Part shown: positions 1 to 64,000 of the stretch, one piece after another
Layout: each line of letters begins with the position of its first letter
How positions within the stretch are numbered: the stretch's first letter is position 1
Source: Arthrobacter sp. KBS0703
Lineage (GTDB): Bacteria > Actinomycetota > Actinomycetes > Actinomycetales > Micrococcaceae
Length of the DNA stretch: 64,000 nucleotides
NCBI RefSeq assembly: GCF_002008315.2
Contig: NZ_MVDG02000001.1
Span: forward strand, 186,001-250,000
Direction of reading: 5' to 3'
Notes under the pieces: model-generated
The model's input: the letters and a program-made list of their open reading frames with translations, nothing else
Database searches by the model: none
What the model was told of the DNA's origin: nothing
Made by a program: the position numbers and the translations under genes

Positions 1-78
1 CCTGGCGCCCCACCCGGTCTCAAACAAAGCTACCGCGGCCTCGCGTTGGTCCTTGGACAAGGAACTGCTTCCGCGCAT
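1..78 (-). CDS. N-terminal 26 residues of an IS transposase OrfA-like protein (partial)
   Basis: The ATG is at 78 on the minus strand and the frame is open to position 1. The peptide begins MRGSSSLSKDQREAAV and reads like the first helix of the helix-turn-helix domain in IS3-type OrfA proteins. The gene is cut by the window edge, so its integrity cannot be judged. It starts three bases inside the inverted repeat at 81-135, which supports the mobile-element reading. Confidence 0.5.
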   Translation of the reverse strand, partial: MRGSSSLSKDQREAAVALFETGWGAR

Positions 79-135
79 AAAACTGCTCCCCTAAAGTCAG
101 GACTGATTTCTCAGTCCAACTTTCGGGGAGCAGTT
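1..135 (-). mobile_element. End of an IS3-like insertion sequence, cut by the window edge
   Basis: Positions 81-97 and 119-135 form a long inverted repeat (AACTGCTCCCC with GGGGAGCAGTT). An inner pair, GGACTGA at 100-106 and TCAGTCC at 111-117, sits inside it. Immediately inside this structure a minus-strand reading frame begins and runs off the window. A terminal repeat next to a helix-turn-helix transposase start is the usual layout of an IS end. The family assignment (IS3-like, OrfA type) is from memory of similar N termini and is not certain. Confidence 0.55.
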
Positions 136-196
136 CAATCTCTCGCGGCGGGCATTTCTCAGCTAGGGATCCAGACCTGTATTTAAGGTAAAGCGA

Positions 197-241
197 GAGG
201 CGGTTGATTCCCCGGAAACCGGAGAATCAACCGCCTCTTTT
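197..241. terminator. Hairpin terminator after the surface protein gene
   Basis: A perfect 14-bp stem pairs GAGGCGGTTGATTC (197-210) with GAATCAACCGCCTC (224-237), followed by TTTT at 238-241 on the plus strand. It lies just past the stop of the minus-strand surface protein gene. It probably ends that transcript and may work in both directions. Confidence 0.75.
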
Positions 242-262
242 AGTGCTTTTGATACCTAGTGC

Positions 263-868
263 TTATGCGGAAGCGTCAGCGTTTGCACGGCGGCGAACTA
301 CAACCACCGAGGCGGCGCCAGCTACCAGTGCGCCGCCACCGATCAGTGACCACAGGATGAGGCTGGAGTCAGCACCGGTGTTGGCCAGGCCAGCGCCGTT
401 GGCGCCGGTGTTGGAGAGGCCGGTGCCGGTTCCGGCAGCTGCCACGACAGTAACGCTCTGAGTGACCTTGTGGCCCGAGGTGTTGCCAACGGCCGTCAGG
501 GTGTAGGTTCCCGGTTCGCTGAGGCTAAGCGGGAATGCGAAGGATCCGTCGGCAGCTGCGGTCGTGGTGAACGTCTGCGGAGCAGCCAGTACGTTGATCT
601 TGGACGGGACAGCCATGCTTGCGCCGCCCGAGAATCCGCCGCCCAGTGCCTGCGGGGTGCTGGTGATGGTGACGGTGATGGTGATGGTTTCACCGGCAAG
701 GAATCCGGTGCCCGAGAAGGTGAATACCTGGCCCGGAGTTACCGTGCCATCAGTTACGGTGCCGGTGCCGGTGCCGGGAACGTAGTTGTTTGTTGTGGCC
801 ATGGCCGGTACGGCACCGGTGAGTGCGATGGTGCCTGCAAGCGCGAGCGCAGCAATAGACTTCTTCAA
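263..868 (-). CDS. Secreted, sortase-anchored surface protein with an LANTG-type sorting signal
   Basis: This 201-residue protein has a clear signal peptide (MKKSIAALALAG, cleavage after AMA near residue 24), an Ig-like beta-rich middle and a C-terminal cell-wall sorting signal. The signal consists of LANTGAD, then a hydrophobic segment, then an RRR tail. A second similar motif (LSNTG) lies about 10 residues upstream. LAxTG-like motifs are known substrates of class E sortases in high-GC Gram-positives. The start is a TTG at 868 with GGGGGA seven bases upstream. No sortase gene is adjacent; a class F-like sortase lies at 61.7-62.4 kb. The fold of the middle part and the partner are not known. 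Confidence 0.85.
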   Translation of the reverse strand: MKKSIAALALAGTIALTGAVPAMATTNNYVPGTGTGTVTDGTVTPGQVFTFSGTGFLAGETITITVTITSTPQALGGGFSGGASMAVPSKINVLAAPQTFTTTAAADGSFAFPLSLSEPGTYTLTAVGNTSGHKVTQSVTVVAAAGTGTGLSNTGANGAGLANTGADSSLILWSLIGGGALVAGAASVVVVRRRANADASA

Positions 869-1035
869 TTTGTCCCCCTGAGACCTTTTACACGGATGTC
901 ACATTATTGTGGAGATTCCCCATCCCCATGTGACCGTGGGGTGAATCTCGTTGTCTTGCCCAAAGAGAGGTTATCACCACGGCAAGGGTGATTCCAAAGT
1001 GAATCCAGACACTTTACATACTGTTAATGAGGTAG

Positions 1036-2916
1036 CTACGCAGCTGGCACGCATTTTGCTGGAATCGTGTCCAAAACCACGTCCTTGAGCGCCTGAACCG
1101 TTGGCGTTACGGACAGCTGCGGTTCGGTGTGCTGCACTATCTTGCCGAAGGTAAACTCGACGGTCCTGCTTTCGCCGGGTGCAAGGCGGACCATGACGGC
1201 TCCCACAGGCCGACCGCTGTGCCTCTGGGCACTGAAGTTGACCTTCTTGCCGTCGACCAAGGCTGTGTCGACATTGGATTGGCTTGGGCCGTAAGCCACG
1301 ATGTTCGTTTGTACCATGCCTTCGGGAACACCAAAGGCACCGCCCCCGGTCACATATTCGGGCAACGACGTTGCTGCGTCCGGTGGCGCCGTGTTGGTAC
1401 TTGTCACACGGACATTGACGTGGGCGTAGCCGTCTTGGGCGCATTCCTTGACAAGCTGCACTGTTCGCTTGACGTAGTAGTCCATCTTGGCGCCGGTGCC
1501 ATCGTTGAGATAGACACCAAACTGAGCGGGTGAGATGCTCGGGCCGGCGATAGAACCGCTAAGCGGGTACTTCGCCAGCACCGCCTGGTCATTCGCAGAG
1601 GCCGACCAAAGAAGAATGCGGCCTTCGACCGTTCCACGAGAAATGCCTTGGATCAAGCGCTTGGCATTGGCCTTGCCGTTGGACAGCGCGGTGAAGATTT
1701 CCTGAGCCACGCCCGCGAAGTATGCATCTTGGATTTTGGGCTGTTCAATCTGGGAGTAGACGTCCGAAAGCAGGGTTCGCACGACGTTCTTACCGTTTAG
1801 TTCCGCGGGCAAGCCGCCGCCGGCGAGGGCGACTAGCCTCGGCTCGACTTTGACGGGGCCAGTCGCGTCCAGTATGTAACCCAGCGCAATTGGGTCTATC
1901 GAGATTACGCCGTCAACCCTCTGTCCTGTCTTTCTCTCCCACATCGCTTGCGCAGTGTCTGCAGCGGTCGGGAAATCGGGCGTCAAGTTTACATCCTGCA
2001 TGTATTTACCGAGGCGCTCCGAATAGATTTGCTGCTGCTCAGGGTCTACGGGAAAAACCGGGGACATAACGCCGATGGCGCCAGCGCTGCTTTGCGCCCC
2101 CAAGGTCAGCTTGCCCTTGTCGAGCGAAAGCACAGCGAGTGCACCGGGGATTCCACCGGACGCACGGGTTTCGGCGTTGTTCTGAATCATTAGCAAATAG
2201 CTGCGGCTGCCATTGGCTCCCAACATTGCAGGGGCAACCTGGGAAGCATCGGCGGCCGTATCCAACGCGCCAGTCACTGCTTGGAGCTGCTCACGAGCTC
2301 GGGCCAACGGTTCGGCAACCTGCGGCAGCAAGCTGTCGGAATCAATGCTTGACAATCTCTTGGCCGATGTTCGGACGGCATGGGCTGCCGACGAAATACT
2401 TGGAGCTGCCTGTTGAAGTGGTCCGAGGTTCGTGTGGCCGCTGCTTGGGAGGAGGCTGTTCCAATTGAGGGAATCAAAGACTGCCACGAGAGGGGCAACG
2501 CCCAAGGCGGCCACGTCGTCGGCAGAACGTGCCACTTCAGCCGCCGCGCTGAAGTTCGCGCCGAGTCCTGGAATCGCGGACGCTAAGGTCCAAAGCGGGT
2601 CTCCTGCAGCCTCGCGTGCTGCGGCGGCGTGAGAGCGAAGTTTATCGACTGCCGCGCCGGCCTCTTGCGGATTGTTGTCCGCAATTTTCTGCTTGAGGAC
2701 TGGAATTAGCTGTGATGCGGCCTCAAGTTCGCTCTTTATGGTTGTAGCTTTCACTCCTAGCCAGGCCACAGCCGCGATGGAGATCACACATAATCCAGCC
2801 GTCCACGCCCCTGCGACTAGCAGTCGATGACGTCGCAGTTGCTTCTCGGCGGCAGCAGATCTTGTTCGCCGTTCGCGGTTTTCACTGGGGTTCGTCTCCC
2901 GCACCTCAGCCTCCAT
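1036..2916 (-). CDS. DUF4012 membrane-anchored protein of the polysaccharide cluster
   Basis: About 626 residues. A basic N-terminal stretch (RRTR, RRHR) precedes one transmembrane helix near residues 30-50, so most of the protein should lie outside the membrane. The long C-terminal part has the DUF4012 signature, including LLMIQNNAETRASGG and the VDGVISIDP region. DUF4012 proteins are commonly encoded in actinobacterial polysaccharide loci, but their biochemical role is not established. The start chosen is the ATG at 2916, one base after the ugd stop codon. The longer frame to 2982 would overlap ugd by about 65 bases. It is the last gene of the minus-strand operon. Confidence 0.85.
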   Translation of the reverse strand: MEAEVRETNPSENRERRTRSAAAEKQLRRHRLLVAGAWTAGLCVISIAAVAWLGVKATTIKSELEAASQLIPVLKQKIADNNPQEAGAAVDKLRSHAAAAREAAGDPLWTLASAIPGLGANFSAAAEVARSADDVAALGVAPLVAVFDSLNWNSLLPSSGHTNLGPLQQAAPSISSAAHAVRTSAKRLSSIDSDSLLPQVAEPLARAREQLQAVTGALDTAADASQVAPAMLGANGSRSYLLMIQNNAETRASGGIPGALAVLSLDKGKLTLGAQSSAGAIGVMSPVFPVDPEQQQIYSERLGKYMQDVNLTPDFPTAADTAQAMWERKTGQRVDGVISIDPIALGYILDATGPVKVEPRLVALAGGGLPAELNGKNVVRTLLSDVYSQIEQPKIQDAYFAGVAQEIFTALSNGKANAKRLIQGISRGTVEGRILLWSASANDQAVLAKYPLSGSIAGPSISPAQFGVYLNDGTGAKMDYYVKRTVQLVKECAQDGYAHVNVRVTSTNTAPPDAATSLPEYVTGGGAFGVPEGMVQTNIVAYGPSQSNVDTALVDGKKVNFSAQRHSGRPVGAVMVRLAPGESRTVEFTFGKIVQHTEPQLSVTPTVQALKDVVLDTIPAKCVPAA

Positions 2917-2917
2917 C

Positions 2918-4231
2918 CTAAGGCCGTCCCATGCCGCGATACGTCCATCCGGCTGCTCTCCATTTGGGAGCTTCCAGCACATTGCGGCCGTCGAGGATGC
3001 GTGGCGACGCTACCAGACCCGCTAATTCGAAGGGGTCAAGGTCGCGGTACAGCTGCCATTCAGTCAGAAGCAGGAGCGCGTCCGCCCGACGGACGGCTTT
3101 CTCCAGGTCTGGTTCATACTGCAGTTCCGGAAATCGCCTCACCGCATTCGCGAGGGCTTTCGGATCACTTACAGTCACTATGGCGCCTTGCAGCTGGAGC
3201 TGCGCAGCGATGCTTAGGGCGGGCGAGTCCCGCACATCATCGCTTTCTGGCTTGAAGGCTGCCCCAAGCACAGTTATTCGCTTCCCAAGGAGCGACCCCC
3301 CGCATAACTCGCGCGTAATTTCGACCACGCGTGTCCTGCGGCGCATATTAATGGCGTCCACTTCGCGGAGAAAAGTTAGCGCCTGGTCCGCGCCCAATTC
3401 GCCGGCACGTGCCATAAAGGCCCGAATATCCTTCGGAAGGCATCCACCTCCAAATCCGATGCCCGCGTTAAGGAACTTCCTCCCGATTCGGTCGTCCATG
3501 CCGATGGCGTCGGCAAGCCGAGTGACATCCGCACCTGAGGCCTCGCATACTTCTGCCATGGCATTAATGAAGGAAATCTTAGTAGCCAGAAAGGAGTTCG
3601 CTGCGGCCTTGACGAGTTCAGCCGTGGGGTGGTCGGTGACGAGTCGCTGGGTGCCTGCGGCTAGCGACTCCGCATATACTTCGTCAAGTATTGCGACGGC
3701 GGGGTGGTCCTCGGAACCATCTGTGACACCGTAGACGAGCCGATCGGGCCGCAGGGTATCCGAGACTGCGTGCCCTTCGCGCAGAAATTCGGGATTCCAC
3801 ACTGCGTGCGCGGTTGGTTCTTGATGTTCCACAAGCTCTGCCAGGCGAGCCGCCGTGCCCACGGGAACGGTGGACTTGCCAACGACTACGACTCCCGGAG
3901 CTAGGTGCGGCAATAGCGCGGAGATTGCGGCGTCAACATAGGTCATGTCAGCGCCGTTTTCGCCTTTCTTCTGCGGCGTGCCCACACAGATGAACTGGAC
4001 CTGACTGCCTGCAGCGGCCGACATCTCGGTTGTAAAGGATAGACGGCCGGTTTCTTGAACCTCTCGAAGAAGCTCGTCCAGTCCAGGTTCATAAAAGGGC
4101 GCGCGTGCTGCCGAGAGCTCTAGGACCTTTTGCCCGTCTACATCGATGCCCACAACTTCATGTCCGAGCTTCGCCATGCACGCAGCATGTACGGCACCCA
4201 GGTATCCGCAACCAATTACTGAAATCCGCAT
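2918..4231 (-). CDS. ugd: UDP-glucose 6-dehydrogenase
   Basis: This enzyme oxidises UDP-glucose to UDP-glucuronate with two NAD+, supplying an acidic sugar for polysaccharide synthesis. The 437-residue protein opens with the Rossmann motif GCGYLG (residues 8-13) and carries the family's NPEFLREG segment. The catalytic cysteine lies in GFGGGCLPKD (Cys near residue 264). The C-terminal UDP-binding domain is complete. The length is normal for the family. It lies between the sugar-phosphate transferase gene upstream and the DUF4012 gene, which follows after a 1-base gap, so translational coupling is likely. Confidence 0.95.
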   Translation of the reverse strand: MRISVIGCGYLGAVHAACMAKLGHEVVGIDVDGQKVLELSAARAPFYEPGLDELLREVQETGRLSFTTEMSAAAGSQVQFICVGTPQKKGENGADMTYVDAAISALLPHLAPGVVVVGKSTVPVGTAARLAELVEHQEPTAHAVWNPEFLREGHAVSDTLRPDRLVYGVTDGSEDHPAVAILDEVYAESLAAGTQRLVTDHPTAELVKAAANSFLATKISFINAMAEVCEASGADVTRLADAIGMDDRIGRKFLNAGIGFGGGCLPKDIRAFMARAGELGADQALTFLREVDAINMRRRTRVVEITRELCGGSLLGKRITVLGAAFKPESDDVRDSPALSIAAQLQLQGAIVTVSDPKALANAVRRFPELQYEPDLEKAVRRADALLLLTEWQLYRDLDPFELAGLVASPRILDGRNVLEAPKWRAAGWTYRGMGRP

Positions 4232-4277
4232 AATGATATTTCCTTCCCCAAGGGGGCGTCGTCCGGTAGGCGACGTT

Positions 4278-5717
4278 CTAGTAGGCGCCGGTGCTGTGAA
4301 GTACAGTGCGGACGGTCCGCAAGATGATGATCAGATCGCCGGCCAAAGACCAGTTCTCCACGTAGTAGAGATCAAGGCGAACGGAATCCTGCCAAGAAAG
4401 ATTAGAGCGGCCGCTGACCTGCCAAAGACCGGTGAGGCCGGGCTTCACCAACAGTCTGCGGCGTACATCTTGCTCGTACGCTTCGACTTCACGCGGCAGC
4501 GGTGGTCGCGGTCCGACAAGGCTCATGGAACCCGCGAGGATGTTGAATAGCTGCGGAAGCTCGTCAAGGCTGTATCTGCGAAGGACCCCCCCTACACGGG
4601 TGATTCTTGGGTCTTTCTTAATCTTGAATAGGATGCCGTTGCCCTCATTGCGGTGTGACAGTTCGGCGAGCTGGTCTTCTGCCTGGGCCACCATTGAGCG
4701 GAACTTGAGCATGCTGAAGTGCGTTCCTTCAATTCCGACGCGCACTTGTCTAAACAGGACCGGTCCCCGGCTATCCGCTTTGACCAAAAGGGCGACGACC
4801 ACCATGACGGGCGTGGTCAGAAGGATCAAAGCACCCGCGACAATGACATCGAACAAACGCTTGGCAACGCGCTGCCCGCCTTCCAAGGTTGGTGTTGTTA
4901 CGTGGATCAGAGGGAGGCCGGCAACCTGTTGCGTGTGAATCCGTGGACCTGCGATGTCAGTGAGAGCCGGCGCCATTATTAGTCCCACGTTGCGCGACGC
5001 CAGCTCCCACCCCAGATGCCTCAACGTCTGCGGGTGCAGTTGGACGCCCGCAGAAACAGCAACAGCGTCCGCTCCGCAGGCCTCGATGGCCTCAATTATT
5101 GACTGGGCTTCTGGCCGATAGCCCAACACCGGAAGTCCAGACTCCACCTCGAAGGCCGGCCCGTCGTTGGTTGCCCCCGGCATGTACGCAGCTATGGGGA
5201 GGTACCCGGCGTGCTTGGCTCTGTGGAGGGAAGCCGCAAGATGCGCGACAGCACTCGGGCCTCCGAGGAGGAGCAGCCGCGACATGCTGTGCCCACGCTG
5301 ACGGTTAACGTTGAGATGCTGCCTTAGCAGCCAGCGTCCCATGAGCAGCCCGAACAGGCCAACGGGAAGCGCAACTCCGACGTATCCGCGGGCAGTGTCC
5401 ACCCGGAGAACATAGGAAACAATTGCTACCAACCCGAACAACCACAGCGATGCGGCGGCGACACGCTTGTATTCGTCTGGACCAGCGCCGAGAACGCGGC
5501 TTTGCCTGCTATTCCATGCTCCGAGCATCAGCCACCAAACTACGGCCAATGCAACGGAAAGCCAGGCGTAAGTGAATTCCTGACCGGCGACCACAAAATC
5601 CGGCTCAAAGCCGAACCGGATAATAAAGGCCCCCACAACAGCCCAAATGACGACAAATGCATCAACCACCCCCAGGAGGCGCGAAGATCGTCTACGCCAG
5701 TCAGTGCCCGCAGGCAT
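4278..5717 (-). CDS. Polyprenyl-phosphate sugar-1-phosphate transferase (initiating EPS glycosyltransferase)
   Basis: This enzyme should transfer a sugar-1-phosphate from a nucleotide sugar to undecaprenyl phosphate, the first step of repeat-unit assembly. The 479-residue protein has four hydrophobic helices in the first 130 residues, a CoA-binding-like soluble part, and a fifth helix after KRLFDV near residue 285. The bacterial sugar transferase domain follows, with GPVLFRQVRVG, LKFRSM, LVGPRPPLPREV and KPGLTGLWQVSGR. This is the WbaP/CpsE/WcaJ architecture. Which sugar it uses cannot be read from the sequence. It is co-oriented with ugd, fcl and gmd. Confidence 0.93.
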   Translation of the reverse strand: MPAGTDWRRRSSRLLGVVDAFVVIWAVVGAFIIRFGFEPDFVVAGQEFTYAWLSVALAVVWWLMLGAWNSRQSRVLGAGPDEYKRVAAASLWLFGLVAIVSYVLRVDTARGYVGVALPVGLFGLLMGRWLLRQHLNVNRQRGHSMSRLLLLGGPSAVAHLAASLHRAKHAGYLPIAAYMPGATNDGPAFEVESGLPVLGYRPEAQSIIEAIEACGADAVAVSAGVQLHPQTLRHLGWELASRNVGLIMAPALTDIAGPRIHTQQVAGLPLIHVTTPTLEGGQRVAKRLFDVIVAGALILLTTPVMVVVALLVKADSRGPVLFRQVRVGIEGTHFSMLKFRSMVAQAEDQLAELSHRNEGNGILFKIKKDPRITRVGGVLRRYSLDELPQLFNILAGSMSLVGPRPPLPREVEAYEQDVRRRLLVKPGLTGLWQVSGRSNLSWQDSVRLDLYYVENWSLAGDLIIILRTVRTVLHSTGAY

Positions 5718-5772
5718 ATTTCCCCCACTTCAAAGCAAACTCGCCCAACTGCGGCGCGATGGACACCGTCGA

Positions 5773-6747
5773 CTAAACCCGCAGGGATGCGAGGTTTTCC
5801 CGGTACCACTCAACTGTTGTGCGGATGCCTTCTTGGAGTCCGATTGAGGCCGACCAGCCGGCTTCCGTAAGTTTAGTCACGTCAAGCAGCTTCCGGGGAG
5901 TTCCGTCGGGTTTGGTCGTGTCCCACTCAATGTCGCCGCTATATCCGACAGCTTCTGCAACTATTTTCGCGATGTCTTTGATCGTGACGTCCGTGCCAGT
6001 GCCTACGTTGACCTGCGACGGCCCATCGTAGTTCTCCAACAAGTGAAGGCAAGCCGAAGCCATATCTTCAACGTGAAGGAACTCTCGCCTCGGCGATCCG
6101 GTTCCCCAGTTTGATACGGTCTCAACTCCCGACCTTGCCGCTTCGTCATATCGCCTGATCAGAGCTGGAAGGACGTGCGACCCGGTAGGCGAAAAGTTGT
6201 CGCCGGGACCATAAAGATTTGTCGGCATCGCAGAAATCCAGGGCAGGCCGTACTGCCTGCGGATCGCCTGTATATGCATGATTCCGGCAATTTTGGCTAT
6301 CGCGTAGGCGTCATTGGTTGGCTCAAGATGGCCGGTGAGCAGTGATTCTTCACGGATCGGCTGATCAGCAAATTTGGGATAAATACACGAAGAGCCGAGG
6401 AACAGTAGCCGTTTCACCCCATGCTCCCGGGCGGCGTCAAGAACATTTACCTGGATACGGAGATTGTCGCTGAGGAAATCGACTGGGTAAGTGTTATTTG
6501 CGAGAATGCCACCCACCTTTGCTGCAGCAAGGACGACGTATTCTGGCCTGATCTCGGAAAAGAATGCGAAAACGTCGTCGCGGTTCTTCAGGTCGAGTTC
6601 CGTCGAGGTTCGTCCCTCGAGGTTCGTGAAACCCTCACTCTGAAGTTTCCGCCAGATAGCTGAGCCAACCAAACCACGATGGCCGGCGACGTAGAAGGTC
6701 GCGGAACGGTCAAGTGGTGCTGGCACGAAGTCCAAGTCTGCAACCAT
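5773..6747 (-). CDS. fcl: GDP-L-fucose synthase
   Basis: This NADPH-dependent epimerase/reductase converts GDP-4-keto-6-deoxymannose to GDP-L-fucose. The 324-residue SDR-type protein has the nucleotide-binding loop GHRGLVGSAI near residue 25, a Ser-Cys pair in LFLGSSCIYPK, and the catalytic Tyr-Lys pair in YAIAKIAG. The ATG at 6747 overlaps the TGA of gmd by one base (TGATG), so the two are translationally coupled. Together with gmd it supplies GDP-fucose, which matches the GT11 fucosyltransferase at 13.2 kb. Confidence 0.95.
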   Translation of the reverse strand: MVADLDFVPAPLDRSATFYVAGHRGLVGSAIWRKLQSEGFTNLEGRTSTELDLKNRDDVFAFFSEIRPEYVVLAAAKVGGILANNTYPVDFLSDNLRIQVNVLDAAREHGVKRLLFLGSSCIYPKFADQPIREESLLTGHLEPTNDAYAIAKIAGIMHIQAIRRQYGLPWISAMPTNLYGPGDNFSPTGSHVLPALIRRYDEAARSGVETVSNWGTGSPRREFLHVEDMASACLHLLENYDGPSQVNVGTGTDVTIKDIAKIVAEAVGYSGDIEWDTTKPDGTPRKLLDVTKLTEAGWSASIGLQEGIRTTVEWYRENLASLRV

Positions 6748-7775
6748 CAGTTCTTCCAGCTGTCAAGGTTAACTGAGTCAATCCAGTGGTTGCCGGCATG
6801 TTTCAAGGCCTCAATGTCCGCGTCCACCATGATGCGTGCTAGCTCTGGAGTATGAACTGAGGCCTTCCAACCGAGTTTCTCCTGCGCCTTGGAAGCATCG
6901 CCAACCAGCGCATCGACTTCAGTGGGGCGGAGGTAGCGCTCGTCGAAGCGAACGTGGTCTTCCCAGTTCAATCCAGCGTGTTCAAAGGAGATCTGGAGAA
7001 AGTCTCGAACCGTGTAATTTCCGCCGGTCGCCAAGACGAAGTCGTCAGGCTCATCGGCTTGGAGCATGCGCCACATGCCCTCGACGTACTCGGCCGCATA
7101 GCCCCAGTCGCGTACTGCATCGAGATTGCCCATGTACAACAGGTCCTGTTTGCCGGCCTTGATGGCGGCCACTGCACGGGTGATCTTGCGCGTGACGAAC
7201 GTTTCACCTCGACGAGGGGATTCGTGGTTGAAGAGAATTCCGTTAACAGCGAACATCCCGTAGGCCTCGCGGTAGTTCTTGGTTATCCAGTAGCTGTAAA
7301 CCTTGGCGGCACCATAGGGGGAGCGCGGGTAAAACGGGGTGTCTTCGTTCTGTGGGGGTGGTGTCGCTCCAAACATTTCAGAAGACGAAGCCTGGTAGAA
7401 CTTTGTTTCAATCCCTGACATGCGGACCGCCTCGAGAAGGCGAATTGTCCCCACCCCAGTGGTGTCGGCCGTGTGCTCAGGTTCGTCGAATGAGACCCGA
7501 ACGTGTGATTGCGCAGCGAGATTGTAGACTTCGTCAGGCCGGATTTCGGCCAGCAGGGTGACGAGCCTTGCGCCATCACTTAGGTCGCCATAATGAAGAA
7601 AAAGCTTTGCCTTGGGGTCGTGGGGATCCACATACAAGTGGTCGACGCGGGCGGTGTTGAAAGTAGATGCCCGGCGGATCAGCCCATGCACCTCGTAGCC
7701 CTTGCTCAGCAACAGTTCGGCCAAATATGACCCGTCCTGCCCAGTGATTCCTGTGATGAGCGCGCGTTTGGTCAT
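6747..7775 (-). CDS. gmd: GDP-mannose 4,6-dehydratase
   Basis: This enzyme converts GDP-mannose to GDP-4-keto-6-deoxymannose, the first step to GDP-L-fucose. The protein begins [20 protein letters not shown], with the classic glycine-rich NADP site. It carries SSSEMFG and the [12 protein letters not shown] catalytic Tyr-Lys segment, plus the [16 protein letters not shown] region typical of Gmd. The start is the ATG at 7775 because a GGGGGA ribosome site lies just upstream; an in-frame extension to 7808 lacks one. It is the first gene of the minus-strand operon gmd-fcl-transferase-ugd-DUF4012. Confidence 0.96.
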
Positions 7776-7808
7776 AGTTTCCCCCAAGGTCGTAAAGGTG
7801 ATCGGCAC

Positions 7809-8059
7809 GAGCGGGCAGCGTCAGTCGCGCGTGGCCCTCTAAGCTGACATTTTAGCCAGACGCCGCCCGATTGCCCAATGAGTCCTCGACGGGCGCATCA
7901 TTCGTCTCCACCCCTCGACGGCAGGTATTCTTGTCGGCATCTGGCCTAGAGTCCAGTCAACGAAGCCGGTGCATTGGGGAATGACAACATGTTGCACGGC
8001 TTGGTTCGGGGGTGCGCGCGCCGAAAGGTGCTCGCTGAAGAAATAAGGATCCTGGGTAA
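7809..8059. promoter_or_regulatory. Divergent promoter region between the two halves of the EPS cluster
   Basis: This 251-base gap separates gmd (minus) from the WecG/TagA-like gene (plus) and contains no convincing reading frame. Both operons must be driven from here. I could not assign a reliable -35/-10 pair by eye. Confidence 0.4.
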
Positions 8060-8872
8060 ATGACGCCGATCTCAACGGGGGCTGCTGCGCTGTGGCCGGG
8101 TGTTTCTCAAGTTTTCGGTCCTTTGTCCATCGCGTCGGCCACGCGAATGGACGCGGCACACGGCGTTTGTCAAATGGCCAAGTCGCGCCGTGGAGCAGCC
8201 GCCAGCCACGTGCACTTGGTAAATGCCTACACGGTTTCACTTGCAGCTGCGGACCCTGCCTATGCACAACTCCTCACCGCAGGAAGTATCAATCTTCCAG
8301 ATGGCAAGCCAATAGCACTCCTGTCCCGCTTGAGGCGACAGACTCCGAGACTCCACCAAGTGCGAGGTCCCCAATTATTTCTGGACGTCTTTGATGTCGG
8401 ACGCCAATACGAACTGCGGCACTTTCTCCTGGGGTCATCGCCCGAGGTATTAGTTCGGCTTTCAAACGCTCTCAACGCAAGCTACCCTGGCTGCGAAATA
8501 GTCGGGACTGAGAGCCCAGCATTTAGGCCACTGAGCGATTCCGAGTTGGCGGAGCAGGACCGGAGGATCCGAGCCACGAAGCCGGACATAATTTGGGTAG
8601 GACTTGGAACTCCAAAACAGGATTGGGAAGCCCAACGTCTGGTCAGCACCCTCGGAATCACATCCGTGGCAATCGGAGCGGCCTTTGACTTTGCCTCCGG
8701 AACGGTGAAAGAGGCTCCATTGTGGATCCGAAATATCGGGTGTGAGTGGCTTTTTCGGCTATGCGTTCAACCGCGACGCTTATGGCGGCGCTACCTCATA
8801 GGGAACTGCAAGTTCATACGTGTCGCATTGGGCGACATTTCCGATAACGGTTGGCGCCCAGGGCCACGCTGA
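8060..8872 (+). CDS. WecG/TagA/CpsF family glycosyltransferase
   Basis: This family (GT26) adds a sugar, often an N-acetylmannosamine-type residue, to a lipid-linked intermediate. The 270-residue protein has the N-terminal HLVNAYTVSLA segment, LPDGKPI and RGPQLF in the first half. The C-terminal part has the hallmark VGLGTPKQDWEA and GAAFDFASGTVKEAP. The length is typical. It is the first gene of the plus-strand part of the EPS cluster. An AAGGAT-type ribosome site precedes the ATG. The acceptor and donor cannot be assigned from sequence alone. Confidence 0.92.
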   Translation: MTPISTGAAALWPGVSQVFGPLSIASATRMDAAHGVCQMAKSRRGAAASHVHLVNAYTVSLAAADPAYAQLLTAGSINLPDGKPIALLSRLRRQTPRLHQVRGPQLFLDVFDVGRQYELRHFLLGSSPEVLVRLSNALNASYPGCEIVGTESPAFRPLSDSELAEQDRRIRATKPDIIWVGLGTPKQDWEAQRLVSTLGITSVAIGAAFDFASGTVKEAPLWIRNIGCEWLFRLCVQPRRLWRRYLIGNCKFIRVALGDISDNGWRPGPR

Positions 8873-9084
8873 ACAGGTGCTGTCAGCAACTGCCACATCC
8901 AATCCTTGGTTTACTTTTAGTTATGAAAGAGAATTAGATGGGCGCCGGCGGGTATCACATTTTCAAATTATTGTGGAAGTATCAGAGCTTGGACCCATTT
9001 AGGATGATTCTGGCAAGGCAACTATTTGCGTTGTCAACGACGCGAATTGGCTCGAACGCATCAGTTCGCGGGGTGTCCTAAGTC

Positions 9085-10593
9085 GTGATGGCTCCCAAAC
9101 GTATTCTTTCTAAAATCCTCGACGAAGCTGACGACAGGAAGCCCGTCGACACGCGACCAGATGGCCGCATGCATCGCTACTGGTCAAGGAAACGTAGGGC
9201 TGAGGGACTAAGCGCGATCCCTCAGCCCGCCGGGCGCGCTGTGTTCAACTCGGGAAGCCTTCGTGGGCGAACATGCGCCGGGATTGGCGTTCTCCTCCTA
9301 GCGCTGTTAATAGCGTCAGGTCGAATGCCACTAGTCATGGCGGCCGGATTATCGGTCGGGTTGCTTGGCCTAGTTGTGTTATTCACGATGAACAGCCAGG
9401 CACGGTTCCTATTGCTGTTTTTCGTTAACGCATGCTTGCTGGTGGTTAAGCCCCGGTTCTTTGGTGAGATCGATTTGGCGGTAGTAGGGTCATTAGTTGC
9501 AGTGCTGGCCGCAGCACTCGCCGTCAAGTTCAATGGTAGCTCCCAAGTTCAGACGACCGACTATTTCCGGACCAGGGCTAAGCTGAGCACTTCTCAATTT
9601 GCATTGATCGGATTTGCGGGCCTTGCCTTCATCTCCACATTGGCAAATGCTCAACCGCTGATGGTGCTTCTACCTTGGCTCAACGGAGCCATTCTGACCC
9701 TATTTGTGAGCCGCACGGCTCCGTCGGGTCTTCCGTCCTTCACATTGGTTCGCCGAACAGTCTTGGTGGCGGGGCTAGTCACGGTGGCCTACGACCTCTT
9801 ACTCCTGGGTTCGGGAAAGGCCATGAATGTTGGCCCTTTCAATGCTGGCCGGTTCCTGGGCTCGGTAGGTGACTATGAATTACTGGCGGAGTATTACGGC
9901 GCTTTGATCCTGATTGCGATCACGGCGGCGTTTTTCGACCCGAGTCGACGCTGGCAAATGCTTGCCGGAATACTGTTGGTACCGAGCTCTCTTGTACTAA
10001 TCGCCACGGAGTCGAGGGGCCCAATAGTCATATTGTGTGTGATTACACCACTTTTAGTCGGAATGTCTGCACTATTGTTTCGCGAATCTGCCGGCAGGAT
10101 CTTTAGAATCTCCGTCGCCGCTGCTGTTGCTATTGCCGCCTCAATAGGAGCACTTGCGGCTACCCCTCTGTTCGAGCGACTGATGTCGACGCAACTTGGC
10201 GGGAGTGTCGACTCAACTCTGAATCGTGCGGGGGTTTGGGACTACTTCACTCAGCTGCCCGAATTTGTTCGACTAGGTCCGGCCGGGAACGGGTTCGAGT
10301 ACCCTTACGAGAGCATTGGCACGTATCCGCACAGTTTGTACTTATGGTTGCTTTGGTCGGGTGGATGGGTCGGACTTGCTTTTTTTGTAGTATTCGTCTG
10401 TCTTGAACTCGGCAAGTTGACCAGGGGCGTGGTGACCCGAAGCTCCGCATCTCTTAGTGCCGCCGCAGTCTTGGCATTTGTGCTGACGGATGAAATAAAG
10501 ATTGAGGCAGCTCGCAATTCGGCAACCGTATCGTTTCTTTGGTTCGTTATAGCAATGGCCGTACTTGCCCGACGAGAACAGAGAGAATCGTGA
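9085..10593 (+). CDS. O-antigen ligase/polymerase-like (Wzy-type) membrane protein
   Basis: This protein is about 500 residues long with roughly ten to twelve hydrophobic segments. The periplasm-facing loop typical of the O-antigen ligase family lies near residues 385-415 (GNGFEYPYE...YPHSLYLWLLWSGG). It probably polymerises the lipid-linked repeat unit outside the membrane. The start could be the GTG at 9085 or the ATG at 9088. A polar N-terminal tail of about 50 residues precedes the first helix, which is longer than usual. It ends inside the start codon of the ABC exporter gene (GTGA overlap). Confidence 0.85.
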   Translation: MMAPKRILSKILDEADDRKPVDTRPDGRMHRYWSRKRRAEGLSAIPQPAGRAVFNSGSLRGRTCAGIGVLLLALLIASGRMPLVMAAGLSVGLLGLVVLFTMNSQARFLLLFFVNACLLVVKPRFFGEIDLAVVGSLVAVLAAALAVKFNGSSQVQTTDYFRTRAKLSTSQFALIGFAGLAFISTLANAQPLMVLLPWLNGAILTLFVSRTAPSGLPSFTLVRRTVLVAGLVTVAYDLLLLGSGKAMNVGPFNAGRFLGSVGDYELLAEYYGALILIAITAAFFDPSRRWQMLAGILLVPSSLVLIATESRGPIVILCVITPLLVGMSALLFRESAGRIFRISVAAAVAIAASIGALAATPLFERLMSTQLGGSVDSTLNRAGVWDYFTQLPEFVRLGPAGNGFEYPYESIGTYPHSLYLWLLWSGGWVGLAFFVVFVCLELGKLTRGVVTRSSASLSAAAVLAFVLTDEIKIEAARNSATVSFLWFVIAMAVLARREQRES

Positions 10594-12290
10594 AGAAGCA
10601 TAAAAGTAAGCCCCTTAGCGCGTTCCGCCAGTACACTTCTCTTCTGCGCCCCACCGGCTTGGCGGCTTTCGGGTCGATCGCCGTTCTGGCGCTAAGCGGC
10701 GTCGCTGAAGCGCTCGGATTGGCGAGTATCCTCCCATTGCTAAATCAAGACGAACCAACGATGTTATCGATACTTCCGGTCCTTGCGACGCTGACTCTAT
10801 TTCTCGTGCTTTCCACGATGTTGAAGTATCTTGGCGATTCACTGATCAGCAGGGTTACGACAGTTGTCGAAGCTAGGGCTAGACGTGAGTTGATGGAGAG
10901 ACTGGTGAAGGGCCCCTGGCCAGAAGTCGGCAAGCTGGGCCAAGGTGAAATTACGGCAGCTGTCATGTCTGAGGCCACGCAGCTTTCGAACGGCACCTAT
11001 GCCCTTCTGTCAGGGGCCGGAACTCTTGTCGTGGTGCTGATTCTATTTGCAGCCTCCGCCGTGCTCACCCCTAGTCTTTTGGGACTAGCGCTTCTCTTCA
11101 TACTTGCTTCCGCATTGATTTTTCGTTGGCGGCTGAAACACGTTCGCCAGAATGAGCGAAATCTTTCAGCTACTACGACCGAGATTGCCGAAGAGGTGTC
11201 ATCCTCGCTTGGCGACGTGAAGTTCCTGCGGGAGTCTGGCAGTGATGGTGAGTGGCTATCGCGGTCGCAGGAGAATGCCGATTTGCTGGGTCGGCTGAGA
11301 CGCAGGCAGATTATGCTTCCTGCAGCCACGCGAACGATGGTGGATACTGTTGCAGCTGTTTTCCTGGCTGTCGTTGTTGGCCTAGCACTCCTCGTTCAGG
11401 GGGATATTACGCTGGGACTGGTGTTCGTGGCTCTGTTCTACAGAATCATTCCGCGAGTTCAGGCTGTTCAGAACCAGTTGAACACGGCCCTGGGCCAGGT
11501 GACGTGGGTCGAAAAGTGGAACACAAGAATGGCTGCTCTGGCCGATCGCGACGTTCGTGAGCCGGCTGCAAAGTCGGTGGGCTTCCGAGAGTCAAGCCTT
11601 GGAGCCGCACCTCCAGGGTTTTCTCTCCGCGGCGTATCGCAACATTTCCCGGGCCGGTCCTCGGCTGCTCTGTGCAGCGTTGACCTCGAGATAGCCCCGG
11701 GCGAACGTGTAGCCATTCTCGGACCCAGCGGCTCCGGGAAGACTACTCTTCTCGACATACTCTTGGGATTGTTTCCGCCATCAGAGGGAACCGTGCTCAT
11801 TGACGGTGAAGCTTTGAATGATGATCAGTGGAGTGTTTTTCGTAGGTCTATAGGAATAGTTCCGCAGGACGTACCGATACGACGTGGGACTTTGGCCGAG
11901 AACATTTACTGGGATCGACAGGCCGATCCCGAGCTGTTGGCGCGCGTCGTGGAAATGGCTCAGCTAGATGGATTTGTCGGCCAATTGCCTCATGGCGCAG
12001 AATCCCACATCGATTCGAAATCAGTCGGGCTGTCTGGTGGGCAGCGTCAGCGAGTTGGATTGGCCCGTGCATTGTATAGACGCCCTTCTCTTCTCGTCCT
12101 AGACGAAGCAACCAGTGCGCTCGACATGGAAACAGAACTTGCACTCCTTCTGGCCGTACAGGACATTCCTTGGCCAATGACAGTGGTGGTAGTCACTCAC
12201 CGTCACGCTGCCTTGGATTTTGTGGATCGACGAATAGACCTTGCCGCCGGAAGCATTCGGCACAATCATGAGAATATGGAGTTAGGTTGA
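10590..12290 (+). CDS. ABC exporter, fused membrane and ATPase domains (lipid/glycan type)
   Basis: About 566 residues. A six-helix transmembrane domain (residues about 15-315) is followed by an ATPase domain. The ATPase has Walker A GPSGSGKTTLLD, signature LSGGQRQRVGLARAL, Walker B LLVLDEATSALD and the H-loop histidine in VVVVTHRHA. This half-transporter would act as a dimer. In this cluster it is the best candidate for moving the lipid-linked sugar unit across the membrane, since no Wzx-type flippase is visible; that role is inferred. The start is a GTG at 10590 that overlaps the preceding stop (GTGA) and follows GAGAGA. Confidence 0.92.
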   Translation: MKKHKSKPLSAFRQYTSLLRPTGLAAFGSIAVLALSGVAEALGLASILPLLNQDEPTMLSILPVLATLTLFLVLSTMLKYLGDSLISRVTTVVEARARRELMERLVKGPWPEVGKLGQGEITAAVMSEATQLSNGTYALLSGAGTLVVVLILFAASAVLTPSLLGLALLFILASALIFRWRLKHVRQNERNLSATTTEIAEEVSSSLGDVKFLRESGSDGEWLSRSQENADLLGRLRRRQIMLPAATRTMVDTVAAVFLAVVVGLALLVQGDITLGLVFVALFYRIIPRVQAVQNQLNTALGQVTWVEKWNTRMAALADRDVREPAAKSVGFRESSLGAAPPGFSLRGVSQHFPGRSSAALCSVDLEIAPGERVAILGPSGSGKTTLLDILLGLFPPSEGTVLIDGEALNDDQWSVFRRSIGIVPQDVPIRRGTLAENIYWDRQADPELLARVVEMAQLDGFVGQLPHGAESHIDSKSVGLSGGQRQRVGLARALYRRPSLLVLDEATSALDMETELALLLAVQDIPWPMTVVVVTHRHAALDFVDRRIDLAAGSIRHNHENMELG

Positions 12291-13186
12291 TGAAAGACGC
12301 TCTTGTAATCTGCACACGAAATAGGCCTTCCGATATGAAGAGATGCCTGGACTCTCTTCTCCTCCAGGAGAAAATGCCCTTCAGTGTATTGATCGTGGAT
12401 AGCAGCGATGGAAAAGAGACGGAAGAACTCGCTGCGGAATATGCTGGGATGATTTCTTCCTTGGAGTACGTTCACACTCTGCCTGGACTTACTCTTCAGC
12501 GGAATATTGCACTAGGTACCCTGAGCGACGAGATTCAGGTTGTTCATTTCATTGACGACGACGTGGAGATGGAGCCGGACTATTTTCTGCAAATCGTGAA
12601 GGCATTCGAAGAAGACGCGAGGTTGGTCGGCGCCGGGGGGCTAATTAAAGGCGGGAACCGGAAAAAGGCGAGGCTTTTTGCCAGGCTCGGAGGCCGCGAC
12701 AGCGTAATTCCCGGCAGGGTCTTGCCCACTGGCTTCAATATCGGCGCTCACGAAACACCATTCGATGTTGACGTCGAATGGCTTCCGGGATGTTCCATGT
12801 CTTTCCGAAGGAAGTCGATCGCTGGACTGAAGTTCGACGAAGGACGAACGGGATATGCCATAGGTGAGGATGCTGATTTCGGATTGCGGGCACTGACCCG
12901 AGGGACTCTGCGACACGTACACTCCGCGCGCCTCCATCACCATCAGTCACCCGTCAACCGCCACAAGAGGCCGCTATTGGTAAGAATGGCTGTTGCTCAT
13001 CGGTGGAGTCTTGCTGAAGATAAGCTGGGGCGAGTTCGTCGATCTATGGTCGTATATGGAACGCTCACTGAGTCCCTCACCTATCTTCTACGATTTGTGC
13101 TTTCTCGTTCCCATGACAAATTGTGGTTGGAATGTAGCGTAGCTGGCCTTGCTGGTCTGTCTGATATCGCTAAGAAGAGGGTATGA
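12290..13186 (+). CDS. Family 2 glycosyltransferase
   Basis: This protein of about 298 residues has the GT-A fold. The N-terminal strand LVICTRNRPSDM is followed by the DDD metal-binding motif in FIDDDVEMEPDY and the acceptor-side segment WLPGCSMSFRR. GEDADFGLRA corresponds to the ED motif. The ATG at 12290 overlaps the TGA of the ABC exporter (TGATG); the in-frame TTG at 12287 is less likely. It lies in the centre of the EPS operon and probably adds one sugar of the repeat unit. Donor and linkage are unknown. Confidence 0.92.
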   Translation: MKDALVICTRNRPSDMKRCLDSLLLQEKMPFSVLIVDSSDGKETEELAAEYAGMISSLEYVHTLPGLTLQRNIALGTLSDEIQVVHFIDDDVEMEPDYFLQIVKAFEEDARLVGAGGLIKGGNRKKARLFARLGGRDSVIPGRVLPTGFNIGAHETPFDVDVEWLPGCSMSFRRKSIAGLKFDEGRTGYAIGEDADFGLRALTRGTLRHVHSARLHHHQSPVNRHKRPLLVRMAVAHRWSLAEDKLGRVRRSMVVYGTLTESLTYLLRFVLSRSHDKLWLECSVAGLAGLSDIAKKRV

Positions 13187-14068
13187 ATGAACATCGATGA
13201 TGGCGTCTGCGCCTACCTGACTGGCGGCCTCGGCAATCAGCTATTTGTCCTCGCTGCAGCATGGGAGCAGGCGGAAAGACTAGACTGCCCGTTATATATC
13301 GATACGTCAAAATACTTAAATGGAGACCTTAGATCCTTTGAACTCGGGTCGCTAAATCTGCCAGGAACGGTCATTTCTCGAGAATCGCCGTGGATTGATT
13401 TGGGACGCCGATCACGGAGGTTTGGGGTCGCCAGGCGATCTCGCAAGCTCAAGACGTACCGTGAGTCAGCTTTTGGATATTCGCCTGAAATCAACGAGAT
13501 CACTCCTGGAACCACTATTTTTGGATACTTTCAATCGGGCAGCTATTTTCGGAATATAGAAAGTCGCATCGCTGAATTACTCTTGAACAGCCCTGAGACG
13601 ACTGACGAAAAATCAATCTTGAGTTCCTTGGAAAGAGACCGCCGCATTACTCTGCATGTTCGTCGCGGGGACTACACTACCGCCCATACGCAGTCTGTTC
13701 ACGGCGTTACGTCGGGAGCCTACTTCGAAAGAGGGTTGGACCTGATTGAGAGGATTTCTTCGGGCTACAAAGCTCGTGCGTTCTCCGATGAGCCCGAAGT
13801 GGCCCAGGGCGACCTGGGCCACCTACCAAACATTGAGTTTTTCAAACGGAATGCGGAATTATCTGGCCCGAACACAATCAAGGCGATGTCCTTGGGGGAC
13901 GGCATGGTAATGAGTAACTCGTCATTTAGCTGGTGGGCGGCTTGGCTCATGTCCCGTCGGAGTTCCAATACAATCATTGCTCCGAGACCATGGATGACTA
14001 GTGGCGAAAGCGCGTCGGACCTGCTCCAACCAGATTGGATTACCTTGGACGCACGGAGCCGGGTTTAG
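13187..14068 (+). CDS. GT11 alpha-1,2-fucosyltransferase-like protein
   Basis: This 293-residue protein has the GT11 hallmarks: GGLGNQLFVLAAAW near the N terminus (residues 14-27), HVRRGDY in the middle (the GDP-fucose-binding HxRRxD motif) and NSSFSWWAAWL near residue 247. GT11 enzymes transfer L-fucose from GDP-fucose, usually to galactose in alpha-1,2 linkage. gmd and fcl in the same cluster supply the donor, which strengthens the call. The ATG follows the stop of the upstream GT2 gene with no gap. Base composition is AT-richer than the window flanks. Confidence 0.9.
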   Translation: MNIDDGVCAYLTGGLGNQLFVLAAAWEQAERLDCPLYIDTSKYLNGDLRSFELGSLNLPGTVISRESPWIDLGRRSRRFGVARRSRKLKTYRESAFGYSPEINEITPGTTIFGYFQSGSYFRNIESRIAELLLNSPETTDEKSILSSLERDRRITLHVRRGDYTTAHTQSVHGVTSGAYFERGLDLIERISSGYKARAFSDEPEVAQGDLGHLPNIEFFKRNAELSGPNTIKAMSLGDGMVMSNSSFSWWAAWLMSRRSSNTIIAPRPWMTSGESASDLLQPDWITLDARSRV

Positions 14069-14070
14069 GC

Positions 14071-15009
14071 GTGGATATGCGATGCGTTATCGCGGTCTGT
14101 ACATACAGGCGACCGTTGCTGTTGAACTCGTTGCTCGAACAACTCCTTGACCAGGCGCAACGAAATCTAGATCTAAGGTTGCAGTTGATCGTTGTCGACA
14201 ATGATGAAGCGCTGTCGGCGAGGCCGGTTGTTGAGGAATTCGCCCGGAGAAGTAGCCCGCTGATCACTGAATATGTTTCAGCTCAGCCTCAGGGATTGGT
14301 TGTCGCCCGAAATGCGGCATTGGAATACGCCAAGTCTCTGGGTTCTCCGATCATATTCATCGATGACGACGAGACTCCCCGGGATGAATGGCTGAGCTCG
14401 ATATGGGCCATGCACTCAGCGTTTCCTCGGGATATCGTTGCCGGTCCGGTAATTCCCAAGTTCGAATCAGATTTACCTAATTGGTGTGAGGACGGTTCCT
14501 TCTGGATGCGCCCCACGTTTGCAGACGCAACCCCGCTGACGAAACCCACTGGCGACGGTAATATCTTATACCCCATTGATCTGGTCAACCGGTGGCGGTA
14601 TTCATTGAGATTCAACACTTCTGGGGGTCAGGACACTCACCTGTTGCGACGCTGGATGGAAGCCGGCGGTGTGGTTAGATGGAGCGCTCGCGCTGAAGTT
14701 GACGAGATTGTTCCCGCCGGGCGCCTCACGTTTGCCTATGCGTTGGATCGAACGTATTTTAGCTCGCTGGCCTACGTTTGGGTGGACAGGGAATTGGGGG
14801 CAACTCGCTGGTGGACGCTCTTGAGGTCTGGAAGACGATATCTCATCGGCGGATTGGACTACGCGGCAGCGACCCTACGGCAAGATTGGGGGCGTCAACG
14901 TCGAGCGAAGTTGCATTTTGCTTCGGCGAGAGGGACCCGCCACGGTCTCAAATTGTCGTCCTTTGACAGGTACGCCGACTATCAAATTGACGCAGCCGAG
15001 CACGCGTAG
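14071..15009 (+). CDS. Family 2 glycosyltransferase
   Basis: This protein of about 312 residues begins with the GT-A strand CVIAVCTYRRPLLLNSLLEQL. The metal-binding motif lies in FIDDDETPRDEWL, and GGQDTHLLRRW sits in the position of the ED motif. The start is either GTG 14071 or ATG 14077; the longer frame to 14035 overlaps the fucosyltransferase gene and is less likely. It is the last gene of the plus-strand EPS operon and is followed by a stretch with no intact gene. Confidence 0.9.
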   Translation: MDMRCVIAVCTYRRPLLLNSLLEQLLDQAQRNLDLRLQLIVVDNDEALSARPVVEEFARRSSPLITEYVSAQPQGLVVARNAALEYAKSLGSPIIFIDDDETPRDEWLSSIWAMHSAFPRDIVAGPVIPKFESDLPNWCEDGSFWMRPTFADATPLTKPTGDGNILYPIDLVNRWRYSLRFNTSGGQDTHLLRRWMEAGGVVRWSARAEVDEIVPAGRLTFAYALDRTYFSSLAYVWVDRELGATRWWTLLRSGRRYLIGGLDYAAATLRQDWGRQRRAKLHFASARGTRHGLKLSSFDRYADYQIDAAEHA

Positions 15010-15925
15010 GTCGCCTTGGACCATTCCACCGACACGAAGTCATGCACTCGAGGGGCAGGTTCGCCGCCGGGTGGGCCTAAGGGGGTCTGGTGCCGGCTGA
15101 CGTCGTCGGGTCAAGGCCGTCAGGCATGGCAGTTCGAAGAGCGGTCGGCTCAACGTGGTTTGTGCTGGTCGGACGGTGGCGCGGCACCGCCTCACGTCCG
15201 CGCGTCTGAAGGCTGCGTGCGGCAATCAGGGCATTTATCTGTGACGCGCCGAGGGATGCTCCGACAGCTAGACCAAGGCAATCAACGAACTTAGCAGCCT
15301 GATCGTCGTTGTGCCCGAAAGCCCGCGGGCGTCGCTGCACTGTCGTCCTCAGGGCCACCGCACCAGACAGGGCCGCAACCAGGCGGGGCCACGGCCAGTC
15401 TGCGCCCTGCCTACAGTGATGGTAATGCGCATTCGATGCCACGCCGAACCCGGGCCAGCGAAGCGCGGCACACCCTCATGGCAAGGACTCCCGCGATGTC
15501 CGCCGGTGCCTCAAGCACACCATGTCCGCGTCGTCCGCGTCATGATGTCGGACGACGCCAAATGGCCGGCACCCGAAGAGGGGTGGCGAGCATGGGAGCG
15601 CCCAAACGGTCTGTTGCGGCAATACTTGCCGAAGGAGAAGGACCTGTGTGTCTACGCCATAGCACCTTCTCTCGCGTCTGGACCGTATCGAAGCACAAGC
15701 GAAATCTTGCGCTGGGAGAACGCGGTGGAGCTTCCGACCAGTCTGGCTTCACCACGGACAGATATGCAATCCGTCGTTGCGACCCCTGAAATGCGTGTTC
15801 TCGGAGCGTACTGGGTTGTGCCGGCCCGAGGTCAGAGTGACGTGGGCGGACGACAACAGCCCACGGCCAGAAGACTATAGCGGCGAAGCACCCTGCTGCA
15901 GGGAACCATCTATGCACTAAGCCCT
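15010..15925. other. Stretch without an intact gene; holds an IS30-like remnant
   Basis: No full-length frame in this roughly 900-base stretch gives a recognisable protein. The only recognisable trace is the IS30-type transposase fragment near 15560-15740. The remainder shows short, scrambled frames on both strands, as expected for decayed mobile DNA at the edge of the EPS cluster. Confidence 0.6.
15560..15740 (+). pseudogene. C-terminal remnant of an IS30-family transposase
   Basis: One plus frame reads WRAWERPNGLLRQYLPKEKDL, which matches the conserved C-terminal block of IS30 transposases (usually NENTNGLLRQYFPKGTDL). A neighbouring frame continues with LDRIEAQAK and KRNLALGERGG, weakly resembling the RPRKTLGWRTP tail. 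Frameshifts separate the blocks and no N-terminal part is visible. The family call rests mainly on the NGLLRQY block. Confidence 0.5.
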
Positions 15926-17104
15926 TCAGGATGCCAGCGCCAGTTGTATTCCTTCGAAGAACCGGGATGCCATTTGCTCTATCGAGTAAGTTGCACGATT
16001 ATTTCTACAGGCCTCCTGCATGCTTTCTAGCTCCACGCGGTTCTCCATCAGGCGATGTAGGCCCTGGGCGTACGAACTCGAGTCGTCTTCGGTGATAAGA
16101 CACGTCTCATTGTGGGCTAGATACTCAAACTCCGGAGCGTGCCAAGGCCACGCAGTGGTGACGATCGGCCGACCAGCGGCGAAGCTATCAACTGCAACGA
16201 GGCCAACCCTTCCGGGCATACAAATCAAGTCGGATGACGCCACGGCCAGTGCCTTGTCTTTTCCGAATAGAGGACCTAGGTATGTCAACCAAGGGGCATC
16301 CTTTGCGATGCCCTCTACATAGTCTCTGAGCTGTCCACTGCCTGCAACGAGCAATCTGAAATCGTGGTTTTGTTCGTGGGCCTGACCACAAGCCTGGAAC
16401 AAAAATGGCAGGCGCTTTGATTCATCTAGCCCTCCAATGAAGATGGCCGTAGATCTATGGAGATTGTGAAGTCTCTTGAACTCATCGACCTCAGCGGGCG
16501 TAATTTGGGAAATACTATTTTGAAAGTCAGTCGTGTCTATGGAATTTCGCACTACGGTCGTTCTCTCAACCGGGTATCCTTCGGCAACAACGGCGTCCCG
16601 GGATCCTTCTGTGTAGCCGAAAAACCAATCCGCAGCCTGGGTCAAGTGCGTCATTGCTCGTTTCTTGAACCAAGACGGTGTTGCGACGAAGTCTCTGCCG
16701 TGACCCCAGAGGCATATTTTTCTATTCCCGTGGGGTGCCAGCAGTAGCCAGTATGCGTCGATGTTACGGCGGGCCTGCTCCATGATGACGAGATCCGCAG
16801 AACGGATCGCGGGACCGACATGCCGCAGAACTAAACGAACGCCCGCTATGCTGAACTCGCGCTGTGGAACTTTCTGTATGAAACTAGCGGAGTGACCGTC
16901 TTGGCGCAGGTACTGCTTCTCGTTCGGGGTGCCTGCTGCTACACGAATTTGAATTCCATTCTCGGATCCGAGTTTGATCAGTTGTCGGAAAAATGGAATC
17001 CGATATTGTGGCACGTATTCTTGCAAAATGACTACAGTTTTATCCTGGATCTTTTCCTTGCCGTGCGACTGATCGTGGGTTTGGATTCGAATTTTTCGTT
17101 TCAT
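15926..17104 (-). CDS. Family 4 (GT-B) glycosyltransferase
   Basis: This 392-residue protein has the two-Rossmann GT-B layout. The N-terminal part carries VVILQEYVPQYRIPFFRQL. The C-terminal domain includes AIFIGGLDESKRLPFLF, LLVAGSG, and the donor-binding segment VAVDSFAAGRPIVTTAWPWHAPEF. It is on the opposite strand from the preceding EPS genes but next to the tyrosine autokinase gene on the same strand. It probably contributes a sugar to the same polymer. The start codon is uncertain because the first 20 residues are basic and unlike the family. Confidence 0.9.
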   Translation of the reverse strand: MKRKIRIQTHDQSHGKEKIQDKTVVILQEYVPQYRIPFFRQLIKLGSENGIQIRVAAGTPNEKQYLRQDGHSASFIQKVPQREFSIAGVRLVLRHVGPAIRSADLVIMEQARRNIDAYWLLLAPHGNRKICLWGHGRDFVATPSWFKKRAMTHLTQAADWFFGYTEGSRDAVVAEGYPVERTTVVRNSIDTTDFQNSISQITPAEVDEFKRLHNLHRSTAIFIGGLDESKRLPFLFQACGQAHEQNHDFRLLVAGSGQLRDYVEGIAKDAPWLTYLGPLFGKDKALAVASSDLICMPGRVGLVAVDSFAAGRPIVTTAWPWHAPEFEYLAHNETCLITEDDSSSYAQGLHRLMENRVELESMQEACRNNRATYSIEQMASRFFEGIQLALAS

Positions 17105-17308
17105 GATCCTAGCTAGGCCTTTACTTGGCTGGACGTTGCGTCTCCCATGTTGCCGCAGCTCCCCCGCGATGGCGTTTGATCAAAATGATCAAATCCGCTC
17201 GCACCCTTCTCAGGGCACGGTCAACGGGGAGCGAAGACATCCACACTAATGGCTATCGTGTCGCGGACAGAGGTTTCCAAAACCAACGGCCGGAAAGCGC
17301 CACAGGGG

Positions 17309-18820
17309 CTAGTCGAGCTTGCTGACTTGACTCAATCGGCTTGCCGCGCGGGGACGACTTGAATCGTCGTACATTACGCGCGCAAACTCGCTGTCCTCGG
17401 TGGCCTTCTTCTTACGCGAGGGTAGATTCGCGGCCTCACGGGAGGGTGCTGGATGTCCATCGTCAGTTACGTGGCTATCGTAGGCATAGGCGTAGGAGTA
17501 AGCATCGGGGCCCTTGGCGGGGAGCCGATTGAGCACAATCCCCAGCAGGTTGGAGCCAACCATTTCAAGCGACTTTAGGGATTTTTCGAGATCCAGACGC
17601 TTTAGTTTTTGGGCACCGATGACTACGATAACGCCGCCCACATGCTGGGAGAGGACCGCTGCGTCTGTGACTGGGAGCAGCGGGGGCGCGTCAACAACGA
17701 CGACGTCGAATGCCTGCTCAAGCCGAACAATTAGCTGTTTCATCTCATCGGATCCCAGCAGTTCACTTGGGTTCGGCGGTATCTGCCCGGATGCTAGTAC
17801 GTACAGGTCATCGTCGCCCCAAGGCTGCAGGAGATCGTTCACGTCAGAGGATCCGACCAACGCGGTTGTCAAGCCCAGGCTGCGATCTAGGCCGAGGTAG
17901 TCGTGCACCATTGGCCGCCGAAGGTCTGCATCGACTAGGCAAACCGTTTGTCCTGCCTGTGCCAACGCAATGGCGAGGTTCGTTGCCGTGGTGCTTTTTC
18001 CTTCACCTGGAACCGATGATGTGACCAAAACAGTTTTCGCCTGACCAGTGACGTTCGCAAACTGCAAGTTGGTTCGAAGTTGCCGGAAGGATTCCGCCCG
18101 CGGACTTTGTGCTGTGGCCTGCGTGAGCAGTGGCTTCTTGGTGGCCGACTGATCGAAAGCGATGCCCCCTAGTATCGGGATGTCGGTTACTAGGCGGACG
18201 TCTTCCTCGCCGCGGATGCGACTGTCCAGGGTCGACCTGAGAATCGAATAACCGACCCCTAAGCCGATCCCGAGAAAAGCGCCCAGCAGCAGATTTAGTC
18301 TCGTGTTTGGGGCTGAGGGTGCAGTCGGCACCGTTGCGGGGGTGATCACGGAGAGGCTTACTGGGGAGCTACCGCCGGTCTTGGGCTTTTCAAGGGTCTC
18401 AACCGCGCGGATCATGCTGCTGGCGACAGCTTGAGCGATAGCGGATGCCTGGACAGCAGAAGTGTCATTTACCGCGATGTTTATCAGTACGGTGTTTAGG
18501 TCGGTGCTGGCCTTCACGTTTGCACCCAGCGCCTGAGCATTGGTATCCAAGCCCAGGCTTTCGATGACGGGATTCAACACAACGGGAGTAGTTACTGTTT
18601 TCACATAAGACTGGACGCGAGCTTGACTAAACGTATTGCCCTGCTGCATCTCTTGAACAGAGCCAGAGTTCTGGATTGCCACGAACAACTGCGTTTCCGA
18701 CGTGTAAGTGGGTTTCGACAGCATGGATGCTGCGCCTGCCACCATTAGTCCGGCCAGGGCTGCGGCGATGATGACAACCCAGTTACGGCGCAAGATGCGC
18801 AAGTAGTCATGTAGGTCCAA
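17309..18820 (-). CDS. Wzc/CapAB-like polysaccharide chain-length regulator and tyrosine autokinase
   Basis: About 503 residues combining an N-terminal Wzz domain, flanked by helices near residues 14-35 and 210-235, with a C-terminal BY-kinase domain. The kinase has Walker A VPGEGKSTTATNLA, Walker A' CLVDADLRRP and Walker B VVVVDAPPLLP. A tyrosine-rich run (YSYAYAY) near residue 445 is a likely autophosphorylation cluster. Such proteins control polymerisation and export of capsule or EPS. I prefer the TTG at 18820 because CAGGGGGA lies 7 bases upstream and the protein then begins directly with DLHDYLRILRRNW, the family's usual N terminus. Confidence 0.92.
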   Translation of the reverse strand: MDLHDYLRILRRNWVVIIAAALAGLMVAGAASMLSKPTYTSETQLFVAIQNSGSVQEMQQGNTFSQARVQSYVKTVTTPVVLNPVIESLGLDTNAQALGANVKASTDLNTVLINIAVNDTSAVQASAIAQAVASSMIRAVETLEKPKTGGSSPVSLSVITPATVPTAPSAPNTRLNLLLGAFLGIGLGVGYSILRSTLDSRIRGEEDVRLVTDIPILGGIAFDQSATKKPLLTQATAQSPRAESFRQLRTNLQFANVTGQAKTVLVTSSVPGEGKSTTATNLAIALAQAGQTVCLVDADLRRPMVHDYLGLDRSLGLTTALVGSSDVNDLLQPWGDDDLYVLASGQIPPNPSELLGSDEMKQLIVRLEQAFDVVVVDAPPLLPVTDAAVLSQHVGGVIVVIGAQKLKRLDLEKSLKSLEMVGSNLLGIVLNRLPAKGPDAYSYAYAYDSHVTDDGHPAPSREAANLPSRKKKATEDSEFARVMYDDSSRPRAASRLSQVSKLD

Positions 18821-18943
18821 CCCGGAGTCCCCCTGAATAGAATGCTCGCGCCCGGATGGCGCGCTAGCTGAACGGAAATGTCTGTTCGATGTAGCCAATT
18901 GTACCTGCACGATGTTTCAGGGTGCGTATGGCTTACGGCCCGC

Positions 18944-18981
18944 CGCTGCGCCGGTCATACGAGTGATTTAGCGGCGCAGCG
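18944..18981. repeat. Inverted repeat upstream of the autokinase gene
   Basis: CGCTGCGCCG (18944-18953) and CGGCGCAGCG (18972-18981) are perfect reverse complements separated by 18 bases. It lies about 125 bases upstream of the autokinase start. It could be a leader hairpin, an operator, or a terminator for the convergently transcribed side. No T-run follows. Confidence 0.4.
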
Positions 18982-19081
18982 TCATGAAACTTTCCGATAC
19001 TTCCTTCCGCGCATATGTGTGGCCACGATGCGGCACCCGACTGAGTTGCGCGGAAGCTTCAATTCGGAATGAACGACACCT

Positions 19082-19546
19082 CTACCGCGTATCCACATCC
19101 TCAAACACGAGAAACGTCTGCGTATCCAGCACCCCGGGCATGGACTGCAGCTGGTCGAAGATCACCCGGCGCAGGTCCACGTTATCCACTGCGCGCACCA
19201 GCAGGATGACGTCGAAGTCCCCGCCGACCAGGGCGATGTGGTGCACTTCGGGGATCGCCCGCAACAGTTCCCGCAGCTCGCGCCAGGAATGCTGCCGCAC
19301 CTTCAGCGTCACGTAGGCGGATGACTTCAGGCCCGCCTTGATAGGGTCCACCAACGCGGTGAACTTGGTCAGCACGCCCTCGCCGGTGAGCCTAGCAATG
19401 CGCGTGTAGGCGTGCGCCCGCGAGATGTGGACGTTCTCGGCCACCTGCGTCACGGACATCCTGCCGTCCCGCGTGAGCTCCGCAATGATGTTGCGGTCCA
19501 CGTCGTCCAGTGGCACCGCAGCCTGCTCCGGCTCGGCTCCTGCCAT
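19082..19546 (-). CDS. AsnC/Lrp family transcription regulator (BkdR-like)
   Basis: About 154 residues from the ATG at 19546. The N-terminal helix-turn-helix has the family's DRNIIAELTRDGRMS and NVHISRAHAYTRIARLTGEGVL. The C-terminal RAM ligand-binding domain includes SAYVTLKV, EVHHIALVGGDFDVILLVRAVD and PGVLDTQTFLVFEDV. It is divergent from the 2-oxoacid dehydrogenase operon, a common arrangement for Lrp-type regulators that control branched-chain amino acid breakdown. The upstream extension to 19669 lacks family similarity and would cross the shared promoter. Confidence 0.93.
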   Translation of the reverse strand: MAGAEPEQAAVPLDDVDRNIIAELTRDGRMSVTQVAENVHISRAHAYTRIARLTGEGVLTKFTALVDPIKAGLKSSAYVTLKVRQHSWRELRELLRAIPEVHHIALVGGDFDVILLVRAVDNVDLRRVIFDQLQSMPGVLDTQTFLVFEDVDTR

Positions 19547-19705
19547 TCGTCTACAACCCCTGTCGGTAATCCAGCTCACAGTTACGATTTGTCTTTCAGA
19601 ATAGGGGAACAGTCCGTACTTCTCCACGATTTTCGGCGGGGCTGGATACGAAACATCGTCCGGGACCATACTGAAAGCGAATAGTGGCTACAGAAGGACG
19701 GACCA
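19547..19705. promoter_or_regulatory. Divergent control region of the AsnC/Lrp gene and the 2-oxoacid dehydrogenase operon
   Basis: This 159-base gap has CTTTCAG at 19593-19599 and its reverse complement CTGAAAG at 19671-19677, each followed within a few bases by AATAG. Widely spaced imperfect sites of this kind would suit an Lrp-type octamer, but this is inference. An AAGGACGG ribosome site precedes the plus-strand ATG at 19706. Confidence 0.35.
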
Positions 19706-20968
19706 ATGACGATCTCCGCGGACCACACTGCGCCCGGTCAGACGGCGCAGGGCCGGCAGTCGCCGGATCACATCGAGGACTCCCTCAGCGGCGGCCCCGT
19801 CGCCGAAGCGGTGCGCAAATTCGGCATCACGGCTGAGGACTACATGCTGCCGGCCCGCCACCAGATCCAGATGGTGGACCAGGACGGCAATCTGAAGCCC
19901 CACTCCGAACAGGGTGCCGAACCCGGACACGAGTACCCGGTCCCCGGCGACCAGGAACTGCTCGCCGCCTACGAGCAGCTGGTGGTCGGCCGGCGCGTCA
20001 ACGACCAGAACTCCGCCCTCGTCCGGCAGGGCCGCATGGCCGTCTACCCCTCCAGCCACGGCCAGGAGGCCTGCCAGGTCGCGGCCGCCCTCTGCCTGTC
20101 GGAGGGTGACTGGATGTTCCCCACCTACCGGGACTCCGTGGCCGTCATGACCCGCGGCGTGGACCCGGTGCAGACCATGACGCTCTTCCGCGGCGACTGG
20201 CACAGCGGCTATGACCCCGCCAAGCACAAGGTCGGCATCCAGTGCACCCCGCTCACCACCCAGTTGCTCCACGCCGTCGGCGTTGCCCACGCCGCCAAAC
20301 TGCGCGGCGAGGACACCGTGGTCCTGGCCATGTGCGGCGACGGCGCCACCAGCGAAGGCGACTTCCACGAGGCCCTGAACTTCGCCGCCGTCTTCCACCT
20401 GCCCGTCGTCTTCTTCGTGCAGAACAACCAGTACGCCATCTCGGTGCCGCTGGCCCACCAGTCCGTGGCGCCGTCGCTCGCCCACAAAGCTGTGGGCTAC
20501 GGCATGGCCGGCGAACGCGTGGACGGAAACGACGTCGTCGCGCTTCTCGCAGTGCTGGACCGCGCCGTCAAGCTCGCCCGCGAAGGCTCCGGCCCGCTCC
20601 TGGTGGAGGCGCACACCTACCGCATGCAGGCGCACACCAACGCTGACGACGCCACCCGCTACCGCCAGGACAGCGAAGTGGCCCAGTGGGTGGCCCGGGA
20701 TCCGCTGACGCGGATGCGGACCTACCTCACGGACAAGGGTCTGCTGGACGACGACGGCGAGTCCCGGATCGCGGAGAAGGCGGAGGCAGTCGCCGCGCAG
20801 CTGCGCAACGGCCTCAGCGAGGACGTCCCGGTGGACCCGCAGGACCTCTTCAAATATGTCTTCTCGACGCCGACACCGCAACTCAAGGAACAGTCCGCCC
20901 TGCTGGCCGACGAACTCGCCCGCGAGGCCAGCGCCGGCGCTTCAACCAACCCGGAGTCCGCAAAATGA
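19706..20968 (+). CDS. 2-oxoacid dehydrogenase E1 component, alpha subunit
   Basis: This is the ThDP-binding half of the E1 enzyme that decarboxylates a branched-chain 2-oxoacid (or pyruvate) and passes the acyl group to E2. The 420-residue protein has QEACQVAAALCL and the ThDP motif GDGATSEGDFHEALNFA ending in QNNQYAIS. The phosphorylation-loop region is YRMQAHTNADDATRYR. The substrate cannot be proven by sequence. The adjacent AsnC/Lrp regulator favours the branched-chain enzyme, although such genes are often annotated pdhA. The stop overlaps the ATG of the beta subunit. Confidence 0.93.
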   Translation: MTISADHTAPGQTAQGRQSPDHIEDSLSGGPVAEAVRKFGITAEDYMLPARHQIQMVDQDGNLKPHSEQGAEPGHEYPVPGDQELLAAYEQLVVGRRVNDQNSALVRQGRMAVYPSSHGQEACQVAAALCLSEGDWMFPTYRDSVAVMTRGVDPVQTMTLFRGDWHSGYDPAKHKVGIQCTPLTTQLLHAVGVAHAAKLRGEDTVVLAMCGDGATSEGDFHEALNFAAVFHLPVVFFVQNNQYAISVPLAHQSVAPSLAHKAVGYGMAGERVDGNDVVALLAVLDRAVKLAREGSGPLLVEAHTYRMQAHTNADDATRYRQDSEVAQWVARDPLTRMRTYLTDKGLLDDDGESRIAEKAEAVAAQLRNGLSEDVPVDPQDLFKYVFSTPTPQLKEQSALLADELAREASAGASTNPESAK

Positions 20969-22068
20969 GCACCGTCACGTCCGCAGTCAACGGCAACGTC
21001 AGCTCCGCCACCGCCCGCGCAGCCGCTTCGGCCGCGGCCACCGCGGAAGCGGCAGGACCGCAGCCGGTCACCATGGCCAAAGCCCTGAACACCGCGATGG
21101 TGGACGCCATGCACGCCGAGAAATCCGTCCTGGTCTTCGGCGAGGACGTCGGCATGCTGGGCGGCGTCTTCCGCATCACCGACGGCCTCACCAAGACATT
21201 CGGCGAGCAGCGCTGCTTCGACACCCCGCTTGCCGAGTCCGGCATTGTGGGCATGGCCGTGGGCATGGCCATGAACGGCATGCGCCCCGTCATCGAGATG
21301 CAGTTCGACGCCTTCGCCTACCCGGCCTTCGAGCAGATCGTCAGCCACGTGGCCAAGATGCACAACCGCACCAAGGGCGCCCTCAAGCTGCCCATGGTCA
21401 TTCGCGTCCCGTACGCCGGCGGCATCGGGGGAGTGGAGCACCACTGCGACTCCTCCGAGTCCTACTACGCCCACACTGCGGGCCTGAAGGTCTTCGCCCC
21501 GGCCACCGTGGCCGACGCGTACCGCATGCTCCGTGAAGCGATCGACTCGGACGACCCCGTCATGTTCATGGAGCCCAAGAAGCTCTACTGGTCCAAAGAC
21601 ATGGTGGATCTGGAAGCCCTCCGCGACCAGCACGCCGCGAACACTGCGGCCGGGACCTCCACCGAAGGCCGTGCCGCCGTCGCCCGGCCGGGCACGGATG
21701 CGACGCTGATTGCCTACGGTCCGTCCGTCCCTACCGCTCTCGCGGCAGCCGCCGCCGCGGCCGAGGAGGGGCGCTCCCTGGAAGTCATCGACGTCCGCTC
21801 GATCGTGCCGTTCGACGACGAAACGGTCTGTGCCTCCGTCCGCAAGACCGGCCGCGCCGTGGTGATCGCCGAGGCCCACGGGTTCGCATCCGTGTCCTCC
21901 GAGATCGTGGCCAGAGTCCAGGAACGGTGCTTCCACTACCTGGCCGCACCGATCCGCCGCGTGACGGGCTTCGACGTCCCGTACCCGGCGCCCAAACTCG
22001 AGCACTACTACCTGCCCGGCGTGGACCGCATCCTCGACGCCGTAGACGACCTCCAGTGGGAAGAATGA
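20965..22068 (+). CDS. 2-oxoacid dehydrogenase E1 component, beta subunit
   Basis: About 367 residues, pairing with the alpha subunit in an alpha2beta2 E1. The start is the ATG at 20965, overlapping the alpha TGA (ATGA). After an Ala-rich N-terminal tail of about 35 residues the transketolase-like domain begins with TMAKALNTAMVDAM and VFGEDVGMLGGVF. It continues with DTPLAESGIVGMAVGMAMNGMRPVIEMQF and the C-terminal VIDVRSIVPFDDETV. All landmarks are intact. The Ala-rich tail is longer than in most homologues. Confidence 0.94.
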   Translation: MSTVTSAVNGNVSSATARAAASAAATAEAAGPQPVTMAKALNTAMVDAMHAEKSVLVFGEDVGMLGGVFRITDGLTKTFGEQRCFDTPLAESGIVGMAVGMAMNGMRPVIEMQFDAFAYPAFEQIVSHVAKMHNRTKGALKLPMVIRVPYAGGIGGVEHHCDSSESYYAHTAGLKVFAPATVADAYRMLREAIDSDDPVMFMEPKKLYWSKDMVDLEALRDQHAANTAAGTSTEGRAAVARPGTDATLIAYGPSVPTALAAAAAAAEEGRSLEVIDVRSIVPFDDETVCASVRKTGRAVVIAEAHGFASVSSEIVARVQERCFHYLAAPIRRVTGFDVPYPAPKLEHYYLPGVDRILDAVDDLQWEE

Positions 22069-22072
22069 TCAG

Positions 22073-23527
22073 ATGAGCGAAACGAAAGTATTCCTGCTGC
22101 CCGATCTTGGCGAAGGCCTCACCGAAGCCGAGCTCGTCAATTGGCTTGTCGCCGTGGGCGACAAAATCCGCGTCGACCAGCCCATCGCCGAGGTGGAGAC
22201 TGCCAAGTCCATGGTGGAAGTCCCGTCCCCGTACGCCGGCACCGTGGCTGAGCTGCACGGTGAACCGGGCCAGACCCTGGACGTGGGCAAGCCCCTGATC
22301 TCGGTGACCCCGGCGGGATCGCCGGTCGAGCCTGTCGAAACCGAGCCTGTCGAAACTTACCGTGAAGAAGAAAAAGCCGGCTCAGGCAACGTGCTGATTG
22401 GCTACGGAACTCCCGGAGGGACAGCAACCGTCCGCCGGACCCGTCCGCGGCGCACTACCTCGCCGGTTGAGCCCGTCGAAACCCGCACTCCGCTGGATGA
22501 GCCTGCCGAAACCAAGTTGACCACCTCAGCTGATGACCTCCTTCTCCTGCGCACCCGCGTTCCCGGCAAGATCGGTGCGGTCATCTCACCGCTCGTGCGG
22601 CGAATGGCCAAGGAGCACGGCGTCGATCTCGGACACGTGCAGGGCTCAGGCGATAGCGGACTGATCATGCGCCGCGACGTGGAAGCAGCTATCAAGCCAC
22701 TGGTTGAGCCTGTCGAAACCCCGCTGGTTGAGCGAGTCGAAACCCAGCCGCGTCCGCTGGTTGAGCCTGTCGAGACCCGCGTTCACCCGATCGACCCCCG
22801 CACAGGACTCGGCATCGCAAGCCGCACCCCAGTCCGCGGCATCCGTAAGGCAGTTGCGACCAACATGACGCGAAGCCGCTCGGAAATTCCGGAAGCCACA
22901 GTGTGGGTGGACGTGGACGCTACCGCTCTGGTGGAGCTCCGTAGGGGACTTAAGAAAACCGACGCCGACAACACGCCCGGCTTGTTGGCCTTCATCGCAC
23001 GTTTTGTCACGGCTGGGTTAAAAACGTACCCGGAATTGAACACCCGGATCGTCACGGCCGAGGACACCGCAGGAGGCGAGCAACAGGAGATCGTCGCCTT
23101 TGACGGCGTGAACCTTGGGTTCGCAGCACAGACGGACCGCGGCCTCGTTGTGCCGTCAGTCCGCAACGCGGACAAACTCAGCGCTCGCGAGCTGGACGCA
23201 GAAATCCGTCGGCTGACCGCAGTTGCCCGCGACGGCAAGGCGACTCCCGCGGAACTTGGAAGTGGAACGTTCACGCTGAATAACTACGGGGTGTTCGGCG
23301 TGGACGGTTCGGCTGCGATCATCAATTACCCCGAGGTGGCGATACTGGGCGTTGGCCGGATCATCGACAAACCCTGGGTCGTGAACGGGGAACTGGCCGT
23401 CCGCAAGGTCGCGGAGCTGACCCTGACGTTCGACCACCGCGTCTGCGACGGCGGAACAGCCGGCGGCTTCCTGCGATACGTTGCCGATGCCATCGAGAAT
23501 CCGGGGTCTGTGCTTGCCGACATGTGA
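22073..23527 (+). CDS. 2-oxoacid dehydrogenase E2 (dihydrolipoyl acyltransferase)
   Basis: This 484-residue protein forms the core of the complex. It has one lipoyl domain (residues about 3-78, lipoylated Lys 45 in VETAKSMVE) and a peripheral-subunit-binding domain near residues 165-205 (ISPLVRRMAKEHGVDL). The C-terminal acyltransferase domain carries the active-site block DHRVCDGGTAGGFL. The linkers on both sides of the binding domain consist largely of repeated VEPVET-like peptides. These are encoded by seven copies of one DNA motif (see the repeat entry). No E3 gene follows, so lipoamide dehydrogenase must be encoded elsewhere. Confidence 0.95.
   Translation: MSETKVFLLPDLGEGLTEAELVNWLVAVGDKIRVDQPIAEVETAKSMVEVPSPYAGTVAELHGEPGQTLDVGKPLISVTPAGSPVEPVETEPVETYREEEKAGSGNVLIGYGTPGGTATVRRTRPRRTTSPVEPVETRTPLDEPAETKLTTSADDLLLLRTRVPGKIGAVISPLVRRMAKEHGVDLGHVQGSGDSGLIMRRDVEAAIKPLVEPVETPLVERVETQPRPLVEPVETRVHPIDPRTGLGIASRTPVRGIRKAVATNMTRSRSEIPEATVWVDVDATALVELRRGLKKTDADNTPGLLAFIARFVTAGLKTYPELNTRIVTAEDTAGGEQQEIVAFDGVNLGFAAQTDRGLVVPSVRNADKLSARELDAEIRRLTAVARDGKATPAELGSGTFTLNNYGVFGVDGSAAIINYPEVAILGVGRIIDKPWVVNGELAVRKVAELTLTFDHRVCDGGTAGGFLRYVADAIENPGSVLADM
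22325..22777 (+). repeat. Seven copies of a GGTTGAGCCTGTCGAAACC-type motif inside the E2 linkers
   Basis: Copies lie at 22325-22342, 22343-22356, 22465-22483, 22495-22513, 22702-22720, 22726-22744 and 22759-22777, with zero to a few mismatches. All are in the same orientation and frame and encode (L)VEPVET, (L)DEPAET or (L)VERVET. From memory, this motif is a common dispersed repeat in Micrococcales genomes. Here it has been kept as protein linker. Confidence 0.8.
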
Positions 23528-23682
23528 CACTGCCGAGCTAGGTCGGCGTCGAAGCGCCGCCGGACACTCCGTTGCAGGCGAAGGATACGCCGAAGGCGTG
23601 GTTGAACCGAGTGGCAGCTGATTATCCGCCACTGCCCGAGAATTAGTCCGGAGCCTCTCAATTCCTATGTCAAACTGTGGTC

Positions 23683-24585
23683 ATGAGTGACGCCTGCACC
23701 TACGATGTTGTTTTTTTGGCTCTGGCGCGGGATTGCGCTTCAACCATCCCAGGTGTACTGCATGGGCTCGACGAGTTACGAAAGAATGGACTTCGCGCAT
23801 GTCTGATCGTGGGCGAAAATGGGTCGCGCGACAATTCTCGCGAACTTCTAGAGAATGCGGTCACTTCTACAGGCATGGTCCAGCTGGTTGATACGAGCTT
23901 CATGTCAGACGCCGAGGGAAGGCTGGAACGAATGGCTATTGGACGCCAGTTCCTTGCCGACCAAGCGAAGGAGTTGCCGGGGTCAGTACGAACAATATGC
24001 GTTCTAGACATGGACGAACCCTTCTTGGAACGTCTCGACATCGCACTTTTCCGTGCCAGTCTGTCTCGTCTAGATTCCGATGACACGATTTTCGCCCTCG
24101 CCGCTACCTCGCGACCGAGTTACTATGACCTGCTTGCATTCGAAGATGAGACACGTTCATTCGCGGGATTGGACAAGCGGATCGAGCGGCTGCAAAGCAA
24201 CCCCGTGGCGTACTACCGACTATTTCGGGACTTCATCTACCCCGAGCAACAGCGTCTAACCACAGCCTCTGACATTGCCTGTCTCTCCGCTTTCAATGGG
24301 ATGTGCCTGTATAAGGCCGACTTGTACGGGCAAGGTTCCTATGTGCCTTCGGTGTCCGGTCCCTGGGTCTGCGAACACGTCACATTCAACCGCTCGATGG
24401 CCTCCGCAACCGGGCGCTGGATGGTAATTCATGGCGCACTCGTCCTACCGCAACCTCCCGAACACGGAAGAAGGACTCTGCCCGGGTTTGCATGGCAGCG
24501 GGTGCGCAAGCTGCCGAGGCTCCTTTCCGCGAAATTACAGCGCTCTTGGACCGCCAAGAACCAGACACTCAAGTCCCGATATTGA
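23683..24585 (+). CDS. Glycosyltransferase-like (GT-A fold, CAP59-type) protein
   Basis: About 300 residues. The N terminus CTYDVVFLALARDCASTIPGVL and ENGSRDNSRELL are typical of glycan-processing GT-A proteins. ICVLDMDEPFLERLD falls where CAP59-like mannosyltransferases carry their metal-site region. No signal peptide or membrane helix is seen. The ATG at 23683 is chosen over the GTG at 23677; neither has a strong ribosome site. It follows the E2 gene after about 155 bases and appears to be an independent unit. The sugar and acceptor are unknown, and the CAP59 assignment is tentative. Confidence 0.65.
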   Translation: MSDACTYDVVFLALARDCASTIPGVLHGLDELRKNGLRACLIVGENGSRDNSRELLENAVTSTGMVQLVDTSFMSDAEGRLERMAIGRQFLADQAKELPGSVRTICVLDMDEPFLERLDIALFRASLSRLDSDDTIFALAATSRPSYYDLLAFEDETRSFAGLDKRIERLQSNPVAYYRLFRDFIYPEQQRLTTASDIACLSAFNGMCLYKADLYGQGSYVPSVSGPWVCEHVTFNRSMASATGRWMVIHGALVLPQPPEHGRRTLPGFAWQRVRKLPRLLSAKLQRSWTAKNQTLKSRY

Positions 24586-25115
24586 GCGAGTGGGCTGTGC
24601 GGTCAGTATGTGTGGGGGACAGTTGCTAATGCCTCTGTGTCCTCCAGTGTCAGCGCGGCTCGGTTGATGGATTCATTTCAGCGTCGACGGTTTGACTGCG
24701 GCAGACGTCCCTCATTCCTCGTCGTGAACTGTCGGCAGCCGCCTCTTACTCGCTAGGTTGTCAGCTCTGTGTGCTCCGAGCACTTCACTTTGGCCACCAG
24801 TCCGCTGCCCTCTTGGCTGTAAGAGGTGACGTGGTTCGTGGTCGTGTTGCACTTTTCGCAGAAGTGCTTCTGTTGTTTGATCCCCATAGCGCAGATCATA
24901 CCCAACTGGACATTTCACGAAGTTACTCTGGCGCTAAAAAGCATGAGTCTGCAACGGCGGAGCAGCTCCCGGCGGAAATTGAGGCCGGCGGCCGGAGACC
25001 TGAACGGGGGTTGCGGATATGCCGGAGCGGTAGACAGTTCCCTGATAATCCCCAGCTTGATGGGTAGAATCGAGGCCTGAACGAAGCTACTGCTCCCCGG
25101 AATTACGGAGAAGAA
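24586..25115. other. Intergenic stretch with no supported gene
   Basis: This 530-base gap contains only short overlapping frames without family signatures, and no tRNA-like cloverleaf was found by eye. Its right end carries the ribosome site GGAGAAGAA for the metallo-hydrolase gene. Confidence 0.5.
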
Positions 25116-25931
25116 ATGTCACGATGGCTCGAAGTCGGCGCGGACAACTATGTGCTGGTGACCGAAGGTTCGAAGCTCAACACCGGCCTGATCGTAGGAA
25201 CCGAGCGGGCCATGGTGGTCGATACCGGCTGCGGCCCGCGGCAGGGACAGGAAATCCTGAATGCCGTGCGCGAAATAACTCCTCTCCCTCTGGTGGTTGT
25301 GAACACTCATGCGCACTACGACCACTTCTTTGGCAATTCGGTGTTCGCGGAAGCCGGTGCCACCGAGTTCTGGGCGCATGAGAACTGTGCTGAGGAGATC
25401 AGGGAAAACGGTGACGCACAGCGTGCCGCCGTGGCGGATCTGGAGCCGGAGATGGCGGCCGGCGAGGGCGACAACGTGGAACTCGTGGTGCCCAACGCGA
25501 TCGTCAGGGACCAGCCAGTCCTGGTGGACCTGGGTGCGCAGACCGTGACCTTGTTCTACCTGGGCCGGGGACACACCGACGGCGACCTCCTGGTGGGCAC
25601 CTCCACCACTCTGTACGCGGGCGACCTCGTGGAGCAGGGCTCGCACCCGTCCTTCGAGGACTCCTACCCGGAAGAATGGGCCGACGCGCTCCGGCACCTG
25701 TCCGCACTTCGCCACCGCTACGAGTTCCTGGTTCCCGGGCACGGCGAGCCGTGCAGCGACCGGTTCGTGAAGACTATGGCGGACACGATGTCCACTGCCG
25801 TGCGCCAGGCCCGCCAGTCCATCCGTGACACCCCTAGCGACGCCACCAAAGCGATCCCCGTGCTGCCCTACGGGCCGGAACAGTCGCGCTGGTTCATCAA
25901 GCGGCTGCAGGAGACGCGCCCGCAGCACTGA
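25116..25931 (+). CDS. Metallo-beta-lactamase-fold hydrolase
   Basis: This 271-residue protein has the metal-binding signature THAHYDHFFGN (HxHxDH, residues about 66-71). Further metal ligands are expected in YAGDLVEQG (Asp) and LVPGHGEP (His). It belongs to the broad MBL superfamily, which includes glyoxalase II-like and lactonase-like enzymes, so the substrate cannot be told. It has no signal peptide and should be cytoplasmic. GGAGAAGAA precedes the ATG, and a strong hairpin follows the stop. Confidence 0.88.
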   Translation: MSRWLEVGADNYVLVTEGSKLNTGLIVGTERAMVVDTGCGPRQGQEILNAVREITPLPLVVVNTHAHYDHFFGNSVFAEAGATEFWAHENCAEEIRENGDAQRAAVADLEPEMAAGEGDNVELVVPNAIVRDQPVLVDLGAQTVTLFYLGRGHTDGDLLVGTSTTLYAGDLVEQGSHPSFEDSYPEEWADALRHLSALRHRYEFLVPGHGEPCSDRFVKTMADTMSTAVRQARQSIRDTPSDATKAIPVLPYGPEQSRWFIKRLQETRPQH

Positions 25932-25958
25932 TATGTAGTTCTCGCTGTCAAGAGGCAG

Positions 25959-26001
25959 GAATGAGCGGCCCTCTGGATTTGGTTCCGGGGGCCGCTCATT
26001 C
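25959..26001 (+). terminator. Hairpin after the metallo-hydrolase gene
   Basis: GAATGAGCGGCCC (25959-25971) pairs perfectly with GGGCCGCTCATTC (25989-26001), extendable on both sides through GGCAG and CTG..CC. There is no long T-run, as is common for actinobacterial terminators. Confidence 0.65.
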
Positions 26002-26228
26002 TGTGCCTGCCGGTTGTGGGCGGGGGTGTCGGCGAGTCGTTTTCGACTGGCATTGTCAGGCTGACATTCGCGGGTTGGTTACCGCATGACGATTTGTTCG
26101 GCGGGGCATTATCGGGTGTCTAGAGTCGAGCGTCGACGGGGGTAGGGTGCGTCTGCTCATAGTGCTGTCCCGGCTTAGCTCCGGTGCTGCCGTCACTCAT
26201 CCGTCACCTTCGGCGGCATGTTCATGGG

Positions 26229-27335
26229 TCAGGCCGCATCCATGCGTTCTCCTTGTTGGAGTGTGGCGGCAAGTGACCAGCACCAGCCGGCCAGCTCGCG
26301 GGCGATCGCGGTGTTGGCCTTGACTGACTTCTTGTGGCGTTCATCGAAGTGTTCCCATTTGCGGTGCAGCCTGTGGTTACCTTCGAGGGCGCGGATGCGG
26401 GTTGGCGGGGTAACGAGCTTGAGTTGGTGCAGCAGCCGTTCCCCTGGCCGGGCGTAGGGGCGCCGGTGCACCCACGCGGCTTCGATCAGGAGCTTACGGG
26501 CGTAGGTGTTCCCGGCCTTGGTGATCGGGCCCTGGTGCCGGGACTGGCCAGAGGATTGCTCGCTGGGGACCAGTCCGAGATAGGAGCCTATGGAGGAGCC
26601 GGTGAAGCGGGTCCAGTCCCCGATCTCCTCGGCCAGCCCGAACGCGGTCGTCATCTGGATGCCGCGCAGACACATGAGCGCGTTAATCACAGGGGTGTAG
26701 CGGCAGGCTGCCGCCGTGGCGGTGACCTGTTTGTGGATGTGTGCCAGATGGATGGCGAGCAGCTCGGCCTGTTCGACATCGGCGTCGTAAGTGAACTGCA
26801 GCACCAGTTCGTCAAATTGCTGGCGGCGTAGCCACCGGCGGTGTTCCTGCGTCCATCTGGTGTTTTCCGGGCAGCGAATGCCGTGCCGGAGCAAGAGGGA
26901 ATTCACGCGTTGGCGGGCGTGCGCGAGATCCCTTGCGGTGCCCGAGCGCAGCCGGGACAGGTCCCGAAGGGCCTCTTCGTCCGGTTCCGGGATGCGCACC
27001 TCGGTGACCGAGCCGACCGCGAGCATTTCAGCCAAAACCCTTGCGTCTCTTCGGTCGGTTTTCACCCGGTCCCCGGGAGCGCGCAGCAGCTTCGACGAAG
27101 CTGCCACCACGCAGGTGATTCCAGCAGCCTGCAGGTAGCGGGCCAGGACAAAACCGGTCGGGCCTGATTCATACACGACCCTGACAGGCGGCTCGAAGCG
27201 GCGGACCCACTCCAGCACCACCGCCGGGTCGGCAGCCATCGAGTGGCTCTTGATTTCGCCGGTGTCCGGGTTCAGCGCGTGGGCAACGATGTTGACCGCG
27301 TGAACATCCAGACCATTGAAAGTATGCTCAAACAT
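26229..27335 (-). CDS. IS110-family transposase
   Basis: About 368 residues. The N-terminal DEDD nuclease domain starts FNGLDVHAVNIVAHA and includes VVYESGPTGFVLARYLQ, SSKLLRAPGDRVKTDRRDARVLAEML and LRSGTARDLAHARQRV. The C-terminal transposase_20 part has LMCLRGIQMTTAFGLAEEIGDWTRF and YLGLVPSEQSSGQSRHQGPITKAGN, with the conserved Ser. Both domains look complete, so it may be active. The ATG at 27335 has GGGAGG eight bases upstream; the upstream extension to 27611 has no family similarity. Confidence 0.93.
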   Translation of the reverse strand: MFEHTFNGLDVHAVNIVAHALNPDTGEIKSHSMAADPAVVLEWVRRFEPPVRVVYESGPTGFVLARYLQAAGITCVVAASSKLLRAPGDRVKTDRRDARVLAEMLAVGSVTEVRIPEPDEEALRDLSRLRSGTARDLAHARQRVNSLLLRHGIRCPENTRWTQEHRRWLRRQQFDELVLQFTYDADVEQAELLAIHLAHIHKQVTATAAACRYTPVINALMCLRGIQMTTAFGLAEEIGDWTRFTGSSIGSYLGLVPSEQSSGQSRHQGPITKAGNTYARKLLIEAAWVHRRPYARPGERLLHQLKLVTPPTRIRALEGNHRLHRKWEHFDERHKKSVKANTAIARELAGWCWSLAATLQQGERMDAA

Positions 27336-28062
27336 AGCCGGGACCTCCCAAACCTCACATGTGGCACTACCATTGCACCGCCGAAGGGCCGTGGAGCCCG
27401 CGGGAGCCGCCGATGGCAACCCACGGACACTGTGAAACAGAAGGCCCCGGCCCCGACCTGTCAGAACCTGCCCGTCCGGGATAAAGGACATCCCGCCGGG
27501 TAAAGGCCCGGCAGCGCCACACGCCAGCACGACGCAAGTGAACCACATCAAGCTGGCGCTGCAGGACCGCTCCGGCGATAATGGCCGACCCGGACGCGCA
27601 GGACCGATCACACTTCATATGGTCTAGATCCAAGTAGTCCGCGTTAGCCGCCCGGAAAAACAGGTAGTGACTACTCTTGGGATGCCTGGCTGCCCACTCT
27701 AGTTTTGGGTCATGAAGACGGGAATCAGCGCAGCCATCCGACGCTTTATCGAGCAGCACATCGTCGCCGACGATCCCTACCCCGAGCGGTCGTGGCTCGA
27801 TAGGCAGGACATGCCGCGGCAGCAGTTGGCGCCGCGAGTTGCGGTGGCTGGCCTTCCCGTGGAGCCGCTGCCGCCGCTGCCGCAACGGTTCGGGCACGGC
27901 CGCGACCGCCGACCCCACTACCGCGTGTGGGGAAGTCACCGTACGGCCGCGCACCAAGCAGACGGTACGCCCACAGGCGATAACGTGCCGCGCTGACGGC
28001 TGGGGCGTCACAATTGGCTTGACTGGATCTGATCCCAAGGGTGTGCATGTACCATCACCGCC
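27336..28062. other. Region upstream of the IS110 gene; element boundary not resolved
   Basis: IS110 elements usually lack clear terminal inverted repeats, so the end cannot be placed by eye. The left part, up to about 27640, may still be element DNA. A short doubtful frame lies at 27712-27996. The remainder shows no recognisable feature. Confidence 0.4.
27712..27996 (+). CDS. Doubtful small protein, perhaps a truncated gene
   Basis: The first 33 residues (starting MKTGISAAIRRFIEQH) look like a genuine folded start: amphipathic helix, then DDPYPERSWLDRQD, with GC-ending codons. After that the sequence turns into a Pro/Arg-rich string typical of out-of-frame high-GC DNA. This suggests either a truncated gene with a lost downstream frame or chance. 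No family is recognised and no strong ribosome site is visible. Confidence 0.3.
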   Translation: MKTGISAAIRRFIEQHIVADDPYPERSWLDRQDMPRQQLAPRVAVAGLPVEPLPPLPQRFGHGRDRRPHYRVWGSHRTAAHQADGTPTGDNVPR

Positions 28063-28206
28063 ATGGGGAACTATGCGGGCAGTCAAGTCACCAGGGAATC
28101 GCGGCGGGCGTCCCGCCAACGGGCGCTTCGGATCTTGGCCTACGTAGGATTGGGTGCGCTGGCCGTGGCCACGGCAGTCGTGGTGGTGATGGCGCTCCGT
28201 CGATAA
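28063..28206 (+). CDS. Very small single-helix membrane protein (47 residues)
   Basis: ATG at 28063 to TAA at 28206. A basic N-terminal half (ESRRASRQRALR) is followed by one transmembrane helix (ILAYVGLGALAVATAVVVVMA) and a short RR tail, giving a plausible N-in topology. Codons end mostly in G or C. It is the first of three tiny membrane proteins directly upstream of the MinD/ParA-like ATPase gene. Function is unknown. Confidence 0.5.
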   Translation: MGNYAGSQVTRESRRASRQRALRILAYVGLGALAVATAVVVVMALRR

Positions 28207-28400
28207 CGCCGCGCTTTTGCCTCTGAGGCGGATGGTTGAAGGTTTGACAGGATTTGTCGAATCTGTGACCGCTGGGTAGGGTCTCTGTAGATCTGACATG
28301 GGGGATCCAACTGCCAGCTTCCAGCTACTGTCGTCGCGGCAAGGGCAAGACTGCCTCCGCGTGCGCGTCGAGAGTTCAACCGCGTTCCGGAGGTTCTTCC

Positions 28401-28538
28401 GTGGCTCTCACCGATTTTGTCCTCGCCGTATCCGCGCTGCTCGGCAGCCTGCTGATTCCGTTTGCAGGGCTCTACTGGATGCTCCGGCTCAAGCGCCGCA
28501 CGGTGACGCCCATCGCTGCTTCAGGACCGGCAAAGTAG
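28401..28538 (+). CDS. Very small single-helix membrane protein (45 residues)
   Basis: GTG at 28401 with a strong GGAGG site at 28389-28393, ending in TAG at 28538. The protein starts VALTDFVLAVSALLGSLLIP, spans the membrane once and ends in a basic tail (RLKRRTV). The next tiny gene begins two bases after its stop, so they are probably coupled. No family is recognised. Confidence 0.55.
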   Translation: MALTDFVLAVSALLGSLLIPFAGLYWMLRLKRRTVTPIAASGPAK

Positions 28539-28540
28539 GC

Positions 28541-28660
28541 GTGCCGTACATTGACATCAACCCGCACCGCAACAGGCCCAAATGGTGGAGCTACCTGGTC
28601 TTGGCGGTCCTCCTCGTTGCCACCGTCGCCGTGGTGGCGACGGCCCTGATGCGCGGCTGA
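28541..28660 (+). CDS. Very small single-helix membrane protein (39 residues)
   Basis: GTG at 28541 to TGA at 28660. The N terminus is polar and tryptophan-bearing (INPHRNRPKWWSY), followed by one hydrophobic helix (LVLAVLLVATVAVVATAL) and MRG at the end. It is spaced two bases from the gene before it and about 100 bases from the MinD/ParA-like gene, suggesting one transcript. Confidence 0.55.
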   Translation: MPYIDINPHRNRPKWWSYLVLAVLLVATVAVVATALMRG

Positions 28661-28758
28661 AATCGGTCATCGAGCTGCCAGCGCCTAGACTTGCTGTTTG
28701 AGACCAGACCAATCGAGAAGCGCAGCGGGACGCCGCCGCGAGTCCTGGGGGACCAAAC

Positions 28759-30024
28759 ATGCCCAAACCAGTGGATAACCAATTGACCGACGCCGGCACC
28801 GAAGCGGAGCAGCCCGAACTGCGCCGCCGCCGCTCCCGCCGCCGCGATGGTGACGGCTCCGACGACTGGACAGGAATGTTTCCCGCCGTGACACCCGACA
28901 CCACTTCAGCGCCCGTCCTCCCGCTCCGGAGCTCGTCCTGGGCGGAGGCCGCAGCCGCGGCGGATGCCGTCTCCGACGCGCCTCCCGCTCCGCCGGCCCT
29001 GTCTCTTATACACATCTAGATGTGTATAAGAGACAGCCGGGGGGGGCACCGCCCGGCGTACGCTCCGGAAACTGCGCGCGAACCTGACGCGCCCGTGGCG
29101 GACCACACGGCTCTGCCGACGTCGTTCGTCCGCGAACAGAAGCCCAGGCCCAAGGGCGGATTTCGCGGCTTCCTGTACCGGGCGACCGGTGGCGCCTGGA
29201 ACCTGGGCCCCAGCGCACAGGAACGCGAGGAAGACGAGCTGGCACGGCGCATCTCCCGCCAGCTGCAGGGCAGCTTCAACACCGCCGTGCTGAGCCTCAA
29301 GGGCGGCATCGGCAAGACCTCCACCACAGTCGGTGTGGGCCTGACGCTGGCCGAGTTCCGCGGCGACCCGCCGTGCGCCATCGACGCCAACCCGGACTCC
29401 GGCGACCTCGTGGAGCGCGCACTGGGCGAGGGCATCTACCAGCAGGCCACTCCGAGGACCATCACCGACCTGCTCAAGAATATCGACTCGATCGACTCCC
29501 TCACGGGGCTGTCCCGCTACATGCACCACTCCGGCCGGCTGCACCTCATCGCCGGCGAGCAGGACCCCGAGGTCTCCGACTCCCTGACGGCCGAGGAGTA
29601 CCTGCGGATCCGCAAGGTCATCTCCGCCTACTACTCCGTGGCCCTGACTGACTGCGGCACCGGGGTAACCCACAACGCGATGAGCGGGATCCTGCAGTCG
29701 GCGGACAACCTGATCATCGCCGCCGGCTACGCGGTGAGCGGCGCCAAGCGCGCCCGCAGCACCCTGCAGTGGCTGGCCAGCCACGGGTACGAGGACCTGG
29801 CCCGCAACGCGATCGTGGTGATCACCGACAAGGACGAGGTCTCCAGCCGCGTGGACAAGGACGCGATCGAGGACCACCTCGCCGGCATGTGTCGGCAGCT
29901 CATCGCCGTGCCGCACGACAGGGGGGTGGCCGACGGGGACCTGGTGACCCTGGACGTGCTGAAGCCGGAGACCCGGCGCGCGTACAAAGAGATTGCTGCG
30001 GCGGTTGTGGACGGGTACAGGTAG
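28759..30024 (+). CDS. MinD/ParA-like ATPase, interrupted in this assembly by adapter sequence
   Basis: The first 80 residues (ATG 28759, GGGGGA ribosome site) are charged and disordered (RRRRSRRRDGDG). The ATPase domain follows after 29140. It has the deviant Walker A LKGGIGKTSTTVGVG, a DANPDSGDL segment like the SIMIBI Walker A' Asp, LTDCGTG in the Walker B position and NLIIAAGYAVSGAKRA. Related ATPases occur beside ESX-type and conjugation-like secretion genes, but none of those genes is present here. The adapter at 28999-29036 introduces an in-frame TAG, so as written the frame splits into 28759-29019 and a downstream part. The native gene is almost certainly intact. Confidence 0.8.
28999..29036. 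other. Nextera mate-pair junction adapter (artefact)
   Basis: Positions 28999-29036 are an exact 38-base palindrome made of the 19-base Tn5 mosaic end joined to its reverse complement, head to head. This is the junction adapter of Nextera mate-pair libraries, not a native transposon. It interrupts the MinD/ParA-like gene. Confidence 0.95.
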
Positions 30025-30117
30025 CGAGTTTCCCTAACGGTGATCAAGGGCAGCCGGCACTGATGCGTATTGAACGTTGTCGGCACGTGATCGTAGGGAC
30101 TGGATCTATTCTGGGTG

Positions 30118-32208
30118 CTATGGCTTCAGCACGCCTTGACGTTCCAATGCCTCCCTGATCACCGGGCCAAGACGTTCCGCATACGCTGCCGTCATGTGTG
30201 CTTGGTCCAGCTTTGTGGGGGTGCTTCCTACGAAGCTGGGGCAGGCCTGATCGGCGCAAAACCAAGGAAGGGTGTCTATGAACACGCCCTTCTCCCAAGT
30301 CGGGGCGATTATTTTCTCTTCGGTGCCCCATGTTGCTGGAACGGTGCTGACGCAGTCAGACGGGTGGCTCACTTTCGTGTAGCAGGATGCGATGTCCTTA
30401 TCAACGGGCGGTCCCGGCATGAACACAAGCTGGGGAGCCGCCGTGATTTTTTGTATTTCCTCATCGGCGCTTGCGAATATGCCAGAGAACACGATTACGT
30501 CAGGGTCGATTCGATTGATGGCTGATACGGCTTCTTCGGCTCTTCCTTGACAGCCTTCAGGCATCGGCTTTATTTTCGCTACGTCGGCCGCGCCACCGAA
30601 TGGGCATCCGAACATGCCATAGGAGACAAGGTTCCAGTCAGAGTCCGTCCCTATTGCCGACCTTAAGGCCGCTACGTAGGTCATGCTGATCGAGCTGCCA
30701 ACCGTGACTATGGTGTGTTTTGCATTCGGATCTCCCCAGGTGCATGAACTCTCTTCGACCTTGTGAAGGCCACAGGGCATGATATCTTCGGGCGCTTGAG
30801 GACCGGCTATCACCTCCTCGAGCGTCGGCGATAGTTCCGGCCAGGCAGCCGCGGCGAGTGACGTCTTTATTGCAGCCTGTAGGGAGGCCAGCTTAGGAGG
30901 AGAATCGGCAACGGTTGCCTTCGTTCCTGCAACCGGCGGCAACTCCACAGTCGTCGGCGCCGCTGCCGCATTCTGTTGGGGTGTAGGTGGAACCAGTGCC
31001 AGTGCCACCGTGGCGGAAGTGACAAGAGCCAGCAAGCTAAGGGCCGTCAACTGGTAACTAAATGAGGGCGCGCCCGAGCTATTTCGCTGTTTGTTGCGTG
31101 CGGGAGTTAACCAGGTTGACCGTCTTATGGGGTCTTCAACGAGGTGAAAAGAGTAGATGGCAGCCAGCGTAAAGATTGCCGCGCAAATCACTTGCTGCAG
31201 CCAAGTCGTCTCGAACACCGCAGAATAGAGGATGATCACCGGAAAGTGCCATAAATACAGCGAGTACGAAATCTTGCCAATGTACTGGGAAATCGGGTTC
31301 GTCAGTACACCAAGGGATAGGTGCCCGCCAGTTCCCGCGACTATTACCGCCGCCGTTGAAATCACAGGTAGGGCAGCCCATGGCGCTGGGAATGCAACGG
31401 TGTCGCTGATAACGAACAAGGAAGCGCATATGCCACCGAGACCTAGGTAACCTAGCGCGGGACGAATAGCGAATGGTAGCCGACTCAAAGCACCGGCATA
31501 GACCGCGATTAAGCCACCGATTCCTAGCTCCCATGCGCGTGAAAACGTTGAAAAGTACGCCCAAGTGGGATTAGTTGCGGTCTCAACGGATGCCCACGCG
31601 AATGTTGTAATCGTTAGGGCGGCGAGGGTGATTCCAACCGCTTTGCGGGCCGTGGCTTTGGACCAGCCATTGCGGCGGCCAAGAAGGAATGTTCCGAGCA
31701 TCAGCCATGGCCATACAAAGTAGAACTGCTCTTCAACTGCGAGGGACCAGAAATGCTGAAGGGGAGACTCGGGACCGGAAGCCTCGAAATAGTTTGTTCC
31801 CGACGCCGCGTAATGCCAGTTCGCGGCAAAGAAAAATGCCCAGACACTGTCTGCAAGAGTGGAGTAGAAGCGGCTCGAATTAAAAAGTAGCCACGAGGCG
31901 ATGACTGTGGCCAGCAAGACGAGCGTTGCTGCCGGCGCAATTCTGCGGATCCTGTTGCGGTAGAACCCCATGAACGAGATGGAACCTGTTTTCTCGTGTT
32001 CACGTACTAGTAGGCCCGTGATGAGGAATCCTGAGATCACGAAGAAAACGTCGACTCCTACGAATCCACCTGACGGCCAACCGAAAAGGTGATCTAGTAT
32101 TACGGCAACAACGGCTAACATTCTGAGCCCTTGAATATCTCGCCGGAACGGGGGTGGCGACGCCCGTTTCGGTGTGACCCGCTCACGTTGAGACTTCGTT
32201 AAGGTCAT
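30118..32208 (-). CDS. Acyltransferase-3 membrane protein with C-terminal SGNH domain (OafA-like)
   Basis: About 696 residues from the ATG at 32208 (AATGGGGGAAGC upstream). The N-terminal 370 residues form the ten-helix acyltransferase-3 domain, with RDIQGLRMLAVVAVILDH carrying the conserved His and a VFFVISGFLITGLL segment. The C-terminal 230 residues are an extracytoplasmic SGNH-type domain with Gly-Ser in TVGSSISMTYV and a DxxH block in LDQAHMT. Fused proteins of this kind O-acetylate cell-surface glycans. It may decorate the EPS made by the cluster at 1-19 kb; that link is inferred. Confidence 0.92.
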   Translation of the reverse strand: MTLTKSQRERVTPKRASPPPFRRDIQGLRMLAVVAVILDHLFGWPSGGFVGVDVFFVISGFLITGLLVREHEKTGSISFMGFYRNRIRRIAPAATLVLLATVIASWLLFNSSRFYSTLADSVWAFFFAANWHYAASGTNYFEASGPESPLQHFWSLAVEEQFYFVWPWLMLGTFLLGRRNGWSKATARKAVGITLAALTITTFAWASVETATNPTWAYFSTFSRAWELGIGGLIAVYAGALSRLPFAIRPALGYLGLGGICASLFVISDTVAFPAPWAALPVISTAAVIVAGTGGHLSLGVLTNPISQYIGKISYSLYLWHFPVIILYSAVFETTWLQQVICAAIFTLAAIYSFHLVEDPIRRSTWLTPARNKQRNSSGAPSFSYQLTALSLLALVTSATVALALVPPTPQQNAAAAPTTVELPPVAGTKATVADSPPKLASLQAAIKTSLAAAAWPELSPTLEEVIAGPQAPEDIMPCGLHKVEESSCTWGDPNAKHTIVTVGSSISMTYVAALRSAIGTDSDWNLVSYGMFGCPFGGAADVAKIKPMPEGCQGRAEEAVSAINRIDPDVIVFSGIFASADEEIQKITAAPQLVFMPGPPVDKDIASCYTKVSHPSDCVSTVPATWGTEEKIIAPTWEKGVFIDTLPWFCADQACPSFVGSTPTKLDQAHMTAAYAERLGPVIREALERQGVLKP

Positions 32209-32846
32209 GCTTCCCCCATTTACACCATGATTGACATCGTAAGGGTAGTCTGCAAGGATGTGGTCTCCCAAATCGGGAGGCCTTACATGTCGGGCCGAAA
32301 CATATGTACTGCCCCAGGTGGGGTCTCTCCACGTTATCTCCCCGGCTTGGAGCGCTGCGGCCACCGTTTTGTCAGGTGGCGACAGACGCACGAGCTCTCT
32401 TGGACTTTGCCAAGACGTGATGTCGCGAGGCTTGATTGTCCGTGATGGAAGTCAAGATAGCTGGGCTCCCCACGATTTTGGTCGCGGTCTGAACAAGAGG
32501 GTGCGGTGCAACCGAAAACTGGGACATCGGCATGGCAACAATCCCTATGAATTCTGCGCGATACACGCACATCGGCGCTCCAAGGACATTGCTGGCGCTG
32601 GATGCGATCGATAAGCGCGCCGCCCGTTAGGTGCCTCCAGTTCGTCGCCGTGTCGCACGACTGGGAAGCGGCCACAGCGGCCTATTGGCCTTGGAACGAG
32701 TTGAGGCCGGCGACCCCGCGGCGATTGCCGACGCATGCCGGTAAGTGTTCCAGGCGTTGCGGGCCAGGCGAGTCGCGACCGTTTTCCCGGAGTGCTCAGG
32801 CACAGGTAGGATTCGAGCAAAATAGAATCTTGGACATGGGGGAGCC
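32209..32846. other. Divergent intergenic region between two acyltransferase genes
   Basis: This stretch of about 640 bases holds only short frames without family features. The promoters for both flanking acyltransferase genes should lie here. No repeat, tRNA or hairpin of note was seen. Confidence 0.45.
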
Positions 32847-34046
32847 GTGGTTGAAACCACCGCTATAACAAAGACTGAAGCAGTACGTCTCGACGGAGTG
32901 AACGTGCCGCTGGACGTATTGCGAGCAATCGCAGCGCTCGCCGTAGTCTTGCAGCACGTTCGAACGCTGGTGATGATGGATTTCGACGACGTCGCACATA
33001 ACCCCATGCAGAGTGTGCTGTACGGTGTTTCTGCCCTCGGCCACCAAGCAGTTGTCCTGTTCTTCGTTCTCAGTGGCTTCTGGGTTGGCGGCAGTTTGAT
33101 CCGCAGCGTGCAGCGGAACACCTTTCGCTGGAGCGGGTACATGGTCAACCGGATCACTCGGCTGGGTATCGTTCTCATGCCGGCTCTGGTTCTGACCATG
33201 GTCTTGGACCTTATCGGGCGACATTACTTCGGCGACATGAGCACGTATAGGGGAGATCTGAGGTATGGGGGAGTTGCCTTGGACCAGCGGCCCATCGACG
33301 CAGGGACGTTTCTAGGGAATGCCGTTTTTTTGATGGCGATTAAGGTTCCCACCTATGGGACGAACACGGCCTTATGGTCGTTGTCTTTCGAATTCTGGAT
33401 GTATGTTCTGGCGCCGTTGGTTCTCTTCGGGGTGTACTTTTGGACGCGATCCAAATATGCCCTGATTTACACTGCCGGTGCGCTTGCTGTGGCCATGTTA
33501 ATCGGACCTCGGGCTGTGTCGTACGTGCCGCTGTGGATGTTGGGGGCGGTGGTGGCAGCCTTCGGTCCGCGCCTGATTGGCGTCCTGAACTCTTGGTCCA
33601 ACCGGAGGGTCGCTACCGCACGAGTGCTGACGGGCGGCCTCACCTTGGTGGCGTCCATGGTTGTCCGCGGGCTGAATTCCCTTCCCGAGATGGTCGGGGA
33701 TCTTATTGTTGCCGTACCTGCAGCTGCCTTCATCGCAACCTTGCTGACCGGCCTCCTTGGACGGGGACTCTTCGCACGGTTGCTGACGCGATTTTCTTCG
33801 TTGGCACACAGTTCGTACTCCCTGTACGCAATCCACCTCCCCATTGCCTTCCTCGTTGTGTCCGTATTTGGTGTACAGGTGGACAGCAGGTGGCCGTCTG
33901 ACCCAGTTCACTGGGTCTACATGCTCGCGATCATCGTCGGCATCGTCGCAGCAGCCTGGCTGTTCGCCCAAGTGACAGAACGTCACACGACCAGGGCCCG
34001 CAAATACGTTTCAGACAGGCTCCACGCAAGTTCCCTGCAACGCTAG
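32847..34046 (+). CDS. Acyltransferase-3 family membrane protein
   Basis: This 399-residue protein has about ten transmembrane helices. The signature N terminus is VPLDVLRAIAALAVVLQHVR, with the conserved His, followed by VLFFVLSGFWVGGSL. TALWSLSFEFWMYVLAPL matches the conserved WSLSxE block. No SGNH domain is attached. The start is the GTG at 32847 with GGGGGAG just upstream. Acyltransferase-3 proteins transfer acyl groups to surface sugars or other exported products; the substrate is unknown. Confidence 0.92.
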   Translation: MVETTAITKTEAVRLDGVNVPLDVLRAIAALAVVLQHVRTLVMMDFDDVAHNPMQSVLYGVSALGHQAVVLFFVLSGFWVGGSLIRSVQRNTFRWSGYMVNRITRLGIVLMPALVLTMVLDLIGRHYFGDMSTYRGDLRYGGVALDQRPIDAGTFLGNAVFLMAIKVPTYGTNTALWSLSFEFWMYVLAPLVLFGVYFWTRSKYALIYTAGALAVAMLIGPRAVSYVPLWMLGAVVAAFGPRLIGVLNSWSNRRVATARVLTGGLTLVASMVVRGLNSLPEMVGDLIVAVPAAAFIATLLTGLLGRGLFARLLTRFSSLAHSSYSLYAIHLPIAFLVVSVFGVQVDSRWPSDPVHWVYMLAIIVGIVAAAWLFAQVTERHTTRARKYVSDRLHASSLQR

Positions 34047-34955
34047 TTCCGACTCTTGACGCTCAGCCCGTCACTTCTGTGTTCGACGTCGGCGTGGAGA
34101 TTGAATGAACCACGTACGCCATCCGGGTCGCGAATGATGACGCACCGACGCGATGCTTCTGGGGCCAGACGACCCCCGTGTCGATAGAGGTGTTGGTAGC
34201 CCTGGCCGTCGCGGCTACATCCAGAAGCCTGCGTCGCTTGGACGCTGAGTGTCTAGCAGCCGCCCGGCGGCTGCTACTGCCTCATTGTCTTGTACAGACC
34301 CGTGATGTCGATGACTTGAATGTTGTCGGAGTCGCCCAGCGTTTTGATGGTGTTTGCATAGGTCGAGACCAAGCCGGGCCGAGGGGATGTGTGCGGTTGC
34401 GCGTTCGTAAAATAACTTCGCCCGCCGCCTTGAGAATCGTGGTTAGCCCCTGAATCGTGAGCCACGGACAGATGTGGCATCCAGACAGTGTGCCTGTTTT
34501 GGCGTTGCCTCTGTTAATGCACTGATGTGGACCTGCCATCCGTGTCGATCGGTCCAGCAGCCTGGCAGGGGACGAGCCCTTGCAGAGCGCGTAACGGCAA
34601 ACCTGGCGCGCTCAGGGGCGCCGATCAATACTAATGGGCCGCATTCCGCCTACAGGGGCTGTCCCTCGGCAGACCTTCGTCCCAGCTGAGGCTTCTGTGG
34701 TGCCGGAAGCCCCGCGGATTGACATCGGTCTGGGCGAGCCGTCGCCACGCCGATTAATTCTTGACGAAACCTTGACGGATTCCGGCATGGAGTCCTGAGC
34801 CAGTTGCCGCAATGTTCTAAGCAATAGGCCCAGGGGAGAGCCGAAGTCTCGTGCTTTCGAAATCCGGTGATCTTCCTCGGCTCCAGCCACAGCGAGGGGA
34901 CACGTCGTGAGCATCTCGATTCCACAAGTCTCCGGACAGCTGCGCGGGGTGTCCG
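34047..34955. other. Stretch of about 900 bases without an intact gene
   Basis: No full-length gene is visible. A minus-strand frame at 34274-34480 ends in a peptide resembling the tail of an SGNH-type esterase. Other short frames look like out-of-frame high-GC DNA. Its right part must contain the promoter of the signal peptidase-like gene. Confidence 0.5.
34274..34480 (-). pseudogene. Possible remnant of an SGNH esterase-like gene
   Basis: The frame ends with STYANTIKTLGDSDNIQVIDI followed by TGLYKTMRQ. This resembles the segment of SGNH-type esterases that precedes the active-site His block (pattern YA..A..L....I.VID). The upstream half has no clear family match and no catalytic motifs are present. 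The similarity is short, so confidence is low. Confidence 0.25.
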
Positions 34956-35624
34956 GTGGCTGAGCCTAAAGCCTCGCCGCCAGCCGGGGACTCCTTCGCG
35001 CCGAAGGCCGCAGGAGTACCGCGGCCGCAGTTCGGCATGGACACGGGCGGCCAACGTGGCAGCCGCCGCCCCGCCGAGGTGGCCGAGAAACGCGGCGAGT
35101 CCGGGCCGGGGGCGGCCGGCGGCGTGGCCGGCCTGCTGCTGATGTTACTGATCTTCGCCGCGCTGGCTCTGGTGATCGTTCCGCAGGCCACCGGATACCG
35201 GACCTACACCGTGTCCACCAACTCCATGGCGCCCAAGTACCCTGCCGGAACGTTCCTGACGGTGAAACCGGTGGCATTCAGCGAACTGAGATCCGGCGAC
35301 GTCGTCACCTTCCAGCCGAACCCGGACCGGCCGGACGTCGAAACACAGCGGATCGTCGGGTTCGGTATCACACAGTCCGGCGAGAAAACCCTGATCACCA
35401 GGGGCGACAACAACGGCGTCACCTCCCCGGCACCCGTCCACCCGAGCCAGGTGAAGGGGAAGCTGTTCTACGCGGTGCCGTTTGCCGGCTACCTCGCGGA
35501 CAACCTGGGGCACGCGGACCGCGAGCTCTGGATGACCGTGGCCGCCGCCGGCCTGATCGGCTTCGGCGCGCTGTTCATCTTCCGGGCCCTCCGCCGCCGT
35601 CACCGGGCCGCAGGCCGAGGCTGA
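34956..35624 (+). CDS. Signal peptidase I-like (S26) membrane protein with an unusual active site
   Basis: This 222-residue protein has a Pro/Gly-rich N-terminal cytoplasmic tail of about 55 residues and a helix near 57-82 (GVAGLLLMLLIFAALALVIV). An S26 peptidase domain follows and a C-terminal helix lies near 190-210. The nucleophile Ser lies in STNSMAPKYPAGTFL, and GDVVTFQP and ITRGDNN fit the SipW/archaeal-type group. The position that usually holds the general base (His in HRI or Lys in KRV) is Gln in ETQRIVGF, so it may be inactive or use another residue. The start is a GTG at 34956 and could lie further upstream. Confidence 0.8.
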   Translation: MAEPKASPPAGDSFAPKAAGVPRPQFGMDTGGQRGSRRPAEVAEKRGESGPGAAGGVAGLLLMLLIFAALALVIVPQATGYRTYTVSTNSMAPKYPAGTFLTVKPVAFSELRSGDVVTFQPNPDRPDVETQRIVGFGITQSGEKTLITRGDNNGVTSPAPVHPSQVKGKLFYAVPFAGYLADNLGHADRELWMTVAAAGLIGFGALFIFRALRRRHRAAGRG

Positions 35625-35669
35625 CCTCCCGGCTCCCGGCTCCCGGGCCGCCGTCGTTGTCCGTCTCAT
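35613..35669 (+). repeat. 3'-flank sequence similar to that at 38742-38788
   Basis: GAGGCTGACC, CCCGGCTCCCGG, CCGCCGTCGT and CCGTCT occur in the same order here and at 38742-38788, with two small insertions. This copy lies just after the signal peptidase-like stop codon and contains short G/C inverted repeats. The shared sequence may be a duplicated terminator-like element. Confidence 0.5.
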
Positions 35670-35714
35670 TGCCTTGTATGATGGGCGGTCACCGCCGTCT
35701 CACAGGGAGGAAGG

Positions 35715-36815
35715 ATGGACGATAAGCCCACGCGGCTGGATTCGCTGACAGGATTGCGGTTTCTGGCCGCCATACTCGTGGTCTCGTATCATGCGTCCGT
35801 GACGCTGGTGCCGGAGATGTTCCCGCTCGTGTCCGTGGGGCAGACCGGTGTGACGTTCTTTTTTGTACTTTCCGGATTCGTGCTCGCCTGGTCCATGAAG
35901 CCAAACACTCCCAAAGCGCAGTTCTACTGGCGCCGGTTCGCCCGAGTGTGGCCGCTGCATGCGCTCACCCTGGTTGCTGCGGTGGTGCTGAACCAGGCCA
36001 CCCAGGGGGAGCAGTCCGTTCCCCGGTTCATTGCCGCGCTTCTCCTCCTACAGTCCTGGCACGCGGACCCGACCTGGGTCTATGCGTACAACGGGGTGTC
36101 CTGGTCGCTTTCCTGTGAAGCCTTTTTCTATGCGGTGTTCCCGTTCCTGGCCGTGTGGCTTTCGCGTTTTCGAGCGAAACGACTCCTTCCTATTTGCGTG
36201 TTGGTTTTCGTGGCCGCGGCCCTCCTGTCGGCACTGCTCCCGTTGGTCCCGGCGTTCGATTGGGGAGCGCTGCTGTACACGTTCCCGGCATACCGGGTGT
36301 CAGAGTTCGTTGTGGGTGTGTGCCTGGCCATGGCGTTCCGGAAAGGCTGGAAGCCCAGGTTCGGTGTGTGGGTCGGAGCGGCCGCAGCCGTCGGTCCGGT
36401 CCTCCTGCTCGAAGTCGTCGCCGCCAACGTCCCGTGGCACATCGCGCCGGCGCTGGCGAGCACGCTCTGCATGCCAGGCTTCGCCCTGCTCATCGCGGCC
36501 TTCGCCCACCGTGACTGCACCGGAGGCCGCCGCACCTTCGCCAGTTCTCCCGCCATGGTGAGGCTGGGCGAATGGTCGTTCGCCCTCTACCTGGTTCACG
36601 AGCTCGTGCTGCGCACAGCCCTGGAACTCGGCCCGGTGACCCTTGGCGAACGCGCGGCCTTCGCCGCCGCCGGCGTTGCCGTATCCATCATGCTATCCGC
36701 GCTCCTCTTCACACTCTTTGAACGCCCCATTGAGGCGCGGTTGAGGGGCATGTTCCTGCGTGGCGGCCCCGCGCCGAACAGCCCTCAGCCCGAGGAAAGT
36801 CTGGTGGCGAAGTAG
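35715..36815 (+). CDS. Acyltransferase-3 family membrane protein
   Basis: This 366-residue protein has about ten helices. It begins TRLDSLTGLRFLAAILVVSYHA, with the conserved His, and carries VTFFFVLSGFVLAW and WSLSCEAFFYAVFP (WSxSxE block). GGGAGGAAGG precedes the ATG. It is a stand-alone enzyme without an SGNH domain and the third acyltransferase-3 gene within 7 kb. Its low similarity to the other two suggests different substrates. It ends facing the HPt-like gene. Confidence 0.92.
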   Translation: MDDKPTRLDSLTGLRFLAAILVVSYHASVTLVPEMFPLVSVGQTGVTFFFVLSGFVLAWSMKPNTPKAQFYWRRFARVWPLHALTLVAAVVLNQATQGEQSVPRFIAALLLLQSWHADPTWVYAYNGVSWSLSCEAFFYAVFPFLAVWLSRFRAKRLLPICVLVFVAAALLSALLPLVPAFDWGALLYTFPAYRVSEFVVGVCLAMAFRKGWKPRFGVWVGAAAAVGPVLLLEVVAANVPWHIAPALASTLCMPGFALLIAAFAHRDCTGGRRTFASSPAMVRLGEWSFALYLVHELVLRTALELGPVTLGERAAFAAAGVAVSIMLSALLFTLFERPIEARLRGMFLRGGPAPNSPQPEESLVAK

Positions 36816-36886
36816 CCTGATCAGGACTGTTCCGGGGCGGCGAGGGCTCCGGCGATCCTCCGCCAGTGCCGGGCTTGGACCCGCGG

Positions 36887-37285
36887 TCACGGCTGCTTGC
36901 GCTTTGAGTCCTCCAGGTCCTGCCAGCCTCGGAGGAATTCCTCGAGCGCCCGTGTCAGCGGCAGGCAGTCTTTGGCTACTTCGCCCGCGGACCGGGCCGC
37001 GGCAGCGAAATCTCCGCTGCGCAAATTCGCTTCCAGGGTGCGGCAGTCCCGTTCCATCGCCAGGCCGCCGACCATGTGGGCACGGACTCTGAGGCTGAGC
37101 ACTGCGTCAAGGGCCGCGGGGATGTCCTGCTCGCGTACGGCGGAAAGGATCCGCCCGACCCGTTCCGGCAGCAGGCGCAGGAACATGGCGGCGTAGCTGA
37201 TTGCGACCGCGTCGCTTTCGACGTCCTCAGCGAGCCGAAGCAGCCGGGAGGAGGAGAACACGAGTCCATTGCCTTCAAGTGCCAT
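36887..37285 (-). CDS. HPt-like helical protein, copy 1
   Basis: This 132-residue, all-helical, cytoplasmic protein without a signal peptide is a close paralogue of the protein at 44954-45352. Both start MAL.GNG.VFSSSRLLRLAEDVESDA. The central helix LSLRVRAHMVGGLAMERDCRTLE resembles the phosphorylatable helix of histidine phosphotransfer domains, with His in AHMVGG, although the usual HxLKG is altered. No kinase or response regulator gene is nearby, so it is an orphan. Its upstream region (37302-37394) is shared with the SipW-like operon at 47.4 kb. The HPt assignment is probable, not certain. Confidence 0.6.
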   Translation of the reverse strand: MALEGNGLVFSSSRLLRLAEDVESDAVAISYAAMFLRLLPERVGRILSAVREQDIPAALDAVLSLRVRAHMVGGLAMERDCRTLEANLRSGDFAAAARSAGEVAKDCLPLTRALEEFLRGWQDLEDSKRKQP

Positions 37286-37301
37286 AGTCTTTCCGTTCGA
37301 T

Positions 37302-37394
37302 GTGGAACAGGACCAACAATGCCCGGGGCCCCTCAGGAAAGAGTCCGCTTCAGGTCAATAAGGGATCAGCAGTTGATCAAGGATTGATCAAGAC
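37302..37394 (-). promoter_or_regulatory. Conserved leader/operator region upstream of HPt-like copy 1
   Basis: This segment matches 47401-47493 without a gap and with about a dozen mismatches. It contains two perfect TTGATCAA palindromes at 37373-37380 and 37384-37391, one helical turn (11 bp) apart. A GCCCGGGGC palindrome lies nearer the gene. On the minus strand TTGACC occurs within the shared part. I read it as a promoter with a tandem operator, inferred from conservation. Confidence 0.5.
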
Positions 37395-37556
37395 AGGACG
37401 GCGAGCAGTGTCTCATCGGACCTTGAAAAGGAGGCTGGGAATCGTTGCCCGGGGAGGCCTATGCTGGTGCCAGCCGTCGGGGCCTCTGAACTCCGAAGAT
37501 TCCTTATGCGGGTGTTTGCCGACGGCTGCCGGACAGGTCCGTGAGAGAAGGACACG

Positions 37557-38708
37557 ATGGGCTGGAAGGCCAGGCGGAGGGCGGCCAAAGGTGCCCGCCG
37601 GGGTGCGCAGTGGCTCGCCCTTGCGGTTGCCGTCATTATGTCCGGGGCGGCCAGCCAGCCGTCGCCGACCCCGCAGACCGCGCCACGCCCCGTTACCGCC
37701 GCCGCTCCTGCCGCGGCGCCGGTGCCGGATGTGCCTGCGCTGACCCGGGCAGCGAGGGCCGGCCACGTCTTTGTGATTAACCTCGAGAACAGGGGCTATG
37801 GCGCGGTCTGGGGACCGGCGTCGAAAGCCCCCTATCTGTCTAAATTCCTGCGCGCCCGGGGTGTCCTGCTGTCCCAGTACTACGCGATCGCACACAATTC
37901 GCTGCCGAACTACCTGGCGCAGATTTCCGGGCAGCCATCGAACGCCATGACCCGTGCCGGCTGCGGGACCTATGCGCGGTTCAGGCCCGCCGGTCCTCCG
38001 TACCGCGGCGTTTTCAGGGGCGCAGGCTGCCTCTACCCACGGTCCGTTCCCACCGTCGGCGGGCAGCTGACTGCGGCCAGGAAGAGCTGGAAGGGGTACA
38101 TGGAGGACATGCGGATCCCGTGCCGGCATCCGCCGCCCGGCGCCCAGGACGGGAGCCAGGGGGCCCGGCGCGGTGACCAGTACGCCACGCGGCACAACCC
38201 CTTCGTGTACTTCGAAGCGATCACGTCCTCGCCCGACTGCCGGCGGCGGGTGGTTGATTTCAGGGCGCTCGCCTACGATCTGAGGTCGTACGCGGCGACG
38301 CCCAACCTCTCCTACATCACCCCCAATCTGTGCAGCGACGGGCACGACAGCCCCTGCGTGGACCGGCGACCCGGCGGCCTGGTCACCGCGAACGCCTGGC
38401 TCCTGCGGCACGTGCCGCCCATTCTGCGGTCCCCGGCGTTCCAGCGCGACGGCGTCCTGATCATCACCTTCGACGAAGCCGAAGGCCGCTCGGCCGGCCC
38501 TCCGGGCAGACCCGGCGGGACTGCAGGCGGCCGGGTGGGCGCCCTGGTGCTCTCGCCCTTCGTCAGGGGCGGCACCATCTCGCACCGCTTCTACAACCAC
38601 TACAGCCTGCTGGCCACCATCGAGGACATCTTCCGGCTGCCCCGACTCGGTATTGCCCGTGGCGTAGGGGTGAACAGCTTCGGGCCCGACGTCTTCAACG
38701 CCCGCTGA
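37557..38708 (+). CDS. Secreted phosphoesterase-family protein
   Basis: This 383-residue protein has a basic N terminus and a hydrophobic export segment (WLALAVAVIMSGAASQ, residues about 18-35), so it is exported. The mature part has the phosphoesterase-family (alkaline phosphatase-like fold) blocks. HVFVINLENRGYG supplies a metal-site Glu/Asn, and HNSLPNYLAQISGQPSN follows. VLIITFDEAEGRS and VGALVLSPFV carry Asp/Glu ligands, and HRFYNHYSLLATIEDIFRLP the C-terminal His. AGAAGGAC precedes the ATG. Related proteins act as phospholipase C or acid phosphatase; the substrate here is not determined. Confidence 0.88.
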   Translation: MGWKARRRAAKGARRGAQWLALAVAVIMSGAASQPSPTPQTAPRPVTAAAPAAAPVPDVPALTRAARAGHVFVINLENRGYGAVWGPASKAPYLSKFLRARGVLLSQYYAIAHNSLPNYLAQISGQPSNAMTRAGCGTYARFRPAGPPYRGVFRGAGCLYPRSVPTVGGQLTAARKSWKGYMEDMRIPCRHPPPGAQDGSQGARRGDQYATRHNPFVYFEAITSSPDCRRRVVDFRALAYDLRSYAATPNLSYITPNLCSDGHDSPCVDRRPGGLVTANAWLLRHVPPILRSPAFQRDGVLIITFDEAEGRSAGPPGRPGGTAGGRVGALVLSPFVRGGTISHRFYNHYSLLATIEDIFRLPRLGIARGVGVNSFGPDVFNAR

Positions 38709-38732
38709 CGGGATTGGTTGAGCGCATGGGGT

Positions 38733-38764
38733 GCCGGGCGGCAGGCTGAGGCTGACCGCCCGGC
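38733..38764 (+). terminator. G/C hairpin after the phosphoesterase gene
   Basis: GCCGGGCGG (38733-38741) pairs with CCGCCCGGC (38756-38764) over a 14-base loop, about 25 bases past the stop codon at 38706-38708. No T-run follows. Part of it lies in the sequence shared with 35613-35669. Confidence 0.5.
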
Positions 38765-38896
38765 TCCCGGCCCGCCGTCGTCCGTCTTTGAAACGCTCAC
38801 AGCCCCCTCACAGCAGCACAACAGGCGCACACTAGTCCGGCGTTCAAGTATTGGGTCATAGCCTCCGAGCAGTCGGAGCCGAACCCAAGGAGCACG

Positions 38897-40099
38897 ATGA
38901 TGAACGCCAGTGCAGGCACCGAGAGTCAGGCAGCCGCGACGCCCGCCACCCGCCGGAAGGCCGGGAAACGGGTCGGGCCGGCGGTCTTTGTCACGAGCCT
39001 GGTGGCCGCCGGTCTCCTGGGCGGGGGCGCCGCAGCCGGGGCCGCAACCCTGTGGGGCGCGCCGACGCAGGCGGCCTCCAGCGCGCAGGCTGCCCAGTAC
39101 ACGCCGGTGATCGTCAACAACACCTCCAGCGTCAACGCGGTGACCGCCGCCGCCCAGAAGGCCTCGCCCAGCGTGGTGACCATCAGCGCCAGCTCCGGCA
39201 GTTCCGGCGGCACCGGCTCCGGCATCATCCTGGACGCCGACGGCCACATCCTGACCAACACGCACGTGGTCACTCTCGACGGGCAGGCCCAGGCAGCGGC
39301 CATCGAGGTCCGCACCAGCGACGGAAAAGTCTATGCGGCCACCATCGTCGGCACGGATCCGCTCTCGGACCTGGCCATCATCAAGATCACCGCCACCGGG
39401 CTGGTCCCGGCGACCCTGGGCGACTCCAGCGCAGTCAACGTGGGTGACGCCGCCATCGCCATCGGCGCGCCGCTGGGACTCAGCGGCACCGTCACGGACG
39501 GCATCGTCTCGGCCGTGGACCGCACCATTGAGACGGAGTCATCGGCAGCCGGCAGCTCCGCTTCCGCAAACGCGGCGCAGGACTCCATCAGCATCAACGT
39601 CATCCAGACGGACGCGGCCATCAACCCCGGAAACTCCGGCGGCGCCCTGACCAACACGCAGGGCGAGATCATCGGCGTCAACGTGGCCATCGCCTCGGCC
39701 GCTTCATCCTCCTCATCCTCGGCCCAGTCCGGCAACATCGGCGTCGGGTTCTCCATCCCGATCAACGTGGCCAAGCGGGTGGCCCAGGAGATCATCGCCA
39801 ACGGCTCCGCGACGCACGGCCAGCTGGGCCTGTCCGTGCAGGACAAGGCGCCCGGCACGTCCGAGTTCACCACCGGGGCCGAGGTGGCCGCCGTGACCCC
39901 CGGGTCCGCGGCAGCCAAGGCGGGACTGAAAGAGGGCGACGTGGTCACCGCGCTGGCCGGCCACACCGTGACGGACGCGTCCGAGCTGACGGCGGCCGCC
40001 CGCGAACAGGCAGCCGGGAGCACGGTGAAGATCACGTTCCAGCGGGGCGGCCAGGATCAGGAAGCCGACGTCACGCTCGGTGCGGCAACGGCAGGCTGA
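38897..40099 (+). CDS. HtrA/DegP-like S1C serine protease with a PDZ domain
   Basis: This 400-residue membrane-anchored protease of the cell envelope has one N-terminal helix (residues about 33-58) and a trypsin-like domain. The catalytic triad is His in NTHVVT, Asp in DPLSDLAII and Ser in NPGNSGGAL. A PDZ domain occupies about residues 305-400 (GAEVAAVTPGSAAAKAGLKEGDVV). It probably degrades or refolds damaged exported proteins. AAGGAGCACG precedes two possible ATGs at 38897 and 38900. A Ser-rich loop (ASSSSSSAQS) near residue 275 is low-complexity. Confidence 0.93.
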   Translation: MMNASAGTESQAAATPATRRKAGKRVGPAVFVTSLVAAGLLGGGAAAGAATLWGAPTQAASSAQAAQYTPVIVNNTSSVNAVTAAAQKASPSVVTISASSGSSGGTGSGIILDADGHILTNTHVVTLDGQAQAAAIEVRTSDGKVYAATIVGTDPLSDLAIIKITATGLVPATLGDSSAVNVGDAAIAIGAPLGLSGTVTDGIVSAVDRTIETESSAAGSSASANAAQDSISINVIQTDAAINPGNSGGALTNTQGEIIGVNVAIASAASSSSSSAQSGNIGVGFSIPINVAKRVAQEIIANGSATHGQLGLSVQDKAPGTSEFTTGAEVAAVTPGSAAAKAGLKEGDVVTALAGHTVTDASELTAAAREQAAGSTVKITFQRGGQDQEADVTLGAATAG

Positions 40100-40142
40100 C
40101 GCCGGCTCGCTGACGCGGCAGGGGCCGGTTATTCGACGCCGG

Positions 40143-41075
40143 TCAATTCCGGACCGCTCGCCGGACATTCTGTTCCGGCGCCACCTTGGCCAGCAGCGTC
40201 CGCTCGGCCATCTGGGCCATTTTGCGTGTTGCGGGGGAAAGGTAGGCGGACTCCCGCTGGATGAGGGCGATGGTGTCGTACAGCGGTTCGGCAAATGGAA
40301 CGGCTTTGACGTTTTTCGGGAAACCGGGCCCGTTGACGATTGCCTGGGGGACAATGGTGTCCGCCGCCCCCGTGGCCACAAGGCCCAGCGCCGTATCGAC
40401 ATGTTCCACTTCAATGGCGGGATCTATCTTCAGGCCTTTCAGCCGCGCGCGCTCGAGAATCTGCCGGCGCGTGGGATCACGCCAGCCGGCGAAGGCGTCA
40501 TAAAGCACCAGCTTGGACTGCGCGAGTTCCTCGATGGTCATGGGGCCGCGTGACGGATCGCGCTGGGCGGAGGCGTAAAAAACTTCGTCCCTGAAGAGCG
40601 GCCTGACCTGGAGCCCGGTTTCCACAACAGGGAGAACAATGAGACCCGCTTCAATTTCACCGGAAGCCACGGATTCGGCCACGGCGACGGAGTTCAACCC
40701 CACAAGACGCACTTTCACCTTGGGATAGCGACGGTGGAAGCGCTGCACGAGGTCGGCAAGATCGTAGTGCGCTCCGTAACGCAGGACGCCGAAGGTGCAG
40801 ACGCCGCCCTCCAGCGATGACATGGATTTCAGGGCCTCCACACCGTTGTCGAAAGAGGTCACGGACTGCAGCGCATGGACCTTGAGTTCGACTGCTGCGG
40901 TGGTGGGAATGAGCCGTCTGCCGCCGCGGGTGAAAAGGCTGTGGTTGAGCTCGTGTTCCAGCCTGCTGATGAGCTCCGAAACGGATGCCTGGCTTGTTTC
41001 CAACTTTCGTGCCGCGGCAGTGAAGGAGCCTAGCTCATACGCGGCGAGGAAGGCCCGGAGTTGCGTGAGTGTCAT
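40143..41075 (-). CDS. LysR-family transcription regulator
   Basis: This 310-residue protein has an N-terminal winged helix (MTLTQLRAFLAAYELGSFTAAARKLETSQASVSELISRLE) and a periplasmic-binding-like effector domain after residue 90. It is divergent from the HisD-like dehydrogenase gene with an 83-base gap, the standard layout for a LysR regulator of the adjacent operon. The inducer is probably related to the substrate of that dehydrogenase or the ABC transporter. Confidence 0.94.
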   Translation of the reverse strand: MTLTQLRAFLAAYELGSFTAAARKLETSQASVSELISRLEHELNHSLFTRGGRRLIPTTAAVELKVHALQSVTSFDNGVEALKSMSSLEGGVCTFGVLRYGAHYDLADLVQRFHRRYPKVKVRLVGLNSVAVAESVASGEIEAGLIVLPVVETGLQVRPLFRDEVFYASAQRDPSRGPMTIEELAQSKLVLYDAFAGWRDPTRRQILERARLKGLKIDPAIEVEHVDTALGLVATGAADTIVPQAIVNGPGFPKNVKAVPFAEPLYDTIALIQRESAYLSPATRKMAQMAERTLLAKVAPEQNVRRAVRN

Positions 41076-41158
41076 GACTCATCCTATCGGGCAACCCTAT
41101 GGCAGGCACGTGTTTACGTCCCGTTGTGCGATGGCTCGCCTGCACGTACCTTTAGCCC

Positions 41159-42478
41159 ATGCAACTTACTGAACGTGACCGGGTCCACATCCGGGGCAAC
41201 TTCTCAACACTGAAGGGCCCCGCCGTAGGGGGCGTCCCGGCCCAGCGTTTGCCGGAGGTTATTCAAACGGTCTCCGAGATGCTTGGCGACATCGAGAAAA
41301 ACGGTATGGACGCCGTCGTCAAATACTCGAAGCAGTTAGACGGCTGGCAGGGCGCAAACATGGAGATCGGCCAGGACGATCTGGCCAGGACCGGAGACGC
41401 ACTGTCCCCGGAATTGCGTGAGGCCCTGATGGCCAGTGCCGAGCGGACCAGGCTTTTCGCCGTCGAGCAACGCGAGCACCTCACCGACTTTGAGGCCGAG
41501 CTCCTCCCGGGCGTCTTCACCGGACACAAGTACGTTCCCGTGGCCCGCGTAGGGGCCTATCTGCCAGCGGGCAGATTCCCCATCCTTGCCAGCGCCTTCA
41601 TGACGGTGGGGGTGGCGAAGGCCGCCGGCGTCGGCAGCGTCATCTCCTGCACTCCGCCGGCCGGCCCGGACAGCGGACACCCGGCTGTTCTGTACGCCGC
41701 GTACCTTGCCGGAGTTGACCGTGCCTTTGTCCTCGGCGGCGTGCAGGCCCTGGCCGCCATGGCCTTCGGCCTTCTCGGCGAGCAGCCGTCGGACATCCTC
41801 GTCGGCGCAGGCAACGCCTACGTCACCGAGGCGAAACGCCAGCTGTTTGGACGCGTCGGCATCGACCTCCTGGCCGGCCCGTCCGAAGTCGCCGTCATCG
41901 CCGACGAAACCGCGGACGCGGAACTCGTCGCCGCGGATCTCCTGGGCCAGGCAGAACACGGCCCGCAGTCACCAGCGTCCCTCGTGACCACGTCCCGGGA
42001 GCTGGGCGAAGAAGTCATCAGGCACATCGACAAGCAGTTGCGCTCGCTGGCCACCCGGGACATTGCCGGGCCGGCATGGCGCGACTACGGCACCGTCTAC
42101 CTTGCGGAGGACCGGGAAACGGCAGTGCAGATCATGGATCTGCTGGCCCCTGAGCACCTGGAAATCCAGACCTCGGACGATTCCTACTATCACGCCAACC
42201 TGCGTAATTACGGCTCCATCTTCCTGGGCCCGTGGTCCACCGTGGCTTACTCAGACAAGGGCGCTTCCGGCACCAACCATGTGCTCCCCACCGGAGGCGG
42301 GGCCCGGTCATCAGCAGGGCTCTCCGTCTCCAGGTTCCTCAAACCACTCACCTACCAGCGGGTGGAAAAGGACGCCACGCCACGTCTGGCCAACTACGTG
42401 GCGACAATATCCGACGTCGAGGGAATGGAAGCCCACAAGGCCACAGCCACCCTTCGGCTCGAACGCTTCAACCGATAA
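41159..42478 (+). CDS. HisD-like NAD-dependent alcohol dehydrogenase (histidinol dehydrogenase family)
   Basis: This 439-residue member of the histidinol dehydrogenase fold has YVPVARVGAYLPAGRFPILA, VGAGNAYVTEAKRQLFGRVGID and SEVAVIADETAD. It also has the metal-ligand blocks LLGQAEHGP and APEHLEI and the C-terminal GTNHVLPTGGGARSSAG. The GAYLPAGRFPILASAFMTVGVAKAAGV segment is unlike biosynthetic HisD. It resembles the catabolic paralogues that oxidise other alcohols, of which sulfopropanediol dehydrogenase is one known example. Lying beside a LysR gene and an uptake ABC system and away from other his genes, it is probably catabolic. The substrate is unknown. Confidence 0.85.
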   Translation: MQLTERDRVHIRGNFSTLKGPAVGGVPAQRLPEVIQTVSEMLGDIEKNGMDAVVKYSKQLDGWQGANMEIGQDDLARTGDALSPELREALMASAERTRLFAVEQREHLTDFEAELLPGVFTGHKYVPVARVGAYLPAGRFPILASAFMTVGVAKAAGVGSVISCTPPAGPDSGHPAVLYAAYLAGVDRAFVLGGVQALAAMAFGLLGEQPSDILVGAGNAYVTEAKRQLFGRVGIDLLAGPSEVAVIADETADAELVAADLLGQAEHGPQSPASLVTTSRELGEEVIRHIDKQLRSLATRDIAGPAWRDYGTVYLAEDRETAVQIMDLLAPEHLEIQTSDDSYYHANLRNYGSIFLGPWSTVAYSDKGASGTNHVLPTGGGARSSAGLSVSRFLKPLTYQRVEKDATPRLANYVATISDVEGMEAHKATATLRLERFNR

Positions 42479-42504
42479 AACCCATCACTAGCAAAAGGCA
42501 CTTC

Positions 42505-43320
42505 ATGATGAATACAAAGATGCTCCGCAGGCGCTTCGCTGCCCTGGTGCCCATGGGCATTGTTGTTGCCCTGGCGATGACGGCTTGTGGCTCAGGAGCC
42601 AGCAGTGGAGGGAGCACGGGCGGCACTGAACAGAAAACCCTCACCATCGCAACGTCCAACGATGCTCCCTTCTCCTTTACCGATCAGGCGTCCGGTGATC
42701 TCAAGGGCATTGACGGCGACATGATCAAGGCCATCGCGGACGCCAAGGGCTGGAAGATCAAGGTCTTCACCTCAGAATTTGCCACGCTGATCGCGGCGCT
42801 GAACGCAAAGAAGGCCGACGTCATCGTTGATGCCATGTACATCACGGACGACCGCAAGAAGCAGATCAACTTCACCGACCCCTGGTACACCGAAGGCGAG
42901 GCAATGGTGGTCCCGGCGGACTCCACCCTGGCCTCCCGGGACGATGTGAAGGGCAAGGTCCTCGGGGCGCAGACGGGCACCGTATTCAAGGACCTCGTGG
43001 ACAGCCTGGGCGGCAGCCAGGTCAAGCTCTTCGACTCGCAGGCTGCCCTGCTGGCCGCCGTGGAAAACAAGCAGGTTGACGCCGTCTTCACCGACAGCGC
43101 CGTGATCGGCTACAGCCTGGTTCAGAAGCCCAACCCCAAGCTCAAGCTCGTTCAGCCCTACAAGCCCTACTACCCGGGCATCATCGGCGCCGGAGTGCGC
43201 AAGGACGATTCGCAGCTGCTGCAGGACCTGAATTCCGGGCTCGCAGACCTGAAGAAGACCCCGAAATACCTCGAGATCCTCAAAAAGTACGGTCTCGGCG
43301 AAGCCAACATGTCCAAGTAG
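42505..43320 (+). CDS. Amino-acid-type ABC transporter substrate-binding lipoprotein
   Basis: About 271 residues from the ATG at 42505, with AAAAGG upstream. A lipoprotein signal peptide ends in LAMTACGSG (Cys 26). The mature part is an extracellular solute-binding family 3 protein: TLTIATSNDAPFSFTDQ, IDGDMIKAIADAKGWKIKV and the DAVFTDSAVIGY hinge region. It starts 26 bases after the HisD-like gene and is followed by permease and ATPase genes, forming a complete importer. The solute is probably an amino acid or polar organic compound handled by the HisD-like enzyme. Confidence 0.93.
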   Translation: MMNTKMLRRRFAALVPMGIVVALAMTACGSGASSGGSTGGTEQKTLTIATSNDAPFSFTDQASGDLKGIDGDMIKAIADAKGWKIKVFTSEFATLIAALNAKKADVIVDAMYITDDRKKQINFTDPWYTEGEAMVVPADSTLASRDDVKGKVLGAQTGTVFKDLVDSLGGSQVKLFDSQAALLAAVENKQVDAVFTDSAVIGYSLVQKPNPKLKLVQPYKPYYPGIIGAGVRKDDSQLLQDLNSGLADLKKTPKYLEILKKYGLGEANMSK

Positions 43321-43401
43321 TATTCGGCACCGGGCCGGGCCGGCGGACACCGCTTCATGGGAGTGATGACCGCCGGCCCGGCCTCAATCTAGGGATCCTT
43401 A

Positions 43402-44055
43402 ATGGACTTCATCGACAACACCTTCGCCGTTTTTCCGGCATTGCTGGTGGCCGTACCCGTCGTGGTGCAACTGGCGCTGGGCGCAATGGGGCTGGCGCTG
43501 GTTCTGGGCCTGCTGATTGCCTTGGCGCGCATTTCCTCGATCAGGATCCTCCGCGGGGTTGCGACTTTCTATCTGGAGGTCATCCGGGGAACACCCCTTC
43601 TGGTGCAGCTGGTCTACATCTTCTTCGTCCTCCCCAGCATCGGTGTGGACATTGAACCCGTTCCCGCCGGCATCCTGGGCCTGGGGCTCAACTACGCCGC
43701 CTACCTCTCCGAGGTATTCCGCTCCGCCATCCTGTCGGTGGAACACGGCCAGACCGAAGCAGCACTGTCCCTGGGCTACACCCCCACGAAGACCCTGTGG
43801 AAAGTGGTGATCCCACAGTCTTTCGTGGTCTCCATGGCGCCGATCGGCAACTACTTCATTGCCATGGTCAAGGACACCGCTCTCACCTCGGTGATCGCCG
43901 TGACCGAGATCCTGAAGACCGCCAACATCCTGAACAGCCAGACCTTCCAGACCACAGCCATCTACACCGCCGCGGCGATTCTCTACCTGATTATCAGCCT
44001 CCCACTCTCACGCGTCGTGGTAGTGCTTGAACGAAAGGCACGGGCCAATGGCTGA
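43402..44055 (+). CDS. Amino-acid-type ABC transporter permease
   Basis: This 217-residue membrane protein has five helices. The family 3 permease signature includes [16 protein letters not shown] near residue 55 and the EAA loop [21 protein letters not shown]. It should pair with itself to form the channel. Its 3' end overlaps the ATPase gene by 8 bases, indicating coupling. Confidence 0.94.
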
Positions 44056-44884
44056 CGAGACCATCATCGACGTCCGCGATGTCCACAAGACCTTCGTCTC
44101 CGAGACGAAAAGGACACTCTGGAGCCGGCTTACAGGCCGGCCGCATGTGGAAAAGAGGGTCGAAGTGCTCAAGGGCGTGGACCTTGTGGTTCACCGCGGA
44201 GAGACCATCGCCATCCTGGGATCCAGCGGCTCCGGCAAGAGCACGCTGCTGCGCTGCATCAACAAACTCGAAACGATCGAAGCGGGCCGTATCTACGTCA
44301 ACGGACACCTGATCGGCTACGAGGAACGCGACGGCGAGCTGATCGCCGAAAAAGCATCCGTCACTGCCCAGAAGCGCACCGACATCGGCTTCGTGTTCCA
44401 GCACTTCAATCTGTTCCTCAACAAGACGGCCCTCGGAAACGTCATGGCTCCGCTGCGGGACGTCAAGAAGCTCTCTGCGGCCGAGGCCCGGAACGTCGCT
44501 GTGCCCAACCTGGAAATGGTGGGACTGGCCGACAAGATGGACAACTATCCCAGCAAGCTTTCCGGTGGTCAGAAGCAACGCGTTGCCATCGCCCGTGCCC
44601 TCGCCATGGAGCCCAGCGTGATGCTCTTCGACGAGCCGACATCCGCCCTGGACCCCGAGCTTGTGGGCGAAGTCCTCGCCGTCATCAAGAAGATCGCCCA
44701 GCAGGGCACCACCATGGTCATCGTCACCCACGAGATGCAGTTCGCCCGGGATATCGCGGACCGCATAGTTGTCATGGATCAAGGGGTCATCGTGGAGGAG
44801 GGGCCGCCAAGCCGGATCTTCACCTCGCCCCAGCATCCGAAGACCCGGGCCTTGCTGAGCCGGTCGGGCATTCTGCCCGCGTAG
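44048..44884 (+). CDS. Amino-acid-type ABC transporter ATP-binding protein
   Basis: About 278 residues. Walker [15 protein letters not shown]-loop FVFQHFNLF, signature [15 protein letters not shown], Walker [13 protein letters not shown] and H-loop VTHEMQ are all intact. A short insertion near residues 15-35 ([20 protein letters not shown]) is longer than in GlnQ-type proteins. The ATG at 44048 overlaps the permease gene. It completes the importer. Confidence 0.94.
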
Positions 44885-44953
44885 AGACGCGTGCCGCCGG
44901 CTTCCTGGGGAAGCTGGCGGCAGCACCGGCGTCGTAAGCTTTCTTCCGCTGCC

Positions 44954-45352
44954 TCATGCCTGCCCGCCTTTTGAGCCCCCCTGGTCCTGCCAGCCTCGAA
45001 TGAATTGTTCCAGCTCCCGGGTCAGCGGCAGGCAGTCGCTAGCCACCTCGCGGGCGGACTGGGCCGCGGCAGCGGCTTCCCCTTTGCGCAGGTTCTCTTC
45101 CAGGATGCGGCAGTCCCGTTCCATCGCCAGGCCGCCTGCCATATGGGCCCGGACTTTCAGGCTCAGCACCGCGTCTAGTGCGGCTGGCAGGTCCTCCTGG
45201 CGAACAGTGGAAAGGATGCGCCCCACTCGTTCCGGCAGCATTTGCACGAACATTGTGGCATAGGTGACGGCGATAGCGTCGCTTTCGACGTCCTCCGCGA
45301 GCCGAAGCAGCCGCGAGGAGGAGAATACGGCTCCATTGCCTTGAAGTGCCAT
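44954..45352 (-). CDS. HPt-like helical protein, copy 2
   Basis: This 132-residue paralogue of the 36.9-37.3 kb protein has the same length and nearly the same N terminus. The central helix is LSLKVRAHMAGGLAMERDCRILE, with the candidate phospho-accepting His. Here the gene is the last of a minus-strand group that starts with the SipW-like peptidase and two secreted proteins. The gap to the preceding gene is about 196 bases, so it could have its own promoter. The first 20 bases upstream match copy 1, and then the sequences diverge. The assignment to the HPt superfamily is probable. Confidence 0.6.
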   Translation of the reverse strand: MALQGNGAVFSSSRLLRLAEDVESDAIAVTYATMFVQMLPERVGRILSTVRQEDLPAALDAVLSLKVRAHMAGGLAMERDCRILEENLRKGEAAAAAQSAREVASDCLPLTRELEQFIRGWQDQGGSKGGQA

Positions 45353-45548
45353 TGTCTTTCCGTTCGATGTGTCTTGTAGCTTCGGCTCCCTTGGAATGTG
45401 TGGGGTTGGCCGGTGTTCCGCATCAGCGCCCGGTGGCCGTGGCCGTGCAGACCTTAGCCCTGGTAACGGGCGTGACTGGCTCGGTTCGCTCTCTCATCTC
45501 GGTCCTCTTGACGACATCTGTACTAGCAGCGGCGACCGGGGAATACGG

Positions 45549-46094
45549 TCAGGACGTGGTGGTGTTAGCTGTGCGGACCTGGCTGCGCGAGACTGTGACT
45601 CCAATGGTGATGGTTGAATCTCGTTGGATAGCCGCGGTGATCCGGACGCGCAGTCGAATTTTGGTTCCTGTGGCCGCAAGCGGAGCGTTCAACGCCGTAG
45701 GGGAGGCCCCCGTATTCATGACGGTCGTGATAGTGCCCGACGGACAGGTTCCGGTGGACTCGTCCCAGGTGGTGCTGCACCTTTCCACCGCGGCTGAACT
45801 CCTTGTGGTCGTGGCAGTAAAGGTCTCCCCGGTGAGAGAGAGTGTGCCGGTGTTGACCACGTTGAAGTACTGCCGGTCTGTTCCTGCCGCCGTGAACGTC
45901 AGTGCCAGTGCCCCAGTGCCGAAAGGGGCGGCCCCGGCGGTGGTGGCCACGGCGCTCCATTGTCCCGAGCCGGCTGCCTGAGTGCCGGACACCGCCCCTG
46001 CCTTTATTGCAGCGTGGGCTGGAGCGGCGACCAGGCACGGCAGCAGGGCCGCGGCAATGATGACCGCCACCCCGCTGCTGTGCCTGTGCGTCAT
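45549..46094 (-). CDS. Secreted small beta-rich protein of the SipW-like operon
   Basis: This 181-residue protein has a signal peptide (residues 1-28, ending APAHA) and a mature part rich in Thr, Ala and Gly. It has an alternating pattern typical of beta-sandwich surface or fibre proteins, and two Cys (RCSTTW, GTCPSG) that could form a disulfide. It has no sorting signal or membrane anchor. It follows the TasA/CalY-like gene after 12 bases and is co-transcribed with it. No named family is recognised, but the context suggests an extracellular matrix component. Confidence 0.65.
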   Translation of the reverse strand: MTHRHSSGVAVIIAAALLPCLVAAPAHAAIKAGAVSGTQAAGSGQWSAVATTAGAAPFGTGALALTFTAAGTDRQYFNVVNTGTLSLTGETFTATTTRSSAAVERCSTTWDESTGTCPSGTITTVMNTGASPTALNAPLAATGTKIRLRVRITAAIQRDSTITIGVTVSRSQVRTANTTTS

Positions 46095-46106
46095 GGTAGT
46101 AGCAGG

Positions 46107-46760
46107 TCAGTTGGTGGTGGTGGAGGCCGTGCGCTGGGTTTCCGTGAACGTCCAGGTCAATGACGAGGAGAGTCCCTGGATGGTGGCGCCGGGTACTACG
46201 CCGTTCGTCGTGGTCTCTGTCTGGTCCGGCAGGGTGGTGGAGATCTGCAGGTTCAGGACCGAACCCTTGGCCACGGCGCCCCCAACGACGGATGCCGGCG
46301 TGGTGATCAGGGTACTCAGGGCTGCGTTGGTCACCAGAACGGCCGGGGTCCCACTGCAGATGCCGGTGCCGGGAGTCCAGGTGCCAGCATTGCACTGGGT
46401 GACGGTGACGTGCAGTCCGTTGGTTGCATCTGTGGTCAGCTTAGTGGCCGCTGCGGCGCTGACGCCCAGCGTCAAGGCTTTGCCGTCCAGGCTGCTGCCC
46501 TGGGTGAGGTTGACGTACCGGTTCACCGTGTCGCCGGGAGCCAGGTTTGAGATGGCTTGGGTAAATCCCGCACCATTGTCGGCCATGGTCAGGCTCAGGA
46601 TGCCGCTGGTGGCGTTCTGTGCGGTGGTGTTGGAGGCGGTTGCGTTCAGTGCGGCGAAGACGCCGCCGCCGGTGATGGCCAGGCCGGCGGCGCCCACTGC
46701 AAAGGCGGCGAGCAGACGGGGGTTGGGGCGGCGAACGGAGGGGGTTGCGATAACAGACAT
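46107..46760 (-). CDS. TasA/CalY-like secreted protein with a SipW-type signal peptide
   Basis: This 217-residue protein begins with a basic stretch (RRPNPRLL) and a hydrophobic helix ending GGGVFAALNATASNT. That layout is typical of proteins processed by SipW-type signal peptidases. The mature part includes GILSLTMADNGAGF and ISNLAPGDTVNRYVNLTQGSS, the usual TasA-like pattern (NLxPGD followed by a strand). TasA/CalY proteins form matrix fibres in Bacillus biofilms; a similar role here is inferred. The gene lies directly downstream of the SipW-like peptidase gene. Confidence 0.75.
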   Translation of the reverse strand: MSVIATPSVRRPNPRLLAAFAVGAAGLAITGGGVFAALNATASNTTAQNATSGILSLTMADNGAGFTQAISNLAPGDTVNRYVNLTQGSSLDGKALTLGVSAAAATKLTTDATNGLHVTVTQCNAGTWTPGTGICSGTPAVLVTNAALSTLITTPASVVGGAVAKGSVLNLQISTTLPDQTETTTNGVVPGATIQGLSSSLTWTFTETQRTASTTTN

Positions 46761-46791
46761 GACAGATCCTTACTTTGGCTATGGAAAAGGT

Positions 46792-47370
46792 TTAGGCGGT
46801 GGCAGACGAGCTTGATTGCGCCGGCGGTTGCGACCGGAGGATCCAGCGAACGCTGGCGCCCGTGACAGCCAACCCGAACAGAGCAGTGAGGATGGCCCTT
46901 TGGGCCGGGTTCTCCGCCCAGAGCAGTACGTTGCCGGCATACGGAACAGCGGTTACCACCACCGGTACCTGGTCCTGGTTCAGCGTGGCCCGCCAGTGAT
47001 CCGGCGCAGGATTAGCATCACCTTTGGTGGTGATCACCGGATGCTCGGAACTTCCGAGGACGGCGGTAATACGGTGGGCGAAGGGGGTACTTTCTCCGGG
47101 AGGAGTGAAGACCGCTATCTGTCCCGGCTGGAGACTGCTGACCTGCGCCGGGGCAGTGATCAGAAGGTCACCCGGGGCGAAGGTGGGACGCATACTGCCT
47201 GTCAGGACCGGGGAGAACCCGAGGTGAAGCAGCGGGGCCGCGACGCAGACGCCGACGAACAGCAGCGCGGCTGCCGCGCAGATGACGAAGTTGGCGGCGC
47301 GGCGAACCGCTGCATACAATCCCGCGACCGGCGTCGTGCCCGCTGTGGCTGAGCTGGATGCAGTGCCCAT
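46792..47370 (-). CDS. SipW-like signal peptidase I
   Basis: About 192 residues from the ATG at 47370 (GGAAAC upstream). A first helix near 26-48 precedes the S26 domain and a second lies near 155-178. The nucleophile Ser is in LTGSMRPTFAPGDLL and the general base His in FAHRITAVLG, with ITTKGDAN following. This Ser-His arrangement is typical of SipW/ER-type peptidases rather than the Ser-Lys type. It most likely processes the two secreted proteins encoded downstream. Its 5' region is shared with that of HPt-like copy 1. Confidence 0.88.
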   Translation of the reverse strand: MGTASSSATAGTTPVAGLYAAVRRAANFVICAAAALLFVGVCVAAPLLHLGFSPVLTGSMRPTFAPGDLLITAPAQVSSLQPGQIAVFTPPGESTPFAHRITAVLGSSEHPVITTKGDANPAPDHWRATLNQDQVPVVVTAVPYAGNVLLWAENPAQRAILTALFGLAVTGASVRWILRSQPPAQSSSSATA

Positions 47371-47400
47371 GGGATGTTTCCGTTTCCGTCGAGACCGTTG

Positions 47401-47493
47401 GTGGAACAAAACCAACGATGCCCGGGGCTGCTCAGGAAAGCGTCTGCTTCGGGTCAAAAACGGATCATCAGTTGATCAAGGTTTGATCAAGGG
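47401..47493 (-). promoter_or_regulatory. Conserved leader/operator region upstream of the SipW-like operon
   Basis: This segment matches 37302-37394 without gaps. TTGATCAA palindromes lie at 47472-47479 and 47483-47490, again 11 bp apart, and the GCCCGGGGC core is kept. The match ends close to the start of the SipW-like gene, so the conserved part is regulatory, not coding. Confidence 0.5.
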
Positions 47494-47662
47494 CAAGCGG
47501 TCAACAGCGCGTCCATCAAGATAGTCCATCAGGGTGCGCCTTTAGCGCCTCGTGGGCAGGGCGGACAGCCGTGCCCCACGGGCGCACTCAATCGGGATCA
47601 CAACGATGGCCTCCGCGGCTGGCAGTTGGCAATAGCGAGGGCTCAACCCGGGTCAAGGAAAG

Positions 47663-48172
47663 TCAGTCGACGCCGGCCCGCTGCGTGAGGCGGCGGAAGT
47701 CCCTGGACAGGTACAGGGCCATGGCAGCGGAGTTGGTGCTGTGGACGGTGACGGCAACGGTCCTGTGCCCCAGCGTGTGCAGGACATGCATGGCATGGCG
47801 CAGGAGGTCCTCGGCGAGGCCCTGCCTGCGGTGGTCCGGGTGGGTGAAGAGCTCGGCGATGTAGGCAGTGCCCGGCGTGGCGCTGCCGACATGGCGGTCC
47901 GTGACGAGGATGGCCGCGGTGATCTGGCCGACCGCGTTGACGATCGCCAGGGAGGCCTGGGGGATAGGTGTTCCGTGCGTTCCGGCGAAGATCCGGCTGA
48001 TCCTGCCGGCAGCCTTTTCGGCGTCCAGGCGGTCCGCTTCGGGATGGTAGGACCGGAGATACAGGTCCGTCAGTTCTGCCAGATCCGTGGATTCCACGGG
48101 CCGGGGAACGCTTGTGCCTTGCTTGGCTTCCTGCGGGCTGAGGAGGGCCGCCAGGGAGATGAGAGGGACCAT
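47663..48172 (-). CDS. GNAT-family N-acetyltransferase
   Basis: About 169 residues from the ATG at 48172, with GGAAGG upstream. The core has the acetyl-CoA-binding block IAELFTHPDHRRQGLAEDLLRHAM and the C-terminal TVHSTNSAAMALYLSRDFRRL, a clear GNAT pattern. It is a single-domain cytoplasmic enzyme; the acceptor (small molecule or protein) is unknown. It lies between the SipW-like operon and a transposase remnant. Confidence 0.88.
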   Translation of the reverse strand: MVPLISLAALLSPQEAKQGTSVPRPVESTDLAELTDLYLRSYHPEADRLDAEKAAGRISRIFAGTHGTPIPQASLAIVNAVGQITAAILVTDRHVGSATPGTAYIAELFTHPDHRRQGLAEDLLRHAMHVLHTLGHRTVAVTVHSTNSAAMALYLSRDFRRLTQRAGVD

Positions 48173-48368
48173 GATTGATCTGCCTTCCGCCGGTGGGGGA
48201 ATGACTCTTGCGCTAAGTGTGCGGCATTCCGGACTCCGGGGGAAGACCCGGAGTTGACTCATAAAAAAGCTCCGCGGAGGCCGATACGTTGCCTCATTGG
48301 AAAATCTCCGGATGGGCAGGGTTGCCGGGGCCCTGGTAGCAGCGTGATTGTTGTGGATGGGACTGACC

Positions 48369-49156
48369 ATGGGTGAGCGCAAGGCAGTGACGAAGCATCT
48401 GGCGTTGCGATACCGCTCGGCGGACCGGACGGTGAAGGGTCAGATCCTCACCGAGCTCGTGGACTTAACCGGCTGGCACTGGGACTATGCACGGTCTGCG
48501 CTGCGCCAGGCTCTAAAGCCGCCTCGACCACGGACGGCGCGGCCGGGACGGAAGCCTGTCTATCCGGCGGATCTCCAACCGCCCCCGGTGTTGTGCTGGT
48601 CGGTGCTAGGGGCCCGGCGGGGAAGCTTCTGGCGGCCGCAACCGGCTACCTCGTCCCGATGCTGCGCGCAGAGCGGGTCTTGGTGATCACCGATGCTTAG
48701 GCGGTTCTGTTGGTGCGCTTGAGTGCCGCAACGATCGACCGCAGACTGGCCCATGAACGGGAGAAGATCCGGCTGCACGGGCGCTCCCACACCAAGCCCG
48801 GGTCGTTGCTGAAGGCCCAGATCCCTATCCGGACCTGGGCCGAGTGGGACGACGCGGCACCCGGTTTCGTGGAGATCGACCTCGTCGGCCACGAAGGCAG
48901 CAACAGCCAGGGCGAGTTCTGCTTCACGCTCACCGTCACCGACATCGCCGCGGGCTGGACGGTGAACCGATCCGTGCGCAACAAAGCCCAGAAATGGGTC
49001 TTCGAAGCCCTCCAACACGCAACCACGGTGTTCCCCTTTCCCGTTATCGGCATCGATTCCGATAACGTCAGCGTGCTCGGAAGTCTGTTGCGGCGTGAAG
49101 CGAGCCCAACAGCACCCCTCGGGAAGCTGACCCCAGCTGATCGCCGGGCCCTATGA
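48369..49156 (+). pseudogene. Broken rve-domain (DDE) transposase
   Basis: The first part (48369-48686) has the helix-turn-helix region GERKAVTKHLALRYRSADR and LVDLTGWHWDYARSAL. The second part (48710-49156, another frame) has the DDE core with VEIDLVGHEGSNSQGEFCFTL, the first Asp, and GIDSDN, the second. The sequence then breaks away just where the GSEF block should follow, and the third catalytic residue is missing. So there is one frameshift near 48600-48700 and a lost C terminus. It is a dead IS fragment of the integrase-core type. Confidence 0.75.
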
Positions 49157-49365
49157 CTGGCGAGTGGCCGAACGGGACCTCGTGATCGTGAACGTACCGA
49201 GGCCGGATGCACGCAAGGTGTCCAAGTTGACGGCCGCTGCAGTCCTGCGCGTTCGGTAATTGAAGGTTGAAGTTGTGACTACAATTCAATCTGGACGCGG
49301 GGGACGCGGCCTCCACCGCGTTTCGACTCCTCTCTGGTCGACGCACGACCAAAAGGACGGCCCGA

Positions 49366-52300
49366 TTGTCTAACCCGCCGCGAGCTCGATACTTCAGATA
49401 TGTAGCTACTGCCGCCGTTGCCGCCTTGGTCGGCGGAAGTCTGTTCGCACATCCGGCCGTCGCTGATGACTCAGCTTTGCCGGCCGTCCCGATGTCTCCG
49501 GCTGTCTCGAATTCCCCGACGGATCAGGTTATCGTCCAGTTCAGAGATCGAGCGCGCGTAAGTGCTGTAGAGCGTGGCCGCTCGTTTGCCGCCGCGGGTG
49601 CGAAGATCGGCGCCAATCTCAAGGACGTGCGAGCGACTTCTGCCGGGGCACGTATTGTTCGGGCTGAGCGAAAGCTCACCGCTGACGAGACCTCGAAGCT
49701 CTTGGCGACTTTCCGCGCAGACCCGGACATTGCCTCCGCGGAACCCGATCTCATTATGAGACCAATGTCCGTGTCCACTTCCAACGACACTTTTTACCCT
49801 CTCCAATGGGATTTTTTTGAATCGCAGGGCGGCATGAGAGTGCCGGCAGCATGGTCGGTCAGCAAGGGCAAGGGCGTCGTAGTGGCTGTCGTTGACACTG
49901 GCATAACCAGCCACAGCGATCTCAACGCCAACGTTCTGCCGGGTTACGACATGATCTCGAGCTCAGGCGCAGCCCGTGATGGCGACGGACGTGATGCCGA
50001 CCCACGAGACGAGGGCGATTGGACCGGGGCTGATCAATGCTTCTACGGGGACGGAGGTGGACAGTCGTCTTGGCACGGCACACACGTCGCCGGAACTGTC
50101 GCAGCTGTCACGGACAATAATCAGGGTGTCGCCGGTGTTGCACCGGAAGCGAAGATTCTGCCGATGAGGGCCCTCGGGGCCTGTGGTGGCTACTCGTCAG
50201 ACATCGCTGACGCTATTATTTGGGCTGCAGGAGGCTCAGTGTCAGGGACCCCTAGCAACGCAAACCCAGCCCGAGTGATCAACCTCAGTCTTGGTGGCAG
50301 CGGTGCCTGCTCAAGCACCTACCAGTCGGCTATTGATCTGGCTACCTCACGAGGGGCTGCCATCGTTGTCGCCGCGGGAAACGAAAACCGACCAGCCTCT
50401 GAATCAAGCCCCGCGAACTGCCAAAACGTCATCACCGTCGGCGCCAGCACTCGTAACGCACTCCGCGCGCCGTACTCCAACTACGGTCCAGCGGTCGATG
50501 TGGTGGCGCCAGGCGGAGACATGAGCTGGAACGCAGCAAACGGCATCGCTTCGACACTGAACGATGGAGCGACCAGTCTCGGCGAGGAAGCCTATTTCTA
50601 CTCACAGGGCACCTCGATGGCTGCTCCTCACGTTGCTGGTGTTGCTGCCATGCTGGTATCCAAACTTGGAGACATTGCGACACCCGCATACATTGAAGAG
50701 CGTTTGAAAACGACCGCTCGTCCTGTCCCCACTCTCTGTGGCGATATTTGCGAGAGCAGATATATTGTCGATGCAGCTGCTGCCGTGGGCCTTGAAGATG
50801 GCAGTCCAATTCCTACGCCTGCGCCGGATACCGCCGGCCCCGTTATGGTGAGTTCTTCGGTAAGCCCCTTGTCGGATAATTTGGATGACGGGCCGGCCGA
50901 AATTACGGTCACTTTGGCGCTGACCGACCAAACGGGCGTTGAGGCACCTTTCGTTTTGTTGGGCAATGATGCCACGGGACAGAGTCAGGGTTTCGGGTCG
51001 ATGTCCCTGGTTTCGGGAAGCCCTAAAGACGGTACGTGGCAGCGCACGATGACAATTCCTCAGGGGTCTGCCACGGGCGCCTGGAACGTCACGCTCTACC
51101 CGCTGAAGGACACCCTGGGCAATGGCTCTTCGGGCTTCCAATCTTTGGGAACGGGGTCCATCACCGGGGCCCCGTCCGACACGGCCGGCCCCGTTATGGT
51201 GAGTTCTTCGGTAAGCCCCTTGTCGCATAATTTGGATGACGGGCCGGCCGAAATTACGGTCACTTTGGCGCTGACCGACCAAACGGGCGTTGAGGCACCT
51301 TTCGTTTTGTTGGGCAATGATGCCACGGGACAGAGTCAGGGTTTCGGGTCGATGTCCCTGGTTTCGGGAAGCCCTAAAGACGGTACGTGGCAGCGCACGA
51401 TGACAATTCCTCAGGGGTCTGCCACGGGCGCCTGGAACGTCACGCTCTACCCGCTGAAGGACACCCTGGGCAATGGCTCTTCGGGCTTCCAATCTTTGGG
51501 AACGGTGTCCATCACCGGGGCCCCGTCCGACACGGCCGGCCCCGTTATGGTGAGTTCTTCGGTAAGCCCCTTGTCGCATAATTTGGATGACGGGCCGGCC
51601 GAAATTACGGTCACTTTGGCGCTGACCGACCAAACGGGCGTTGAGGCACCTTTCGTTTTGTTGGGCAATGATGCCACGGGACAGAGTCAGGGTTTCGGGT
51701 CGATGTCCCTGGTTTCGGGAAGCCCTAAAGACGGTACGTGGCAGCGCACGATGACAATTCCTCAGGGGTCTGCCACGGGCGCCTGGAACGTCACGCTCTA
51801 CCCGCTGAAGGACACCCTCGGCAATGGCTCCACTGGGTTCCAGAGCCTGGGGAACGTCAACATCACCAGCACCACCACCGTGGAGCCGACGGCTGTGGTG
51901 TTCTCGGATAAGGACGGCACTGCTGAGGACGCGTACACGGTTCCGGCGACGGACGGTGTGGAGTACCTGGTCGGGAACAAGATGGTGCCGGCCGGGACGT
52001 ATCCGGGCACCGGTGAAGTGACGGTTGCCGCGAGGGCGAAGGCTGACTACGTTCTCAAGTCCGGCGCGGTCGCGTCGTGGACTTTCACGTTCAAGGCGAC
52101 GCCGTTTCAAGTGTCACCGAAGGCGGTGGTGTTCACGGACAATTACGGCACGACGACGGACACGTACACAATTCCGGCGACTGAGGGCGTTGAGTATCTG
52201 CTTGGTGACACGGTCGTTGCGGCCGGAGCGTACAAGGGGTCGGGCACGGTGACCGTAACCGCGAAAACGAAACCGAACTATGTTTTGACCGACGGTGCTG

Positions 52301-53169
52301 CGGCGTCGTGGACATTTGCGTTCAAGACGACGCCGCACGAAGTGACCCCCGCTGCGGTGGTGTTCACGGACAAGGACGGCACCGCGCAGGACACCTACGC
52401 TGTCCCAGCCACCGAGGGAGTGGACTACTTTGTGGGCGGAAAGGTCGTGGCCGCCGGTACATACGCCGCGGGTGGCACCATCACTGTTACTGCCAAGGCC
52501 ACGCCGGACTACGTTCTCAAAGCCAACACCGCATCGTCCTGGTCAACGACTTTCAAAGCCACATTCCGGTTTACTTCCGTGGTGGGAACGGGCGACCTCA
52601 ACGGCGATAGGAAGCCGGACGTTTTGGTGCTGGATAGCGGCGGAGCGTTGTGGCTGTATCCGGGCAACGCTCGCGGCGGCTGGTTGGCCCGGGTGAAAGT
52701 CGGCTCGGGCTGGAACGGTTTTACGGCCGTGGTCGGTCCCGGCGACATGAACGGCGACGGGAAAGCCGATGTGCTGGCCCGTGACTCCGGCGGGACGTTG
52801 TGGCTGTATCCGGGCAACGGTCGCGGCGGCTGGTTGGCCCGGGTGAAAGTCGGCTCGGGCTGGAACGGGTTTACCGCCGTCGTCGGGCCCGGCGACATGA
52901 ACGGCGACCGTAAAGCTGACATTCTCGCCCGCGATGGCAACGGAGCATTGTGGCTGTACCGCGGGAATGGCCGCGGTGGCTTCCTGCCGCGGATCAGCGC
53001 AGGCGTCGGCTGGAACGGGATGACGTCCATTGTTGCTGCCCGGGACTTCAACGGCGACGGCAGGAATGACGTCCTCGCTGTGGACACCGGCGGAGCTCTC
53101 TGGCTGTACCGGGGGAACGGCGCCGGCGGCTGGCTTGGCCGTGTCCTGGTGGGATCGGGCTGGAACTGA
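49366..53169 (+). CDS. Large secreted subtilisin-like (S8) protease with tandem repeats and FG-GAP domains
   Basis: This 1267-residue protein has a signal peptide (residues 1-34) and an I9-like propeptide (about 45-130, DQVIVQFRDRARVS). The S8 domain carries catalytic Asp in VAVVDTGITSHSDL, His in SSWHGTHVAGTVAA and Ser in SQGTSMAAPHVAGVA. Three almost identical 117-residue beta modules follow (DNA repeat 50833-51885), then three 77-residue modules (51895-52590). Four FG-GAP/VCBS-like repeats of about 49 residues (DxNGDxxxDV) end the protein. It is secreted without an anchor, and the C-terminal modules probably bind a surface or polymer. A second, damaged homologue lies at 54664-56853. Confidence 0.93.
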   Translation: MSNPPRARYFRYVATAAVAALVGGSLFAHPAVADDSALPAVPMSPAVSNSPTDQVIVQFRDRARVSAVERGRSFAAAGAKIGANLKDVRATSAGARIVRAERKLTADETSKLLATFRADPDIASAEPDLIMRPMSVSTSNDTFYPLQWDFFESQGGMRVPAAWSVSKGKGVVVAVVDTGITSHSDLNANVLPGYDMISSSGAARDGDGRDADPRDEGDWTGADQCFYGDGGGQSSWHGTHVAGTVAAVTDNNQGVAGVAPEAKILPMRALGACGGYSSDIADAIIWAAGGSVSGTPSNANPARVINLSLGGSGACSSTYQSAIDLATSRGAAIVVAAGNENRPASESSPANCQNVITVGASTRNALRAPYSNYGPAVDVVAPGGDMSWNAANGIASTLNDGATSLGEEAYFYSQGTSMAAPHVAGVAAMLVSKLGDIATPAYIEERLKTTARPVPTLCGDICESRYIVDAAAAVGLEDGSPIPTPAPDTAGPVMVSSSVSPLSDNLDDGPAEITVTLALTDQTGVEAPFVLLGNDATGQSQGFGSMSLVSGSPKDGTWQRTMTIPQGSATGAWNVTLYPLKDTLGNGSSGFQSLGTGSITGAPSDTAGPVMVSSSVSPLSHNLDDGPAEITVTLALTDQTGVEAPFVLLGNDATGQSQGFGSMSLVSGSPKDGTWQRTMTIPQGSATGAWNVTLYPLKDTLGNGSSGFQSLGTVSITGAPSDTAGPVMVSSSVSPLSHNLDDGPAEITVTLALTDQTGVEAPFVLLGNDATGQSQGFGSMSLVSGSPKDGTWQRTMTIPQGSATGAWNVTLYPLKDTLGNGSTGFQSLGNVNITSTTTVEPTAVVFSDKDGTAEDAYTVPATDGVEYLVGNKMVPAGTYPGTGEVTVAARAKADYVLKSGAVASWTFTFKATPFQVSPKAVVFTDNYGTTTDTYTIPATEGVEYLLGDTVVAAGAYKGSGTVTVTAKTKPNYVLTDGAAASWTFAFKTTPHEVTPAAVVFTDKDGTAQDTYAVPATEGVDYFVGGKVVAAGTYAAGGTITVTAKATPDYVLKANTASSWSTTFKATFRFTSVVGTGDLNGDRKPDVLVLDSGGALWLYPGNARGGWLARVKVGSGWNGFTAVVGPGDMNGDGKADVLARDSGGTLWLYPGNGRGGWLARVKVGSGWNGFTAVVGPGDMNGDRKADILARDGNGALWLYRGNGRGGFLPRISAGVGWNGMTSIVAARDFNGDGRNDVLAVDTGGALWLYRGNGAGGWLGRVLVGSGWN
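50833..51885 (+). repeat. Three tandem 351-bp repeats within the subtilase gene
   Basis: Units start at 50833, 51184 and 51535, with a period of 351 bp (117 codons). They are nearly identical at the DNA level, including third codon positions, except for the last 60 bases of unit 3. This means recent duplication or ongoing gene conversion. Confidence 0.92.
51895..52590 (+). repeat. Three tandem 231-bp repeats within the subtilase gene
   Basis: Units begin with GTGGTGTTC at 51895, 52126 and 52357, period 231 bp (77 codons). Each encodes VVF.D..GT..D.Y..PAT.GV.Y followed by VTAKA.P.YVL. The copies differ at many sites, so this array is older than the 351-bp array. Confidence 0.85.
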
Positions 53170-53201
53170 CCTTCGCGCAGACAGGACGTCGGCGTCACGG
53201 G

Positions 53202-53233
53202 ACGGCCGCTGCATGGACACACGTGGCGGCCGT
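53202..53233 (+). terminator. Hairpin after the subtilase gene
   Basis: ACGGCCGC (53202-53209) pairs with GCGGCCGT (53226-53233), followed by a pyrimidine-rich TCCTCTCCT. It lies about 35 bases past the stop codon. Confidence 0.5.
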
Positions 53234-53299
53234 TCCTCTCCTAGCGTCTAGCGGCAAGTGAAGTCAGTCAGTTCCATCCGGTCGGGAACCCCGGATGCG

Positions 53300-53971
53300 T
53301 TAGCTGACGTCAATGATCAGCGGCATGTGGTCGCTGTGCGGAAGCCATCCGTCAGGCTCACCCACAGCCACCTTCGCGTCAATCGCAGAAGAGACGAACG
53401 CGTAGTCGATGTGATGCCCGAATTTCAGGTTCCGGGTATGGAAATACGTCTTTGTCAGTTCGCTACCGTGGGCGGCCTTCTCCTGGCGGTGGAAGACACT
53501 GTCGAGTCCGAGGCCGGCCAGCTTGTCGACGAGCATGGAATGGTTCCTGCCCGGGTGCGCGCCGTCCCAGATGGTGTTGCTGTTGAAGTCGCCGACGATC
53601 AGGCCTCGTCCTGAACCCAGAAAACCGGCGTGCCGGTCGACGATTTCGTGCGTAACCCTGACGTAGCGAAGCTCGCGTGTCAGCTGGTGGGCCCACAAGC
53701 CAATGATGTTCAGACCGTCCACGCTGAAAGGGACGTGCCACGGCAGAGCCGGGTCGCTCGGTTCAGTGACTTTGTAGCTAGCGGAGCGCAGTCCGATGAC
53801 ACCGAGACCCTTGTTTGGGTTGGAACCAACCCAAGCCGCGAAGGGGTAGTCACTGCTTTCGATGTCCTTTTTCGAGACTTCCTGGACTATGGCGACATCC
53901 GGCAACAGCGCCTCGAGCAGGTGGCGCTTCTTGTAGAAGGCCATCGAGCAGTTCCAGGAGACGATACGCAT
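53300..53971 (-). CDS. Endonuclease/exonuclease/phosphatase (EEP) fold protein
   Basis: About 223 residues from the ATG at 53971. It has the EEP landmarks: MRIVSWNCSM at the N terminus (Asn), VAIVQEVSKKD with the metal-binding Glu, LIVGDFNSNTIWDG with Asp/Asn, and the C-terminal HIDYAFVSS and PHSDHMPLIID with the catalytic Asp-His pair. There is no signal peptide, so it is cytoplasmic. The substrate could be nucleic acid or a phosphoester. It lies between the two subtilase genes on the opposite strand. Confidence 0.88.
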   Translation of the reverse strand: MRIVSWNCSMAFYKKRHLLEALLPDVAIVQEVSKKDIESSDYPFAAWVGSNPNKGLGVIGLRSASYKVTEPSDPALPWHVPFSVDGLNIIGLWAHQLTRELRYVRVTHEIVDRHAGFLGSGRGLIVGDFNSNTIWDGAHPGRNHSMLVDKLAGLGLDSVFHRQEKAAHGSELTKTYFHTRNLKFGHHIDYAFVSSAIDAKVAVGEPDGWLPHSDHMPLIIDVS

Positions 53972-54063
53972 TAGCACCCTTAGTTTGTGGACTTGCTCCC
54001 GGAATCCTGTCGGTCGACTTCGTTGCCGTGGCTAAGATGAAGGGGCCTTGGCCGCGTTCCCGG

Positions 54064-54433
54064 TCAGCCTGCGGCGAGGGCAGCGTTGACGAGCTTGACC
54101 AGTTCCGGGGCGGAGGCTGCGGTGGCTGCTGCCACGGGCCCGGTTTTCACAGCCGCCGCAGCCAGGGTCCCCTGATCCCGGTGACGGTGACCAGGGCCTG
54201 CTTTTGACCCGTGGGCAGAGTCTGCACCATCAGTGCACTGTTCGACAGATCGGCCTGCACAGCGGCTCGAGCGGCTTCATCTCGCTGGTGATCTTCTGCC
54301 CTTGCACCTCGATGGTGAACTCCGAGCAGGTGCCCGCCGCCGCCTTGCTCTTCTCGAACTGGGCAGCCATCTCCGCAGCGTCCTTGACGGCGAACACCAT
54401 CACGACCGTTGCCGTCTTGGCCGCCGCCGCCAT
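54064..54433 (-). pseudogene. Small Ala-rich protein gene with two apparent single-base deletions
   Basis: Starting at the ATG at 54433 the frame reads AKTATVVMVFAVKDAAEMAA, EFTIEVQGQKITSEMKPLE, then breaks. Restoring one G after CTCGAG gives AAVQADLSNSALMVQTLPTG. Restoring one C before GGGATC then gives LAAAAVKTGPVAAAT and SAPELVKLVNAALAAG, ending in TGA at 54064. The total would be about 120 residues with sensible codon use throughout. Because both lesions are single-base losses in G/C runs and sit in an error-prone zone, I suspect consensus errors rather than decay. No family is recognised. Confidence 0.5.
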
Positions 54434-54663
54434 GCTTAGCCCCTTGGGTGGCGAGAATGCTGAGAGCCTACAACTCCGAAGCGCGGCCGTACCAGAGCGC
54501 CAGCTATCGTTTTTGCCCGGATGCCAGCAAAGCGCCGCCCCTATGGACTGCATCACAAAAAGTCACCCCCACCGGATACACTCGGTTCTGGACGCGGCGG
54601 GGGCCGCGCCTCTTTTCTGCGTCCCAGCCATCAGTGGCCAGGTCGCCGCACAGGATGGTCTCA

Positions 54664-56853
54664 ATGTCTCAGACGCCCCGCACTTACTTGTCCTCATTCC
54701 TGACCTCGGCTGGAGTTGCAGCCCTGGTTGCGGGCGCGCTGTTCGCGCCGCCTGCCTCGGCTGCGGACGATCCGGCCGTGCCGCCCGCGGTGCCGCGCCG
54801 GGCTTCGTCCCCCGCTCCGGTGACCACGGACCAGTTCATCGTTAAGTTCAAGGACGCCGCCGCAAAGGTCCCCGCGGAGCGGGCCAGGGCCTACGGCAAG
54901 GCCGCGGCCAGGCTCGGCGCCCCGGTCAAGGACCTCCGCGCCACCTCGAGCGGAGCCCGGGTGCTCAGGACCGACAAGAAGCTGGGAACCGCTGACGCGG
55001 CGAAGCTCCTGGCCTCGCTGCGGGCCGACCCCGCCGTGGCCTATGCCGAGCCCGACGCCCTGCTCCAGGCCAAGGCCGCCGACCCGAACGATACCTACTT
55101 CGAATTCCAGTGGAACCTGTCCGAACAGCCGGGCGGCATGCGCGTGACCCGGGCCTGGGACGTCACCCGGGGCAGCGGCGAAGTGGTGGCGGTGGTGGAC
55201 ACCGGCATCACCAGCCACGTTGACCTGGACGCCAATGTGCTGCCGGGCTACGACATGATCAACGATCCGGCCAATTCCCGCGACGGGGACGGGCGCGATC
55301 CCAACCCCAACGACGAAGGCGACTGGACCGACATCGGCCAGTGCGCCGACGGTACACCGCAAATGGCTTCGTCATGGCACGGCACCCACGTGGCCGGCAT
55401 CATCGGCGCCGTCGCCGGCAACGCAGAAGGCATCGCCGGGATTGCCCCGCAGGCCAAGATCCTGCCGGTGAGGGTGCTGGGCCCCTGTGGCGGCCGCACC
55501 TCCGACATCGCGGACGCCCTGGTCTGGGCATCGGGCGGCCACGTGGACGGCGTCCCGGACAATCCCAACCCGGCCCGGGTCATCAACCTCAGCCTCGGCG
55601 GCACGGAAGCCTGCTCGCAGGCTTTCCAGGACGCCATCAACACCGCCACCGGCAGGGGAGCGGCCGTGGTGACGGCCGCAGGCAATGAAAGCGTGCAGGC
55701 CGCCTCCTCCAGCCCCGGCAACTGCCAGAACGTCATCAACGTGGCCGCCAGCGGACCTGTCTCTTATACACATCTAGATGTGTATAAGAGACACTCACGG
55801 CCCCGGCGGCGACATGACGCCCCTCCCCGGCGGCACCGCCGACAGCGGCGTCCCGGGCGGCATCCTGTCCACGGGGAACGACGGCCCCACCACGCCCGGG
55901 CCGGAGGCCTACTACTTCGCCGAGGGCACCTCCGCGGCTGCCCCGCACGTATCCGCCGCAGCCGCGCTGCTCATGGCCCAGATGGGCCCGGGCACCACCC
56001 CGCCGCCGTCGAGGCACGCCTCAAGCGCACCGCCCGGCCGGTGCCCGGAGGCTGCCCGGCAGGTTGCGGGCAGGCCTGGCGGACGCCGCCGCCGCGGTGC
56101 TCCACATCACCATGGTGGTGGCCGCCGGTGACATGAACGGCGACGGAAGCCCGACGTCCTGGCCCGCGACAACGGCGGTGTGCTGTGGCTATACCAGGGC
56201 AACGGCCGCGGCGGCTGGCTGGGGCGGATCCAGGCGGGCAACGGCTGGAACGGCATGACTTCGATCGTCGGCGCCGGGGACATGAACGGCGACGGCCGGA
56301 ACGACGTGCTGGCCCGTGACGGGTCCGGCGCACTGTGGCTGTACCAGGGCAACGGCCGCGGCGGCTGGCTGGGGCGGACCCAGGCGGGCAACGGCTGGAA
56401 CGCGATGACCGCCGTTGTCGGTCCCGGCGACATGAACAGCGACGGCCGGAACGACGTGCTGGCCCGCGACACCGCCGGCGTGCTGTGGCTCTACCGGGCA
56501 ACGGCCGCGGCGGCTGGCTGGCACGCGTGAAGGCGGGATCCGGCTGGAACGCGATGACCGCCGTCGTGGGTTCCGGCGACATGAACGGTGACCGGAAAGC
56601 CGACGTCCTGGCCCGCGATACCGACGGCGTGCTCTGGCTCTACCCGGGCAACGGCCGCGGCGGCTGGCAGGCACGGACGAAGGCCGGCACCGGCTGGAAC
56701 ACCATGACCACAATCACCGGCCGCGGCGACTTCAACGGCGACGCCAGGAACGACGTCCTCGCCGTCGACACCGCCGGCGCGCTGTGGCTCTACAAGGGCA
56801 GCGGCAACGGCGGCTGGCTCGGCCGCGTCCAGGCGGGAAGCGGCTGGAACTGA
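54664..56853 (+). pseudogene. Second secreted subtilase with FG-GAP repeats, broken here by an adapter and apparent deletions
   Basis: The reading from the ATG at 54664 has a signal peptide, an I9-like propeptide (DQFIVKFKDAAAKVPAE) and an S8 domain. Catalytic Asp is in VAVVDTGITSHVDLD, His in SSWHGTHVAGIIGA and Ser in AEGTSAAAPHVSAAA. After the adapter at 55757-55793 the frame shifts. It then shifts again near 56005, 56065, 56145 and 56495, each time by one lost base. Following the shifts gives at least four clean FG-GAP repeats ending at 56853. About 17 residues expected before the APGGDM block by comparison with the 49.4-kb paralogue are missing at the adapter. The native gene is probably intact, without the 351-bp modules. 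Confidence 0.8.
55757..55793. other. Nextera mate-pair junction adapter (artefact), final base missing
   Basis: Two head-to-head Tn5 mosaic ends, 37 of 38 bases, lie inside the second subtilase gene. By comparison with the paralogue it replaces about 50 bases of real sequence. Confidence 0.95.
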
Positions 56854-56936
56854 CCCCTTTGGCCGGGCATCTCGACGAGGCGCGGGGCGTGGCCCGGTTG
56901 GCCGAATAGGCACCCGGTTACCGGCTAACAGGAAGC

Positions 56937-56975
56937 CGGACTGCCGTCCACGACGGCGGGCCGGCGTCCGTTTTT
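56937..56975. terminator. Hairpin with T-run between the subtilase and GH3 genes
   Basis: CGGAC (56937-56941) pairs with GTCCG (56966-56970), and inside it GCCGTC pairs with GACGGC (56943-56948 with 56952-56957). TTTTT follows at 56971-56975. It lies between convergent genes; the T-run serves the plus strand. Confidence 0.5.
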
Positions 56976-56986
56976 AGTCCCGCCCG

Positions 56987-58273
56987 TCAGTGCCCGGCCT
57001 TTACCGTCAACACTTTCAGTGCGGCGGCATTGACCTCGGCCGCGAAGGCGGGGTTGCGCTGCGCGAGCTGCAGCACCGCGGAGGACATGACCGGAATGTC
57101 CCGCGGGTTGGCACACAGCAGCATGGTTCCGCCGGCATGGATGAAGCCGGTGGCCCGGGCGCCCTTGGCCCACGGAGCCAGCTGCGCGGCGTTGCACAGG
57201 TCATCGGACAGGATGACCCCGGTGAAGTGGAGGTCTCCCCGAAGCATGGTCCGCATGATCACCGGCGACAGCGGGGCGATGTGCCCGGCGTCGATGCGGG
57301 TGTAATAGGCGCTGGACACCATGACCCAGCGCGCCCCCGCCTGGATGGCCGTCCGGAACGGCGACAGGTACGGATCTGTGCGCGTGGTGACGGTGTCGCG
57401 GACGTTGCGGCTGGTATCCGTGTTGAGGGTGACGCGGCCAAGGCCCGGGAAATGCTTGACCACAGGCGCGACGCCCGCCTGGCGCATGCCCGCAGCGAAG
57501 GCCCCGCCGTGGCTGGAGACCGTCTGCGGCGTGAATCCGTATTCGCGGCCGAAGAAGCCGATGGGCGCATTGTGCGGAGCGAACTGCGCGCTGGGGACGG
57601 TGTCCATGACCGGCGCCAGATTCACGTTGAGCCCGGCGGCGCGCAGCTGGTTTCCCCAGGCACGCGCGTTGGCCTGCAGCACCGCAGGTGCCTGCCTGCC
57701 CTGGGCCACCCCGGTCGGAATCACGGAGAAGCCCGGACCGCCGAGGACCTGGACGAAGCCGCCTTCCTGGTCGGTGGCGACAGCGAGCCGGATGCCCCCG
57801 GTGGTGGCCCTGTCTCTTATACACATCTAGATGTGTATAAGAGACAGCCTATGGACGACGGCGGCCGTGGCGCCGGTTCCCGCGCGGTTGTGCCCCGCCA
57901 GGTACACGCTGCCCACGTGGTACCTGGTGATATCGGACATGGTGTTGATGTCGGCTCCGGTGGCCGGAGCGGCCACCATGAACAGCTGGCCGACGCGCTG
58001 CGGCAGGGTCAGCCGGGCCAACTGCTGCGCGGGTGTCTCTTATACACATCTCGCAGGTGCCGCGGCGGTGGTGGCACGGGCCGGGGGTGTCAAGGCTGCC
58101 GGTGCAGCGGCGGAGGTGAAGAGGGCGGGAGTGACACGGGCGGGAGCGGCGATTTGGGTGCCGGGGGCCCGGCTCGAACGCTGGGCAGTTCCGGACGCGG
58201 GCGGCGGGGCGCACGACGCCAGGGCAAGCAGGAGCGAAGCTCCCAGAACCGAGAGTTTACTTAGGTCACGCAT
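56987..58273 (-). CDS. GH3 (NagZ-like) beta-N-acetylhexosaminidase lipoprotein, interrupted by adapter sequences
   Basis: The start at 58273 gives a lipoprotein signal peptide ending in LALASCAPPP, then a Pro/Ala-rich linker. The first half of the GH3 barrel begins LTLPQRVGQLFMVAAP. After the adapter at 57810-57847 the barrel continues with VATDQEGGFVQVL and the NagZ-type KHFPGLGRVTLNTDTS (catalytic His region). GVILSDDLCNAAQL supplies the nucleophile Asp region. Such enzymes remove N-acetylglucosamine from cell-wall fragments; the extracellular anchor fits wall recycling outside the membrane. Two adapters (58034-58051 and 57810-57847) break the frame, and a few residues are probably missing at each. 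Confidence 0.85.
57810..57847. other. Nextera mate-pair junction adapter (artefact)
   Basis: An exact 38-base head-to-head pair of Tn5 mosaic ends inside the GH3 gene. The coding frames on both sides belong to the same GH3 protein, so the locus is collinear but some native bases are lost. Confidence 0.95.
58034..58051. other. Single Tn5 mosaic-end (Nextera adapter) fragment (artefact)
   Basis: TGTCTCTTATACACATCT, 18 of the 19 mosaic-end bases, lies between the linker and the catalytic domain of the GH3 lipoprotein. It looks like untrimmed adapter read-through. Confidence 0.9.
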
Positions 58274-58341
58274 GGTCACACGGCTTCGCTGGGGCACTCA
58301 TATATCCACCAGCGTACGCCGGTTCCGCCCTGCCCGATTGC

Positions 58342-61300
58342 TTACGTGAAGATGTCCGCGACATACCTTCCGTGGGCGCGTTCCACCTCATCCATCCACA
58401 CGTCGGCGTCCGCCTCAGAGGCGCCGGTGGCCTCCTGGTAGATGTGGGCGCACGTGTCGCGGACCTCCGGCGCCATGTGCTTGCCGTCGCCGCAGACGTA
58501 GACCGTGGCGCCCTGCCGGACCAGCTCCACCACATCGGCGCGGTCCGCCCAGAGCCGGTGCTGGACATACTTCTGCCCGTCTGTGGGTGCGGTGGAAAAG
58601 ACCGGCCGGAGGTCGAGGTTGGCCTCGTCCGCCCATGATGCCAGCTCCGCCTTGTAGAGGAAGTCGGTGTCCGGGGCCCGGCAGCCGAAGAACAGCATGG
58701 ACGGCGCCGGTTTGGTGCCCTCGGATTCGGCCCGCAGCGCCCGGTCCTGGACGAAGCCGCGGAACGGCGCCAGCCCGGTCCCGGCACAGACCATGATGAG
58801 CGGAACCTCCAGGGACTGGGGCGGGTGGAAGGCCGTGTTCGACGGACGCACCGTGACCGCGACCCGTGTCCCGGGCCTGGCGTGGGCGAGGTACGTGGAG
58901 GCGGCACCTTCGAAGACGCCGCGGCCCGACCACGCCGGCGCCTGGATGACGGCGAACGTCAGGGTCACATGGTCCGGGCTCCACAGCGGGGACGAGGAGA
59001 TGGAGTACCGCCGCGGGGCCAGCTGGGTCAGCAGCTGCAGGAACGAGCTGAACGACAGCTTGCACGACGGGTACGTTTCCAGCAGGTCCAGGAGGGAGAC
59101 GCGCTTGTCCAGGATCTCGGCCGCATGGCGCTCGCGGTCCTCCGCCAGCGCCTCAAGCTCCCGGCCCTGGGCGGGATCCTCGGCGACGTCGGCCAGGAAC
59201 TCGAGCTGGGTGCGCGATGCCGGAACCGCCAGTTCGACGTAACTGCTCAGCAGCTCGCCCACGGCCACCGGCATGCCCGTGGGCAGGAACGTGTCACCCT
59301 GCTCCATGCTCAGCAGGACGTGCGAGTCGTAGTCGAGGTTGAAGCGGCTCAGTGCCCGCTGCACCAGGTCGCTGGGGTTCAGCGGCAGCACGGCCAGGTA
59401 GTCGCCCGCCCTGTAGGTCATCCCTTCGGGCAGCGCGATCTCGACGTGCCTTTTGGACTTGGCGCCGGGCTTGGCCATGTCCACCAGTTCCCGGTTCGCC
59501 ACCACAGTGCCGAGGGCCAGCCCGTTCTGCCGCAGCAGCGGCTCCCGGACGTTGCCCACGAACTCAATTTCGAGCTCGGGCTGCGCGGCCGGCGAGACGG
59601 TGCTCTGCCCGAGGGCGCCGTCTACGGCCGGCCAGAATCCCGCGTACCACTCGTCGAAGTCGCCGAAGAAATCGCCGCGGGCGTTGGCCTCGCCCCTCTC
59701 ATAGATCCGCGTGGCACCGGCGGCCTCGAGCCGGGAGTCGATGGCCTTGGGCACCTCCTGGTAGGTCCGGGCCCAGTCCTTGTTGCCGTTGCCGAACACC
59801 GTGTACCGCACCCCGGCGAGGCTGCCCGGCTGCAGGCCCTCGGTCCAGGCCATGAACTTCCGGGCGTTGTCCGGCGGCTGCCCCTCGTAGGAGGACGCCA
59901 CGATGGCGACGAGCCCCGCCGTGGGGAGCCCGCCCGCCGCGTCGTCCAGCGGACCGATGGTGGGGCTGTAGCCCCGCCGCCCGGCGTCGTTGGCGATGCG
60001 CTGCGCGAAGTCCTGGGAGGTTCCCGCATTGGAACCGTAGAGCACGCGGATAGGGACGCCGTTGGCGGCTGCCGCGGCCGCCGTTTCGGCCTGCCGGGCA
60101 AGTTCGACGGCGGGCCCGCCTGGCGCTTCGATCCGGATGTTCCGCCGGCGCACGTTGATGTACAGCCCCTCGGGCTTCATGGTCAGCGTGTGGTGGATCT
60201 TCAGTTCATAGCCGGGATCCGCCGGCGTGATGTCGAAGCGCTGCAGCAGCTTGGCCAGGAACAGCATGGCCTCCTGCAGGGCAAATCCGCGGCCGATGCA
60301 GGAGCGCTGCCCGTTGCCGAAGGGCTTCCAGGCATTGGCCGGGATGTCCGCGGCCCGCTCCGGGGCGAACCGCTCCGGATCGAAGGTCTCGGCGTCCTCG
60401 CCCCATGCCGCCTTGTCCCGGTGCAGCTGCGGGATCAGGACCAGGATGCCCTGCCCCTTGGGGACCTCGTACTTGCCGCCCAGCATCGTGTCCTCGAACG
60501 GGGCGACGTTGAACCCCGGGGCGGTGGGCCACAGCCGGAGCGTTTCCTTGAGGACCTGGTCCAGGTACCCCAGCCGGGGCAGGTGCTCGAACCGGGCGCT
60601 CTCGGTGCCCAGAACCTCGTCCACCTGGGCGCGCGCCTTGGCCAGCACGTTCGGATGGCGCAGCAGTTCGTAGAGCGCAAAGGACAGCAGGCCGCTGGTG
60701 GTCTCGTGCCCGGCCACCAGGAACGTGACCATCTGATAGCGGATGTTTTCCTCGTCCAGCCGCTCGCCGGTCACCGGATCCGCCGCGTTGAGCATGGTGT
60801 CCAGGATGTCCTCGCTGCCCGGCGGACTGGGATTGCGGCGCCGGTCCCTGATCATCTGATCGGCCACCTCGAACATCAGTGCGTTGTCTTCCTCGAGCTG
60901 GTGGCGTTTGCGCACCATGATCTTGTTCTGGACCGGGAGCCTGCGCCCCCGCTGCCCGGATTCGACCAGGGCACGGACCATGGCCCCGACGAAGGGGTGC
61001 AGTTCCTCCCGGTAGAGGCTGTTGAAGCGGTAGCTGAACGAGCACAGGGCAATGGTGTCCAGGGTCAGCCGGGTGGTGTTGTCCGGAACGTCGATCCTGG
61101 TTGTGGGGCCGAGCCGCTCCCACTTGAGGAGCAGCTGCTCGGCGATGTCGTCCATGCCGGCGAACATCCGCTTCAGGGCCGCGGGACCGAACGCGGGCAT
61201 CAGGATGCGGTGCGCCTTTTGCCAGTTGGGCTCTTCTGTCCGTGCGGTGAACAGGCCATCGCCGATGAACTCCCGCACCTCCCTTAGGGATACCCCCAGC

Positions 61301-61518
61301 ACCTTGCCGAAGCGCGACTCGTCGCACACTTCGTTCACGAGTTCCTGGGAGGAAATGGCGATGACGCTGCGGTTGAAGAACTGGATGCGGACAATGGGGC
61401 CGTACCGCTCGGCCACCTCGGCTATTCCCAGGATCCCCTTGCTGGAGTCGATGTCGGGCAGGTTGCCGACCACCGGCTTCGGGGGAGGCTGCGGTATGGG
61501 GACGCTGGGCGAAGTCAT
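58342..61518 (-). CDS. Self-sufficient cytochrome P450-reductase fusion (CYP102/BM3 type)
   Basis: This 1058-residue fusion compares with about 1049 for P450 BM3. The N-terminal P450 domain (about 1-460) has the I-helix VAGHETTSGLL, ExxR in KETLRLWP, and the haem-ligand loop PFGNGQRSCIGRGFA. The FMN domain (about 485-640) begins IRVLYGSNAGTSQDFAQRI. The FAD/NADPH reductase domain (about 660-1058) has RRYSISSSP, VCAGTGLAPFRGFVQDR and a C-terminal YVADIF. The enzyme hydroxylates or epoxidises fatty-acid-like substrates with NADPH and O2 in the cytoplasm. All cofactor motifs are intact. Confidence 0.96.
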   Translation of the reverse strand: MTSPSVPIPQPPPKPVVGNLPDIDSSKGILGIAEVAERYGPIVRIQFFNRSVIAISSQELVNEVCDESRFGKVLGVSLREVREFIGDGLFTARTEEPNWQKAHRILMPAFGPAALKRMFAGMDDIAEQLLLKWERLGPTTRIDVPDNTTRLTLDTIALCSFSYRFNSLYREELHPFVGAMVRALVESGQRGRRLPVQNKIMVRKRHQLEEDNALMFEVADQMIRDRRRNPSPPGSEDILDTMLNAADPVTGERLDEENIRYQMVTFLVAGHETTSGLLSFALYELLRHPNVLAKARAQVDEVLGTESARFEHLPRLGYLDQVLKETLRLWPTAPGFNVAPFEDTMLGGKYEVPKGQGILVLIPQLHRDKAAWGEDAETFDPERFAPERAADIPANAWKPFGNGQRSCIGRGFALQEAMLFLAKLLQRFDITPADPGYELKIHHTLTMKPEGLYINVRRRNIRIEAPGGPAVELARQAETAAAAAANGVPIRVLYGSNAGTSQDFAQRIANDAGRRGYSPTIGPLDDAAGGLPTAGLVAIVASSYEGQPPDNARKFMAWTEGLQPGSLAGVRYTVFGNGNKDWARTYQEVPKAIDSRLEAAGATRIYERGEANARGDFFGDFDEWYAGFWPAVDGALGQSTVSPAAQPELEIEFVGNVREPLLRQNGLALGTVVANRELVDMAKPGAKSKRHVEIALPEGMTYRAGDYLAVLPLNPSDLVQRALSRFNLDYDSHVLLSMEQGDTFLPTGMPVAVGELLSSYVELAVPASRTQLEFLADVAEDPAQGRELEALAEDRERHAAEILDKRVSLLDLLETYPSCKLSFSSFLQLLTQLAPRRYSISSSPLWSPDHVTLTFAVIQAPAWSGRGVFEGAASTYLAHARPGTRVAVTVRPSNTAFHPPQSLEVPLIMVCAGTGLAPFRGFVQDRALRAESEGTKPAPSMLFFGCRAPDTDFLYKAELASWADEANLDLRPVFSTAPTDGQKYVQHRLWADRADVVELVRQGATVYVCGDGKHMAPEVRDTCAHIYQEATGASEADADVWMDEVERAHGRYVADIFT

Positions 61519-61656
61519 GGCCCCTCCTAGGCGATCGCCATTGATGCTGGTGAGCTATTGTTTGCTGTCACCGGGCGAGATTGTCCGGGCTCGACACAGA
61601 TTACTCCGGTCGGAACCCGGGCTCTACGGGGAATTTGTTGGACTGTTGGGGCCTGC

Positions 61657-62367
61657 CTACTTGGACTTCAGCCTGGCGTACACCACATAGTTGTCGTTGA
61701 ACAGGCCGGTTGCCGGGTCATACCCGTCGCACGTGATGAGCCGCACCTCGGGGCCCTTGGTGTTGCCGTACACCTCCAGCGTGGGGAAGTCGCTCTTGCT
61801 GTACGCCGCCGTCTTGATGACTGCGAAGACGGCAATGCTGTGGTCCGCGCGCTGAACTTTGATGTCATCGCCGGCCTTCAGGCCGCGGAGGTCCGCGAAG
61901 ACCCCCGGGCCGCCGCCGGTGGCATTGACGTGGCCCAGGAGCACAGCCGGTCCGGTCCCGCCGGGCGACGGCGAACCGGAGTACCAGCCGGCCGGGGCAC
62001 CGGGCCCGTCGGGCGGCACCTCGAGCGACCTGTTCTTCCGCAGGCCGAGCTTCACCAGCGGCGATTGCACGCCGATAGCCGGAATGGTCAAAGCCACGGG
62101 AAGGGGAACCGGCCGGGCCGGGGCGGTGACTTTCGCTGCCTGGCCGGCAGCCGCCGTCGTGCTTTGCACTGTTGGCAAGGGGGTAGCCGACGCCGGAGTG
62201 GCGGGCTGCGATGCAGCTGCTGGCGGGGACTCGCTGCCGGTTGCCGAGGGGTTCGCGGCCGGGGCAGCGGTTCCGCAGCCGCTCAGGACCAAGCTGCCAA
62301 GGACCAGCAGGGCAGCAGCCACGGATGCGGCACGGTGCCGGTTTCGGTGCTGGGACGGGGCGTTCAT
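61657..62367 (-). CDS. Class F-like sortase with a lipoprotein signal peptide
   Basis: This 236-residue protein has an N-terminal LVLGSLVLSGCGTAAP lipobox, so it is a membrane-tethered lipoprotein. A Pro/Ala/Ser linker leads to the sortase domain (about 95-236). The catalytic His is in AVLLGHVNA, the Cys in VRLITCDGYDPATG, and the conserved C-terminal strand is NYVVYARL. The domain resembles actinobacterial class F sortases. It could anchor LAxTG-type proteins such as the one at 263-868, although those are usually class E substrates. The gene for the neighbouring lipoprotein ends 3 bases upstream of its start, so they form an operon. Confidence 0.88.
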   Translation of the reverse strand: MNAPSQHRNRHRAASVAAALLVLGSLVLSGCGTAAPAANPSATGSESPPAAASQPATPASATPLPTVQSTTAAAGQAAKVTAPARPVPLPVALTIPAIGVQSPLVKLGLRKNRSLEVPPDGPGAPAGWYSGSPSPGGTGPAVLLGHVNATGGGPGVFADLRGLKAGDDIKVQRADHSIAVFAVIKTAAYSKSDFPTLEVYGNTKGPEVRLITCDGYDPATGLFNDNYVVYARLKSK

Positions 62368-62370
62368 GGC

Positions 62371-62970
62371 CTAGTGGTGCTCCGTCCAGCACGCCAGGAT
62401 GGTGGTTGACACCTGGTAGGCGAAGGCCGTGGGCGTCACCTGCTGGGGGCCGACGGCGGCCGGGAGCTTGGTGGCGTTGACGTAGAGGGTGCTGTTGTCC
62501 TTCAGGAAGACGACGGATCCGTCGTTGGTCTGGTAGGCCGGGAACCCCAGGTTGGAGAGGCCTTTGATGGGCGCAGTGTTCCCGATCTTGCCTTCCAGGG
62601 CGTCGAAGTACTTCCGGGCCGAGGCTGGGTCCGGCGATTCCTTCACCGAGATCACCAGGGGGCCGTCGGCGAGGTGGTACGTGCAGGTGTAGGTGCCGTC
62701 CGCCCACTTGCTGATGGTGTGGGGCGCCTCGTTCAGGGCCAGGATCGAGGAAACGTCGTCCTTGGTTTCCGGGCCGCAGATCATCTTTGAGGCCTCCGAC
62801 GGGCCGCTGGCCACGGGGGCGGCTGATGTGCTTTCCGGTGCCGGTGCCGATGGCGCTGTGGAAGCAGCGGAATCGGTGCTGCCTGCCGCGGTCGCGCAGC
62901 CTGACAACAGCAGCGACGCCACGGCCAGCGAGGCCATTGCGGCCCTGGGGTTTTTCATTGCTCTACTCAT
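62371..62970 (-). CDS. Lipoprotein of unknown function, operon partner of the sortase
   Basis: This 199-residue protein has a lipobox in VASLLLSGCATAAG and a Ser/Ala/Pro-rich linker of about 35 residues. The mature domain of about 135 residues has Cys in MICGPETKD, a Tyr-Cys pair in GTYTCTYHL, and ILACWTEHH at the end. The beta-alpha pattern suggests a compact extracytoplasmic domain like those of actinobacterial ligand-binding lipoproteins, but no family is recognised. Its tight spacing to the sortase gene suggests a shared function at the cell surface. Confidence 0.75.
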   Translation of the reverse strand: MSRAMKNPRAAMASLAVASLLLSGCATAAGSTDSAASTAPSAPAPESTSAAPVASGPSEASKMICGPETKDDVSSILALNEAPHTISKWADGTYTCTYHLADGPLVISVKESPDPASARKYFDALEGKIGNTAPIKGLSNLGFPAYQTNDGSVVFLKDNSTLYVNATKLPAAVGPQQVTPTAFAYQVSTTILACWTEHH

Positions 62971-63009
62971 CCTCGCGTTCTGTCCGTCAGCGTGTTTCCG
63001 GTGCGGGGC

Positions 63010-63039
63010 AGATTCCGGCTGCCGCGGCAGCCGGAATCT
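63010..63039 (-). terminator. Hairpin between the CHRD-like and lipoprotein genes
   Basis: AGATTCCGGCTGCC (63010-63023) pairs perfectly with GGCAGCCGGAATCT (63026-63039) over a 2-base loop. It lies about 55 bases past the stop of the minus-strand CHRD-like gene. No T-run follows. Confidence 0.6.
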
Positions 63040-63092
63040 GTGCCCGTCCTAGCCCCTGTTGCCCCGGGGCCTGGCGGTCCCGGGCCCGGCGG

Positions 63093-63881
63093 CTATGCGG
63101 CCTTGCGTCGGCGGACGATGTAGGTTCCGCCCGCAGCGGCGGCCAGCACCAGGCCACCACCCAGGGCGAGGGTTCCGGTGTCGTTGTTCTGCGCGGCCTG
63201 GGCGTTCTGCGGGGTCTGGGCCACGCCAGTATCGGCGCCGCCCACCGGCATGGCCATCTGGCCCTCGACGAGGGTCCCGCAGAGGGCCGGCGAGGTTGCG
63301 GCCAGCGGCAGGCTGGGCACGAGGTCGCTCTTGGCGGCCTGGCCTGCGGCACTCAGGGTTGCGGGATCCAGGCCGTGGACCACCACTGCCGCGGTGCCGT
63401 CGTGCAGGGCGGCTTTGGTCTCGGCGTTCAGTTCGAAGGTGCGGTCGATGGTGTACGCACCGCCCTGGCCGGCGAGCTTGAGGTCGAGTCCGGCGGCAGG
63501 GCTTGTGTCCCCGCTGGTGGAGAGTGTGGTGCCGATCTTGCCGTAGGAGGGGCCGCCTTCGGTGGTGGAGATGACGCCGTCGCCGTTGGTGTCGGCGGCG
63601 GGAGAGGGGCACTGGCCCTTGGCTCCCACGTGGATGTGCTGGACGTGCGGGTACGGGGCGTCCATGAAGGTCGGGGCGAGACCGGAGACTTTGAGGGACA
63701 CGTGGGCCTGGTTGCCGGTGACGTGCACGACGACGGTGCCGGAAGCGGAGCTGCCGTTCAGCTGGCCCAGGGTGGCCTGGTAGGAGTGATCGCCGTCGTG
63801 GGCCATGGCCGGTGCGCTGGACAAGGCCAGGGCGCCGAGAGCGAGCGTGGGAACAGCCATGAATCGCAAAGTCTTGTTCAT
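63093..63881 (-). CDS. Secreted CHRD-like protein with a C-terminal membrane anchor
   Basis: About 262 residues from the ATG at 63881. A signal peptide (MNKTLRFMAVPTLALG, ending APAMA) precedes a CHRD-like beta domain with YQATLGQLNGSSASGTVVVHV and HVQHIHVGAKGQCP. DTNGDGVISTTE follows and resembles a calcium-binding loop. The C terminus has NNDTG, a hydrophobic helix and RRRKAA, like a degenerate sortase signal or a simple anchor. The domain is typical of secreted actinobacterial proteins of unknown role. The class F-like sortase lies 0.7 kb downstream on the same strand. The in-frame extension to 63935 lacks a signal peptide start and is rejected. Confidence 0.75.
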   Translation of the reverse strand: MNKTLRFMAVPTLALGALALSSAPAMAHDGDHSYQATLGQLNGSSASGTVVVHVTGNQAHVSLKVSGLAPTFMDAPYPHVQHIHVGAKGQCPSPAADTNGDGVISTTEGGPSYGKIGTTLSTSGDTSPAAGLDLKLAGQGGAYTIDRTFELNAETKAALHDGTAAVVVHGLDPATLSAAGQAAKSDLVPSLPLAATSPALCGTLVEGQMAMPVGGADTGVAQTPQNAQAAQNNDTGTLALGGGLVLAAAAGGTYIVRRRKAA

Positions 63882-64000
63882 CGGAAGAGTTCTCCTCATG
63901 CAAGTGGTGGTGGATCTCCCATGGGTGGGACACATGCAGTTCGGAGCGGTGATGGGGCCGGATGGGTGGATAAGTGATTCGCCTCACTCAGTTGTTGCCT

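Follow-up and report, generated by a model that had tools for sequence, protein, structure and literature searches.

The window analysed here is a 64,000-nucleotide stretch of the Arthrobacter sp. KBS0703 genome (C1:186001-250000 of the assembly), and it contains copies of the Tn5 mosaic end at four sites within coding genes. The mosaic end was made in the laboratory by combining the two IS50 ends. The question at this locus is whether these sites are a mobile element, real mutations, or marks left by library preparation and assembly. Our answer is that they are almost certainly scars of the Nextera mate-pair junction adapter, likely left by gap-closing joins, rather than a mobile element or genuine mutations.

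Queried with the 19-mer mosaic end, CTGTCTCTTATACACATCT, the window has seven matches at up to three mismatches, all of them at the four sites listed in Table 1; at the same threshold there are none in 100 dinucleotide-preserving shuffles of the window. Site 1 consists of CTGTCTCTTATACACATCT at 28999-29017 (+) and again at 29018-29036 (-), forming an exact 38-bp palindrome, and site 3 has the same arrangement (57810-57828, +; 57829-57847, -). Site 2 pairs a copy at 55757-55775 (+) with one at 55776-55794 (-) that is mismatched at its outer base, so that the matching dimer is 37 bp long, and site 4 is a single copy at 58033-58051 (+) with a mismatch at its first base, leaving a match of 18 bp. 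In each dimer the arms abut, with 0 bases between them. An earlier sequence-only reading, made without database searches, had placed mosaic ends of 38, 37, 38 and 18 bp at these positions, and the mismatch search and the shuffles confirm this.

Table 1. Mosaic-end sites in the window and the genes that they break (window coordinates; G028 is a relative).
Feature	Position	Strand	Remarks
Site 1, exact 38-bp mosaic-end dimer	28999..29036	.	TAG in frame, ParA/MinD-like gene; G028 has 12 bases
Site 2, 37-bp dimer without last base	55757..55793	.	Subtilase frameshift, no immediate stop; G028 has 48 bases
Site 3, exact 38-bp dimer	57810..57847	.	TAG in frame, GH3 gene (-); G028 has 20 bases
Site 4, single 18-bp mosaic end	58034..58051	+	TAA in frame, GH3 gene (-)
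ParA/MinD-like ATPase gene	28759..30024	+	tblastn; Pfam CbiA
Subtilase (Peptidase_S8) gene with FG-GAP repeats	54409..56850, start putative	+	tblastn, Pfam
Glycoside hydrolase family 3 (GH3) gene	56987..58297, start putative	-	Broken by sites 3 and 4; tblastn, Pfam

Three genes are affected. When proteins of the relative G028, which served as the intact reference, are compared with the window by tblastn, each of the four sites is seen to be flanked by parts of one and the same gene, as the sequence-only reading had held. The ParA/MinD-like gene, whose Pfam CbiA match scores 25.0 bits (slightly below the 25.4 cut-off), stays in one frame on both sides of site 1; the adapter itself supplies the in-frame stop, and because of it the gene reads as two ORFs (28759-29019 and 29020-30024). 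The flank alignment to G028 at this site has one 1-base gap, with which the net difference would be 27. At site 2 the subtilase passes from frame 1 to frame 2, matching the prediction from the 11-base difference, and is read through without an immediate stop; the window ORF covers positions 1-180 of the 288-position profile, and the G028 protein, in which the FG-GAP repeats were detected by Pfam, covers 1-288. The GH3 gene keeps a single frame throughout. That the sites create false stops, also claimed earlier, is correct for sites 1 and 3 (TAG) and 4 (TAA) and incorrect for site 2, which causes a frameshift. The subtilase changes frame again (2 to 1) in overlapping tblastn pieces at window 56494-56527, where there is no mosaic end; this may reflect a further error in the consensus. 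Another repeat-containing subtilase-like gene, resembling the broken one at 54.4-56.9 kb, lies at window 49348-53166 (tblastn, G028 protein).

The window holds a small share of the adapter copies in the assembly, which comprises 4.86 Mb in 37 contigs and is rated 99.99% complete. A full-assembly search for the 19-bp end, which the sequence-only reading had proposed, finds 390 copies in forward and 382 in reverse orientation with no more than one mismatch, and the 38-base dimer occurs 251 times exactly and 321 times at up to one mismatch. The sampled region C1:1-400000 has 38 sites (30 dimers and 8 single ends), or about one per 10 kb; some of the sampled dimers are short of one to four bases at an end, and the region contains no N. 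Their 30-base flanks have a mean GC of 0.769 versus 0.662, a value reached by none of 2,000 random position sets. Clustering is modest, with 8 of 37 neighbours less than 600 bp apart versus 2.06 at random, and the largest of 2,000 random sets likewise reached 8.

Site density is uneven along the genome. Among the 100 of the 251 exact dimers that were listed, 67 fall within the first 1.053 Mb and the other 33 within the following 1.22 Mb, and the counts in further stretches of the genome were 3 sites (200 kb), 23 (120 kb) and 7 (80 kb). The region around C1 1.8-2.15 Mb is sparse, with 3 sites in 200 kb (one of ten stretches from 1.48 Mb) versus 38 in the first 400 kb, and its GC is lower. Very GC-rich 60-bp windows make up 0.99% of the sparse stretch near 1.8-2.1 Mb versus 2.17% of the first 400 kb; the dense stretches at 0.86-1.06 Mb are no richer in them (2.16%), yet contain twice the sites. 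The comparison is weak because the sparse and dense stretches were both picked by their density, and GC accounts for the unevenness in part at best. A dependence of site density on replication-linked read depth is not supported: the best DnaA match is at C1:3.956 Mb, far from the sparse stretch, which is closer to the presumed terminus, where the lowest depth would be expected.

The dimer is absent at up to one mismatch from 98 relatives (60 of the same genus and 38 of the same order), and it is found in at least 120 stretches of species genomes, the 80 stretches listed belonging to 17 named genomes besides this one. The dimer-bearing genomes among the matches listed include Enterococcus, Collinsella, Ideonella, Scytonema, Streptomyces and Pseudomonas, and the same 38 bp are present in unrelated phyla; exact dimer counts in ten of the 17 genomes are 71, 29, 10, 13, 5, 5, 15, 1, 2 and 2. 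A 9-bp duplication occurs at 1 of 144 sites in these other genomes (counting sites flanked by 50 bases on each side). The flank GC excess there is +0.017 (sd 0.098; 78 of 144 sites positive), and as flanks elsewhere are hardly GC-richer, GC is no general cause. In two other species-genome stretches, L071 and L105, four dimers are grouped within about 500 and about 1,700 bases, respectively, which resembles the clustering seen here. In a plasmid collection the dimer is present in 5 of 72,556 records, all enterobacterial plasmids (NZ_CP032357.1, NZ_MT039157.1, NZ_KY978628.1, NZ_MF589339.1 and NZ_MF918372.1); NZ_KY978628.1 is titled as a complete sequence, and in NZ_MT039157.1 the dimer forms the final 38 bases of the record. 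By megablast it was not found in 20,395 E. coli records or 50,697 phage records.

The 19-mer has a documented source. An excerpt of PMC4675938 prints it as the 19-nt adapter of the Nextera mate-pair library, and PMC3928519 describes how the transposase puts a 19-bp adaptor on both ends of a long fragment, how circularisation joins the two adaptors, and how NextClip seeks either 19 adaptor bases or, for a forward/reverse pair, 38. The ordinary Nextera kit shares the 19-bp mosaic end, and according to an excerpt of PMC3906532 its read-through runs on into CCGAGCCCACGAGAC or GACGCTGCCGACGA; in PMC4605624 a different kit is used. The Nextera source named by the sequence-only reading is right as to the mosaic end, and is refined here to the mate-pair junction adapter, two 19-mers joined, rather than read-through, and extended to the whole genome.

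We compared the flanks of the 38 sampled sites (C1:1-400000) with stretches of three relatives, G042, G059 and G028. Both flanks aligned at 18 sites, the other 20 giving no paired alignment. When each flank is represented by its highest-scoring match, 15 of the 18 are colinear within 100 bases, and random positions treated as a control gave 99 of 110 testable positions within that distance; choosing the nearest among several matches gives 16 of 18. At the non-colinear site 124138 the flanks are 877 bases apart with a long unaligned end, or 17 bases apart with another match. The two other non-colinear sites, 59254 and 59555, are neighbours whose outer flanks are colinear; the 263-bp piece between them (59292-59554) aligns over 70 bases only, elsewhere in G042.

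Six sites have both flanks aligned to within 10 bases, and where the assembly has adapter inserts of 38, 37, 38, 38, 18 and 38 bases, the relatives carry 12, 48, 20, 7, 2 and 20. As a control for insert length, 200 random positions were handled in the same way with highest-scoring matches; 73 were equally well aligned, and 68 of these gave exactly 38 and none 20 or fewer, the remaining five being 188, 39, 29 and two on different strands. A first control, which picked the match nearest the expected length, gave 72 of 74, and the highest-scoring-match version is preferred. At the best-aligned sites, then, adapter bases replace native ones and the order is correct. A looser 60-base filter yields further sites with 206,605 (59254), 20, 97, -4 (320186) and 11 bases, with 81 of 93 controls reading 38; given the values of -4, 97 and 206,605, loss is not seen at every site. 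Across relatives, site 1 corresponds to 12, 134 and 188 bases, the latter two with long unaligned ends, and site 2 to 48 and 24 bases; at site 4 the first 72 bases of the right flank are unaligned. The statement in the sequence-only reading that the order is right and bases are lost or replaced is thus borne out at the six well-aligned sites and by the 15 colinear ones.

Because the sequence is a transposon end and is present in hundreds of copies, the sites might be taken for a palindromic element, Tn5-derived or MITE-like, that has genuinely inserted into the chromosome, a reading that we find scarcely credible. No exact 9-bp target duplication is seen at any of the 38 sites in C1:1-400000 or, with fixed site edges, at any of 33 in further stretches of the same genome, and there is no sequence between the arms. 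All six well-aligned sites replace 2-48 native bases (the looser site 320186 reads -4), and the occurrence of an identical 38 bp in unrelated phyla and in none of the 98 relatives also argues against an element. For the natural IS50 ends, the closest fits in the window have 3 and 4 mismatches and lie at the mosaic end. A search of the genome for the Tn5 transposase family PF02281 gave no match, but neither did the control genomes, so this result does not count against an element. On the lack of target duplication, the missing native bases at well-aligned sites and the relatives, a real transposon or MITE is rejected.

The same library chemistry could have marked the genome in other ways. An untrimmed junction read is physically a chimera, judging from the excerpt of PMC3928519, and if such molecules had been assembled unchanged, flanks from places kilobases apart would be brought together; the three of 18 testable sites that are non-colinear by best match, and the pair 59254/59555 bracketing a piece that does not align in place, are what this would predict. 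It is nevertheless very unlikely, as the colinear fraction is close to the random rate, the 263-bp piece is single-copy in the assembly, and each of the four window sites sits within one gene; for the window, where the flanks are local, we reject plain chimeric junction reads. Even less probable is ordinary Nextera paired-end read-through, which would have the 19-bp mosaic end in common (an excerpt of PMC3906532): at 30 of the 38 sampled sites the end runs directly into its reverse complement, none of six single forward ends runs on into CCGAGCCCACGAGAC or GACGCTGCCGACGA as that excerpt leads one to expect, and the assembly contains no match to an 18-base piece of the TruSeq adapter. With no further adapter after the mosaic end at the sampled sites and no TruSeq match, read-through of either type is rejected. 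The library-artefact reading proposed from sequence alone is upheld by the exact adapter, its absence from the 98 relatives, its presence in unrelated assemblies, the lack of duplication and the replacement of native bases.

The mate-pair adapter scars most likely arose as follows. In a circularised mate-pair fragment the two 19-bp adaptors meet as a 38-bp perfect palindrome, and mate-pair reads crossing the junction may have been left unclipped. At small coverage gaps, on average GC-rich, a gap closer would extend both contig edges with unclipped reads up to the adapter, whose self-complementarity would then give a perfect overlap between the edges and cause them to be joined. Such a join would drop the native bases of the gap and substitute 17-38 adapter bases. 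A gap-closing join is proposed over an assembled chimera since the flanks are local, unlike those of raw junction reads. We infer the mate-pair library type, the gap-closing step and the software for this assembly. No published account of this gap-closing failure was found among the matches listed, as judged by title and the start of the abstract, and a literature search found no paper with the adapter-encoded peptide.

The sites are a technical artefact of a known kind and not a biological feature, and recognising them is useful for database hygiene. In the window the outcome is three false in-frame stops and one frameshift in ParA/MinD-like, subtilase and GH3 genes. With sites roughly every 10 kb across the sampled 400 kb, the damage may extend to many genes, despite the 99.99% completeness. 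Readers of the genome could be led to annotate false pseudogenes, truncated proteins or a repetitive palindromic element, and this assembly and similar ones should be flagged before surveys of gene loss, pseudogenes or mobile elements. On balance we lean towards the broader view that, in many species-representative genomes, genes have been silently disrupted through false overlap at the self-complementary 38-bp adapter in the gap-closing step; if so, one exact-match search could serve to count and flag such scars.

Among known systems, the sites are like the Nextera mate-pair junction adapter in both the 19-nt sequence and the 38-bp head-to-head pair. They differ from raw Nextera mate-pair junction reads, whose flanks derive from opposite ends of a long fragment, in that the flanks here are local at 15 of 18 testable sites. 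With the ends of Tn5/IS50 transposons they share the mosaic end, in which both IS50 ends are combined, but unlike those transposons they have no sequence between the arms, no 9-bp duplication and no cargo.
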